From: Liolophura sinensis
Lineage: Eukaryota; Mollusca; Polyplacophora; Chitonida; Chitonidae
DNA length: 64,000 bases
Assembly: GCF_032854445.1 (NCBI RefSeq)
Contig: NC_088302.1
Span: 57,516,237-57,580,236, forward strand
Direction of reading: 5' to 3'
Shown: positions 1-64,000 of the stretch, piece by piece
Numbering within the stretch: position 1 is the first letter of the stretch
Layout of the letters: each line of letters starts with the position of its first letter
Notes under the pieces: model-generated
Told to the model about the DNA's origin: nothing
What the model saw: only the letters and a program-made list of their open reading frames with translations
The model's database searches: none
Translations under genes and position numbers: made by a program

Positions 1-569
1 ATAAGGCCGGCTTTGTTCAACAATTCAACATGGAAGCTATCAATAGTAAAATATGTATTTAGGAACAGAGCATTCCGCTGACTTTCTCAGCAGAATGAAA
101 ATACGAGAAAACACTTGCATGTCATTGGCAAAAGTCAAGTGAATTACATTCGCCGACGGCTTAGTGGCCTTCTGGACAATTTTTATCTCATTCTGTGGTG
201 TACACATGTGGTAATTCCATAATATTTCGCTTTCTAAGCCCTCCTCACAAAGGTGCAGCTAATCTTTCCACCACCGCACATGCACACATGTGGTGGACAT
301 TTAGGCGGTACCAAAAAAAAAAAAAAAAACCTTACATTCACACGATCAATTTCTTGTCATTTTAAAAGCATCTGGCACTTCATACTTTCACTTCACTCAA
401 CATTTAGCTTTGAAAACAACATCATTGCCCACTTTTGCATTGAGCTGTTTTAATGATTAAACTCAGAGGCAGGTAATCATCAGATGCAAACTGTTGAAAA
501 TAGAACTCAACGTTTAATTTAAATGAACTACATGGTTACCTTACAATTCATTATGCATTAGATTACAAC
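1..569. other. Non-coding flank, no gene seen
   Basis: I see no convincing exon here. The stretch is AT-rich with an A homopolymer at about 312-329. Short open frames present have no recognisable domain and no splice context that I trust. Confidence 0.5.
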
Positions 570-1235
570 CTAGCCCTGGATGACAAGGCTCTTTGGGTCT
601 CGAGTAGTCATGGCGGAGGACAAATTGTAAAAATTTGGAAAATAGTCGATTACTAGCGTACCTCTCCCATCCAGCCACTCCTTTACAATGCTAAGGGTCT
701 TCGGGCACCTGACTGTAAAAACCACGAGATGTCGATCATACATACATCAGGTATAAATCTATCCATATTTACTGAAATTTCTCTCTCCGCTTACTTTTCC
801 TTTTATGAAATGGCATACAAAGTGGATGACCCTTTACTGGCTTCATCTGTCAGGCATGTCAAAACAATGGCACATGCTCTAGTTAGGTTCTCTGATGGGC
901 TATTTGTACCATCTAAAGTAAATGGGACTCAAACCAGTCTGTGCATGATCGCAGAACAACAACAAGGACAACAAAAACCCAGCATAATTGAAGGAACGGA
1001 TAGTTTTGTATCCAGGTGCCTGGCCGGGCCAAGGATGGATACTTACCTTTGGGATTATCAACATCTCGGGATTTTAACAATCAGGTGCCATAGGACCCTA
1101 AGCATTGTAAAGGAGTGAATGCTTGAGGCACGTTAGTAATCAACTGTTTTCCAAATTTTTACAATTCATCCTACAAGGCTAAAGCGGACCCAACCATGAT
1201 TACGTGAGGCCCTATGAGCCCTACGCGAGGCTAAC
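570..1235. mobile_element. Foldback / MITE-like element with long imperfect inverted repeats
   Basis: The left arm (about 570-740) matches the reverse complement of the right arm (about 1055-1235) over roughly 170 bases with scattered mismatches. Shared blocks include AATTGTAAAAATTTGGAAAA, CTCCTTTACAATGCT and GAGATGT. The unpaired centre, about 315 bp, has one open frame (729-1118) with no recognisable transposase, so the element is probably non-autonomous. ACAAC lies at the left edge (565-569) and near the right edge and could be a short target duplication, but the ends do not align perfectly. Superfamily is undetermined. Confidence 0.7.
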
Positions 1236-1468
1236 TACAACTAGGGACACATTGTGATTTCACTTGACATCTAATAAGTAACATATCTTCACTTTATAAA
1301 CAATAGGGTGAACCTGAATATTATAAAACTAGTGACTTTTGTTTTCCGAATGCGCACTGCACGAGCGTTCTGGACGAATTTGGGGGCACGTTTCATTATG
1401 CAGAGATTGTTGTTGTTGTAACTCTCTTTGTTTGAAACAGATTAGTTTCTCCGACGTAGCTCTTTTAC

Positions 1469-1535
1469 CAGATAGCAAACTTACACCCTGCTCCATCGGT
1501 TCTTCATTCGGACTTTCTGCCCCAGAATCTGCCAT
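1469..1535 (-). CDS. Candidate first coding exon of a divergent gene (weak)
   Basis: On the minus strand an ATG at 1535-1533 has a favourable context (A at -3, G at +4). It opens a frame starting MADSGAESPNEEPMEQG, an acidic, low-complexity N-terminus. A plausible donor, CTG|GTAAAAG, follows at 1468, giving a 67-nt exon ending in phase 1. It lies divergently about 2.5 kb from the start of the ligase gene. I find no second exon in the remaining 1.4 kb to the left edge, and I recognise no family. It may simply be a chance frame. Confidence 0.28.
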
Positions 1536-1995
1536 AGTTCTTCCAATGTAGACACAATTTCTTGAATCAGTTGGGCAAACAAAGTGCCCGGTGTTTTTGG
1601 CGGGGTAAAATGGATCCAAAGTATTTCTCCTTCCGGTAAAACATGTTGTCAAAACACTGTCAAGAGTTATCCGCCCCTACTTTGAAAGCGTTTGAAAACG
1701 CTCGGCTAGAAATAGTAGGTCTGAAGTGATGTCATAGCTGGTATGGTCCAATCGTCAGCACACTCTCCAGTTACGTGACAAGAGGTGGAAACAAAGCGAA
1801 TTTAACCCAGGTGAAATCGGTCTTGAATAAGATTTTAGCGTGAATAATGAAAAATATAGCCCTTAGGTCAGAATTTTTTTCTGGAAGAGTTATCATAATG
1901 TGCCTAAACTTCAAATATGATAGTTTCATTGTCCTGTAGTATTTTAAACTTCAGAAATCGGCAAAATTCAGCATTTCGACCCTTTCTACGGTGGC

Positions 1996-2389
1996 CCACA
2001 TACGACATTTTGCTTTTTTCTTCACTTATGTAACTTGCTTAGGTTTCCACTTGGGTGAAAACCTTTTCACCTAGGTGAGAAGGTTTTAACCTAGATGAAA
2101 ACTGTTTTCACCCGGGTGAAAAGCTTTTTAACCCAGGTGGAAACTGTTTTTTCACATGATACCAAATGCCTCGTTCTGGTCCAAAAATGGTGGAAAATCG
2201 TGTTCATCAGGTACGTCGTGTGACAACAGATAGCAGATAATTTCGTTTATTTGTTTACTTGGTTGTCGTTTTACACCGACGACGAGAACGAGGCTTCTTG
2301 CATCACGTGAGTTTCCACCTAAGTTAAAACGTTTTCACCCAAGTGGAAACCTAAGAAAAAGTTACAAAAGTTAAGAAGTCGTATATGGA
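1996..2389. mobile_element. Foldback element rich in CACCTAGGTG-type palindromes
   Basis: The left arm (about 1996-2185) pairs with the right arm (about 2270-2389). The block AGGTTTCCACTTGGGTGAAA at 2041 is repeated in reverse complement at about 2334-2353, and GAACGAGGC plus CAYGTGA also pair near the loop. The left arm also holds a run of small palindromes of the form TTTTCACCYRGGTGAAAA (2052-2150). No coding capacity is seen. It behaves like a miniature inverted-repeat element of unknown superfamily. Confidence 0.65.
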
Positions 2390-4043
2390 CCTTTTGCTAA
2401 ACGGTCCTTGCGAGGAACTCGGATGCTCGATGCTATCATATGGAATTCATAATTCATTTTTCAGAGAGATTCAGAACTATTGACATTTTACTGATTTTTT
2501 TCGAAATAACTATAGGGGAGAAAATAACTATAGGGGAACTATAATTTGTTTACTTTAAAAGTTAGAAGCTTAAAATTTCATTTGATATCCGGATGTTAAA
2601 ATATGAACTCAGTTTGTCTTATAATAAACATTTGAGTATCTGTGCGTTGTCATGGATATTGGTCTTGTGAACACTCTCCTTTGAAATGTTTCGACGCCGA
2701 GATTTCCAAGAAAGATAAACGGGGGATGAATACCCCCGACCAAACAACCCTCCGTTAAATCCTCGCTCTGAGTGATAACGGGTTAGGCCAACAGTTTCGT
2801 CGATCTGATAACGAATTCATTCCTTACCAGGAAACAATGCAGCACCCATCACTGAGCGGACGGACTGAACGGGAGTTTTATTTATTTCTTTTTCGTTTTA
2901 GGGGCCTGACATAAATCCCGAATGGTTTCAGTTTCTCACTTCAGGAAGGCTAAACATTTTTTTATTACCGGCATATCCATCCATTCATGACTCGCTATAT
3001 TATTGACATCTTAATATCGCCAGTTAATAAACACTTAGTTCGTTTTCGTTCGATGAACTCATTGTCAGAAAACAGTTGGGAGTTGGGAGCATTATGGCTA
3101 ATTTTTGTTTTGTTTGATTATATTTTGGCAACATTAATGTTCCTGTAATACGTACGTCATACTGTATCGATGGTTGTATATACACATATAGGCACACCGA
3201 TGACGGTATACGGGCTTAGGCCTATAGGGGAAAAGATTGATTATAGCCATTAGGCCATTAACTTATCTTCTTTCTCCACGAATGAACAGTACCTGTACCG
3301 GTACGTAAAGACAAGTGTGTTTTGACGATATAGGAATAGGGCTTATCATTGTCGAATTCATGAAAATAAAGTATCCTATGGTAGGCTACTTCGAGGTAGG
3401 CCTATGAACACGAATTGTGGTGATATATTGCAGATCATAAAGAGAAGATCGCGAGGGAAATTGAATTCGGAATATTTAGCCTTATTGCTCAGTGATAATT
3501 TGGTAAGGAAACGGACGCTGACATAGGCTTATACCTGCAGTCATTGGCAGCCTGAATAAGTAGGCCTAAACGTAGGCCTGCTTCTGGTCAGCCAACACAA
3601 TTATAAATGATGATCGCTTTTATTTTCCCTTTACTACATTTGATATTTATATATTGGATTTCATAATTTCAAGATGTATTTATTAGTGTACCAGGACTTG
3701 TCAGCGAAAGACATTCCGTTATTTCACCACGGCATGCTCGGTAGTGTAGTCTGGTACGCTAGGCTAACCATGGAGGTACATATAGACTTCCATTGTCTAA
3801 CTGAAAGCCGAGACTATAGGGGACGTGCGGATGGCAAAGTTTATAGAGGGCGCCACTGCGGCCGATGTCATAAATCCATGTGACGTAAATGCTCCAAACA
3901 ATGTCGACGGACAGAGTAGGAGATGGGAGAAAATAATCGGCACGTCTTTTGGCTTCGTTTTACCTTTCCTGATGTAGGGTGTCGGATTCTGCCTGACCGG
4001 AATATACATATAACAGTGTGAATCATTCAGAGGAAAAGAAATA
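2390..4043 (+). promoter_or_regulatory. Upstream flank and 5' UTR of the ligase gene
   Basis: No exon with recognisable content is visible. The stretch includes a small tandem duplication of AATAACTATAGGGG near 2508-2540 and a short hairpin around 2719-2745. An in-frame TAA at 4011-4013 closes the frame upstream of the ATG at 4044, so the first exon cannot extend further in this frame. Promoter and transcription start must lie here if there is no separate 5' non-coding exon, but I cannot place a TATA box or start site with confidence. Confidence 0.4.
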
Positions 4044-4551
4044 ATGATTTACATCAGTCTGTTGTATTTGACAGTCTGGTATATGCAGGCGATTCTGCGG
4101 TTGAATCCAAGATGGTGGTGCGCCTGTATTTTGTGGGTGTTACTTCTGCTACCAGCTAGAAGCCGTAGTGACATGTACGATAGCGCCCGATCAAACGAAA
4201 AGCCGTCATACTCTGCAATTGTCAATATTACATTCAAAGATTCTACTACTGGAGAATCCAAATCTGAAAAAATGAACGGGCGATATGGCCTGAACAGTCT
4301 AGTGGAATCGGAGACAGGGATTGTGGTACATGTGCGATCTCGACCGCCCAACTCAGCTGTCACCAACTACGGCTGCTATCCATTTTTTGAGAACGAGATA
4401 CCGTCAGAACGCTGGGTGGCGCTCATCGAGAGAGGAGAGTGCCAGTTCTCTGATAAAATCAAGAATGCTGCCAAAAAATATAATGCCTCGGCCGTGGTGA
4501 TATATAACAATGTCAGTGACAATAGTAAGGACGTAAACATGGAACATGAAG
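4044..4551 (+). CDS. RNF130/RNF150-like: Ligase exon 1: signal region and PA domain
   Basis: Encodes residues 1-169 plus one base. M1 is the first ATG after an in-frame stop at 4011. A second ATG at residue 14 would give a more ordinary signal peptide ahead of the hydrophobic stretch [10 protein letters not shown] (29-38). The PA-domain body shows conserved family words: VNITF (glycosylation sequon at N61), GRYG, a [16 protein letters not shown] block and [10 protein letters not shown] with further sequons. The donor is GAAG|GTATTG at 4552, phase 1. Read-through adds only four residues before a stop. Confidence 0.9.
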
Positions 4552-7500
4552 GTATTGAAACTTGAGTGTGTTTTGTTGTGAGAGCCTGATAGATGTGACT
4601 CGATGTCGTGGTTTTTGTCATGTCTTCACAACTGTCCCATCATGTCTTTGTTTTTGTATTCGTCCTGGTATAGGCATTGTACATGTGTCAGGAATCAGCA
4701 AATCAAGATGTCATGGTTTTGGCTGCGGCTTTATGTCGGGAGGTTGATCAGGGGTTGTGGTTTCCCAAGTGTTTTGCGTACTTGTCATCCTGATAAGTTT
4801 CACGTGTAAGAGCACACAAGATGTGGGTTCAATTCCGGTCACAGGCCGTCGTATCAAATTAATAGGTCATCTGTACTTATACTCTGCTATACTTATACTC
4901 TGTTAGCTTACCTTTGACCTGATCAAAATTAAGGGTTGGAAATGCCGGCCCGCCTATCATTGCTGAAATCATGCTAATAAAGCACACTGCCACCATTTAT
5001 GACAGTCATCTCTGTTCAGCATACTCATATTTTTCTCATAAAGGACACGTTATCACCTATCATGAGGATTAGACTACTTTTCTCGCAAATCACAATGATG
5101 GGAATCCCATGCACCTTGATTGACACTTGTATACATGACCTGGCTTCAGTATTTGGGGCCAGTATTGAATGCCATATTGTGGAATCTTACCCTTTAGTCC
5201 ACAGATTACCATCTCCAGATATGGCAGATTATTGTTGTATTATGGTCTAGAAAAGATGTCAGAGCCGAAAGGCTGAGGTTTTGGAGGGGCAGAGTGTAAT
5301 AAGGGGGCACAGCCATATTAACTGGGGATAAGGGGGCTGCAGGCCCTTGACTCATTGAAAACAATGTGTGATTTCTGCAATTCCTCTTTAATCTTGCAAA
5401 GTGATGCTGACTAATTATTTTATTCTAAATAAAAGGCATTTAGTTTTAAGCATATTACATCAATTCATAAATTGCAAATTATTGAGGCTTTACCCTATTA
5501 ACATTCATTCTATGTGGTAGAACAAGATCAGTTCACATTTAATTGAAGGAGAGGATTGTGAAGCATTTATGTACAGAACTTGAAAACTTTTCAGGTGCTC
5601 TTTGACCTTGCCCTTCCTAAGCATTTTAAATCTCTCACTTGGCCATGTATAGCTGCCATATGAAGCACAAGTGTTAAACTTTTCACAGAGTTTAGAGAAA
5701 AGTACTGAGGCTGTTTGCTGGGTATTCTCAGTGAATTCCTCTTTAATAAGCAACCAATCAAAGTTCTGCACAAGGCTGGCATTTTCCCCAACTAAATGCT
5801 TAAAGTTGTTGTTAACTTTGGGTTTTTGTACAGTTGACACTGGCACATCAGTTTGGCTGTGAATTTCCTCAGTTGGAGTTTTGACTGCTGAATGATAGTC
5901 GGATTCTTCAATAAAGTCAGAACTTGTCCCGAGGCAATGAAGTGCCAACCTTTAGCTGAGGCTGCCTTGTCATGGACTCGTTTTTCTGCCCTTCTTGAGC
6001 TACCCGGCTTATTGCTTGTAGGCCTTCGTTTTGAGACACTAAAAATAAAGGAAATTGAACTGCTGTAAAACGCTTCACGCACGTGCTCAGGCAGTGTTTT
6101 AACTCTTCATTATTCAGTTTTTACAAGGTAGAGCACTTCTTCTGCAATACGACGAACTGAATCCCCAACCAGGGAAAATGACACAACATATCTAGCATCA
6201 CATTGCAGGACATTGTAGCAGACACTTGTACATCTTGTAACTTGCGGGCGGAGTTTCATCTTTTGAAATACTGGTTGGAAAGAAAGAAAGGAAGCAGAGT
6301 GCAATAACCTTTTTAAGAAGGGCGTCAGGGTGCAGTTTTATAAGGGCAGGGCACTGTGTTCTAGAAATGCCTAACAAGGTGTTTGGATATCTGGGAAAAT
6401 ATACTGTCTCAGGTACATTCAGTTAGAGAACAGATTATGTTCATGTTGCTGTCCAATGTTTGTTATTGACCATTTCTCTGATTTTGAATTGTTAATTGTG
6501 AAGAGCAGATACTTCATGACCCTCTACCTGTTCCGTACATTCAAACAGTAACATGAACTTCTGCGTACTGTATGACCATATGACAGGGTTGGATGACCTG
6601 TTCTTGGCAGCCATTTGTGTATGAAGGGTTTGGATGACGAGGTCTTAGTGGCGATCTGTGTACTGTATGGCCATATGACAGGGTTGGATGACCTGCTCTT
6701 GCCAGCCTTCTGTGTACTGTATGGACATATGAAGGGGTTGGATGACCTGCTGTTGGCGGCCATCTTTGTACTGTGTGGACATTATGAAGGGGTTGGATGA
6801 TCTGTTCTTGGGAGCCTTCTGTGTACTGTATGGCCATATGATGGGGTTGGATGATCTGTTCTTGGCAGCCTTCTGTGTACTGTATGACCGTAGGAAGGGT
6901 TGGGATGACTAGTTCTTAGTGGCGATCTGTGTACTGTATGACCATAGGAAGGGTTTGGATGACTAGGTCTCAGTGGCCATCTGTGTACTGTATGACCATA
7001 GGAAGGGTTTGGATGACGAGGTCTCTGTGGTCACCTGTGTACTGTATGACCATAGGAAGAGTTTGGATGACTAGGTCTCAGTGGCCATCTGTGTACTGTA
7101 TGAGCATAGGAAGGGTTTGGATGACTAGGTCTCAGTGGCCACCTGTGTACTGTATGAGCATAGGAAGTGTTTGGATGACTAGGTCTCAGTGGCCATCTGT
7201 GTACTGTATGAGCAAAGGAAGGGTTTGGATGACTAGGTCTTAGTGGCCACCTGTGTACTGTATGACCATAGGAAGGGTTTGGATGACTAGGTCTCAGTGG
7301 CCATCTGTGTACTGTATGACCATAGAAAGGGTTGGGATGACCATGTCTCAGTGGCCACCTGTGTACTGTATGATCATAGGAAGGGTTAGGATGACCATGT
7401 CTCAGTGGCCACCTGTGTACTGTATGACCATAGGAAGGGTTTGGATGACTAGGTCTCAGTGGCCATCTGTGTACTGTATGACCATAGGAAGGGTTTGGAT

Positions 7501-10500
7501 GAGTAGTTCTTAGTGGCGATCTGTGTACTGTATGGACATTTGAAGGGGTTGGATGACCATGTCTCAGTGGCCATCTGTGTAGTGTATGAGCATAGGAAGG
7601 GTTTAGATGACTAGGTCTCAGTGCCCATCTGTGTACTGTATGACCATAGGAAGGGTTTGGATGACTAGTTCTTAGTGGCGATCTGTGTACTGTATGACCA
7701 TAGGAAGGGTTTGGATGACCATGTCTCAGTGGCCACCTGTGTACTGTATGACCATAGGAAGGGTTTGGATGACTAGTTCTTAGTGGCGATCTGTGTATTG
7801 TATGAGCATAGGAAGGGTTTGGATGACTAGGTCTCAGTGGACATCTGTGTACTGTATGACCATAGGAAGGGTTTGGATGACTAGGTCTCAGTGGCCACTT
7901 GTGTACTGTATGACCATAGGAAGGGTTTGAATGACTAGGTCTCAGTGGCCACCTGTGTACTGTATGACCATAGGAAGGGTTTGGATGACTAGGTCTTAGT
8001 GGCCACCTGTGTACTGTATGAGCATAGGAAGGGTTGGGATGACTAGGTCTCAGTGGCCATCTGTGTACTGTATGACCATAGAAAGGGTGGGGATGACCAG
8101 GTCTCAGTAGGTCTCAGTGGCCATCTGTGTACTGTATGAGCATAGGAAGGGTTGGGATGACTAGGTCTCAGTGGCCATCTGTATACTGTATGACCATAGG
8201 AAGGGTTGGGATGACTAGGTCTCAGTGGCCACCTGACTACTGTATGACCATAGGAAGGGTTTGGATGACTAGGTCTCAGTGGCCATCTGTGTACTGTATG
8301 ACCATAGGAAGGGTTGGGATGACCAGGTCTCAGTGGCCATCTGTGCACTGTATGAGCATAGGAAGGGTTTGGATGACTAGGTCTTAGTGGCCACCTGTGT
8401 ACTGTATGAGCATAGGAAGGGTTTGGATAACTAGGTCTTAGTGGCCATCTGTATAGTGTATGGACATTTGAAGGGGTTGGATGACCATGTCTCCGTGGCC
8501 ACCTGTGTACTGTATGACCATAGGAAGGGTTTGGATGACCATGTCTCAGTGGCCACCTGTGTACTGTATGAGCATAGGAAGGGTTTGGATGACTAGGTCT
8601 TAGTGGCGATCTGTGTACTGTATGGACATTTGAAGGGTTTGGATGACTAGGTCTCAGTGGCCATCTGTGTACTGTATGAGCATAGGAAGGGTTTGGATGA
8701 CTAGTTCTTAGTGGCGATCTGTGTACTGTATGACCATAGGAAGGGTTTGGATGACTAGTTCTTAGTGGCGATCTGTGTACTGTATGACCATAGGAAGGGT
8801 TGGGATGACCATGTCTCCGTGGCCACCTGTGTACTGTATGACCATAGGAAGGGTTGGGATGACCAGGTCTCAATGGCCACCTGTGTACTGTATGACCATA
8901 GGAAGGGTTTGGATGACCATGTCTCAGTGGCCATCTGTGTACTATATGAGCATAGGAAGGGTTTGGATGACTAGGTCTTAGTGGCCATCTGTGTACTGTG
9001 TGGACATATGAAGGGGTTGGATGATCTGTTCTTGGCAGCCTTCTGTGTACTGTATGAGCATAGGAAGGGTTTGGATGACTAGATCTGGGTGGCCATCTGT
9101 GTACTGTATGAGCATAGGAAGGGTTTGGATGAGTAGTTCTCAGTGGCCACCTGTGGACTGTATGACCATAGGAAGGGTTTGGATGACTAGGTCTTAGTGG
9201 CTACCTGTGTACTGTATGAGCATAGGAAGGGTTTGGATGACTAGGTCTCAGTGGCCATCTGTGTACTGTATGACCATAGGAAGGGTTGGGATGACTAGGT
9301 CTCAGTGGCCATCTGTGTACTGTATGGACATTTGAAGGGGTTAGATGACCATGTCTCAGTGGCCACCTGTGTACTGTATGACCATAGGAAGGGTTGGGAT
9401 GACTAGGTCTCAGTGGCTATCTGTGTTCTGTATGACCATAGGAAGAGTTTGGATGACCATGTCTCAGTGGCCATCTGTGTACTGTATGAGCATAGGAAGG
9501 GTTTGGATGACTAGGTCTCAGTGGCCACCTGTGTACTGTATGACCAAAGGAAGGGTTTGGATGACCTGGTCTCAGTGGCCATCTGTGTACTGTATGAGCA
9601 TAGGAAGGGTTTGGATGACAAGGTCTCAGTGGCCATCTGTGTACTGTATGACCATAGGAAGGGTTTGGATGACTAGTTCTCAGTGGCCATCTGTGTACTG
9701 TATGAGCATAGGAAGGGTTTGGATGACTAGGTCTCAGTGGCCACCTGTGTACTGTATGAGCATAGGAAGGGTTTGGATGACTAGGCCTTAGTGGCCATCT
9801 GTGTACTGTATGGACATTTGAAGGGGTTAGATGACCATGTCTCAGTGTACTGTATGACCATAGGAAGGGTTTGGATGACCATGTCTCAGTGGCCACCTGT
9901 GTACTGTATGACCATAGGAAGGGTTTGGATGACTAGGTCTTAGTGGCGGTCTGTGTACTGTATGGACATTTGAAGGGTTTGGATGACTAGGTCTCAGTGG
10001 CCATCTGTGTACTGTATGAACATAGGAAGGGTTTGGATGACTAGGTCTTAGTGGCCATCTGTGTACTGTATGACCATAAGAAGGGTTGGGATGACCATGT
10101 CTCAGTGGCCACCTGTGTACTGTATGACCATAGGAAGGGTTGGGATGACTAGGTCTCAATGGCCACCTGTGTACTGTATGACCATAGGAAGGGTTTGGAT
10201 GACCATGTCTCAGTGGCCATCTGTGTACTGTATGAGCATAGGAAGGGTTTGGATGACTAGGTCTTAGTGGCCATCTGTGTACTGTGTGGACATATGAAGG
10301 GGTTGGATGATCTGTTCTTGGCAGCCTTCTGTGTACTGTATGAGCATAGGAAGGGTTTGGATGACTAGATCTGGGTGGCCATCTGTGTACTGTATGAGCA
10401 TAGGAAGGGTTTGGATGACTAGTTCTCAGTGGCCACCTGTGGACTGTATGACCATAGGAAGGGTTTGGATGACTAGGTCTTAGTGGCCACCTGCGTACTG

Positions 10501-13500
10501 TATGAGCATAGGAAGGGTTTGGATGACTAGGTCTCAGTGGCCATCTGTGTACTGTATGACCATAGGAAGGGTTGGGATGACTAGGTCTCAGTGGCCATCT
10601 GTGTACTGTATGGACATTTGAAGGGGTTAGATGACCATGTCTCAGTGGCCACCTGTGTACTGTATGACCATAGGAAGGGTTTGGATGACTAGGTCTCAGT
10701 GGCTATCTGTGTTCTGTATGACCGTAGGAAGAGTTTGGATGACCATGTCTCAGTGGCCATCTGTGTACTGTATGAGCATAGGAAGGGTTTGGATGACTAG
10801 GTCTCAGTGGCCACCTGTGTACTGTATGACCAAAGGAAGGGTTTGGATGACCTGGTCTCAGTGGCCATCTGTGTACTGTATGAGCATAGGAAGGGTTTGG
10901 ATGACAAGGTCTCAGTGGCCATCTGTGTACTGTATGACCATAGGAAGGGTTTGGATGACTAGTTCTCAGTGGCCATCTGTGTACTGTATGAGCATAGGAA
11001 GGGTTTGGATGACTAGGTCTCAGTGGCCACCTGTGTACTGTATGAGCATAGGAAGGGTTTGGATGACTAGGCCTTAGTGGCCATCTGTGTACTGTATGGA
11101 CATTTGAAGGGGTTAGATGACCATGTCTCAGTGTACTGTATGACCATAGGAAGGGTTTGGATGACCATGTCTCAGTGGCCACCTGTGTACTGTATGACCA
11201 TAGGAAGGGTTTGGATGACTAGGTCTTAGTGGCCATCTGTGTACTGTATGGACATTTGAAGGGTTTGGATGACTAGGTCTCAGTGGCCATCTGTGTACTG
11301 TATGAACATAGGAAGGGTTTGGATGACTAGGTCTCAGTGGCCATCTGTGTACTGTATGACCATAGGAAGGGTTTGGATGACCATGTCTCAGTGGCCATCT
11401 GTGTACTGTATGAGCATAGGAAGGGTTGGGATGACTAGGTCTCAGTGGCCATCTGTGTACTGTATGACCATAGGAAGGGTTAGGATGACCATGTCTCAGT
11501 GGCCACCTGTGTACTGTATGACCATAGGAAGGGTTTGGATGACTAGGTCTCAGTGGCCATCTGTGTACTGTATGACCATAGGAAGGGTTTGGATGAGTAG
11601 TTCTTAGTGGCGATCTGTGTACTGTATGGACATTTGAAGGGGTTGGATGACCATGTCTCAGTGGCCATCTGTGTAGTGTATGAGCATAGGAAGGGTTTAG
11701 ATGACTAGGCCTCAGTGCCCATCTGTGTACTGTATGAGCATAGGAAGGGTTTGGATGACTAGTTCTTGTGGCCACCTGTGTACTGTATGACCATAGAAAG
11801 GGTTGGGATGACCATGTCTCAGTGGCCACCTGTGTACTGTATGACCATAGGAAGGGTTTGGATGACCAGGTCTCAGTGGCCATCTGTGTACTGTATGACC
11901 ATAGGAAGGGTTTGGATGACTAGGTCTCAGTGGCCATCTGTGTACTGTATGACCATAGGAAGGGTTTGGATGACTAGTTCTTAGTGGCGATCTGTGTACT
12001 GTATGACCATAGGAAGGGTTGGGATGACCATGTCTCAGTGGCCACCTGTGTACTGTATGACCATAGGAAGGGTTTGGATGACTAGTTCTCAGTGGCCATC
12101 TGTGTACTGTATGAGCATAGGAAGGGTTTGGATGACTAGGTCTCAGTGGCCACCTGTGTACTGTATGAGCATAGGAAGGGTTTGGATGACTAGGCCTTAG
12201 TGGCCATCTGTGTACTGTATGGACATTTGAAGGGGTTAGATGACCATGTCTCAGTGTACTGTATGACCATAGGAAGGGTTTGGATGACCATGTCTCAGTG
12301 GCCACCTGTGTACTGTATGACCATAAGAAGGGTTTAGATGACTAGGTCTTAGTGGCGATCTGTGTACTGTATGGACATTTGAAGGGTTTGGATGACTAGG
12401 TCTCAGTGGCCATCTGTGTACTGTATGAACATAGGAAGGGTTTGGATGACTAGGTCTCAGTGGCCATCTGTGTACTGTATGACCATAGGAAGGGTTTGGA
12501 TGACCATGTCTCAGTGGCCATCTGTGTACTGTATGAGCATAGGAAGGGTTGGGATGACTAGGTCTCAGTGGCCATCTGTGTACTGTATGAGCATAGGAAG
12601 GGTTTGGATGACCAGGTCTCAGTGGCCATCTGTGTACTGTATGACCGTAGGAAGGGTTTGGATGACTAGGTCTTAGTGGCCATCTGTGTACTGTATGACC
12701 ATAGGAAGGGTTTGGATGACCATGTCTCAGTGGCCATCTGTGTACTGTATGACCATAGGAAGGGTTAGGATGACCATGTCTCAGTGGCCACCTGTGTACT
12801 GTATGACCATAGGAAGGGTTTGGATGACTAGGTCTCAGTGGCCATCTGTGTACTGTATGACCATAGGAAGGGTTTGGATGAGTAGTTCTTAGTGGCGATC
12901 TGTGTACTGTATGGACATTTGAAGGGGTTGGGATGACCATGTCTCAGTGGCCATCTGTGTAGTGTATGAGCATAGGAAGGGTTTAGATGACTAGGCCTCA
13001 GTGCCCATCTGTGTACTGTATGAGCATAGGAAGGGTTTGGATGACTAGTTCTTGTGGCCACCTGTGTACTGTATGACCATAGAAAGGGTTGGGATGACCA
13101 TGTCTCAGTGGCCACCTGTGTACTGTATGAGCATAGGAAGGGTTTGGATGACCAGGTCTCAGTGGCCATCTGTGTACTGTATGACTATAGGAAGGGTTTG
13201 GATGACTAGGTCTCAGTGGCCACCTGTGTACTGTATAAGCATAGGAAGGGTTTGGATAACTAGGTCTTAGTGGCCATCTGTATACTGTATGGACATTTGA
13301 AGGGGTTGGATGACCATGTCTCAGTGGCCACCTGTTTACTGTATGACCATAGGATGGGTTTGGATGACCATGTCTCAGTGGCCACCTGTGTACTGTATGA
13401 GCATAGGAAGGGTTTGGATGACTAGGTCTTAGTGGCGATCTGTGTACTGTATGGACATTTGAAGGGTTTGGATGACTAGGTCTCAGTGGCCACCTGTGTA

Positions 13501-16500
13501 CTGTATGAGCATAGGAAGGGTTTGGATGACCTGGTCTCAGTGGCGATCTGTGTACTGTATGAGCATAGGAAGGGTTTGGATGACTAGGTCTCAGTGGCCA
13601 TTTGTGTACTGTATGACCATAGGAAGGGTTTAGATGACTAGGTCTCAGTGGCCATCTGTGTACTGTATGGACATTTGAAGGGGTTGGATGATCTGTTCTT
13701 GGCAGCCTTCTGTGTACTCTATGGACATTTGAAGGGGTTGGATGACCTGCTATTAGTGGCCATCTGATTACCATATGGCCATAGTAAGGGTTAGGATGAT
13801 CTGCTCTTGGCGGCCATCTGTGTACTGTATGGCCATATGAAGGGTGGCTTATAATGAACTTTCGTGTCAACAGGTTTCTTTTTTGGATGATCAGGTTACG
13901 CCCTATGCATATATTTTTAATGGCCATATCTTGAAATGCATGTAATTCTGTGTAGGCTTTTGTGGAAACAGTGTGGCTGTGTGGAAATAGTCTGGCTTAT
14001 TGGAAACAGTGTAACTTTATGGAAACAGTGTAGTTTTGTGGAAACAGTGTAGATGTGTGGAAATAGTCTGGTTTATTAGAAACAGTGTAACTTTGTGGAA
14101 ACCCTGTAGTTTTGTGGATATAGTCTGGCTTATTGGAAACAGTGTAACTTTATGGAAACAGTTTAGTTTTGTGGAAACAGTGTAGATGTGTGGAAAAAGC
14201 CTGGCTTATTAGAAACAGTGTAACTTTGTGGAAACAGTGTAGTTTTGATGTGTAACTCTTACATTTCATTTACACAGCTTAATGTGCCTTGGATTTAGAA
14301 TAAATTACTGTGTGCTAGAATGGAAGAAACCGAAGCCTGATTGATTCACTGTCCATACACTGTGATTTCTCACCCTGCATTAAAAAAAAAACGGCTTTGG
14401 CGCAGTGTCTGGAAAGCGGAATGAGATTTACATAACAATACTTGAAGGAGTTCAAGAATCAATGTATATGTAGGCATTTTCATTTTCCTGTCTCCCCCTA
14501 CCCCAACCTGTCTTTTTTCTCTGTACTAGTGAACCTGTAACTTTTGAGGAGTTCAGACTTGGTAGAATTCAAATGACCTTAGAGGTAGAGCTTTGTCAGC
14601 TCTTGCATTCAGCTTCATAGTGTATGAACCAGGCCATTGGTGAAGGCTGACAAAACAATTATCAGTTGTTGAAACAAAATGACATCTAACAATCTAGACT
14701 TGTTGCTAAAATGACCATGATTCACCTGTGACATGTTTAAAAATTCAGAGTGTTTTGAACATTTTCACTGACCATTTGACAGTCACATTTCATAAATTTC
14801 ACTGTTGTTTTTTGTAGAGAGAGGCATTTAACTTTAAAGTAAAACCATGTACAGTATGTATGTAAAAAAAAACTGTCCCTGTTTACAGAAATAAAAGTAC
14901 ATGTAATTGGTTGTGCCCTCCTCTTGAAAAGAGGATGATATCTAGTGATTACTTGTTCTGTGGCTCAGGTTTCTATAATTTGATCATATCTTGAAAAGAG
15001 AAAGAGAGTGTAGTGATTACTTGTTCTTTGGTGGTATCTAATTGGAGCAAATTTAGTTGAGAAACTTGTTGCATCATGGTTGTTGCATATTTTTGGTCTG
15101 TCAGATTAATGTCAGTCCATCTGTGCATTTATGTTTTTTATTGAAATAATTTGTAGCATATTAAATTCCTTTTGAATATGATTATTTCAGATAGATTCTA
15201 GTTTGATAAGCTCTTTACAGTGAGATGTGTGTTTTGACACTGTGCATTGTGGCCTACTATGGAGAATTTTCAGTCTTCTCTCTTATAAATACTTTATAAT
15301 AGAAAAACATTTGCTGTTAGATCGTGACTTTAGCACGATGTGAAATCACATGATCACGTTCAGTGGATCAGGATCACAAAGCTTCAGGGTAATGCTGTGT
15401 GTGGTCAGAAGTCATCGTCGTGTCGCTTCGTGTTGTGCTGTATGAAGGACATGAAGGATTGTGACCTGTAGATGTTATAGGTGGGTTACAGCTGTGTAGC
15501 TGGATCAGGCTAGACACATTGTGGCTGTGACTGCTACAGCTTTTATTGGATTCCAGTATCAGGAAGATGGGTCGAGATTTATTCATCTATTTTTACCAGT
15601 TCTTGTCTGGAATATTTACTGTACAAGGATAGAAATCTACTTGTTAGGCCTTGTGCACATCCCTGTCTGTCCGCGGCTGGCCTCCTACATGCAGCCTGGG
15701 CATTTAGATGCTTATGATCCACATCCAACATAGCATAAGCTGTTGTACGTATATGTACATGTAACTCACTGAATCTCATCATCTTGGTTACCATGGTGAT
15801 CGGGAATATTGACTAACCTCACCTGTACTTGGATGTTTATGAGGGCCAGCTAATTGATGGCAGCACACCTGCGGGAAAAAAATAGTCATCAAAGGGAATA
15901 AGTTCGCATCGCCAGTGTTTTTCGTTCCCATCCATCTTGCCCATGTGACATCAGTGTTCACCCCATGTGGATCTCAAATCTCCCAAATCATGTTTAAATT
16001 ATATATGCCTCAGAATCCATGTAGATATCAGGTGATGTATGCATCTAGTGCCGTGTCACATGGGAACCTGGGTAATATTGAAAGCTTGCTCACACTTACA
16101 TGTACTTCTCAATACTTCTGACAGGAATATTCACCTCTCCTCACCATGTACTTGTAGATATCTGGTGAGGCATGCTGAGTTCTAGTGCCTTGTCACATGA
16201 GAACCTGGGTAATATTGAAAGCTTGTTCACACTTACATATACTTCTTAATACTTCTGACAGGAATATTCACCTCTCCTCACCATGTACTTGTAGATATCT
16301 GGTGAGGCATGCTGAGTTCTAGGGCCGTGTCACGTGGGTACCTGGGTAAAATTGAAAGCTTACTCACACTTACATATACTTCTCAATACTTCTGACAGGA
16401 ATATTCACCTCTCCTCACCATGTACATGTACTTGTAGATATCTGGTGAGGCATGCTGAGTTCTAGTGCCGTGTCACATGGGAACCTGGATAATATTGAAA

Positions 16501-19500
16501 GCTTGCTCACACTTACATATACTTCTCAATACTTCTGACAGGAATATTCACCTCTCCTCACCATGTACTTGTAGATATCTGGTGAGGCATGCTGAGTTCT
16601 AGGGCCGTGTCACGTGGGTACCTGGGTAAAATTGAAAGCTTACTCACACTTACATATACTTCTCAATACTTCTGACAGGAATATTCCCCTCTGCTCACCA
16701 TGTACTTGTAGATATCTGGTGAGGCATGCTGAGTTCTAGTGCCGTGTCACATGGGTACCTGGCTAACATTGCTTAGCCTTACTTCTGACAAATGTATTCA
16801 GAATTTGGTTGAAAGTTGATACAGTATTAAAATACATAGTTATCATATGAATTAGGTTAAATGTAAAACTGAAAACAAGCAGTTGACAAATAATTTGAAA
16901 TCTCACTGTTTCAGTGTTTATCAAAATAATCAGACTTAATGCATTTTAAAATTGTTTTCAGCTTTGTGTCCTTTCTTGTGAACGTTGACACCCATTGTTG
17001 ATGATATTTTGTTTTTGCATTTCATCCTGTGTGACTGGATATATATGGTCACATACCTTTCATGTATGTTGTGTAACCATACCACACACGAATGCATACT
17101 GACTGGATATATATGGTCACATACCTTTCATGTATGTTGTGTAACCATACCACACACGAATGCATACTGACTGGATATATATGGTCACATACCTTTCATG
17201 TATGTTGTGTAACCATACCACACACGAATGCATACTGACAGGATATATATGGTCACATACCTTTCATGTATGTTGTGTAACCATACCACACACGAATGCA
17301 TACTGACTGGATATATATGGTCACGTACCTCATATGTACGTGTTTGTTGTGTAACCATACCACACACGAATGCATACTGACTGGATATATATGGTGACGT
17401 ACCTCATATGTACGTGTATGTTGTGTAACCATACCACACACGAATGCATACTGACTGGATATATATGATCACGTACCTTTCATGTATGTTGTGTAACCAT
17501 ACCACACACTAATGCATACTGACTGGATATATATGGTCACATACCTTTCATGTATGTTGTGTAACCATACCACACACGAATGCATACTGACTGGATATAT
17601 ATGGTCACATACCTTTCATGTATGTTGTGTAACCATACCACACACGAATGCATACTGACTGGATATATATGGTCACATACCTTTCATGTATGTTGTGTAA
17701 CCATACCACACACGAATGCATACTGACAGGATATATATGGTCACATACCTTTCATGTATGTTGTGTAACCATACCACACATGAATGCATACTGACTGGAT
17801 ATATATGGTCACATACCTCATATGTACATGTATGTTGTGTAACCATACCACACACAAATGCATACTGACTGGATATATATGGTCACGTACCTCATATGTA
17901 CATGTATGTTGTGTAACCATACCACACACGAATGCATACTGACTGGATATATATGGTCACATACCTTTCGTGTATGTTGTGTAACCATACCACACACGAA
18001 TGCATACTGACTGGATATATATGGTCACATACCTTTCATGTATGTTGTGTAACCATACCACACACGAATGCATACTGACTGGATATATATGGTCACGTAC
18101 CTCATATGTACATGTATGTTGTGTAACCATACCACACACGAATGCATACTGACTGGATATATATGGTCACGTACCTCATATGTACGTGTATATTGTGTAA
18201 CCATACCACACACAAATGCATACTGACTGGATATATATGGTCACGTACCTCATATGTACATGTATGTTGTGTAACCATACAACACACGAATGCATACTGA
18301 CTGGATATATATGGTCACGTACCTCATATGTACATGTATGTTGTGTAACCATACCACACACGAATGCATACTGAATGGATATATATGGTCACGTACCTCA
18401 TATGTACATGTATGTTGTGTAACCATACCACACACGAATGCATACTGACTGGATATATATGGTCACGTACCTCATATGTACGTGTATATTGTGTAACCAT
18501 ACCACACCAAATGCATACTGACTGGATATATATGGTCACGTACCTCATATGTACATGTATGTTGTGTAACCATACCACACACGAATGCATACTGACTGGA
18601 TATACATGGTCACATACCTCATATGTACATGTATATTGTGTAACCATACCACACACAAATGCATACTGAATGGATATATATGATCACGTACCTCATCTGC
18701 ACTTGTATGTTGTGTAACCATACCACACACGAATGCATACTGACAGGATATATATGGTCACATACCTCATATGTACATGTATATTGTGTAACCATACCAC
18801 ACACGAATGCATACTGACTGGATATATATGGTCACGTACCTCATATGTACGTGTATATTGTGTAACCATACCACACACGAATGCATACTGACTGGATATA
18901 TATGGTCACATACCTCATATGTACATGTATGTTGTGTAACCATACCACACACGAATGCATACTGACTGGATATATATGGTCACGTACCTCATATGTACAT
19001 GTATGTTGTGTAACCATACCACACACAAATGCATACTGACTGGATATATATGATCACGTACCTCACATGTACATGTATGTTGTGTGACCATACCTCACAC
19101 GAATGCATACTCACTGGATATATGTGGTCACGTACCTCATATGTACATGTATGTTGTGTAACCATACCTCACACGAATGCATACTGACTGGATATATATG
19201 GTCACATACCTCACTTGTACATGTATGTTGTGTGACCATACCTCACATGAATGCATACTGACTGGATATATATGGTCACATACCTCATATGTACATGTAT
19301 GTTGTGTAACCATACCACTCACGAATGCATACTGAATGGATATATATGGTCATTTACCTTATATGTACACGTATGTTGTGTAACCATACCTCACACGAAT
19401 GCATACTGACTGGATATATATGGTCATGTACCTCGCATGTACATGTATGTTGTGTAACCATACCACACACGAATGCATACTGACTTGATATACATTGTCA

Positions 19501-22500
19501 CGTACCTCATATGTACATGTATGTTGTGTAACCATACCACACACAAATGCATACTGACTGGATATATAGGGTCACATACCTCACTTGTACATGTATGTTG
19601 TGTAACCATACCACACACGAATGCATACTGACTTGATATACATGGTCACATACCTCATATGTACATGTATGTTGTGTAACCATACCACACACGAATGCAT
19701 ACTGACTGGATATGTATGGTCACATACCTCACTTGTACATGTATGTTGTGTAACCATACAACACACGAATGCATACTGACTTGATATATATGGTCATGTA
19801 CCTCGCATGTACATGTATGTTGTGTAACCATACCACACACGAATGCATACTGACTTGATATACATTGTCACGTTCCTCATATGTACATGTATGTTGTGTA
19901 ACCATACCACACACAAATGCATACTGAATGGATATATATGGTCACATACCTCATATGTACATGTATGTTGTGTAACCATACCACACACGAATGCATACTG
20001 AATGGATATATATGGTCACGTACCTCATATGTACATGTATGTTGTGTAACCATACCACACACAAATGCATACTGAGTGGATTGGGATTTTGAACAGAAGT
20101 TTTGTCAGAAAAGTTAGTGAAGTGCACAACACACGGTGGTGAGATAAATTAATAATGTTGTGTATCTTTAGATCAAACCACTTTAAGCTGCCCTGCTGTC
20201 CTGCAAATATGCAGCTGTGATAAGTGTATTAGAAATACTTGTATTCATACATGTTTAGGCTGATGTTGTGTGGTTTGCACGTATAACACCGTGTCATGTT
20301 TAATGTAATTAGCTTGATACTTAATCTTGGTTATTTTTAGTGTCCATCAATTCTGGTATAATTATTCGGAAATTGACATTCTTTTTGATGACTTGCAAGC
20401 ATAACATGTAATGTGGTATTGTTAAGCTTACATGCATGTGGTGTATCAGTCAGCTGTCGGGGCTGAACGAGCTCGTGCACAGATAACATGTGCATGTATT
20501 AGGCTGTATAATGCATTTGATGACATTGTGACTTGTCATACCTCCATGTTGTAACATGTGCCACTTGACAAAGCCGGTTGTGCTTGTTGGGCAAAAGGTT
20601 TTACGTTTTTGTTTCAAACCGCACCCCCTTCATTTACAGGACGTTCCTGGGCGTTTATACATAATAAACAGTTCACATAAATGAATAAATAAGTATGTGG
20701 TTGGTGTGTGACAGATGTAAATGAATTTTAATTTCAGATGAAAGAAAATATCACTAATCCATGAATTAATCAATGTTTACAAGACGTACATCGTCTGTTA
20801 AATTAATTTTTTCCTCTTTTCTTTCCTTCTAGTGACAGATGTGGTGGCAATATCAATCAAAAAGTCCAGCGGTCATCGCATTGCAGAGCTTGTAGATTCG
20901 GGCGTGCGAGTTACGATTCATATCTCGAAAGGTCCTATCGTTCCCAGAGGTAACGAGCCCTCAAGCATCAGCAAGACTTCTGTTCTGTTTGTTTCCATAT
21001 CGTTCATTGTTTTAATGATCATCTCTCTGGCATGGCTGGTCTTCTACTACATCCAGAGGTTTCGCTATGCACATGCCAAGGAGAGGCTCTCAGTAAGTAC
21101 AACCCTTCTTCCATTATACTGCACACGTAATGGGCTCTCATTGTTTTTGTTTGTACTGTTCTCACTGTCTTTGTCGTGTATGGTTTTTGTGTTTACAAGA
21201 TGGAAGTGCGTGTATGGATGAAGGTGATTTACTTCAGGTATTCCAGTTTCTTCAACCCTTAAACCTGATAGCCATCGATGACTGAGCACAGCGATAGACA
21301 CCAATTAACCAATCTATGTAGAGGTGAAATTACCTGGTTTTAGTTGAACCAAACTGGGCATAATGTTGAGCTTATAGCCATATTTCACATCATATCTTCC
21401 AAGGATTCATACATGTTGATTTTAGACCCTGATGGTCGGTGGTAAGATTTAGTTAAAAACTGAAGGGGGATGGGTTGGGGGTGGAACTCAGCTGTATGTT
21501 TTTCTGGTACAAATACTCAAATTTTTGGATAAAATCTGAATTTCGTACAAAAATATATGTATAGTGTTGAGCGGTTGACTGGGATGGTCAAGGTCTGCAT
21601 CAGTGACAAGCTGAAGTGGTCAAGCTCACGGGGTGAGCAAATGGACTCAAGCCGTGTTGCTCTCCCCCACCTACAGTGTTCAAAGACCGACCGCCATCAC
21701 AGAGGCCTGATTCAAGACCAAGCATCCTTAACACATAACATGTAATGCTAATCACATCACCACCTATCTTCAGCAACTTTATGGTCAGTCCGGCCAAATC
21801 AGGTCAATCTGGCTACCTGATTAAATCTGCATTTTGACCTGTGTAACCCAGTAATAGCACAGAGCCTTGTCTGCTAAGCATGTGCGATGTGATGTCGTAT
21901 TTAAGTCTGATTCATTGTGCCAAAACACTAGTGTACAGTGCAAAGTACTGTGTGTAACCATAAAAAGCTGGCTCATGTATTGGTTTTATAAAGGGAACCA
22001 GCAGTTGTTTGAATCTGTTACTGAATCTACTCTTTGAATTTACTACTTGTGATTTAAATTAGCGGGTGTACATGTATATCTCTGTAGCCAAGTGATCATT
22101 GTGACAAATTGAAACTGATTCATGTAGATCTTAAATTTTGTAGTAGCAGGCTGAAAACTGAAGATTTTGGCTTCAGACCTATGTCATCAAAAAATCCCCA
22201 TTTTGGCTTCAAGTCTTTGTCATCAAAAAATCTCCTTTTTAAGTTGGCATAAAATATTATGTTATTCCTGGCTTGAGACCCCCCACTTGAGCCCCTTGTT
22301 TTGGTGCCAGAAATGTACTGTTTGAGAGATGCCATATTAAGCAAAAAAACAGTTAGTCAGGTGTGAGGATAATTTTTCTCCAGTATGTCAAAAGCATATG
22401 TAATTGGTATGATTTTCCAAGCTGTCAGTGACAGTCACCAACCCAGTAATGAAAATTGTGGTGGATAGGAAATGTAAATGTATCCTTTTATTGATACATT

Positions 22501-25500
22501 GTAGTTACGTGAAAAGGGAAGTAGAGGCACTTGAAAGGGCAGGTGCATTTTCCAAATCCATACAGGGAAGTTCCTTTACAGGGACAAGGCTGATGTTTCA
22601 CCCTTAAACTTCCGGCAACACAACATGATCTTGGCTCCCCTCTTCCTGAAGTATAAATGTTTACTGACAATGTAAATTAGGTCATTTATTCTGTGATCTG
22701 AGGTGAGGCTCCTCACTTTTCTGAAAAGACAGGTTCATTAAATTTAGTATGTTCAGAGTAACATATTTGTTTTTATGGGTCTTTTTATTGGTGAGAATCG
22801 CCAGAGGTCCATTATAGAGGCATGAACAAATGTGAAGAAATTGCTGAAGTAGTTTCACCCAAGTACGACAAGTCAGTGCACTTAACGACATTGACTGTGT
22901 TATGGTCAAATGTTACCTTCCTTTCGTGATGTTTTTTTCATTGTTTTGGTAGGATTTATATGTTATGATTATGGATTGATTGAAATTTTAATTATGTTTG
23001 GAGCCGTGCTTTCATTTATTATTCGTTTAGTTTGTGTCATGAAAGGTTATTGAATATGCTTGCACTATTTTGAGGATCGCTGGGGTAGTCACCTAACAGT
23101 TGGTACCTTGATTGCCTGTGAGAGCATATGTAGCGAAAAGATTTACACCTTGTAAGGTAGACTACGTTAATGTGTTTAACAGCTCCTAATGATATTTAGG
23201 CCTACCTTACCGCAATCGAGTGCTTTGTTAATCAGCAAAATGGTGAATATAAAGAATGCAGAATTCATCAGACGGCGGGTATGCCATTTGACCTTGGCCT
23301 TAGTTCTACAGATAAGGGACATGCAGGCGTAAATGCGCTTGAAAATTAGATGATACGCTTCTAAAAATAAAACAGAGCATACTGAATACGCATGACAATT
23401 TGAGTGAATGCCTATGTTCCTGAAAGCTATAGCGTACATGCAAAAAAATTGAATCTAAAGTAAAAAATCGAAAGTAGATCTCCAAATTAGTTTACCTTGG
23501 ACGCTGTCCACAAAATTTTAGTTTTCAGAAACTGAAGGTTACAGCAAAGGCTCACTTACCACTACCTGTAGTCATGGAGAATGACTACTGTGATGTCTGT
23601 ATTTGTGAGATTCTCTATTGTTCGCTATGAAGAAGATGTATCAAGTGCTAAAAAAGTGTTGTTGAGGGCCAGTTTGCAATGTGTATATGTATTGATGATT
23701 TCTGAGGAGAGAAGCTAATGCAATGAAATACAACAATCACAAAAACAGCCAGTGTTCAGAAACACTTTAGATTTACACTATATACTGCCAATAAATAAAG
23801 CACATATAAACTTTTGTCTTCTAATGTAGGCCTACATTTGGATGTAGCATAACAATCATATCATGTTTTGATCCCAAAACGGCAGTTGTTCATGTACACA
23901 GAAATGTTTCTGTAAACAAAAAAAATTACCAGTCGCATTAGGCAAGTTACCATAGAATGAAATAATACTGCAACCCCTGCTATCAAAACAGAATGAAAAG
24001 GTAAAGTTAATTGTCAGTGCGTGAGTTAAAAGTTTTGGAATAAAACCAGTAAGCTTACAGGCTGAGGTGTAGTAAATAAATGTAGGCCTATGAGTGTCTT
24101 CAGATTCATTCCTCGTGAGGATGAGCTGCAATAATTAATTTATTCTAAAATGTTATGACAAGTCGTAATTCTGGGCAATCGACATGTACGTACATATACT
24201 TGTAGTCCTATATGTAACAACAAGAATCTCTGTACCGGTAGGTCTATGTAGTCCTGTATGTAACTACAAGAATCTCTGTACCGGTAGGTCTATGTAGTCC
24301 TGTATGTAACTACAAGACTCTCTGTACCGGTAGGTCTATGTAGTCCTGTATGTAACTACAAGACTCTCTGTACCGGTAGGTCTATGTAGTCCTGTATGTA
24401 ACAACAAGAATCTCTGTACCGGTAGGTCTATGTAGTCCTGTATGTAACTACAAGAATCTCTGTACTGGTAGGTCTATGTAGTCCTATATGTAACAAGAAG
24501 AATCTCTGTATCGGTAGGTCCATGTAGTCCTATATGTAACAACAAGAATCTCTGTACCCGTAGGTCTATGTAGTTCTATATGTAACAACAAGAATCTCTG
24601 TACCAGTAGGTCTATGTAGACCTATAAGTAACTACAAGAATCTCTGTACCAGTAGGTCCATGTAGTCCTGTATGTAACTACAAGAATCTCTGTACCAGTA
24701 GGTCTATGTAGGCCTATATGTAACAACAAGAATCTCTGTACTGGTAGGTCTATGTAGTTCTATATGTAACTACAAGAATCTCTATACCAGTAGGTCTATG
24801 TAGGCCTATATGTAACAACAAGAATCTCTGTACCAGTAGGTCCATGTAGTCCTATATGTAACTACAAGAATCTCTGTACCGGTAGGTCTATGTAGTCCTG
24901 TATGTAACAACAAGAATCTCTGTACCAGTAGGTCTATGTAGTACTGTATGTAACTACAAGAATCTCTGTACCGGTAGGTCTATTTAGGCCTATATGTAAC
25001 TACAAGAATCTCTGCACTGGTAGGTCTATTTAGGCCTATATGTAACAACAAGAATCTCTGTACTGGTAGATCTATTTAGGCCTATATGTAACTACAAGAA
25101 TCTCTGTACTGGTAGGTCTATTTAGGCCTATATGTAACAACAAGAATCTCTGTACCAGTAGGTCTATTTAGGCCTATACATGTATGCACATGTACGTTTT
25201 TCGATTTTGTAAACCCCCTTCACTCAATCAACTTCACACTTTCCACGTGTATTGCTGGGAACCCAAAAAAGTGAAGTGTTGAGTATTTTCAAAAATGTTT
25301 ACTGCAGTAGGCTTACCCAGTACTCCCTCAGAAGTTTAGAGTACTGTGCTACATCTGAAATTTATCTGTAGCACTGCTTGACCCTTTGGGTTAGTGCCCA
25401 ATAGTTGATTTTCGTAACTGCGTGAATGCCAACAAACTAACAATACAAAGTTTTTCATGGTCCGTTGAATTCTGGAATGAGGTCTTAATTACATTTACTC

Positions 25501-28500
25501 TGTGTGATGAACACTTGGATATAATCCTGAAAAGATTGAAAAAAGGTTGAGAAATAGTATTTGTATTTTGTGTCTTTGCCATATTTGTACTGTTGAGATA
25601 CAACTATACAATTTAAGGACCAAAACATGTATATTTTTACGATGTGTTGCCTTGATCTGTTGCCACTTATGGCAGTGGTACAAATAATGGAGATTTTCAT
25701 GCTCACACTAACCAAACAAATAGAAATGGTAATGACTGTGTTGCAAAAAACATTTCCGAAAAATGCCTACAATCTTACAGTATATCATAATATGACGTTC
25801 TGATGCAATGCATGCTCTTTAATGTCATGTCATGATGATGTAAGGCCGGGTCTTCAGTCGCAGACAGAATAACTGATAGGCCCTTTGTGAGTGGAGAGGA
25901 CCAGTGAATTGTACTAGAAGACAGTGGGTCATTAGTTACCAGAAAAATAAAAACAAAACAAGCAAGAAAAGCAATAGACCGATTTCACATGTATGGTTTA
26001 TGACTGTTTCACTATGCACCTCTAGTCTGAGCAGGATAAGCCTTATCTCTGTATTTTGCACGTTTGCTTTTGACATTATCTTTGTTAGTTCTAATCCTCC
26101 CTTTCCTTTAATGTACAACCAAGAACTGAACATGCATCACCATGGTTTATAACTGTTTTATTATACAATGTATATATCTCTGATCAGGGTAATATACTAA
26201 AAAAAAGTATATGTTTGTACCAAAAATAAAATCATGATGAGAAATGAACCTCAAATAAAATTAAACTTTGTCTTTCTCATATGTATACATTGTATATACT
26301 TTCACGCTCACAAAATTACTGATCCCTAAAGCGGAATATAAACCAGGTTATAGTTGGCGGGTAAAACATAAATATATTCTGTCTGGACGAGAAAAGAGCA
26401 CTCAGTTTTGAGTTTCTGGTTGTAAAAATTTGGATTTCTATGAATCCCTGCCAACATGTTTATGTTGGAGGGATGGAGATGTGGATGTGTTTTGTAGTGT
26501 ACATCCTCGCCAAATGCTTGTCATCAGCAGGGTTATATGCATGTATGAAACTTAATCCACCCATGGAAATACAATCTGTGAAGCCTGGTGTACTGTCCCC
26601 TATATTGACAGCAGGAGCTGGAGTAAGGGCCCTGATCGCCTCACATATGTATACAGTCTGTGAAGCCTGGTGTACTGTCCCCCATAATGACAGCAGGAGC
26701 TGGAGTAAGGGCCCTGATCGCCTCACACATGTATACAGTCTGTGAAGCCTGGTGTACTGTCCCCCATAATGACAGCAGGAGCTGGAGTAAGGGACCTGAT
26801 CGCCTCACACATGTATACAGTCTGTGAAGCCTTGTGTACTGTCCCCTATATTGACAGCAGGAGCTGGAGTAAGGGCCCTGATCGCCTCACATACATATAC
26901 AGTCTGTGAAGCCTGGTGTACTGTCCCCCATAATGACAGCAGGAGCTGGAGTAAGGGACCTGATCGCCTCACACATGTATACAGTCTGTGAAGCCTGGTG
27001 TACTGTCCCCCCATAATGACAGCAGGAGCTGGAGTAAGGGACCTGATCGCCTCACACATGTATACAGTCTGTGAAGCCTGGTGTACTGTGCCCCATAATG
27101 ACAGCAGGAGCTGGAGTAAGGGCCCTGATCGCCTCACATACATATACAGTCTGTGAAGCCTGGTGTACTGTCCCCCATAATGACAGCAGGAGCTGGAGTA
27201 AGGGACCTGATCGCTTCACACATGTATACAGTCTGTGAAGCCTGGTGTACTGTCCCCTATATTGACAGCCCTGATCGCCTCACTCATGTTTACAGTCTGT
27301 GAAGCCTGGTGTACTGTCCCCTATATTGACAGCAGGAGGTGGGGTAAAGGCCCTGATCGCCTCACATATGTATACAGCCTGTGAAGCCTCGTGTACTGTC
27401 CCCTATATTGACAGCAGGAGGTGGGGTAAAGGCCCTGATCGCCTCACATATGTATACAGTCTGTGAAGCCTTGTATACTGTCCCCTATATTGACAGCAGG
27501 AGCTGGAGTAAGGGCCCTGATCGCTTCACACATGTATACAGTCTGTGAAGCCTGGTGTACTGTCCCCTATATTGACAGCCCTGATCGCCTCACACATGTA
27601 TACAGTCTGTGAAGCCTGGTGTACTGTCCCCTATATTGACAGCAGGAGGTGGGGTAAAGGCCCTGATCGCCTCACATATGTATACAGTCTGTGAAGCCTC
27701 GTGTACTGTCCCCCATAATGACAGCAGGAGCTGGAGTAAGGGCCCTGATCACCTCACACATCTATACAGTCTGTGAAGCCTGGTGTACTGCCCCCCATAT
27801 TGACAGCAGGAGCTGGAGTAAAGGTCCTGATTGGCTCACACATATACACATGTATGTACATCGTATGATGTCATACTAGATAGTGTGGGTTTATCTCATG
27901 CTGAGGTGCATCACTTATGTGTACCTGTTGTCATGTCATATATATACTACAGGGCAGGTGAAATGCATTTCACAAAGCACATGTACCTGTCTGTTTTGTG
28001 TTATGGAATATTTACAGGTCTCAGTTTTCTGTCCTGTTTTCTTCTCTTGCAGCATAGTTGCACGGGTGTAATGTAGAACCAGTGTTACATGTCACTGTAA
28101 GCCCCATATTTCTGTACAAATGAGCTACCACCTGGATTTACCAGGTACACATAGATTTTTAGAATCACAGAAACAATGGCATGGTACATGTGGTAAATTC
28201 TCACAGGAAAGTCCTGTAAGTTGCAAAGTCCTGTAAGTTGTGTTTTCCAGTCAGACAGTACATTTTAATGAAATGTTGAGTGTGCTGGTACTTAAAAACA
28301 TATCTATACAGTATACTGCATTAATAAGGTTATCCGAGGTTATAAAATGATAGCCGCAGGCATTGTACAATATCGACAAGAACTGAAGGACATAGTAACT
28401 GAGGTATATAGTGAATATGTTAATGATAGAAGTGTCCTCAGGTATATAGTGACTATGTTAATGATAGCGTGTTTAAATTGGGTGAAGGAAGTGTCCTTAG

Positions 28501-31500
28501 GTATGTAGTGACGATGCTAATGATAGCATGTTTAAATTGCGTGAAGGGAGTGTCTTCAGTTATATAGTGACTGTGTTAATGATAGCCTGTTTAAATTGTG
28601 TGAAGGGAGTGTCTTCAGTTATATAGTGACTATGTTCATGATAGCATGTTTAAATTGCGTGAAGGAAGTGTCCTCAGGTATATAGTGACTGTGTTAATGA
28701 TAACATGTTTAAATTGCATGAAGGAAGTGTCCTCAGGTATGTAGTGACTGTTAATGATAACATGTTTGAATTGTGTCAAAGAAATGTCTCCAGGTATATA
28801 GTGACTATCCTAATGGTAACATGTTTAAATTGCATCCAGCAAGTGTCACATGTAGTGACTAAACTGATGGTAAAAAGTGTATCGTGGAAATGCTCCCAGG
28901 TCTATAGTGACTATGCAAATGATACCATGTTAAAAATTGCCTCACGGAAGTGTTGCCAGGTATGATTTGCACAGGTACATGTGGATGAGCAGATGTCACA
29001 AGGCACAGGATCTGTTCTACTTTGGCGCGTTAGGGCTACCTATGTGTATATACCACACTGCAGATTTCTGTCGCAATACAGGTTTCACCTCATTTCTACT
29101 TTCTTATGTATGTTTTTATAAGTTTTTGACTTCTGAACTGTGTGCAAGAGTTGATGAAAAGCTCATGCGCATCAGAAAAATTAACATAAAATGGAGAAAA
29201 CTTGCTGAATTGAGGTTTATTCCTGAGGGTTACACTGCTTGCTAGGTTGGTTAGTTTGTCCCTCCTCTATGAAACCCAAGCCCTGTACACTCAGTACAGT
29301 GAAATCCCAGCCCTGTACACCCAGTACAGTGAAATCCCAGCCCTGTACACTCAGTACAGTGAAATCCCAGCCCTGTACACTCAGTACAGTGAAATCCCAG
29401 CCCTGTACACCCAGTACAGTGAAATCCCAGCCCTGTACACCCAGTACAGTGAAGTCCCAGCCCTGTATACTCAGTACAGTAAAACTCTAGCCCTGTACAC
29501 TCAATAAGGTGAGTCCCAGCCCTGCACACTCAATACGTTGAATCTCTAGCCCTGTACACTTAGTACAGCGAAAGCTCAGCCCAATACACTTAGTATAGCT
29601 CTTGGGCTTACTCAAGTCGTATGTGGTACAGACAGTCCAGCTATTTGGCTATTCCAGTCAGGTGTGTTACACTCAGCCCAGCTAATGGGCTTACTCCAGT
29701 CAGGTGTGGTACACTTAGTACAGATGTTGGGCTTAATCCAGTCAGGTGTGGTACACACAGAGTCCAACTATTTGGCTTACTCCAGTCAGGTGTGGTACAC
29801 TTAGTCCAGCTAGTGGACTTAATCCAGTCAGATGTGATACACTCAGTCCAGCTGTTGGGCTTTTTCCAGTCAGGTGTGGTACATAGCGCAGGTGATATTA
29901 TAACTCTGTGACATGTACATATGCACTCTTTTTTTTCCTCCAGTACGTGAACACATTCACTAAGACTTTGATAGTAACAAAAATTTTCTGAAAGTGAAAT
30001 TTGGTAATTGTGCATGAGAAAAAAGCACTTGTTAAGTTCTACTCTCTGTGGTGGTGTATTAATTTTTGTTTAATTTAGGAAGATCTGTGTCACATAAGAC
30101 CCCAGTGTAGTAGTGCACAAATAGGATCTTTGGCTTCAATCGATTTCCTGTCTACCTTTTTTTCAGCAAAATAAATCTTGCTTCTAAGTTCTCTTCTGAA
30201 TGAAAATGTTCATGATTCTGCTAATTTGAAGAATGATGGAAATCTTGACAATTTAATTTGGAACAGCTCTTACAGCTCAGTTTTATTTGTTTGTTGTTAA
30301 ATGCCACACCCAAGAATTTTCACTCCTAATGTTAAGATGAATGTGCAACTTCATAACAAGGACGTTGATTCAGTAGAATAAATTATATAAAATACAGATT
30401 GCGGGTGTGAAATATTGCCTGCATGTAACTCTGGGATTGATCCCATTTTAACCTAGGCTTTTGTATGACCGGTCAAAGACTGCAGGCTAATGTGTATACA
30501 TGCATGTGAGGTGTGGCCAGTGAACTCAGTCTGCACCCTGTGTCATGTGCCAGCCCTGTCTATGAATTCAGATTGTTTTCATCTAAAACACCAATTTGTG
30601 GGATTCATGGATTTTTTGCCTAATACATGCAGATGTACGAATATTGGTCTGGCTGTGGAGGAACCACTGGTGTTTGAGGAGGTGTATTTAAGTGGCAGAT
30701 GTGAGGAGGTGTTGGTGAACGAGTAGCTGAGAGCATTTCTCACCTCATGTCATTAACACATCTGAACACCTGGCATGGGACTATTAAAGGTGAAGAACAA
30801 TGTGCGCAGAATCTTGTCAGTGTGCTAACAAGGGGTTGTTATCCTACAGATTTAATTAGTTGTCCAGGATGGTGTTGTCATAGTTAGTTGTCATTGACCT
30901 GTCATCACTGATTAACAACCTTCTGCAGGTTTACATTTTAATGTGCATATACAGGGCCTAATCTGGCCTCAGAATTTTTTTTTTTTGAAAGTAAATTGAA
31001 AGTAATTCCCTGCCTGCAAAATCTGAATGCTAGGTAAATTATCTTGGGTCCAGTTTTCGTCACCTGCTTCAGGGCATACATTTCAAATTTTAAATGCTTT
31101 CTAAAAGCTTTGTTGTTTTCATAATCAAGTTCTTTCACATTGAAGTGAAATATTCCTTGTTGATTCTGGATGCAACCTTAAATTTGAGTAAATTTACAAA
31201 CATTAAACCTAAACAACTGAAGTTGAAAGGCATCCATTGCTTTCGCCTCTGTGGCGAAGGGACGTTCCCTGGAAAGGGGCACTTCGAGGGAACAGCAGCG
31301 TCTGGTAATCGGACGCTGAGAAGGGCTGGATTAGGCCCTGTTATATCACGCAGCTGCTCATGTCATGGTGCCAGTCACAATTTTCCATTATAATTTGTTT
31401 TTTCTTTTAAGATTTCTGTAGCAAAGCTTAAAACTGTAGTGGAATGGCCTGGATCTTGAATGTACACATGCGTTAATGACACTGTACATGTAGGAACATG

Positions 31501-34500
31501 TCTAAACGTATACGCATACTAGCTATGTATTTTTTTTTTTTGGAAGTTTTACCAATCAGGAGATCTTACATCCCATTTATTTATGTCTTTTGTGAGAAGC
31601 GTACTTTGCTGTAAGCCTTTGTACTTGTAAAGCTTTTGTATTGTGAAACATGAAATCAATTGACGGGGATTTTATCTGTACATATGACAAACATATGACA
31701 ACACAAAAACCACAAATGGTTGTGTGTTTGGTTTGCTTCACTTCAGGGCTTACTTGTAGATGTGTAACTGGCCCCCTATGGCTCATTTGGCCTAGTGTCT
31801 GCTTTAGGGCGGTAGACCCAGGGTCAAACCTGGGTTGGGTCACACCTAAGAGCTTAAAAGTTGTAGCTTCCTCGTTTGGCGTTCAGCATTAAGGGGATAG
31901 TGCAACGAGTGGTTGACCCATATTAGTATAATGGCTCTTGTGGGGCGGCTTACTTGCCTTTGGTAAGGCGTCTCAGTGAAGCAGCACTAGATAAACGAGC
32001 AGTGGAAATCTGTCCTGCAACAAGGAGGCACATTAAATGCACTCTAAGGACTCCGTCGTCATATTACTGAAAAATTTGTTAAATGTGACGTTAAGCCCTA
32101 AGCACTCACTCACTCACATGTAGATGTAAAACTAATGGCTGTATTTTATTTATTTATTTGATTGGTGTTTTAAGCCCTACTGAAGAATATTTCATTTATC
32201 CGATGGCAGCCAGAATTAAGGTAGGAGGAAATCAGGCAGAGCACAGGGAAACTCAAAATCATCTGCAGGTTGTTGACAGACCTTTCCGGGTACGGCCAAA
32301 GAAGAACCATGTGATATTAGTAAATTAAGTGTGAGTGTATTGTGTTTCTTGGCTGGCTGGTCTGGTGTATTTAGCATGGCATTACAGTCAAGCAGCACTG
32401 TAAATACATGCATGCACTCCACACATGCATATGTGTTTGATGACATGCCAGTGGGCATGTCATCAAGCTGTGTACAGCTGTGTACAAACACAAGAAGTAG
32501 ATGTAGTGCCTTTTATACATGTGTATGGTGTGACCTGATCACTGTCCTTAGGATCCAACACAAGTTGTCACAAGACCTAATGTTGGTGTAAATACATGTG
32601 TCTCCTTTCACCAGATTTACAGGGATGGTTTCTTTGTGTTTCAGAGGCGATTGGCGAGCGCTGCCAAGAAAGCTATTTCAAAGATTCCCCAGAGAACGGT
32701 CCGCAGCGGTGACAAGGTAAGCCAGGTGTAAATATGCTTGTGTGGTGGCAAGGCAAGCCAGGTGTATGTGCGTGTGTGGTTGCAATGTAAGCCAGGTGTA
32801 AATGTGCTTGTGTTGTGTCAAGGTAAGCCAGGTATAAATGTGCTTGTGTGGTGACGAGGTAAGCTAGGAATAAGTGCGCTTGTGTGGTGGCAAGGTAAGC
32901 CAGAGGTAAATGTGCTTGTGTGGTGGCACATGCTCACTTAACCAGGTATACATGTATGTTAGTCTTCAGCCAGACTTTAATTCTCAGGTGTTAATAAACA
33001 TGTTTTTCAGGCGCATAACATCAGGTTATATAATAGCATTTGTGTTTGGTAATGTGGGGGTGTAATAATGGGAAGGGGCAATGGTAATAAACAACAGCCA
33101 AATACATATTAATATTCTAAATGATATTTTCCCCAGATAAAAATCAATATTCACACACTTGACTTAGTGTATATGCACGTTAAATGCTGAAATATGATCT
33201 GAGAATAACAGTATTACTCAGTAACATGTTATTGAGACCTCAGGCTGAGTCAAGAATGCATGGGCAGAGTCTTTAGATACAATATGAGACTGATTCCTAA
33301 GGAAAGGCAGCTCACTGTTATCTCACAATGATCAGCACATATCTATTAACCCAGATGTAGAATGAGTGTAATGGAGAGGGAATGTGATCTGTTAGCAGGC
33401 CTTGCCCTCAGTGGTGTTCCATGTATGCCTATCAAGAAGAAGCAGCATTAAGAGAGACTATGCCTACTCTGCTGCATCCACAGCCCTGTTAGTTCAACAG
33501 GGTTGCTCTGACTAGAGACCATGTGTAGGTGTCATACCAAGGTGTCGGTTCAGAAGATAATATAGTAATTGATTACTTTGTTTCACATGACACATTTACA
33601 TGTATAAAACAGGCTGTTTCGAAGCTAACATAGTAATTGATTACTTTGTTTCCCATGACACATCTACATGTATAAAGGAGGCTACTTTAAAGCTAACATA
33701 CATGTAGTAATTGATTACTTTGTTTCACATCACACATCTACATGTATAAAGGAGGCTACTTCAAAGCTAACACAGTAATTGATTACTTTGTTTCACATGA
33801 CACATTTACATGTATAAAACAGGCTGCTTCGAAGCTAACATAGTAATTGATTACTTTGTTTCCCATGACACATCTACATGTATAAAGGAGGCTACTTTAA
33901 AGCTAACATACATGTAGTAATTGATTACTTTGTTTCACATCACACATCTACATGTATAAAGGAGGCTACTTCAAAGCTAACACAGTAATTGATTACTTTG
34001 TTTCCCATGGCACATCTACATGTATAAAGGAGGCTACTTGAAAGCTAACACAGTAATTGATTACTTTGTTTCACATGGCACATCTACATGTATAAAGGGG
34101 GCTACTTCGAAGCTAACACAGTAATTGATTACTTTGTTTCCCATAGCACATCTACATGTATAAAGGAGGCTACTTGAAAGCTAACACAGTAATTGATTAC
34201 TTTGTTTCACATGGCACATCTACATGTATAAAGGGGGCTGCTTCGAAGCTAACACAGTAATTGATTACTTTGTTTCCCATGGCACATCTACATGTATAAA
34301 GGAGGCTACTTGAAAGCTAACATACATGTAGTAATTGATTACTTTGTTTCACATCACACATCTACATGTATGAAGGAGGCTACTTGAAAGCTAACACAGT
34401 AATTGATTACTTTGTTTCACATGGCACATCTACATGTATAAAGGGGGCTGCTTCGAAGCTAACACAGTAATTGATTACTTTGTTTCCCATGGCACATCTA

Positions 34501-37500
34501 CAGGTATAAAGGAGGCTACTTGAAAGCTAACATACATGTAGTAATTGATTACTTTGTTTCACATCACACATCTACATGTATGAAGGAGGCTACTTGAAAG
34601 CTAACATAGTAATTGATTACTTTGTTTCACATGGCACATCTACATGTATAAAGGGGGCTGCTTCGAAGCTAACACAGTAATTGATTACTTTGTTTCCCAT
34701 GGCACATCTACAGGTATAAAGGAGGCTACTTGAAAGCTAACATACATGTAGTAATTGATTACTTTGTTTCACATCACACATCTACATGTATGAAGGAGGC
34801 TACTTGAAAGCTAACACAGTAATTGATTACTTTGTTTCACATGGCACATTTACATGTATAAAACAGGTTGAAAGGTACTGTGGTTGAAAGCTATATTAAT
34901 CTGAATTTGTTGAATAAGATTTCCCCCCGTCTCTAAATTTACTGTTGTCTCTAATCCGACACTTTGCACCCATCCCCACCTAAATTGCTTTTGCTTCTGC
35001 AGCCATAAAGTCCTTCTGTCTTACTTTGCCAGACTCCCCCAACATTCACCCAACAATGTTGTTTTGTAACCTGATGCGCCTGGTAACAGAAACAGGTACA
35101 GGTGGTATACTGAACACACTAGACACTATTAACACAGCCTAAACCTACCCCTACTGCAGTTCATCCCAGAAGAACACACCCACTACAGTTCTTCCATCAG
35201 TTTTTGGCCAAGGTAAGCTATAATTGATGGTAGTTGACGTCTGTACATGTACATGCATATCAGTCAGGTGGTAGCGCCAGGCACTAGGGTTGGTTACATA
35301 CCTGTACTTACTTACATGTGTGTTATACCCTGTATATGTATATTAAGCAGGTGGTAAAGCTAGGCACTAAGATTGGTTAGGTACCTGTACTTATGTAGAT
35401 GTATGTTATGCCCTGTATGTGTACATCAGTCAGGTGGTGAAGCCAAGCACTAGGGTTGGTTATGTTATGCCCTGTACATGTATATCAGTCAGGTGGTGGA
35501 GCCAGGCACTAGGGTTGGTTAGGCACCTAGGGTTGGTTATGTTATGCCCTGTACATGTATATCAGTCAGGTGGTGGAGCCAGGCGCTAGGGTTGGTTAGG
35601 TACCTGTACTTACATACATGTGTGTTATGCCCAGTACATGTATATCAGTCAGGTGATGAAACCAGGCACTAGTGTTGGTTAGGTATGTGTACTTATGTAC
35701 ATATTTGTTATGCCCTGTGCATGTATATCATTCAGGTGGTGGAGTCAGGCACTAGGGTTGGTTAGGTACGTGTAGTTATGTACATGTGTGTTATGCCCTG
35801 TACATGTATATCAGTCAGGTGGTGGAGCCAGGCACTAGGATTGGTTAGGTACCTGTACTTATCTACATTTATGTTATGCCCAGTACATGTATATCATTCA
35901 GGTGGTGGAGCCAGGCACTAGGGTTGGTTAGGTACCTGTACTTATGTACATGTGTGTTATGCCCAGTATATGTATATCAGTCAGGTGGTGGAGCCAGGCA
36001 CTAGGGTTGGTTAGGTACCTGTACTTACATACATGTGTGTTATGCCCAGTATATGTATATCAGTCAGGTGGTGGAGCCAGGCACTAGGGTTGGTTAGGTA
36101 CGTGTACTTATGTACATGTGTGTTATGCCCTGTACATGTATATCAGTAAGGTGGTGAAGCCAGGCACTAGGGTAGGTTAGGTACCTGTACTTATGTACAT
36201 GTATGATATGTCCTGTAAAGGGATGTGCCATGCCCCTGACAGCTGTATCAGGCTTGAGGTGGGGTGGGGAGCAGTATAAGATTGTGGTGTTCTAGGTAGG
36301 CTCTAGATTTGAGTTTTTTAGTAGCATTCTCTCAACAGGACCATAGATCAATTACTTGTGGGATATACATGTAGCACAGTGGTTGCGTCTATAACTCTAG
36401 GCTGAGTTGTGAGGCCAATCCCTGCCTTAGGCAGAAAGTTCTAGATTCTGTTATACATGTACAGTTGTTATAGATACAAGTACATGTTGAGTGGCAGGAT
36501 GTAATTGGCATTGATCAGCAGTTATTTGGGAAATGTTAGATTGATTTATTACAACCAACATTTCACCTGAGCAGTATATGAGGGCAGTGTCGACCTTTGT
36601 GTCAGAACTGATAAATCTGCAGATATGAGTCATCCAAAGCAATTACCACTGGATCAGATTGATTGATTTTCCGTCACACATGGGTGGTGAGAGACTTTAG
36701 CAGGTAGTTAGCAGCCTGAGATCACCGGCTGTGTACGCCCATTAGTCACGATTTTCTGGGGCATACGTTGTAACTATTACCTATGTGTGCAAATATTGGC
36801 CTTGATCCCTTTGGTCTATGCTGATTTTCATCAACTCTATTGAGGAGTGTGTGTGTGGGTGGGGGGCTTGGTCCAGAAGGTCTGTTTGCTGTCTCCTACC
36901 TGATGAGTTCATCAAAGATTTTCTTCCTCAAGCATGTACATATACATTCTAGCTTTCTGGTGTTCATGTCTTTGTGATGTGAAACATGTACAAGTTGTCA
37001 GAAACCCTCGTTTCTGTTTCTGTATGGTGTCATTGATTTGCAAAGCCAGACTAAAACATAGATATAAGGCCCCTTAGTGGCTCAAATAGTTAGGGTGTGG
37101 TGAAATCCAATACCAATAAATTATGACACAAGAAGGAGATACATGTATCTGGCATGTCTGAATAGGTATGCCAATATCCTGCATGTCTGAGTAGGTGCTG
37201 GGATGTCTGGTGTGTGTGAATAGCTGTGGGGATATTTGATATGTCTCTATAGGTGTTGGGATGTCTGTATAGGTGTTGGGATGTCTGGTGTGTATGAATA
37301 GACATGGAGATACCCACCATGTGTGAATAGATGTGGGGATATCTGTTGTGTAGGAATAGACATTGAGATATCCAGCATGTATGAATAGATGTGGGGATAT
37401 CTGTTGTGTAGGAATAGACATGGAGATATCCAGCATGTATGAATAGATGTGGGGATATCTTGTGTAGGAATAGACATTGAGATACCCAGCATGTATGAAT

Positions 37501-40500
37501 AGGTATGGGGATATCTGTTGTGTAGGAATAGGCATTGAGATATCCAGGCTGTATGAATAGATGTGGGGTTATCTGGTGTGTAGGAATAGACATTGAGATA
37601 TCCAGCATGTATGAATAGATGTGGGGTTATCTGGTGTGTAGGAATAGACATTGAGATATCCAGCATGTATGAATAGATGTGGGGATATCTGGTGTGTAGG
37701 AATAGACATGAAGATACCCAGCATGTATGAATAGATGTGGGGTTATCTGGTGTGTAGGAATAGACCTGGAGATATCCAGCATGTATGAATAGATGTGGAG
37801 ATATCTGGTGTGTAGGAATAGACATTGAGATATCCAGCATGTTTGAATAGATGTGGGGATATCTGTTGTGTAGGAATAGACATTGAGATATCCAGCATGT
37901 ATGAATAGATGTGGGGATATCTGTTGTGTAGGAATAGACATTGAGATATCCAGCATGTATGAATAGATGTGGAGATATCTGGTGTGTAGGAATAGACATG
38001 AAGATACCCAGCATGTATGAATAGATGTGGGGATATCTGGTGTGTAGGAATAGACATTGAGATATCCAGCATGTTTGAATAGATGTGGGGATAGCTGTTG
38101 TGTAGGAATAGACATTGAGATATCCAGCATGTATGAATAGATGTAGGGATGTATAATCTGGTGTGTATAAATAGGAAGTGTTATCAGAGATTTTTGAAAT
38201 CAATCAGCACAGATTCAATCTATTTTTTTTTATAACAGCCCAAATAAATACCTTTCACAAAATGCCATCTGTGCTAGCATTCAAAATGGATGATAAAGTT
38301 TCTAAAATATGCAAAGTTGGTTGCATTATAACTTTTTCAAACTTAAGAATCATTTTAACATTGTACTAAATGTACATGTATGATTCTGATATTTACTAAA
38401 AGGCAATAGTTTGAGCTATTCTTGGTAAATACAGAAAAATTGAAATGATTAGCAAATACAGATTTTTTTGCCAAAAAATCTCTGATGTAGCCTCTTCAAA
38501 TATGGCACATGTAAATGTAGTGTGAGACACAAGGAAATAAAACATCTAAACAATGTTTTTTACTGTGTCACTCTACCAATGATGGAAACTGTATTCTACA
38601 TAAATACATTGTACATCCTATAGGTATGTCTTTCCTGTTTCAGGAATTGGAATCGGATTACGACCAGTGTGCTGTGTGTATCGAGAGTTACAAGAGCTCC
38701 GATGTTATCAGGATACTCCCGTGCAAGTGAGTCGTGTAATTGGACAGTTTATTGCTTTTCACAACCACTAATCTACACACAACAATTATTTGTTTCAGAA
38801 AAGCATTTTACTGTAGTACCACAGCCACAACTCACAACGTACATATCTCCTTTCTTGACTGTCATTACATCTGCAGTGAAGTAAGTCTTAAATTGCTGTC
38901 ATCTTTCATGAACAGATACAGCAAGTGGTTATACAGTAGCCTGCCATGAACACATACAGCAGACAGTTGTACAGTAACCTGCCGTGAACAGATACAGCAG
39001 GGGGTTGTACAGCAGCCTGCCATGAACATATACAGCAGGTGGTTGGTTGTACTGTAGCCTGCCATGAATAGACACAGCAGATGGTGGGACAGTGGCCTAC
39101 CATGAACAGATACAGCAGGTGGTTGTACAGTAGCCTGCCATGAACACATACAGCAGACAGTTGTACAGTAACCTGCCATGAACAGATACAGCAGGGGGTT
39201 GTACAGCAGCCTGCCATGAACATATACAGCAGGCGGTTGGTTGTACTGTAGCCTGTCATGAACAGACACAGGAGATGGTGGGACAGTGGCCTGCCATGAA
39301 CAGATACAGCAGGTGGTTGTACAGTAGCCTGCCATGAACAGACACAGCAGATGGTGGGACAGTAGCCTGCCATGAACAGATACAGCAGGGGCTGTACAGT
39401 AGCCTGCCATGAAGATATACAGCAAGTGGTTGGTTGTACAGTAGCCTTCCATGAACAGACACAGCAGATGGTGGGACAGTAGCCTACCATGAACAGATAC
39501 AGCAGCTGGTTGTACAGTAACCTGCCATGAACAGACACAGCAGATGGTGGGACAGTAGCCTGCCATGAACAGATACAGCAGGGGCTGTACAATAGCCTGC
39601 CATGAACATATACAGCAGGTGGTTGGTTGTACAGTAGCCTGCCATGAACAGACACAGCAGATGGTGGGACAGTAGCCTACCATGAACAGATACAGCAGGT
39701 GGTTGTACAGTAGCCTGCCATGAAAAGATACAACAGTTGGTTGTACAGTAGCCTGTCATGAACAGATACAGGAGACAGTTATACAGTAGCCTGCCATGAA
39801 CAGATACAGAAGACTGTTATACAGTAACCTGCCATGAACAGATACAGCAGGTGGTTGTAAAGTGGCCATGAACAGATACAACAGGTGGTTGTACAGTAGC
39901 CTGTCATGAACAGATACAGCAGGTGGTTGTACAGAAGCCTGCCATGAACAGATACAACAAATGGTGGGACAGTAGCCTGTCATGAACAGATACAGGAGAC
40001 AGTTATACAGTAGCCTGCCATGAACAGATACAGAAGACTGTTATACAGTAACCTGCCATGAACAGATACAGCAGGTGGTTGTAAAGTGGCCATGAACAGA
40101 TACAACAGGTGGTTATACAGTAGCCTGTCATGAGCAGATACAGAAGACGGTTATATAGTAACCTGCCATGAACAGATACAGGAGGTGCTTGTACAGTAAC
40201 CTGCCATGAACAGATACAGGAGGTGGTTGTACAGGAACCTGCCACGAACAGATACACCATGGGCTGTACAGGAGCCTGTCATGAACAGATACAACAGATG
40301 GTTGTACAGTAGCCTATCATGAACAGATTCAGCAGGGGTTGTACGGTAGTACAGGTGGTTCTTCAGTATCCTGTTAGTCGGACATGCTGCAGGTGGTTGA
40401 GAAATCTCATTTACATATCATGGCCTTGTAAATCATTAAAAGTGTAGTGTGTTAGACATACATGCAACAATACTCATTTTATCTGACAATCTGATGTCAT

Positions 40501-42548
40501 GACATAAATGCTTTCATGTCACCTAAGACATAGTTGATGTCTGTGAGAGTGACTTGTCTAATACATGTAGCATGCAAGTCCTGTCTGGATCAGATGTGTT
40601 ATGACTGTGTGGTTTTCTCATTGCAGACATGTTTACCGTAAGTCCTGTGTGGATCAGATGTGTAATGATTGTGTGGTTTTCTCATAGCAGACACGCATAC
40701 TGCAAGTCCTCTGTGGATCAGATGTGTAATGATTGTGTGGTTTTCTCATTGCAGACACGCGTACCGCAAGTCCTCTGTGGATCAGATGTGTAATGATTGT
40801 GTGGTTTTCTCATTGCAGACACGCGTACTGCAAGTCCTCTGTGGATCAGATGTGTAATGATTGTGTGGTTTTCTCATTGCTGACATACGTGGCACAAGTT
40901 CTGTGTGGATCAGATGTGTAATGATTGTGTGTTTTTTTCATTGCAGACACATGTACCACATGACCCGTGTTAGATGTGAAATGGTTGTGTGGTTTTCTCA
41001 TCGCAGGCACATGTACCACAAGTCCCATGTGGTTAGATGTGAAATGGTTGTTTGGTTTTCTCATTGTAGACACATGTACCACAAGTCCTGTGTTGGTTAG
41101 ATATGAAATTGTTGTGTGGTTTTCTCATTGCAGACACGTGTACCACAAGTCCTGTGTTGATCCCTGGCTGATGGACCAGAGGAGCTGCCCCATGTGTAAG
41201 ATGGACATCCTGAGAGCTTATGGCATGCAGATACAGGTGAGACACACTGGTGCTATTGGATTGGTCTTTTACCTCCCTCACTTGTGGTTAGGTTAGTCTT
41301 CCACACTGCACAGTTCGATTAATTGAGCGACGAAGTAGCCTTAGGTCTGGAAGTTTGTAAGGTGTCTACAGAGTTGTGACTGTGGCTGCTTGTTGAGTCT
41401 ACCTGTTACCCGTAACACAGTCATTTAAGATAAAATAGTCATTAGAACAATATAGATGACAAGTACCATTTTATCGATGTTCCATGCTTAAATCAGTGAT
41501 TTGGGTTTTTTACTTCACAAAGCATAATCTGTTTGCTCAATATTTAATGGATTAAATAAAACGAATATCATTGATATATGTGACCAGTCAGATGTCTGCT
41601 GACAGCGGATATTGTGAAATCCACCTTTGTATGTCTTTGCATGAGTGCCATGTTTATTTGTGTGGGGAGTGGGCTGTGGCCTAGTGGTTAAAGGTGCTTG
41701 CCTTCATGTCGCTAGGATAGGCAAGGTGTGGATTCAAACCTGGTCGTGGGTAGGAATTAATTGGATTGCCTCGTTATCGCTGCTGTGGAATCTTGGTGGC
41801 CTTAAGCATTTGACAATGCTAACGTTTTAGGGATAACTTGCCTTTACCAATATGGTGTACATCTTTGTTTGTCATGTGGGAAGGTTCATCAGTAACTTGC
41901 CAAATGGTAGTTGTTTACCCAGAAGGCACTTTGGTTTCCTCCACCCATGAAATGGACAGACATGGTATAACCGGTAAATTCTTGAATATGGGATTTAGTA
42001 ACAATCAATCTGTCAATTCCACGAGGTCCCTGCAACTGTTACACATGTACATTGTACATTCAGATGAGTTTGTTAGATCAAAAATAAATGGGAACTGACA
42101 ACTACAGAAGGCAGATATATTCCCATTGTTTCAAACAATCAGACTGACTAACTAGTTTCCTGTGTTGTTTTGTCAGCTTCACGGCAGTCAGGACAGCATG
42201 GTGCCTGCTGACCCAGAGAGTGGTACTGCCTCAGGGGTCATGGATGAGGTGGAACCATCTTCTAGTCCGGACGAGATGGGTGCTGTCGGGGGGGTCAAGA
42301 TTGTCCACTTCACCCACCCCTCCATACAATACCACCCCCGCTCCCTCTGCACTGACAGTGGCTGCATCACGGAACCTTCCACATCAGCCACTGATAGTGC
42401 AGCTGCAAAACGCATGACCTGTGACGACGCTGGTCACCTTAGTGACTCGGAATGTAATGAGCTGCAATCCTTGATGACACCTGCACGTCGCTTCAGCAGC
42501 TGCAGCAAAGACAGCTGCTCCTCCTCGCATGACCACAGCCTTAGTTAG
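4044..42548 (+). CDS. RNF130/RNF150-like: PA-TM-RING E3 ubiquitin ligase, Goliath group (RNF130/RNF149/RNF150-like), six coding exons
   Basis: Joined exons: 4044-4551, 20833-21092, 32645-32716, 38644-38726, 41134-41236, 42177-42548. They total 1398 nt, 465 residues plus stop, with intron phases 1,0,0,2,0 all compatible. The order is N-terminal hydrophobic signal, lumenal protease-associated (PA) domain (about 50-190), one transmembrane helix (about 220-243), and a RING-H2 finger with all eight zinc ligands (C289, C292, C307, H309, H312, C315, C326, C329). A Ser-rich tail follows. Family members are membrane-anchored E3 ligases of the endosomal and secretory system: PA faces the lumen and binds client proteins, while RING recruits a ubiquitin-loaded E2 in the cytosol. 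The transmembrane and RING sequences are almost those of vertebrate RNF130/RNF150. Assignment to one vertebrate paralog is not possible, and a single ancestral co-ortholog is likely. Introns are unusually minisatellite-rich. Confidence 0.93.
5505..6304 (-). pseudogene. Unrecognised, apparently frameshifted coding-like stretch
   Basis: Three overlapping minus-strand frames (6304-6110, 6082-5792, 5948-5505) look partly coding: charged and hydrophilic, with segments such as [12 protein letters not shown] and [14 protein letters not shown]. The reading frame appears to switch near 5940. I do not recognise the family. Inside intron 1 and antisense to the ligase, it could be a decayed transposon or retrocopy fragment, or chance. 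Confidence 0.25.
6561..13845. repeat. 54-bp minisatellite, about 130 copies with higher-order structure
   Basis: The consensus unit carries GTGTACTGTATGACCATAGG, then AAGGGTTTGGATGACTAGGT, then CTCAGTGGCCATCT, 54 bp in total. Edge copies (6561-6900 and about 13680-13845) are of a diverged type (GGTTGGATGATCTGTTCTTGG), while the centre is more uniform. A block repeats at an offset of 1286 bp (for example 9001 with 10287, and 11701 with 12987), including the same shortened unit. Another offset is 1123 bp (11247 with 12370). Because 54 is divisible by three, long open frames exist on both strands. They are by-products of the period, not genes. Confidence 0.95.
13957..14247. repeat. 19-bp minisatellite (TGGAAACAGTGTAGTTTTG-like)
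   Basis: About fifteen copies of a 19-20 bp unit built on TGGAAACAGTGTA alternate with GGAAATAGTCTGGCTTATT variants, suggesting a higher-order period of roughly five units. Located in intron 1. Confidence 0.85.
16021..16770. repeat. 137-bp tandem repeat, about 5.5 copies
   Basis: GTAGATATCTGGTGAGGCAT recurs at 16154, 16291, 16434, 16571 and 16708 (a diverged copy at 16021), giving spacings of 133-143 bp. Copies are nearly identical and alternate between two variants (CACATGGGAACC and CACGTGGGTACC). Located in intron 1. Confidence 0.92.
17035..20075. repeat. 68/74-bp minisatellite, about 42 copies of two interleaved types
   Basis: The unit includes GACTGGATATATATGGTCAC and TTGTGTAACCATACCACACA. 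A 68-bp form carries ACCTTTCATGTATG; a 74-bp form carries ACCTCATATGTACATGTATG. The 68-bp form dominates the left part and the 74-bp form the right part, with interleaving between. The array ends about 760 bp before exon 2. Confidence 0.95.
20833..21092 (+). CDS. RNF130/RNF150-like: Ligase exon 2: end of PA region and transmembrane helix
   Basis: The acceptor TTCCTTCTAG precedes 20833; the first two bases complete a Val codon. Encodes residues 170-256. The segment [20 protein letters not shown] is the Goliath-group transmembrane helix, followed by the basic [13 protein letters not shown] stop-transfer stretch. The donor is CTCA|GTAAGT at 21093, phase 0. This exon is the strongest evidence for family membership after the RING. 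Confidence 0.95.
24200..25185. repeat. 46-bp minisatellite, about 21 copies
   Basis: The unit contains TATGTAGTCCTGTATGTAAC, TACAAGAATCTCTGTACC and GGTAGGTC; starts at 24245 and 24291 show the 46-bp period. Variants alternate between ACTACAAG and ACAACAAG, and between GTAGTCC and TTAGGCC toward the right end. Confidence 0.92.
26565..27845. repeat. 82-bp minisatellite, about 15 copies
   Basis: The unit contains CAGTCTGTGAAGCCTGGTGT, ACTGTCCCC, GACAGCAGGAGCTGGAGTAA and CCTGATCGCCTCACA; copies start at 26654 and 26736. Some units are shortened and lack the GGAGCTGGAG part (near 27270 and 27575). Located in intron 2. Confidence 0.92.
28395..28975. repeat. 59-bp minisatellite, about 10 diverging copies
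   Basis: The unit has TATAGTGACTATGTTAATGA, AACATGTTTAAATTG and AAGTGTCCTCAGG. Copies become steadily more diverged to the right. Located in intron 2. Confidence 0.88.
29268..29600. repeat. 30-bp minisatellite
   Basis: About eleven copies of a 30-bp unit with CCCTGTACACTCAGTACAGT followed by GAAATCCCAG. The first seven are nearly identical and the rest are degenerate. Open frames here come from the period being divisible by three. Confidence 0.92.
29600..29895. repeat. 42-46 bp repeat adjoining the 30-bp array
   Basis: About seven imperfect copies built on CCAGTCAGGTGTGGTACAC and TTAGTCCAGCTANTGG. It directly follows the 30-bp array and shares the ACACTTAGTACAG word, so it may derive from the same seed. 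Confidence 0.8.
31770..32118 (+). mobile_element. tRNA-derived SINE with ACTC tail
   Basis: An A-box-like TGGCTCATTTGG (31779-31790) and a B-box-like GGTCAAACCTGG (from 31822) form a tRNA-type head. The tail is CACTCACTCACTCAC. TGTAGATGTGTAACT (31755-31769) before the head and TGTAGATGTAAAACT (32119-32133) after the tail look like a 15-bp target duplication with two mismatches. The type resembles SINEs I associate with mollusc genomes. Located in intron 2. Confidence 0.8.
32144..32304 (-). mobile_element. SINE 3'-end fragment, reverse orientation
   Basis: Begins with TTTATTTATTTATTTGATTG and GGTGTTTTAAGCC, then a GATGGCAGCCAGAATTAAGG core and a GGTACGGCC-like stretch. This is the reverse complement of the 3' part of the SINE type at 41664-42010. 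The tRNA head is absent. Confidence 0.7.
32645..32716 (+). CDS. RNF130/RNF150-like: Ligase exon 3: juxtamembrane linker
   Basis: The acceptor TTTCAG precedes 32645. Encodes residues 257-280, [12 protein letters not shown] then [12 protein letters not shown]. This corresponds to the conserved basic [15 protein letters not shown] stretch of the Goliath group between the transmembrane helix and the RING. Length is 72 nt, phase 0 at both ends. The donor GACAAG|GTAAGCC at 32717 is the first of a row of near-copies (see the next repeat). Confidence 0.93.
32704..32930 (+). repeat. 36-bp tandem repeat carrying the exon 3 donor
   Basis: The authentic donor (GT at 32717) and its flank GGTGACAAGGTAAGCCAGG recur at 32753 (GC instead of GT), 32787, 32823, 32859 and 32895, spaced 34-36 bp. 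Each copy keeps about nine exon-derived bases before the splice site. In the normal frame the first intronic codons read V-S-Q-V-stop, so use of a downstream copy would truncate the protein before the RING. Confidence 0.88.
33545..34870. repeat. 68/74-bp minisatellite, about 19 copies, with higher-order blocks
   Basis: The unit contains GTAATTGATTACTTTGTTTC, ACATCTACATGTATAAAGG and CTACTTGAAAGCTAACA. Longer units carry an extra CATACATGTA. A block of three units repeats nearly exactly around 34390-34800. Located in intron 3. Confidence 0.92.
35225..36220. repeat. 83-bp minisatellite, about 12 copies
   Basis: The unit contains ATATCAGTCAGGTGGTGGAG, CCAGGCACTAGGGTTGGTTA and TGTTATGCCCTGTACATGT; a few copies are shortened (35465-35580). 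Located in intron 3. Confidence 0.9.
36221..37139. other. Unique intronic sequence, no gene seen
   Basis: Part of intron 3, between two arrays. I see no exon, no mobile-element hallmark and no repeat here. Confidence 0.5.
37140..38175. repeat. 58-bp minisatellite, about 17 copies
   Basis: The unit contains TGTGTAGGAATAGACATTGA, GATATCCAGCATGTATGAAT and AGATGTGGGGATATCTG. The left edge is degenerate. It ends about 470 bp before exon 4. Long minus-strand frames are period artefacts. Confidence 0.93.
38644..38726 (+). CDS. RNF130/RNF150-like: Ligase exon 4: first half of the RING-H2 finger
   Basis: The acceptor is CCTGTTTCAG. Encodes residues 281-307 plus two bases: [19 protein letters not shown], then DVIRILPCK. 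It supplies zinc ligands C289, C292 and C307. The donor is GCAA|GTGAGT at 38727, phase 2. Confidence 0.95.
38799..38880 (+). other. Possible alternative cassette exon in intron 4
   Basis: An acceptor-like TTTGTTTCAG ends at 38798 and a strong donor-like GTGAA|GTAAGT begins at 38881. The 82-nt interval is open in the frame inherited from exon 4, giving [19 protein letters not shown] and so on. Inclusion would enter exon 5 out of frame and hit an early stop, removing the second half of the RING. I cannot tell whether it is used. Confidence 0.25.
38912..40370. repeat. 38-42 bp minisatellite, about 36 copies
   Basis: The unit contains CATGAACAGATACAGCAGGT, GGTTGTACAG and TAGCCTGC; longer units carry GGTTGGTTGTAC. 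Blocks recur (for example 38945-39100 with 39150-39300). Located in intron 4; the long minus-strand frames across it are artefacts. Confidence 0.93.
40565..41160 (+). repeat. 64-bp tandem repeat carrying the exon 5 acceptor and exon 5 start
   Basis: Nine copies of TGTGTGGTTTTCTCATTGCAG plus about 35 bases that match the start of exon 5 (in shortened form, GTGGTTTTCTCATTGCAG). The AG ends lie at 40626, 40690, 40754, 40818, 40882 (mutated to TG), 40946, 41006, 41069 and the authentic 41133, spaced 64 bp with one 60 and one 63. Copies encode H-x-Y-R/C-K-S-C/S-V-D-Q-type text resembling the HVYHKSCVD zinc-ligand segment. A partial copy without an acceptor starts near 40565. The last copy is the functional exon boundary. 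Confidence 0.92.
41134..41236 (+). CDS. RNF130/RNF150-like: Ligase exon 5: second half of the RING-H2 finger
   Basis: Encodes the end of residue 308 and residues 309-342: [18 protein letters not shown], then [16 protein letters not shown]. It supplies H309, H312, C315, C326 and C329. The DPWL-x(4)-SCPMCK pattern is typical of Goliath-group RING-H2 domains. The donor is ACAG|GTGAGA at 41237, phase 0. I chose the acceptor at 41133, not an upstream copy, because only it restores the RING frame and the second His ligand. Confidence 0.94.
41664..42010 (+). mobile_element. tRNA-derived SINE, nearly full length but degraded
   Basis: The A box TGGCCTAGTGG (41677-41687) and B box GGATTCAAACC (41730-41740) form the head. 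A GGCACTTTGGTTTCCTCCAC core follows, then AATTCTTGAATATGG and a CAATCAATC-type end. Its 3' part is the family of the fragments at 32144, 46369, 53903 and 60822. It lies in intron 5, about 165 bp before exon 6. It is not a functional tRNA, since the anticodon arm and acceptor stem do not pair. Confidence 0.75.
42177..42548 (+). CDS. RNF130/RNF150-like: Ligase exon 6: cytosolic tail and stop
   Basis: The acceptor TTGTTTTGTCAG precedes 42177. Encodes residues 343-465, a Ser/Pro/Asp-rich, probably disordered tail with several Cys near the end ([17 protein letters not shown]), then TAG at 42546-42548. The tail has little family conservation, so this exon rests on phase, acceptor quality and an uninterrupted frame. 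Codon composition is GC-richer than the surroundings, as expected for coding sequence. Confidence 0.85.
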   Translation, partial: LHGSQDSMVPADPESGTASGVMDEVEPSSSPDEMGAVGGVKIVHFTHPSIQYHPRSLCTDSGCITEPSTSATDSAAAKRMTCDDAGHLSDSECNELQSLMTPARRFSSCSKDSCSSSHDHSLS

Positions 42549-45500
42549 TGCAGCTCTGCGACCGTGCAGACTGAGGCGCACCTCACTGAGGATGTGTAAG
42601 TGTCAGTGCTACCCCCTACCACTGGTATTTTCTCTGGAGGACACGTGCGTTTGTGATAAAGCCAGCTTTGCCCAACTTACCAAGGCTGAAGATTCTGCCA
42701 CCGTGATATTGGGGAACCAGGACTGTGCATGTGTCAGCACGGGACAAGTGACAGTCTTGTTTCCATTTTGGGGCCCTATAAACAAACTTTCAGTCCTGTG
42801 TGAATTTGAATTAGCAAAACTGGTGCATCTTTCTTGTGGAAGGCAACGAATAAAAACAAAAATCAACAGCACATACAAGAATCAAGTGAAATGGAAGCTA
42901 GTTTTCAGTGTGTTGAATGCAGTAAAGGTGCTGACAGTAATGTACCGCGTAGTCGGTGGCATCAGGATGTGACAAGGTCTCTGTAACATCACCCCCAGCG
43001 TCTGGGTTCCCATGGGCTAGTACATTGGGGGGGATGTCACTATTATGATAATTCACCAGGGTCACCAGTTGTACAATATGCATCCTTTTTCTTGCCCTTT
43101 GTCCAACAGTTCTTGATACGTAGCTCTGTTGCAGTGCTTGCTTCCTTCATCTTTCTTCATCGCCTATATATATCCTATAAGTGGCACCCTATGTCTTATA
43201 AACCTATACACATAGCTATCTATGACACTTAATGTGGTCAAATGGCCATAATTGTTATTGTTGCACTCTTATGCTGCCCTTCGTACATCTGTTAGCAAAA
43301 TTCTACTTGGGAAAGAGGTTTTGTTAAAAAAATGGTGTCTTAAGAACAATTAAGTCTTGATGCCTGACATTCATGGTCACAAGATAAATGGATCTGACAA
43401 ATTTTCCTTCATTTTTTTTACTGTTCTTTGTTCATAATAATTTATTGAACATACATGTAGGATTCCTAAAAATAGATTTAGAATCTGTCAGTCCCCAAGC
43501 TCTCTTGAAACTTATTTTCAGATCAGGTATATTTGATCACATTAAATAAGTTGGACAGTTGAATCAGTTTGTCATTTTGCCATCTGCTCACAAACTTCAT
43601 TTTCAGTTAAGTTCAACATTACTGTACTTACAAGTGCAAGTTCATTCCATATGTAATATTCTTCTTGCTTACCTCTTCCTGTGTAGGTGAGACGTTTTCC
43701 TGTATTGTTGCTACATTTACCATTAAGAACCTACAATACTTGGGAATTTAACCACCACAGTTTGCCTCTACAACACTGACGGCAGTACACACTAAATGTT
43801 GTCATAATTGATGTCATAATTCATACAGTACTTTCACGAAAATATTCTGGAAGAATACTTGTAGTTGTTTTCCTGGCATAAGTTTTTGTTTTCTTGTTGT
43901 TTTTCCTGCTGCTGTTACACAATGCACTTGAAAACTTTAAGAAGGGATTGTATGACTTCATAATGAAGATAAGGCTGTGTGATAGTCCTGTACAATGTAT
44001 TGTAATTGCCTCCTGATGAACACAATCAGAAACTCCTTTTTACACATCTGTCACGTTGATGTAGTTCACAGTGTGACAGAATTTTTGATGCTCATGTTAA
44101 GAGTAGCTTCATACAAAAAATGTATTTACCTTAGAAGAAAGTAACATTTTTTCCACCTTTGTTTCACCAAGAAATTAAATATCAGTGTCTTTTCTCAGAT
44201 TTAGCAAACTAAACTGACAAAAAAGATTGAACATCTTGTCCACACTCTTACCCCATCATGGTTGGCAAAACTGCTTTTAACGTGAAGGTGGAAGTTCTGC
44301 TTCTTGTTAACAAGTCTGTGTCCAGGACATTATCAGGCACCAGATCTACATCTAACTGCTCATTTATCACTGCAGAAAAAAGGTTTTGAGAGCCTTATAA
44401 ATCTGCATAATACACCTAGCTGACAAAGGTGTACTCCACCCATAGAAATGACCTCAGCAGTTTTTAATTATGGAGTTAAACTAAAATCAGTATATCATGC
44501 CCTTACAGGGGGAAATACTGTGAATGCTTAATTTAATTATATATGATTTTACATGATATTCACATCATCACTGAACACACATGTACATATGACTGACATG
44601 CATGTGTACATTTATTACTCATAAATTTGCAGAATTTGAGCATCATTTTTTTGGACAACACGATAGATTTAGTATAGTCATAAACATGTATATAATGCGG
44701 TGGCACAGGTGGTGGTGTACCCACTCGTCAGTTTTATTTATTGCATACTGTTTGGCAGATTTTCTAATAAACCTTTGCATTGGCTGATATGGTAGCTGCT
44801 ATGTTATGGTATAAACCTCTCCATGGGCTCAGATTGTAACTGTAATGCTGTTGTACAGATCTCCATTGTGTCAGACATTTAGGGTGATGACCAGAGATTG
44901 AAGTAGTTACTGTTGGTTGTAGTTACCTCCTTGTGGCCTGTTACTGACCCCACATTCCTGGGGAAAGGTGGGGGAGACAAGAGCAACTTCATGTGCAATT
45001 TTACAAATGTATACAACAGATATTTAAGCTTACAACAAAAAGCACATGCATTTTGGTGGGTTTGTGTAGCTGTCCTTGTAGGCAGGTGATCAATTTTCAC
45101 AACTGAAATTAAACGAATATGTTATGTAACAGATGTATTAAAACACGAACTTCTGAAAGGCCTGCTTCGTACATGTAATGTGCTGTTACGTTAAACAGAT
45201 CATAACAGATAATTAGTAACGTGTAAACAATAATAACAAGTACACATCATTTTCAAGGCTTCACTTGTTGACAAGTTTGAAATGTTGTATTTGGCGGTTT
45301 GTTAATGTTATTAAATGTAAATAATTGTAGTATTTATAGAATGCCTTTTTGTGAGGAGAAAACAGAGCGTGATATCTCAGTTCTGTGAGGTGCTTTATAC
45401 TGAAGACAGGAGGAGAGGTTTATGTTGATTCATTCAGGACTACATGTAGATGTTGAGAGGAACAAAGGTAACCATCCTTAAGTGTAGTGCCCTGTAGAAG

Positions 45501-46368
45501 TTAAGGGACAAGATAGCACCTGGCTAAAATATATTTAAATAGAAAGCAGGATAGGCAAGCTTTCTGAAAAGTATCATACTTTATTATTTTAATGAGATTT
45601 CACCGAATAACATATAGAACAAAATGACAAAACTTCACAAATGGCACAAATCAAGGCAACCATCGTGAGAATTTTATCCAATCAAACATGTTGCTATCAG
45701 ATTTTGTGGCATAAGGGAATACTGTGAAGAATTTCTATATTTTGTGCCTCCAGATTGTTTAAAAAGTTCATACTGACAGTATTTGGGCCTCTTTAACCAC
45801 ACACGGCCTGTGTGTAGTCGTTTTGCGGCAGTCAGTGAAGAAGACTGCTTGACTGAATACGCATAGCGTGAATTTCAAAGAGAGGCTGCCAAGCGTCCGT
45901 GATGTCACCGTACGAAGTTGCTGGCTCGATACGTGCAGAATTCATAGTAGAAAGCTATAAACATGTGATGAAAAAAGGCATACATTTTGACCGTAATTTG
46001 CTGCTGTGTGACAAATTCTTGAGAAATAGTCATGCCTGTGATATGCGCAGCTTATGGATGCTGTTGTCAGCTGATCAAGGAAGGTGGAATTCCTTTCTTT
46101 GCCTTTCCAAGCGAATGTTTTGAGAGCAACGGCTTATAATAACCAGAAATTACAGTACGCTTACTGCAGAACATTCTGCATAGCATATGTAAATTATGAA
46201 CGTTAACGAAACCTAGTTGTGGACTGATGATGCCACGGTTCAGAGGTCTGTATTAACTCCCATATTATTTTGACAATGTTTTCACCGCCGTTGTCTGTGT
46301 GAGCAAAGTCTGTTGGCGCGAGTAAAACCACTACTGCCGGGATGTCCGCGGTCTTGAATAGCAAAGAA
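42549..46368 (+). other. 3' UTR and downstream non-coding region
   Basis: The 3' UTR of the ligase starts here. AATAAA at 42849-42854 is the nearest candidate polyadenylation signal, and another lies at 44766-44771. The rest is AT-rich unique sequence. I see no exon with recognisable content and no clear mobile element. Confidence 0.5.
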
Positions 46369-46448
46369 ATTTAATTGATTGGCGCTTTAAGCCATACTCA
46401 AGAACATTTCATTTATACTACGGCGGCCACCATTACAGTGTTAGGAAA
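46369..46448 (-). mobile_element. SINE 3'-end fragment
   Basis: AATTGATTGGCGCTTTAAGCC followed by a CTACGGCGGCCACCATTA-like core (first word shortened: TTGATTGGCGCTTTAAGCC) matches the reverse complement of the 3' part of the SINE at 41664-42010. Confidence 0.7.
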
Positions 46449-46482
46449 TAGCAAAGAATTAACTGAGATGAAATGTAGTTAC

Positions 46483-46691
46483 CAGGTGAAGTTGTCGGTC
46501 CAAAAATCTTTTGGTTTTTGACGGCTGTCGCAGTGGTGAGACTCGCTGTCAGATGAATGAGGGGAGGGTTTTACATGGTTGATTTCCTGGGCTCCACGTG
46601 CTGAATCAGTTCGTACAGGATCATACATGCACGAGTTGATAGGTGGCATGCACACTGGAATTTCTAGTATGTCTGTTTCACAGTCTGACAT
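46483..46691 (-). CDS. Candidate first coding exon of a minus-strand gene (unrecognised)
   Basis: An ATG at 46691 opens a 209-nt frame beginning MSDCETDILEIPVCMPPINS and ending KPKDFWTDNFTW, followed by a plausible donor CACCTG|GTAACT (GT at 46482). The composition looks coding: mixed charged and hydrophobic residues without low complexity. The sequence upstream of the ATG (46740 onward) is CpG-richer than the surroundings, which would fit a promoter. I know no family with this sequence and found no second exon to the left. Confidence 0.33.
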
Positions 46692-46739
46692 GATTTAATT
46701 TTGGTATTGTCTCGTGGTAGATTTGATTTAGTATAAGTG

Positions 46740-47280
46740 AACAGTGTTGTTCAGCATGGGCCACTTCTTACGGTGACGTCTGCGGGATCACGTGACGGGC
46801 ACGTCAGTAACTCGGCTCAGGCTGACAGCTCCCTATTGCGAGAGTCGATCGTCGCCGTGGGAAGCGTGCGAGGCGACAAACAAACGTGCAGATTCCTTAT
46901 AATGAGGGCCTATGAGGTAATAATTACATAAATACCGATGATCATAAGACGTTGACAGTATTCCTTTAAGCTGTAATATAGGCTTTTCCCATTCATTCCA
47001 TGAAGCGACATATGAGAACAGAACTACTGATAAAACATCATTTTGAGTTCGTTTACAACAATTTATTTACATGTGGCCGAATGGGCCGTTTAACGCAGTG
47101 TTGTGGCACAGGTAATTGATGGACCACCACAAACTAGCACTGACGGGCCGTCTCTTCATCCTAAAGGAAAACGGCCATGATGCCAACAATGCTACCTGTC
47201 CTATAACCGTACCAGTTTTACCTGCTGTCCCTCACACATCGATGTTGGGACGGATAAAAAGTGTCTGTTCATACTCGTAG
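46740..47280. promoter_or_regulatory. CpG-richer stretch, possible promoter region
   Basis: CG dinucleotides are clearly denser here than in neighbouring sequence (for example GGTGACGTCTGCGGG and GATCGTCGCCGTGGG), densest at about 46770-46890. The stretch separates two candidate coding exons on opposite strands (46691-46483 minus and 47281-47466 plus), so it could be a divergent promoter. This is inference only. Confidence 0.28.
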
Positions 47281-47466
47281 TTGACCGAAATGCTCATCTC
47301 GGTGAGATGTCCCCTCTTCCGATCGCTAGTAAATCCAGCGGAGCCGAAAACTACGTGGCCATCGCTGCTAGGTAAAGACCACAGCCGCTATGTTGATGTC
47401 ACAAGTTCTCGACAACCCGCGTTACCTCGCGAGAAAATCATTCGGTTGCTCTCGGGTCCTGACGAG
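47281..47466 (+). CDS. Candidate coding exon (unrecognised)
   Basis: An open frame of 62 codons from an ATG-containing start, beginning MTEMLISVRCPLFRSLVNPA, ends at a donor-like GACGAG|GTAAAG (GT at 47467), phase 0. It is CpG-rich compared with its surroundings. No domain is recognised and no partner exon was found downstream, so this may be chance. Confidence 0.2.
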
Positions 47467-47499
47467 GTAAAGAGCCGATATTTCGTCGGTTTGTTGTTG

Positions 47500-48780
47500 T
47501 TTACTTCGGAATAGGCCAAGGTCTTGGGCTAAAGGTGGTTTATGCATACACTGACACGCAGGGGTCGCTGGCCACCCTTGCGCCTAACCCTATTTTATAA
47601 GATCACAGCCGAGATCCTTGGCTAGAATACTCAGCCGTGCATTTCCAGGCTGCTCGTAAATTTTATAAATGATATAGTTGGCCGGCCTACTGTATGAAAG
47701 TTCAAGTAGTGGAAGAAATATCTCTCCAGTGTGTCCAATTCCCAAGAAAGCTATTTATCACTTGGTCCTTCTTAGGCGAAGTCCACAACTGAAATCAACC
47801 ATACGCTCCTGCTTAGGCTATTATACGGGAAATACCTTCGACGTAAGAGAGCTTGAGTGAACTTGACGTCACCTTGCTGTCAATAATGGAGACGTGCTGA
47901 AGCTGTGATATAACAAGTTTCACTAAATTTTCACTGGGTTGAAAAAAAATGTAAAAAAATATTTAATGCCGGTTCAAGATACTTTGAACGGTCTTTCAGT
48001 GGACATAAATATTAGTCAGGTGCTGTCTTTCACTGTAATGGTTACGCTGACCTGTCCATTTCACTCATTGGTTTGCTTGACGTGTCGGATTTCCGCTTTC
48101 ATTGACGACTGCAAACTTGGATATTGTGTTGGGCCAATCCTACCTTGGACCGCAAATCCTGTCTTACCCACCTTCTATGTTGTGCATTATTTGTTAATAA
48201 TTTGTTTTCCTTTCTTGAAATGGTGTTGCTATTATGAGAAACCAATTATCATAAGTTAAAATATAATCTGTTTCTATTTTGTGGAGAATTTTTTCTGCCA
48301 TTTATTGTTAAATACCTTATGTTGTCCAAACTTAAGCAAGGCAATGAATCTTGTGTTTTCCATGTAGTTGTGGAGTAAGGTAATATTTTACTGAACTCAG
48401 TATAGTACTGCCATTCAGTCAAACATACACAATTGTATGAATATTAGGTGTCACAGTTGCAGGTGTACACCTACATGTAATCTGGACTAGAAATTTTTCA
48501 GAGTGACGAGTGAAAATGAAATTTGTTGCATGTTGAGCACAATGTTCCTTTAAATGGTTACAACATGTGAGCTTGAATTCAAAATATCAAAACAATTCAT
48601 TTGCAGTTCTGCCCACGTATTTACATGTATTTCAAAGAATAAAGACGGATGTGTTGATGTATGCGTACAGTTAAACTTTTGGACAGGTAATAAAAATAAT
48701 TTCAAATTTCTGAATATTCATAAATATGTAAACTTTTCTTACAGAGTGTTCAGTATGAGCATTGCATGTAGATAATTAAA
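47500..48780. other. Unique sequence, no gene seen
   Basis: I see no exon, mobile-element hallmark or repeat that I can support. The short open frames present have no recognisable content. Confidence 0.45.
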
Positions 48781-48784
48781 CTTT

Positions 48785-49230
48785 AGTGGTGTAAGCTGTT
48801 GACAGAACATGTGAGTGACACTGAACGTATACACACTTTTAGCCTGATGTAAGCTGTTGACAGCGCATGTGAGTGATACAAAGCGTGTACATACTTCTCC
48901 TAGCCCGAGATATGTTCTCCTGGAGTGATGTAAGCTATTGACAGAGCAAGTGAGCGACACTAATCGTATACAAACTTCTCCTAGCCTGATGTATTCTGAA
49001 GTGATGTAAGCTGTTGACAGGGCATGTGAGCGACACTAAGCGTATGCCTGTACACACTTCTCCTAGCCTGATATATTCCTCTAGCCTGATGTAAGGTGTT
49101 GACAGAGATGAGGGTGACACTGAGCGTATGCCTGTACACACTTCTCCTAGCCTGATATATTCCTCTAGCCTGATGTAAGGTGTTGACAGAGCATGTGGGT
49201 AACACTAAGCGTATACACCATTCTAACTTG
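48785..49230. repeat. About 60-bp minisatellite, about 7 copies
   Basis: The unit contains GATGTAAGCTGTTGACAG, GCATGTGAGTGACACTAA and ACACTTCTCCTAGCCTGA. Unit length varies because CTCTAGCCTGATGTA pieces are gained or lost. Long minus-strand frames are artefacts. Confidence 0.85.
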
Positions 49231-50330
49231 ATTATTCTCCTGTGCAGCAGAAAATTCAGCTACAATTATTAGGTTATTGGTCTAAGGAGATTTTAGTTAT
49301 TAAAGCGTCACTAGTATATAGCTGATGACAGGTGTTATGTTACTGTCAGTATATTGGCACAATTCTGTATAACTATCAACTGTAAGATTCACGTTCATGA
49401 ACACATCTTAGCGGGATGCCAATATACGTGCTTTTTTTGATACCGCTAATTTTAGACTTGGCTTATGTTGTATAAATTCTTTAAATCGCTCGTATTTGTT
49501 TCTACATATGTACGGTTCTTTAAAACGTGATTCCTGAAACAATTGTGTGATTTGAAATGCATATGGAACATTGACGGCATTCACAGCATGTCCCACATAG
49601 GGTTGAGTGATTAAAAATGGTTTACAGTTACATGTACATTATCAGAATTTCTCGCTGCTATAGCTGGTCAGTGTGAGCATCATTTCATCCATTATGTATT
49701 TACCCAGTAATTCCTCTGTGTTTTTATCCTTAACCGTCTAGTTGTCATCTTGCTTGGGGATATGCTCAAAGCAATAGAAAGAACAAGAATTAAAACGCCT
49801 GTGAAGTCCTAGCTTACGTTATTAGGCCTACTGCTATGTTGACAAGAGCAAGGGCCGCTTTTTAGCAGTGTTGACACATAATTTTCCAAGTGACATTAAA
49901 TCATTGAACTAATTGTGTCCATATGGGTAGGAATGTGGAGGATTGATGATGTATCCATGTGGTGATCGTATTGAACCGGGATACTTGGCCGTTCATATCC
50001 CGCAGACATCCTTGTACTTTTATTGTTGTTGTTGTTGTATAGGAGAAGGTTACACAAGTTGTGTTACACTTTTGCTTCCTCTACATGTTGTTATCTAAAA
50101 TATAACGTCAATATACCAACAGGTGTTCCTGTGTTATTTATTTCTGCTGTGTAGAGATCGAGCGCTGCTAATGGCAATACAAAATCGTTTATCTTGCGAA
50201 TACGAAACTGTGGCAATAGCTTTGGTTGGGCGCACCTGAACAGGTTTCCCGGACGCCCCTCGGCAGGTGCAAGGCTTCTCACATAAACCCGATCACCAGC
50301 AAAATATTCCCGAGTGCAGCATTAACATCA
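49231..50330. other. Mostly unique sequence, no supported gene
   Basis: A minus-strand frame at 50282-50091 (MRSLAPAEGRPGNLFRCAQ and so on) has a GDRVYVRSL-like start just upstream. That is faintly similar to the end of retrotransposon integrases, but too weak to call. Confidence 0.4.
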
Positions 50331-50344
50331 CGGAATGCAAGAAA

Positions 50345-51178
50345 GATGCCGCCATGAAGTGAAACACACGCTGTACACTACCCAGAACTCACTGCAGACC
50401 TCCCTGGTGAAGGCAGTGACAGGAGAGTTGTTGATACATACATACAGGATACATATAAACACTGTATACCCGCCAGAACTCCCTGCAGACCTCCCTGATA
50501 AAGGCAGTGATAGGACAGTTCACGATGAGGAAGGAGGACACATACACTGTACACCACCCAGAACTCCCAACAAACCTCCCTGGTGAAGGCAGTGACAGGA
50601 GAGTTGACGATAAGGAAGGACACAAACACTGTACACCACCCAGAATTCCCTGCAGACCTCCCTGGTGAAGGCAGTGACGGGAGAGTTGACGATGAGGAGG
50701 GAGGACACACACAGGGTACACCGCCCAGAACTCCCAACAAACCTCCCTGGTGAAGGCAGTGACAGGAGAGTTGACGATAAGGGAGGGCACAAACACTGTA
50801 CACCACCCAGAATTCCCTGCAGACCTTCCTGGTGAAGGCAGTGACGGGAGAATTGACGATAAGGAGGGAGGACACACACACTGTACACCACCCAGAACTC
50901 CCTGCAGACCTCCCGGGTGAAGGCAGTGACAGTAGAGTTGTTGATACATACATACAGGATACATACAAACACTGTCCACCAGCCAGAACTCCCTGGAGAC
51001 CTCCCTGGTGAAGGCAGTGACGGGAGAGTTGACAGTGGGGAAGGGCATAAACACTGTACACCACCCAGAACTACATGCAGACATCCTGGTGAAGCTATTG
51101 ACAGGGGAGTTGACGATGGGGAGGGAGGACACAAACACTGTACACCACCCAGAACTTCCAGCAAACCTCACTGGTGAA
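50345..51178. repeat. 82-bp minisatellite, left part
   Basis: About ten copies with GAAGGCAGTGACAGGAGAGT, TGACGATGAGGAAGGACAC, ACTGTACACCACCCAGAACT and CCCTGCAGACCTCCCTGGT. The same repeat resumes at 52607. Units vary at the GGAGGACACACA part. Open frames on both strands are period artefacts. Confidence 0.92.
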
Positions 51179-52606
51179 TATAAGCGTCATGTTCGACATT
51201 CGTATACCATTCGTAGTCAGTAAAGGTTGTTCCAAGTCGATAATCGCAAGATCCATTTCCAAAACAACGTTTAACACTACCTCCCAAAGACAAAGGTATG
51301 TAAGAAATTATACAAATAAGAAATAAAGCCGGTAACACACAAGAGAGAAGCGGTCATCGGTTTTCAATGATGCAGGGCAGACGGTTGATATTCCAGGCAT
51401 GAATTCCATATCAAAGTTCAAATTCGTAGACCATGAAGGAGTTCCAAGTCAAGTAACAATAAAACTAGGTATCTCAGTCGCGCTTTGATTGCAACTGTTC
51501 ATAAAGGCATCATGCAGATGTAATGGGCATGGCTGCCTTTACAGCCCCTAGCCCCAGGTTAAGCGGTATAAGATACAGTTCAAAAACGACGACCGTTACA
51601 GACCTTAACCGAACAGATTGTGATTAAGTAACGGACGATTACGTCTTTCCCGTTAATATGTAAGGATCTTATACTACAGGAGACGCCATCTATGATGTCA
51701 CACATGACATGCTGGTCTGTATAAGAGCTATCTACAAGACAGATGGTTACAGTCGGCAACCAGTGCCATCCGTGTTGTTGAATACCATGTACGCGATAGA
51801 TATGTAGTACATAAGGATAACAGCGCCGTCTTTGTGGTTGATCACGATGCAGATCGCCAGAGATTCTGAACGCTCTGTCCATACCTGTCAACGAGTGTTA
51901 TACTCATTGTAAAATTTGAGAAACTTAGAATGAAGGCGCTTGATGGAGTATCCTTGACAAACTAGTTTTTGAACTAACAACTTATGACGAAGATTAAAGT
52001 CATCACAATTTATGCAAGATCTGACAAATGCTACAAGGCGACATATGTATACGCCATATGCAGGATCCTTTGGTATATTGCTATCCAAAGAAGGATTATT
52101 TACAGTATCAAAATTGAAATTACCCCTTTTGTCGTCAAGGCGGCGTGAAAGGAGACCTTGTTCGTCTTTGTACAGATATAGACCCAAATAAGGTGTACCG
52201 TCAGGACTATCTGTTGTCTCCTTTAAATCCAATGAAGGCGGATAGATTTCCTTCACCGCTTCAGCAATATGGGGGTTATTTAACGCCAGTAGATCATCAA
52301 TATACCGCTTGATAAATGAAAAGGATCGAATTTTAAAGATATATTATAAAGACGATATTCTTTCAATAAGATCTTTGTGAGGAATTGTAGTACAGAGAGT
52401 AGAGAAATCCCATGTGGATACATCTTTGTACGGTATACGCATATGAGCATTCTTCTGTAAGACGTTTGGAGTTGTTAAGAATCCACATGCAGTTGACACC
52501 CGAATTTTTTGTTATGGCACAATAATACTTGTTCCAAAATGACTACTTCTTGTAACGCTCTCGTAAGTAGAGTTGACCAGAGTTTGGTGGTACAACAGTA
52601 CAGCTG
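51179..52606 (-). mobile_element. Retroelement-derived insertion within a minisatellite
   Basis: The 82-bp array stops near 51178 and resumes near 52607. The roughly 1.4 kb between is unrelated and holds the RT fragment. The simplest reading is an insertion (or capture) that split an older array. No target duplication or poly-A tail was found, so the ends are approximate. Confidence 0.6.
51890..52570 (-). pseudogene. Broken reverse-transcriptase fragment of a retroelement
   Basis: Read on the minus strand, the fragment shows in order: an SGVNCMWILNNSK-like stretch (about 52520-52450); a TWDFSTLCTTIPHKDLIE stretch followed by a stop (about 52410-52350); the catalytic RYIDDLLALNN motif (YIDD at 52304-52293); then an open 122-codon part with PYLGLYLYK, DKRGNFNFD, SNIPKDPAYGVYICRLV and FLKFYNEY. 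This is the palm-to-thumb part of an animal retroelement RT. The reading frame changes at least twice and a stop interrupts it, so it is dead. The lineage is uncertain to me (Penelope-like is one possibility). No endonuclease or long terminal repeat is seen. Confidence 0.78.
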
Positions 52607-53170
52607 ACGATGAGGAAGGACACAAACACTGTACACCACCCAGAACCTCCTGCAGACCTCCCTGATAAAGGCAGTGACAGGACAGTTGACTATGAGGAAG
52701 GGCATAAACACTGTAAACGTCCAGAATTCCCTGCAGACGTCCCAGGTGAAAGCAGTGACAGTAGAGTAGATGATGAGGAAGGACACAAATACTGTACACC
52801 ACCCAGACCTCCCTGGTGAAGGCAGTGACAGGAGAGTTGACGATGAGGAAGGATACAAACACTGTACACCACCCAGGACTCCCTGCAGACCTCCCTGGTG
52901 AAGGCAGTGACAGGAGAGTTGACGATGAGGAAGGATACAAACACTTTCACCACCCAGAATTCCCTGCAGACCACCCTGGTGAAGGCAGTGACAGGAGAGT
53001 TGACGATGAGGAAGGAGGACACATACACTGTACACCACCCAGAACTCCCAACAAACCTCCCTGGTGAAGGCACTGACAGGAGAGTTGACGATAAGGAAGG
53101 ATACAAACACTGTACACCACCCAGAACTCCCTGCAGACCTCCCTGGTGAAGGCAGTGAGAGATGAGAATG
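52607..53170. repeat. 82-bp minisatellite, right part
   Basis: About seven further copies of the same unit as 50345-51178 (GACGATGAGGAAGGACACAA, CACTGTACACCACCCAGAA, GACCTCCCTGGTGAAGGC), in the same orientation. Confidence 0.9.
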
Positions 53171-54018
53171 AGGAAGGAGGACACATTTACAGACCTGAGT
53201 CAGGTGATCATGCAACACTTTATGGCATTAACACTTTGACAGCAAACTCGAGGAATGGTTGATACCTTGCCCTATATGAGGCTTATTGACACCATAGATT
53301 TACATAGTCTATCACTCCGTAACAATGTAACAAGTTTACGAACATAGGCCTACGGGTCACGGTATACACATCTATACAAAGTACATATATTAAACTGTTA
53401 AATGTCTAAAACACACACCCAAATGCTGGCTCTGACATTCTCTTACAGAGAGGTTATCTGCTGCCATGACTGTCAACCACCCACGTAGTATGTACGATAT
53501 ATTGTATATGTGTCTAGATCCAAACCTGGGACCCAGTTTGAAGTACAATGCACATATGAATAGAGAGTAGGAAACAGTGATAGTGAAAGTGAATGTTCCC
53601 TCCTGAATAAATAAATCTGTCCCCACTGTTCTATTTTGTCAAATAGCTAGCTACTCAAGTACATGTACCTCTCCATATGGAGTACAATTTACCATAAATT
53701 GCCAGAGTTCTATGTTGTCAAATTGCTAGCAGGTCAAGAGTACATGTACCAATGAATATAGAGTACAATTTACCATATATTGCCTCTAATACCATTTCTG
53801 GGTTACGCCTACATTTAAGTGTTTTTTTTACAAATTACCATTTTCTTATCACAATATGACAGATTACCATTTGATTGTTGTTTATTGCCATACTACCATT
53901 ATATTTATTTATTTATTTATTTGATTGGTGTTTTACGCCATACTCTACATTTTCAATATAAAATGTCATTTTGCAACATACCCATACCTATGGGATGTCA
54001 TTTGACCTCATTACAGGT
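53171..54018. other. Non-coding sequence with a twofold duplication and a SINE fragment
   Basis: A direct duplication of about 80 bp (TGTCAAATAGCTAGC and GAGTACAATTTACCATA) lies at 53635-53785. A SINE 3'-end fragment on the minus strand lies at 53903-53948 (TATTTATTTGATTGGTGTTT, then TACGCCATACTC). I see no gene. Confidence 0.6.
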
Positions 54019-54538
54019 TTAAAGGAGACGAAAATTTAAATATCAATCAAATACCATTGAAAAGAGTATGCTTTTCCTCGCAGGTGCATGCCATAAAAAA
54101 TATCTAATATGTACCTCAAGTTGATAAATTATAAATGAAGTCAGCGCCAAAATCCACTGTGGGTGACTCCATTTTGTCTAAAGAACTAGTTTTCTGTGTT
54201 AGGAGGAGAACTGCCGTCGGAAACCCCCGAAGTGCAGTTCGTCCATTTCCAGTAGAACTCTTCTTCCTCAAGGTAGCGAACAGTGCAGTTCGTTTTCCGC
54301 TTGACGATCGGAAAAACAGGAATGTTGGACATATGTTCCGAGTTTACACGAACAAGCCGGCAGTTTTAACGAATCTCACTGGCTGAGACGCAACACACCC
54401 CCAGCATGAATTACAGGGATGGAGGATGCGACGGACTCACGATTTATGCCAGCTTTGCCGTTTTCAAGCTTTATGGCGAGGAAAAATCGCAAAATTATGC
54501 AGTACCATCAGATGTTTTTAAGTTTTCTTCTCCTTTAA
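54019..54538. mobile_element. MITE-like element flanked by TTAA
   Basis: The ends are inverted repeats: TTAAAGGAGACGAAAATTTAA on the left (54019, written here to 20 bases as TTAAAGGAGACGAAAATTTA) and the complement of TTAAAGGAGAAGAAAACTTA on the right. TTAA sits at both edges (54019-54022 and 54535-54538), and the arms keep weaker similarity for about 70 bp (TTTTCCTCGC shared). TTAA targets are typical of piggyBac-type elements, but the AGGAGA tip is not the usual piggyBac tip. The interior open frames (54135-54386, 54406-54618) match no transposase I know. Confidence 0.6.
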
Positions 54539-54789
54539 TTGATGTTACTACGTCAGATTATCACTTTGAAGTGACCTCTTTCTGTCAGATAATGGTGATG
54601 TGGCAAAAAGCAAGTTAATTATTGTGGCTAGATCTGGCAGGGAAACAGAGAGGAAATATTCACGGACAAAGAGGCTTATGACAAACACAAGTGTTCATGG
54701 CCCATTTTCATTTTCACAAGGACTAAACTATCATGTTGAAAATAACACAACTATTACTTAATTAGTAAACATGAACACTGTACCTGCAG

Positions 54790-55668
54790 ACACAAAGTCA
54801 TCTCTATCCTCATTCAGAACTGGGTGACAAGTTTACAGCACTTTACTAGCAGGATAATGACATGCAGACACAAAGTCATCTCTATCCTCATTCAGAACTG
54901 GGTGACAAGTTTACAGTACTTTACTAGGAGGATAATGACATGCTGACACAAAGTCATCTCTATGCTCGTTTAGGTCAGGGTGATATGTTTACAGCACTTT
55001 ACTAGGAGGATAATGACATGCTGACACAAAGTCATCTCTATCCTCATTTAGGTCTGGGTGATATGTGTACAGCACTTATCTGGGAGGATAATTAAGTAAA
55101 CATAAACACTGTACCTGCAGACACAAAGTCATCTCTATGCTCATTCAGATCTCAGTGACAAGTTTACAGCACTTTACTAGCAGGATAATGACATGCAGAC
55201 ACAAAGTCATCTCTATCCTCATTTAGGTCTGGGTGATATGTGTACAGCACTTATCTGGGAGGATAATGACATGCAGACACAAAGTCATCTCCATGCTCAT
55301 TTAGGTCAGGGTGATATGTTTACAGCACTTATCTGGGAGGATAATGACATGCAGACACAAAGTCATCTCTATCCTCATTCAGAACTGGGTGACAAGTTTA
55401 CAGCACTTTACTAGCAGGATAATGACATGCTGACACAAAGTCATCTCTATCCTCATTTAGGTCTGGGTGATATGTGTACAGCACTTATCTGGGAGGATAA
55501 TTAAGTAAACATAAACACTGTACCTGCAGACACAAAGTCATCTCTATCTTCATTCAGAACTGGGTGACAAGTTACAGCACTTTACTAGGAGGATAATGAC
55601 ATGCTGACATAAAGTCATCTCTATCCTCATTCAGATCTCAGTAACAAGTTTACAGCACTTATCTGGGA
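54790..55668. repeat. 78-bp minisatellite, about 11 copies
   Basis: The unit contains GACACAAAGTCATCTCTATC, CTCATTCAGAACTGGGTGAC and GTTTACAGCACTTTACTAG. Some units have TTTAGGTCTGGGTGATATG instead, and some an extra TAAGTAAACATAAACACTG. It ends abruptly at the transposase fragment. Confidence 0.92.
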
Positions 55669-56935
55669 GGATATGCTGGTGTTGCCCAGGCTGAACTTTC
55701 GTGATCACTTCCTGAACGGGGCTCCACCCGATGCAATTGTAGGGGCAACTAGATCTGGTTGGATGAATGAGGAGCTCTATTCGGAGTATATGAAACACTT
55801 CATACATCACATTCGTTGTACGAAAGAGTGCCCAGTTTTGTTGATTCTTGACAATGTGGAGTCGCACATTTCTTTAGAGGCTATTGATTAAGAGAGAGAA
55901 AATGGTGCAGTGATGGTAACTTTACCTCCTCACACATCTCACCATCTCCAACCCCTAGACCGCTGTGTTTATGGGCCCTTCAAAACTGCATACAACCTTG
56001 CAATAGACAGCAACCATTTATGATTTACCATCCACCATAACAGAGGCCCATGTTAATGCAAAGACATAGAAACTATCTATCTGGTTCTGCTCAACAGGGA
56101 TATATCCCTTTAACGGACACTTTTCAGAGAAACAGATTTTGCTTCTTCCTCACTGACGGATCACGTCCAGATCTGATGGCTAGACACGAAAGTGAGCCGT
56201 TGACACAAAACCGTGCAGTGATAAATGAAGATGGGGCTGCAGAAGAGCACAATAATGCCCCCTTGTCCTGATGAAAATATTTCTGCAGCAGCACAAATAC
56301 CATCTACATCAACTTCTGGTCTGGACAGTCCTTTAGCATCACCTGCAGCCTTTCATTCTGGCGCCCTAGCTAGATGTGTATCACCATCGGACATTCTGCC
56401 ATTCCTGAAAGCACAAGCCACAAAATCTAAAGGGGGACAAAACAAAGGATCGACAAAAATCTTGACTAATACACCTGTGCAAAACTGAAACAAGGCAAAA
56501 TCTCTCTCCAAACCGTCTTGCAAAACAACTAAAAAGCCTTTTTGCAAAAAATGAGGAGCACTCAGGTTGTAGAGGACGATACTAGAGGAAGAAATGCATC
56601 TCATAGACACAGACCATGACCTTGAGTTGGACAATGAAACAAATGAAGGTGACTTTGTAGTTGTCAAGTTGAGAGGGGGTAGAGGAAGGAGTTGCATTTC
56701 ATTCCAAGAGTAGATGTCTCTTCTGATAAACTAGGGGGTGTGCTCCTCAAGTTTCAAGTCTACTTCATACAGCTGATGACAAGCCAACATTTTTGATAGA
56801 CCAGGAAGACAAAGCATCATTTCCTAGAGAGGATGTTGTTAAAAAGCTACCCACAAGTATCATACAATCTGGCTCTTTGTGCAAGTCAAACCAACAGGTA
56901 TTTCCCTGCATATTTAACCAAGAGGGAACTTAAGA
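55668..56935 (+). pseudogene. Broken Tigger/Jerky-type (pogo-like DDE) transposase
   Basis: In frame 1 the text reads LPRLNFRDHFLNGAPPDA, then SGWMNEELYSEYMKHFI, then PVLLILDNVESHISLEAI, where the LDN motif carries the second catalytic Asp. An in-frame stop follows, and then LPPHTSHHLQPLDRCVYGPF in the same frame. A later frame has SPSDILPFLKAQATK and ILTNTPVQN, typical of the C-terminal part of Jerky/Tigger proteins, then EGDFVVVKL and FPREDVVKKLP. The DNA-binding domain and the first catalytic Asp are missing at the 5' side, where the element abuts the 78-bp array. Several stops and frameshifts show it is inactive. AATAAA at 57045 could be its old polyadenylation signal. Confidence 0.82.
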
Positions 56936-57065
56936 GTTAAACTATAGACATAGGATGGAACCTTATAAATGAGCCAGCAAACCATTTTTTGAATCTCTTG
57001 TAACAATTTTATGCTCAACCTTTGCAAGAAGCTGTTTTTTCTGTAATAAAATATTAAATGTTTTT

Positions 57066-57915
57066 GTTTGTTATGCATTGGTTCATCTTACCCCACTGAC
57101 TTGGTCATCTTACCCCACTGAGTGGATCATCTTACCCCACTGACTGGGTCATCTTACCCCACTGACTTGGTCATCTTACCCCACTGAGTGGATCATCTTA
57201 CCCCACAGAGTGGATCATCTTACCCAACTGACTTGGTCATCTTACCCCACTGAGTGGATCATCTTATCCCACTGACTGGACCATCTTACCCCACTGACTG
57301 GGTCATCCTACCCCACTGACTTGGTCATCTTACCCCACTGAGTGGATCATCTTACCCCACTGACTGGGTCATCTTACCCCACTGAGTGGATCATCTTACC
57401 CCACTGACTGGATCATCTTACCCCACTGACTGGGTCATCTTACCCCACTGAGTGGATCATCTTACCCCACTGACTGGGTCATCTTACCCCACTGAGTGGA
57501 TCATCTTACCCCACTGACTTGGTCATCTTATCCCACTGAGTGGATGATCTTACCCCACTGACTGGGTCATCTTATCCCACTGAGTGGATCATCTTACCCC
57601 ACTGACTGGGTCATCTTACCCCACTGAGTGGGTCATCTTACCTCACTGACTGGGTCATCTTACCCCACTGAGTGGATCATCTTACCCCACTGAGTGGATC
57701 ATCTTACCCCACTGACTGGGTCATCTTACCCCACTGAGTGGATCATCTTACCCCACTGACTGGGTCATCTTATCCCACTGAGTGGATCATCTTACCCCAC
57801 TGACTTGGTCATCTTATCCCACTGAGTGGATCACCTTACCCCACTGACTGGGTCATCTTACCCCACTGACTGGATCATCTTAACCCACTGACTGGATCAT
57901 CTACCCCACTTAAGG
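57066..57915. repeat. 22-bp minisatellite, about 38 copies
   Basis: The unit is TCATCTTACCCCACTGACTG plus GG, with variants ACTTGG, AGTGGA and ACTGGG that alternate in no fixed order. Near-perfect conservation and uninterrupted spacing suggest recent expansion. Confidence 0.95.
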
Positions 57916-58084
57916 GGTAAGATGACACAGGTGAAACACGTTTTATAATCTTCAAACACATAATGTCCTTTCACCTAGTCAAGCTTGACAATGTATTCAT
58001 CTATAGATGAATAATGTTTAAAAGAGACAGTAGTTTTCAAACATGTATTTAATACACAGGTTTTGAAATGTAAAAAGTGTTTCA

Positions 58085-58490
58085 TCTTGTATGTCATACA
58101 CATTCACTAGACAGGTGTGTCATACACATCCACTAGACAGGTGTGTCACACATCTACCTTACAGGTATGTCATACACATCCACCAGACAGGTGTGTCATA
58201 TACGTGTACCATACAGGTATGTCATACACATCCACCAGACAGGTGTGTCATATACGTGTACCATACAGGTGTGTCATACACATCCACTAGACAGGTGTGT
58301 CATACACATCCACCAGACAGGTGTGTCACACACATCCATCAGACAGGTGTGTCATACACATCTACCTTACATGCATGTTATACATATCTTCCAGACAGGT
58401 GTGTCATACATATCCACCAGACAGGTGTGTCATACACATCCACCAGACAGGTGTGTCATACACATCCACCAGACAGGTCTGTAATCCTTA
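58085..58490. repeat. 26-bp minisatellite, about 15 copies
   Basis: The unit is TCATACACATCCACCAGACA followed by GGTGTG, with variants TACGTGTACCATACAGG and ATCTACCTTACAGG. Since 26 x 3 = 78, all frames stay open for long stretches; none is a gene. Confidence 0.94.
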
Positions 58491-59061
58491 TCCATTTCTG
58501 CAATCTGGTGAGTGTCAGTTTAGTGACACGGCTTCACCTTACCTAAGTGCACTAGACCAAAACGTCTCTGTATACATGTACATAGCACATTGAAATAATG
58601 AGGTACCAGAAAACAGTACCTGTAACATTCCATTCCAGAAGTATGAAGAATTCATACAAAGATAAGTGAGAGAGACTCAAAGTAGTCGAGTAGCCTACAG
58701 TTTTATGTACACGTAAAACAACTCATACAAATCAACACAAACAAAACCTTAGAAAAGTACACATTTTCAGCATAAAAACTATATTGTCTTTGTAAGACTA
58801 GTTTATATTTTGCTGAAATAGAAATGACTTTAAAGATTTCCAGAACAATGATTAATGTATGAGAATGTCCATGAAATTTCCATGACAAATGATAAATTTG
58901 TAAAAATAATAACTGGAACAAGGGAAACAAATCTACAGACTGGATAAAGACTCCTTCTCCAGGTTGCTGAGGATTTCCCCCACTGTATCACAGAATGAAG
59001 ATTGAACCTGACCAATCAGGTAGGACTGGTATATAACCTGGTCAGCCAATCAAAGAATCTG
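58491..59061 (-). other. Probable 3' UTR/flank of the minus-strand gene
   Basis: This lies directly downstream of the stop codon at 59064-59062 on the minus strand. It is AT-rich. I did not find a canonical AATAAA in minus-strand orientation that I would commit to, and I see no other gene. Confidence 0.4.
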
Positions 59062-59242
59062 TTAGAAGCTATCCAAGTCGAGGCGGGATGGCTGAAGGTG
59101 TTGGTGGTTGTGATCAGCTGACAGAGAGGTGACAGGGGAGGCCATAGATGATTGGGACTTAAGTCGAAGCACAGGACTAGAGGCTGTATCTTGGGTGTCA
59201 ATCACAGCTGTTCTGGAGCGGGCCCGTGCAGGAGTTGGCCAA
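59062..59242 (-). CDS. Terminal coding exon of a minus-strand gene (Ser-rich C-terminus)
   Basis: The acceptor TTTTTACAG lies just upstream (AG at 59244-59243). The first base completes a codon begun in the exon at 62073 (AG|T, Ser). Then 59 residues follow: WPTPARARSRTAVIDTQ, then a Ser/Leu-rich stretch ending PSRLDLDSF and TAA. This looks like a disordered tail. Phase agreement with the upstream exon, a clean polypyrimidine acceptor and coding-like composition support it. The function is unknown. Confidence 0.62.
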
Positions 59243-60821
59243 CTGTAAAAATGAAAACAAAACAGATGTTCAACTGATGTAAGAAAAGAAATAGCCTGTA
59301 CCCTTTCCAAAGTAAAGTCACACACATTATGCGATTAAGATAAAATAGGAAATGGCAAATACAGAGCTTACCCAATACAATTCTGGTGTGGAGGTAAGAC
59401 AGGGTTTGTACAGGTATATGAAAATGAAATTCAAGGAGTTTTCCAGGAGTTTTTTGTCATTTTCAAGACCAGTTTAAACATACCATGGTGCAAATTATAG
59501 ACTGCATTTTAAGTCTGAATTACAGATGCTTTAATTTGCATGCACGTATATTGAATAGTATGCTTGGTTTTGCAAGAAATATCTGCCCCTCACCTATGTA
59601 ATGTGACACTTTCTTTGACCCAGCCTTGGCTCAGTCAAATAATGAACACCATACAGTATATCATTATGCAGGGCTTCCACTGGGTCAGTATTTTTTTTTA
59701 AGCCAGTCGCTTTATCCACTCATCAGATTTTGTAGTAAATACTATTTTTCTTTAGCCATACTTCCTTAGCGACCATGACCCTTGTACGTCTCCTGTAATC
59801 CGATTTTATCTGTCTTGGTGTAGCTGCTAGAATCAGTTTGGTCTCTTCCAGCTATATCTGGAGTTTATCAAACGTTACATTTAGAAGAATTGCCCTCAAA
59901 ATAATGGACCAATGCTTGGCAGCATATTTTTGTTTTTTGAAAAAAAAAATCAACCCTTTTTTCAACCAATCTGTAGGATCCTGGTACAATGTACTTTCTT
60001 CTATCAGAAAAATTTGTTACGAAATTAATTTGAAAATTCAGTTTATATAAATGCAACATTATGATCAGTACATTGGAGTAACACAGTCTGATAGGAGAAA
60101 AACAGACGGCGTACACATTTAGTTAACGGCACATATTCTGAAACATTTAATTTACTTTGGATCCCAAAAAAATAATTTATTAAGTGGAAAAGGTCAAATT
60201 TTTCATGGGAGGTAACTTCATTTACAGGTGTAACTTTACCTTGATTTATTTCCCTTGACAATATTTTTTTTTTCCACAATTGGCGATGAAAGGCATCCTC
60301 CAAAATGCCATGATTCTCATTCGTTATTTAACAAAAATGATTTCAAGCGTTATTTAATGTAGGTCCACTTGCAACAATGCTGAACCCCCTTTGTAGATTT
60401 CTGTCAAGTAATCATCATACAACTGTGTTGTTGTTTTGCCGAGATGAGGCCGTTTGAAATGAAAGTAAGTGGATTATTTTCATAAGAAAAATTGCGAAAA
60501 TCTGCAAAATTTGTTGCCAAAAACATTCGCATATTTTCAAATTTTATCGTTACTTCAAAAAAATTGTTATAAATTTGCGACAATGGTGAGTGCCAGCAGA
60601 AGCCCTGATTATGGGAGAATGATCAGTGAGTTCCCGATATACAGACTCAGCGGTCAGCAGACAATATTTCAGTTCAGGACAAACTAAGATTTTCAAGGAG
60701 TTTCCAGGAGTATTTGTCTCTTTTAAGGACTTTCAAGTACCTGAAAATGAAATTGTATTTTTCAAGGAGTTTCAAGGACTGTGCGCATCCTGTAAGATGA
60801 TTGGATTGGCCCAGGGTTTCT

Positions 60822-60945
60822 GGGTTTCCATGGGTTTCCCCCGGGCTCTGCCCGCTTCCCTCCCACCATAATGCTGGCTGCCGTTGTAAAAGTAAAATAT
60901 TTCTCTGCATGGCGTAAAACACCAAACAACTAAATAAATAAAAAA
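60822..60945 (+). mobile_element. SINE 3'-end fragment with poly-AAATAAAT tail
   Basis: CCCGCTTCCCTCCCACCATA, TGGCTGCCGTTGTAAAAGTA and GGCGTAAAACACCAAACAAC, then TAAATAAATAAAAAA. It is the same family as 41664-42010, in plus orientation and without the head. Confidence 0.72.
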
Positions 60946-61299
60946 ATGTATTGGCCTGATTATATAAAACCCTATATGAGAGCAGACAGGCATATATATT
61001 AACAAACACACCCCTTCACAAAAGTCTGCATAGATTAGGATTTTTTACAGAAATAAACCTGCCAGAATGGTCATTACTTTCCTCTACATGTATGCAAATG
61101 ATTTATTTATTTAGTAGTAGTATAATGGAGTGAGAGCTAACAGAGCTAACTCAAACTGAGATTCATCTTATTAAGTTACCTGTTGTAAAAATCAATCAAT
61201 CAATCAATCAATCAATCCACTACCATGCGCTTGCTCTATTTGTGGATAACTCATTATCAATGCCTACATGTATGTGAGGTCGAAAGTCTGATGGGGTGT

Positions 61300-61515
61300 C
61301 ATATTAGGTGTTCCAGCACAGCACTCTAATCAGGCACCACAATGGTGGCCCTATTTGTGGAAAAGACATTATCAATGCCTACATACATCAGTGCGATAGG
61401 CCAAGCCCAGGTCAGCCCATGGGGTGTCATGTCTGGTTTTCCCAGCATAGCACTCCAATCAGGCAGCACAACGTTGGTCCTATTTGTGGAAAAGTCACTA
61501 TCAATGCTTACAAAA
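61300..61515. repeat. Twofold direct repeat, about 136 bp apart
   Basis: CAGCACAGCACTCTAATCAG and CCCTATTTGTGGAAAAGACA recur at about 61445 and 61479 as CAGCATAGCACTCCAATCAG and TCCTATTTGTGGAAAAGTCA. A diverged third piece lies at about 61230-61300. Confidence 0.8.
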
Positions 61516-62072
61516 GTCAAAATGTATTTGTACACACCTCTTCAGATGAAATGGTTAGACATTGTTGGTCTGACACTCTCATGCACAAACTCTCCCTGAG
61601 GGTAACATTATGACAGGTAACACATATAACACCCTGAGAGCTCTATCTACAAGCAGTTTAATCTGCTCCTCATCAAGTATTAACTCCTGCTTTGTGTTGT
61701 CAGGAAACCATACATCTCAATTCCACATGGCCCAAGGCTGACAGAATCTCCACCCCCCCCCCCCCCCCACCCCTACAACCCCAACCACAGGAATCACTGA
61801 GGCAACCAATGATATATCAAGTTCTCTGTCAGTCTACATGTACAATCCCAAACTGCTAGTGTGATTATTACTTACTGAAAATTCATATGACAACCAGAAA
61901 CTTCTGTTCTCAAATAACAATCCCATATCCATACAATAATTGAAAGTATACAGAGAGTAACTGTGACCAACATGTACCCATGTAGATACCGGACAATCCG
62001 ACTCTTGGGCTAATGAAAGTTACAAGGTTTTGAAAATGGACAAAGATGAACTATGAATGTTTTATGGATTAC

Positions 62073-62204
62073 CTTTGCCTTGCGTCCTCATCAAATGACA
62101 TCACCAGTTTCTTCCACCTGTGGATGTAAGGGAATTGTTGAGGGTCTACAGGCACATCTTCAAGCGCACGCAAAACATCCAAATCTAGCTTAGTGGCCTC
62201 CGTT
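62073..62204 (-). CDS. Internal coding exon of a minus-strand gene
   Basis: The acceptor GTTGTTGTAG precedes 62204 and the donor CAAAG|GTAATC follows 62073. The 132-nt exon has phase 2 at both ends and encodes TEATKLDLDVLRALEDV, then PVDPQQFPYIHRWKKLVMSF, then DEDARQ. The ALxxxPxDxxxFPYxxRWKKLVxSF pattern faintly resembles the end of glutathione-S-transferase-like C-terminal domains in EF1B and related proteins (FPHxxRWYxHIxSY). That is a hint only. The rest of the gene lies beyond the right edge or in unrecognised exons. The acceptor sits at the end of a tandem array of its own copies. Confidence 0.6.
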
Positions 62205-62530
62205 CTACAACAACAAAAACATCCAAATCTTAGATTAGTGGCATCCATTCTAAAACAACAAAAACATCCAAATCTTAGATCAGTGGCATCCATTCTACAA
62301 CAACAAAAACTTCAAAATCTAGTTTAGTGGCCTCCGTTCTAAAACAACAAGAACATCCAAATCTAGTTTAGTGGCCTCCGTTCTACAGCAACAAAACCCC
62401 CCAAACCTATTTTAGTGACCTCCACTCTACAACAACAAATACATCCAAATCTAAGATTGGTGTCATCCGTTCTACAACAAAAACATCCAAATCTAGCTTA
62501 GTGACCTCTGTTTTACAACAACAACAACAA
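62180..62530 (-). repeat. 44-45 bp tandem repeat carrying the acceptor and start of the 62204 exon
   Basis: On the plus strand the word TCCGTTCTACAACAACAAAA (variants TCCATTCTA, TCCACTCTA) recurs at about 62199, 62244, 62289, 62333, 62377, 62421, 62465 and 62509. Read on the minus strand, each copy is a T-rich tract, TTGTAG or TTTTAG, then AAYGGANGCCACT and a TTTGGATGTT stretch, which is the exon's own first 30 bases. One copy is the functional boundary and seven are upstream decoys. Confidence 0.9.
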
Positions 62531-62693
62531 CTCCGTAAAATTATCAAATTTATCAAAACTAATCCGAAATTGCTTTTCTACATAAAAAAAACTTCATGGC
62601 AGAAACTGCATTTTATGTTGCCTTTTCATTTAAAGGAAGACTTTCAATACAATTAGGACACATTTTATCTCTCATTTTCCCAGTTTCATGACC

Positions 62694-64000
62694 TAGGCCT
62701 ATAAAACATACCATCACCTGTAGGACTGTGTTCTGCAATCACCCCATCTCTATTGTCGCAGCGTGACCTAGGCCTACACACACACCATCACCTGCAGGAC
62801 TGCGTCTGTCATCACCCCATATCTATTGTCACAGCGTGACCTAGGCCTACACACACACCATCACTTGTAGGACTGCGTCTGTCATTACCCCATCTCTATT
62901 GTCACAGCGTGACCTAGGCCATCATCACATTTCTATTGTCACAGCATGACCTGGGCAATCACCCCATCTCTAATGTCACAGCAAAACCTAGGCCATCACC
63001 CCATCTCTATTGTCACAGCATGACCTAGGCCATCACCCCATCTCTATTGTCACAGCATGACCTAGGCCTACACACACACCATCACCTGTAGGACTGTGTC
63101 TGCCACCACCCCATCTCTATTGTCACAGCATCACCTAGGCCATCACCCCATCTCTCCTGTCACAGCGTGACCTAGGCCCACGCACATACATTCACCTGTA
63201 GGACTGTGTCTGCCACCACCCCATCTCTATTGTCACAGCATGACATAGGCCTACACACACCCCATCACCTGTAGCACTGTGTCTGCCATCACCCTATCCC
63301 TATTGTCACAGCATGACCTAGGCCATCACCCCATCTCTATTGTCACAGCATGACCTAGGCCTACACACACACCATCACCTGTAGCACTGTGTCCGCCATC
63401 ACCCTATCCCTACTGTCACACCATGACCTCGGCCTACACACACACCATCACCTATAGCACTGTGTCTGCCATCACCCTATCCCTATTGTCACAGTGTGAC
63501 CTCAGCCTAGACACACACCATCACCTACAGCACTGTGTCTGCCACCACCCCATCTCTACTGTCACAGCATGACCTAGGCCATCACCCCATCTCTATTGTC
63601 ACAGCATGACCTAGGCCATCACCCCATCTCTATTGTCACAGCATGACCTGGGCCATCACCCCATCTCTATTGTCACAGCATGACCTAGGCCATCACCCCA
63701 TCTCTATTGTCACAGCATGACCTAGGCCTACACACATACCATCACCTGTAGCACTGTGTCTGCCATCACCTCATCTCTATTGCCACATCGTGACGTAGGG
63801 CTACACACACACCATCACCTGCAGGACTGTGTCTGTCATTACCCCATCTCTATTGTCACAGCGTGACCTGGGCCTACACACACACCATCACCTGTAGCAC
63901 TGTGTTCTGCCATCACCCCATCTCTATTGTCACAGCATCACCTAGGCCTACACACATACATGTACCATCACCTGAAGGACTTTGTCTGCCACCACCCCAT
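62694..64000. repeat. 73-bp and 37-bp minisatellite, runs off the right edge
   Basis: The unit has TATTGTCACAGCATGACCTA, GGCCTACACACACACCATCA, CCTGTAGGACTGTGTCTGCC and ATCACCCCATCTC. Short 37-bp units lack the middle (TAGGCC joined directly to ATCACCCC). About 22 units of both kinds are visible. The array continues beyond the window. Confidence 0.93.

Follow-up and report, generated by a model that had tools for sequence, protein, structure and literature searches.

The window, a stretch of 64,000 bp from the chiton Liolophura sinensis (GCF_032854445.1, contig NC_088302.1, 57,516,237 to 57,580,236, forward strand), contains two genes on opposite strands whose exon-intron junctions are crossed by minisatellites. 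The plus-strand gene, which carries a 36-bp and a 64-bp array, is by its sequence a predicted PA-TM-RING (goliath/RNF130-like) gene. Its exon 1 (4014..4551) encodes the PA domain (PF02225, 39.2 bits), with a frame open from 4014 and a first ATG at 4044. The exon 1 donor at 4551 was set by eye at a weak signal (gtattg); no donor in that stretch scored >3 bits. Exon 2 (20833..21092), read from the sequence, encodes the transmembrane segment, and exon 3 (32645..32716), placed by reading its junctions, has its donor within the 36-bp array. The first half of the RING lies in exon 4 (38644..38726; by sequence reading), both junctions of which are outside arrays, and the second half in exon 5 (41134..41236; zf-RING_2, 28.2 bits, cut-off 27.3). 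The last exon (42177..42548) runs to the stop codon and its acceptor is also outside arrays.

For the minus-strand gene, we recognized a probable penultimate exon (62073..62204), with a frame that stays open and continues in phase into the next exon and a weak donor (-0.6 bits), and, by frame reading, a probable last exon up to the stop codon (59062..59242). No Pfam family matched this gene, the matches in PDB were at E 0.4-0.8 only, and searches of Pfam, PDB and its own genome gave it no name. Its acceptor before 62204 is a weaker call than the two plus-strand junctions, and is probable in that the frame continues in phase.

Three junction-spanning arrays were detected by TRF in the window (36 bp x 6.2, 64 bp x 9.3 and 44 bp x 8.1). 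The 36-bp minisatellite (32708-32928, plus strand, about 6 copies) contains the donor bond 32716/32717 (tgacaag|GTAAGCC); its unit consists of the last 9 nt of exon 3 and the donor, the authentic copy is the first, and GT is retained in 4 of 5 aligned decoys. The 64-bp minisatellite (40575-41162, plus strand, about 9 copies) contains the acceptor bond 41133/41134 (cattgcag|ACACGTG). Here the unit is the intron end with AG and the first 29 nt of exon 5, the authentic copy is the last, and 7 of 8 aligned decoys retain AG. The 44-bp minisatellite (62172-62529, minus strand, about 8 copies) contains the probable acceptor (gttgtag|AACGGAG), its unit being the intron end with AG and the first 33 nt of the exon; AG is retained in 6 of 7 aligned decoys. 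The preliminary description had reported three boundary-spanning arrays, one at a donor and two at acceptors, in two opposite-strand genes, and these were all recovered, the third junction being only probable. It had also proposed examining whether the authentic site is always terminal. In all three arrays the site attached to the body of the exon does lie in a terminal copy; this is nearly a logical necessity, because otherwise the repeats would be coding.

Each window array, used as a query against the genome, hit one place only, namely itself, in a search that skips very common words. For the three window arrays, a dispersed satellite or a transposon-borne repeat was rejected on this ground. 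Arrays cover 26,139 of the 64,000 bases of the window (40.8%). Three of 13 placed junctions lie within them, which is not high relative to present-day coverage (P(<=3) = 0.15). When arrays were collapsed to one unit, coverage fell to 5.0% and 3 of 13 was high (P(>=3) = 0.024, post hoc). A wider sample of exons is a better test of more-than-chance overlap than this window.

Conserved-exon profile searches elsewhere in the genome listed at least 491 matches. From the listed matches, 235 exons were picked by eye before any sequence was viewed, the rule being that an exon had no in-frame stop, lay away from the profile ends and was not long; 234 of them satisfied this rule and all of these were used. 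Junctions were placed from the profile match ends and splice motifs, giving 468 junctions, 334 of them confident (score > 3). Seventeen of the 334 (about 5%), spread over 15 of 105 gene clusters, were observed within arrays. Both 5′ and 3′ boundaries are affected, with 11 donors and 6 acceptors in the sample and one donor and two acceptors in the window. Eighteen further exons fitting the rule were added late, with 480 nt flanks. None of the 22 confident junctions among their 36 was in an array (about 1 expected), and one weak call was (L176, 2.9 bits). Pooling both samples puts 17 of 356 confident junctions, and 19 of all 504, in arrays; all other counts, nulls and ratios refer to the first 234 exons.

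Because the position of each sampled junction was deduced from where the profile match stopped and from splice motifs, wrong exon calls, or errors of assembly, might produce apparent crossings. We consider such an artefact very improbable: the exons belong to conserved domains, the assembly was built from HiFi reads (PMC11068029), and site-by-site reading found at least one further copy with the splice dinucleotide in register in 16 of the 17 crossings. The weaker cases are L129, which is doubtful, L050, with a single further copy, and L144, which shares just 5 exonic nt.

Decoy sites were compared with authentic ones after leaving out the doubtful L129; L170 yielded no aligned copy. GT or AG was retained in 122 of 132 aligned decoy copies. 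Spare splice sites might protect or regulate splicing, so that arrays are kept by selection for redundancy. In line with this, the bases of decoy GT/AG were kept slightly better (253 of 264, 95.8%) than neighbouring positions (91.1-93.3%; 3699 of 4060 other intronic and 3295 of 3530 exon-derived positions), a difference that is weak evidence because copies within one array are not independent. Also on the side of redundancy, decoys with an intact GT/AG averaged 5.8 bits and authentic sites 6.9, but decoys were nevertheless weaker (P = 0.04), and much weaker in L003 and L074. A decoy could also replace an authentic site only at the cost of extra sequence. Units ignore the reading frame: their length was divisible by 3 in 8 of 19 cases, or in 6 of 19 when the shortest TRF period was taken for L053, L126 and the L165 acceptor, and read-through of one unit met a stop in 14 of 18. 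We therefore regard selected redundancy as quite unlikely. The same frame counts led us to reject in-frame alternative exon repeats. Exceptions with a unit that is a multiple of 3 and an open frame are L003 (63 bp, with weak decoys), L124 (66 bp) and L126 (54 bp).

The preliminary description had proposed comparing the overlap with shuffled positions. This comparison came out as a depletion, with 17 junctions in arrays observed and 36 expected. Plain coverage likewise was 5.1% at junctions and 10-14% in intron interiors, and this lower coverage could reflect selection against such arrays. The shuffle depletion arises because intronic array bases are counted once per copy and the authentic junction only once. 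The shuffle test was therefore rejected as a decider on seeding. Where repeats have expanded, the obvious test thus works from a wrong null and can flip the sign of the answer.

We then compared junctions with intronic pseudo-junctions, scoring each by the terminal unit of the array. The excess that emerged is post hoc, because the shuffle test had already failed by then, and is based on 15 to 17 cases, 15 of the 17 crossings being counted after leaving out L129 and L144. Junctions scored 15 of 334 and pseudo-junctions 41 of 3102 (ratio 3.4, 95% CI 1.7-6.5); another set of pseudo-junctions gave 20 of 1521 for the same 15 of 334. After GC matching the ratio was 2.4 (CI 1.2-5.2), and when at least 10 nt on each side was required in addition, the CI extended to 0.97. 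For donors, the counts were 9 of 150 and 11 of 1397 (ratio 7.6, CI 2.9-23). For acceptors, 6 of 184 confident sites and 30 of 1705 pseudo-junctions gave a ratio of 1.85 with a CI that includes 1 (0.55-5.0), hence no certain excess; at 300 nt, acceptor-side pseudo-junctions (6 of 144) were no lower than real acceptors (6 of 184). The raw frequencies of donors (11 of 150) and acceptors (6 of 184) differed only weakly (Fisher P = 0.13), but it is donors that carry the terminal-unit excess. We conclude with moderate confidence that arrays catch donors at a higher rate than comparable points within introns, and that GC content accounts for part of the overall excess.

These results bear on pure chance, under which minisatellites arise everywhere and junctions are caught at a uniform rate. 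Arrays are certainly very common, in the window as in the near-exon sample (9.4% coverage), present-day coverage of junctions is below that of introns, GC matching lowers the ratio, and acceptors taken alone are compatible with chance. However, under uniform seeding 3.9 to 5.8 crossings would be expected, depending on settings, among 334 junctions with 17 observed, and 6.1 among all 468 with 18 observed, and in the pseudo-junction control the CIs, overall and for donors, lie above 1. Chance alone thus seems to us a rather doubtful explanation. The preliminary description had left a choice between expansion throughout the genome and preference for splice boundaries; recurrence across the genome was borne out by the sampled junctions, and preference was found per terminal unit, clearly for donors only. 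Splice-like core motifs as seeds of arrays found no support: donor-like sites (>3 bits) occurred in 5 of 62 intron-only arrays and 120 of 1872 random segments, and acceptor-like sites in 4 of 62 and 152 of 1872.

Alternatively, arrays may arise evenly and those crossing a junction may last longer, because deletion of a whole array together with the coding edge would not be tolerated. Within introns, exon-proximal array edges were denser over the 60 nt next to the exon (11 in about 18.8 kb) than further out (38 in 138.6 kb), which fits a broad exon-edge effect. But deletions between copies would still be possible, a donor bias is not predicted, and crossing arrays look no older than intron arrays (TRF match 89.5% and 89.0%, P = 0.63). 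Survival anchored by exons is accordingly a tentative explanation, which we hold to be somewhat improbable.

We consider it likely that the chiton arrays are 'mirages', produced by tandem duplications across junctions, silent and accumulating. A short tandem duplication would happen to span an exon-intron junction and a minisatellite would grow from it, presumably by slippage or unequal exchange. If the spliceosome keeps to the copy on the exon body, which is the first of the donors or the last of the acceptors, each extra copy ends up in the intron and the mRNA would be unaltered; use of this exon-attached site is what we infer. With the mRNA unchanged, boundary duplications could accumulate, and the array could expand like any intronic minisatellite, taking decoy splice sites along. 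The excess might then come from easier duplication at GC-richer exon edges, from better survival of exon-anchored arrays, or from both, rather than from selected redundancy.

A bolder and less probable extension is that exon edges, donors above all, are hot spots of tandem duplication and that thousands of conserved junctions, a number extrapolated from the 5% or so in the sample, are fronted by mostly intact decoys. If so, which splice site is chosen must depend on its attachment to the exon body, while the decoy banks would be a standing reservoir for isoforms and for new introns, the latter as in the model set out for lancelet mirages in PMC3087553. If about one in 20 conserved junctions adjoins similar decoys, the chiton genome is a natural experiment in how one of many near-equal sites is chosen by the spliceosome. 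It would equally be one in whether intron gain is fed by duplications at boundaries, as that lancelet model proposes.

Such arrays, of a kind that the preliminary description had not seen described, are already known. As far as the available parts of two lancelet papers report (PMC3087553, PMC3902484), 'mirages' occur in Adh3, the globins BflGb6 and BflGb9 and troponin C, and similar repeats in PGBD5, with units of 10-72 bp in Adh3, about 150-160 bp in the globins and 60 and 108 bp in PGBD5, and regular splicing in spite of mirages is reported for lancelet genes; in the first paper mirages serve as a proposed model for the origin of new introns. A text search of a genome-wide tandem-repeat paper on Daphnia found splice sites nowhere mentioned. 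Judged from those lancelet accounts, mirages and chiton arrays are alike in being minisatellite-like tandem repeats across a 5′ or 3′ exon-intron boundary, with GT or AG in many but not all copies and with overlapping unit lengths. They differ in that the lancelet, a cephalochordate, was described from single genes, whereas the present work on a mollusc is a survey, from genomic sequence alone, that gives a frequency and an excess over pseudo-junctions. What is new relative to the few lancelet genes is that the chiton arrays recur in many genes and, we hold with moderate confidence, that they hit donors above the prediction for random repeats. Internal tandem repeats of human segmental duplications, in the portion of PMC2812944 available, likewise include minisatellite expansion at boundaries with a unit of about 30 bp, but half of them lie in coding exons and those at boundaries can form novel introns, whereas the chiton copies would be intronic and silent. 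CeRep25B of C. elegans is similarly a minisatellite linked to splicing regions; according to the abstract of PMC4039745, this single named minisatellite is over-represented in the neighbourhood of alternative splicing regions, whereas each chiton array of the window is private to one junction.

Three minisatellites in the window each span a splice junction, as the preliminary description had proposed, and the unit of each holds an exon edge together with GT or AG. In the 36-bp array (32708-32928, plus strand), the unit comprises 9 nt of exon end and the donor; in the 64-bp array (40575-41162, plus strand), it takes in the end of the intron with its AG and the first 29 exonic nt, and in the 44-bp array (62172-62529, minus strand), an intron end with its AG and the first 33 exonic nt. 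A whole-genome search found each array at one genomic place.

The first two arrays lie in a plus-strand gene predicted to encode a PA-TM-RING E3 ligase from six exons: 4014-4551 (PA domain; its donor, the first, was placed by eye), 20833-21092 (transmembrane), 32645-32716, 38644-38726, 41134-41236 (second half of the RING) and 42177-42548. From its layout and sequence, we take this gene to be goliath/RNF130-like. The third array lies in a second gene, on the minus strand, of which two probable exons (62204-62073 and 59242-59062) are mutually in phase with a stop at the end. Of the splice junctions located in the window, 3 of 13 fall inside arrays, a count in which a few positions are 1 base off with array membership unaffected.

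Altogether, 27 merged arrays cover 40.8% of the window, and arrays make up 54.5% of the introns of the plus-strand gene. In intron 1, about 134 copies of a 54-bp unit (6579-13845) leave reading frames open, up to 385 codons long on the minus strand and up to 148 on the plus strand, probably as a side effect of a unit length that is a multiple of 3. The last intron carries a dispersed repeat (41831-42010): of 426 candidates 40 were scored, and 39 of these were further matches, with identities of 71-86%; the stretch ahead of it, from about 41676, is presumably a tRNA-derived SINE, judged by resemblance. A DDE_1 transposase fragment (Pfam, 24.3 bits) was found at 55613-55888. The open frame at 51891-52343, which resembles a Penelope-type reverse transcriptase, had no match in a Pfam scan.

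If a short stretch spanning a junction were duplicated in tandem, the mRNA would stay the same, provided that the exon-attached site (the first copy for a donor, the last for an acceptor) were used; the remaining copies would then be intronic and free to expand. We infer that the exon-attached site is in use in this chiton. The authentic site is indeed always terminal, as had been suggested, but this is a consequence of the mechanism and no independent finding. In lancelet genes with "mirages", minisatellites whose unit spans an exon-intron boundary, splicing is described as undisturbed (PMC3087553, PMC3902484).

Crossings recur outside the window. The sample consisted of 234 exon matches in 170 stretches, taken from profile searches for five families (Cpn60_TCP1, Myosin_head, Kinesin, AAA_6 and Pkinase). 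Splice sites in it were assigned using the ends of the matches, the open frame and a splice-site model that had been trained on the same sample. Arrays found with TRF (period at least 10, score at least 50) made up 9.4% of this near-exon DNA and contained 17 of the 334 confident junctions (splice score > 3), 11 donors and 6 acceptors, spread over 15 of 105 gene clusters. Examples of the repeated unit are gctgcagacaag/gtgagtggggg in a TCP1 gene (stretch L032) and ctgtgtttgtag/gtttgagcg in a Myosin gene (L041). Inspection of the individual copies showed that 16 of the 17 have one or more additional copies that carry the splice dinucleotide in register; the crossing in L129 is doubtful, that in L050 has just one further copy, and that in L144 shares an exonic part of just 5 nt. 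None of the 22 confident junctions of 18 supplementary exons lay in an array, giving 17 of 356 overall. A weakly called donor of a Myosin exon in this supplement (L176, position 577; 2.9 bits), uncounted, lies inside a 31-bp array of 6.2 copies and is a possible further mirage.

The proposed comparison with shuffled positions gave a depletion: 17 crossings were observed, where points drawn at random from the intron flanks of these junctions (30-560 nt) would give 36. This is no fair test, because an n-copy array counts an intronic base n times and the authentic junction once. A fair measure is how frequently the junction falls in the terminal unit of an array, a post hoc comparison conceived once the shuffle had given depletion, for which the 22 supplementary junctions are too few to serve as a replicate. 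A model from unit lengths and from how densely exon-proximal array edges lie predicted 3.9 to 5.8 crossings, versus 17 observed; when a crossing had to extend 6 nt or more to either side, the ratios were 2.6 to 5.4 over six settings (lower bootstrap bounds 1.4 to 2.7). As a model-free control, pseudo-junctions were placed inside the introns of these junctions, each a set distance in, and scored with an identical search window. Real junctions scored 15/334, versus 20/1521 for pseudo-junctions, or 41/3102 over ten distances (ratio 3.4, 95% CI 1.7-6.5, 102 gene clusters). With GC matching the ratio was 2.4 (1.2-5.2), and 2.2 to 2.8 under three other settings; the lower bound was 0.97 under the strictest (at least 10 nt each side).

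Donors and acceptors differed. For donors, 9/150 compared with 11/1397 pseudo-junctions (ratio 7.6, CI 2.9-23); for acceptors, 6/184 compared with 30/1705 (1.85, CI 0.55-5.0), and acceptor-side pseudo-junctions at 300 nt (6/144) were not below real acceptors. The excess is therefore demonstrated for donors only, and the idea that splice boundaries are preferred sites is supported to that extent.

Copies were analyzed in 16 sample and the three window cases. GT or AG was intact in 122 of 132 aligned copies, and its bases were conserved at 253/264 positions, versus 3699/4060 for other intronic and 3295/3530 for exon-derived positions. Decoys, the further splice-site copies, averaged 5.8 bits when the dinucleotide was intact, versus 6.9 for authentic sites (P = 0.04). 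Unit length, as used here, was divisible by 3 in 8 of 19 cases, and read-through of one unit met a stop in 14 of 18. Therefore, decoys show no visible purging and are as a rule unsuited as in-frame exons. Crossing arrays were no more diverged than intronic ones (89.5% versus 89.0%, P = 0.63), and splice motifs were not enriched in intron-only arrays. Two units, in L124 (position 789, 66 bp) and L126 (606, 54 bp), combine an open frame with a length divisible by 3, and their mean decoy strength equals that of the authentic site; they are the strongest candidates for isoforms in which repeats are inserted in frame.

The window occupies positions 57516237-57580236 of its contig in the Liolophura sinensis assembly, which has 609,464,459 bases in 632 contigs. 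The genome was published under Liolophura japonica, a name since corrected (PMC12441733), with 632 scaffolds, 609,495,693 bases, a longest scaffold of 96,433,062 and an N50 of 37,343,639 (PMC11068029). In the repeat table of that paper (Table 6), "other (simple repeat, microsatellite, RNA)" is 0.08%, "unclassified" is 14%, and a minisatellite class is absent (PMC11068029); the minisatellites may be part of the 14%.

The matches listed from the open-licence literature included no mollusc mirages and no genome-wide mirage frequency. What is new here is the frequency of crossings and the excess at donors. The arrays are real and recurrent and, as far as open-licence searches reach, belong to a known kind that is new to this phylum. 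The preliminary description knew of no account of such splice-site redundancy; the chiton arrays are the same kind of object as the lancelet mirages (PMC3087553, PMC3902484) and are close to the human boundary repeats in segmental duplications (PMC2812944).
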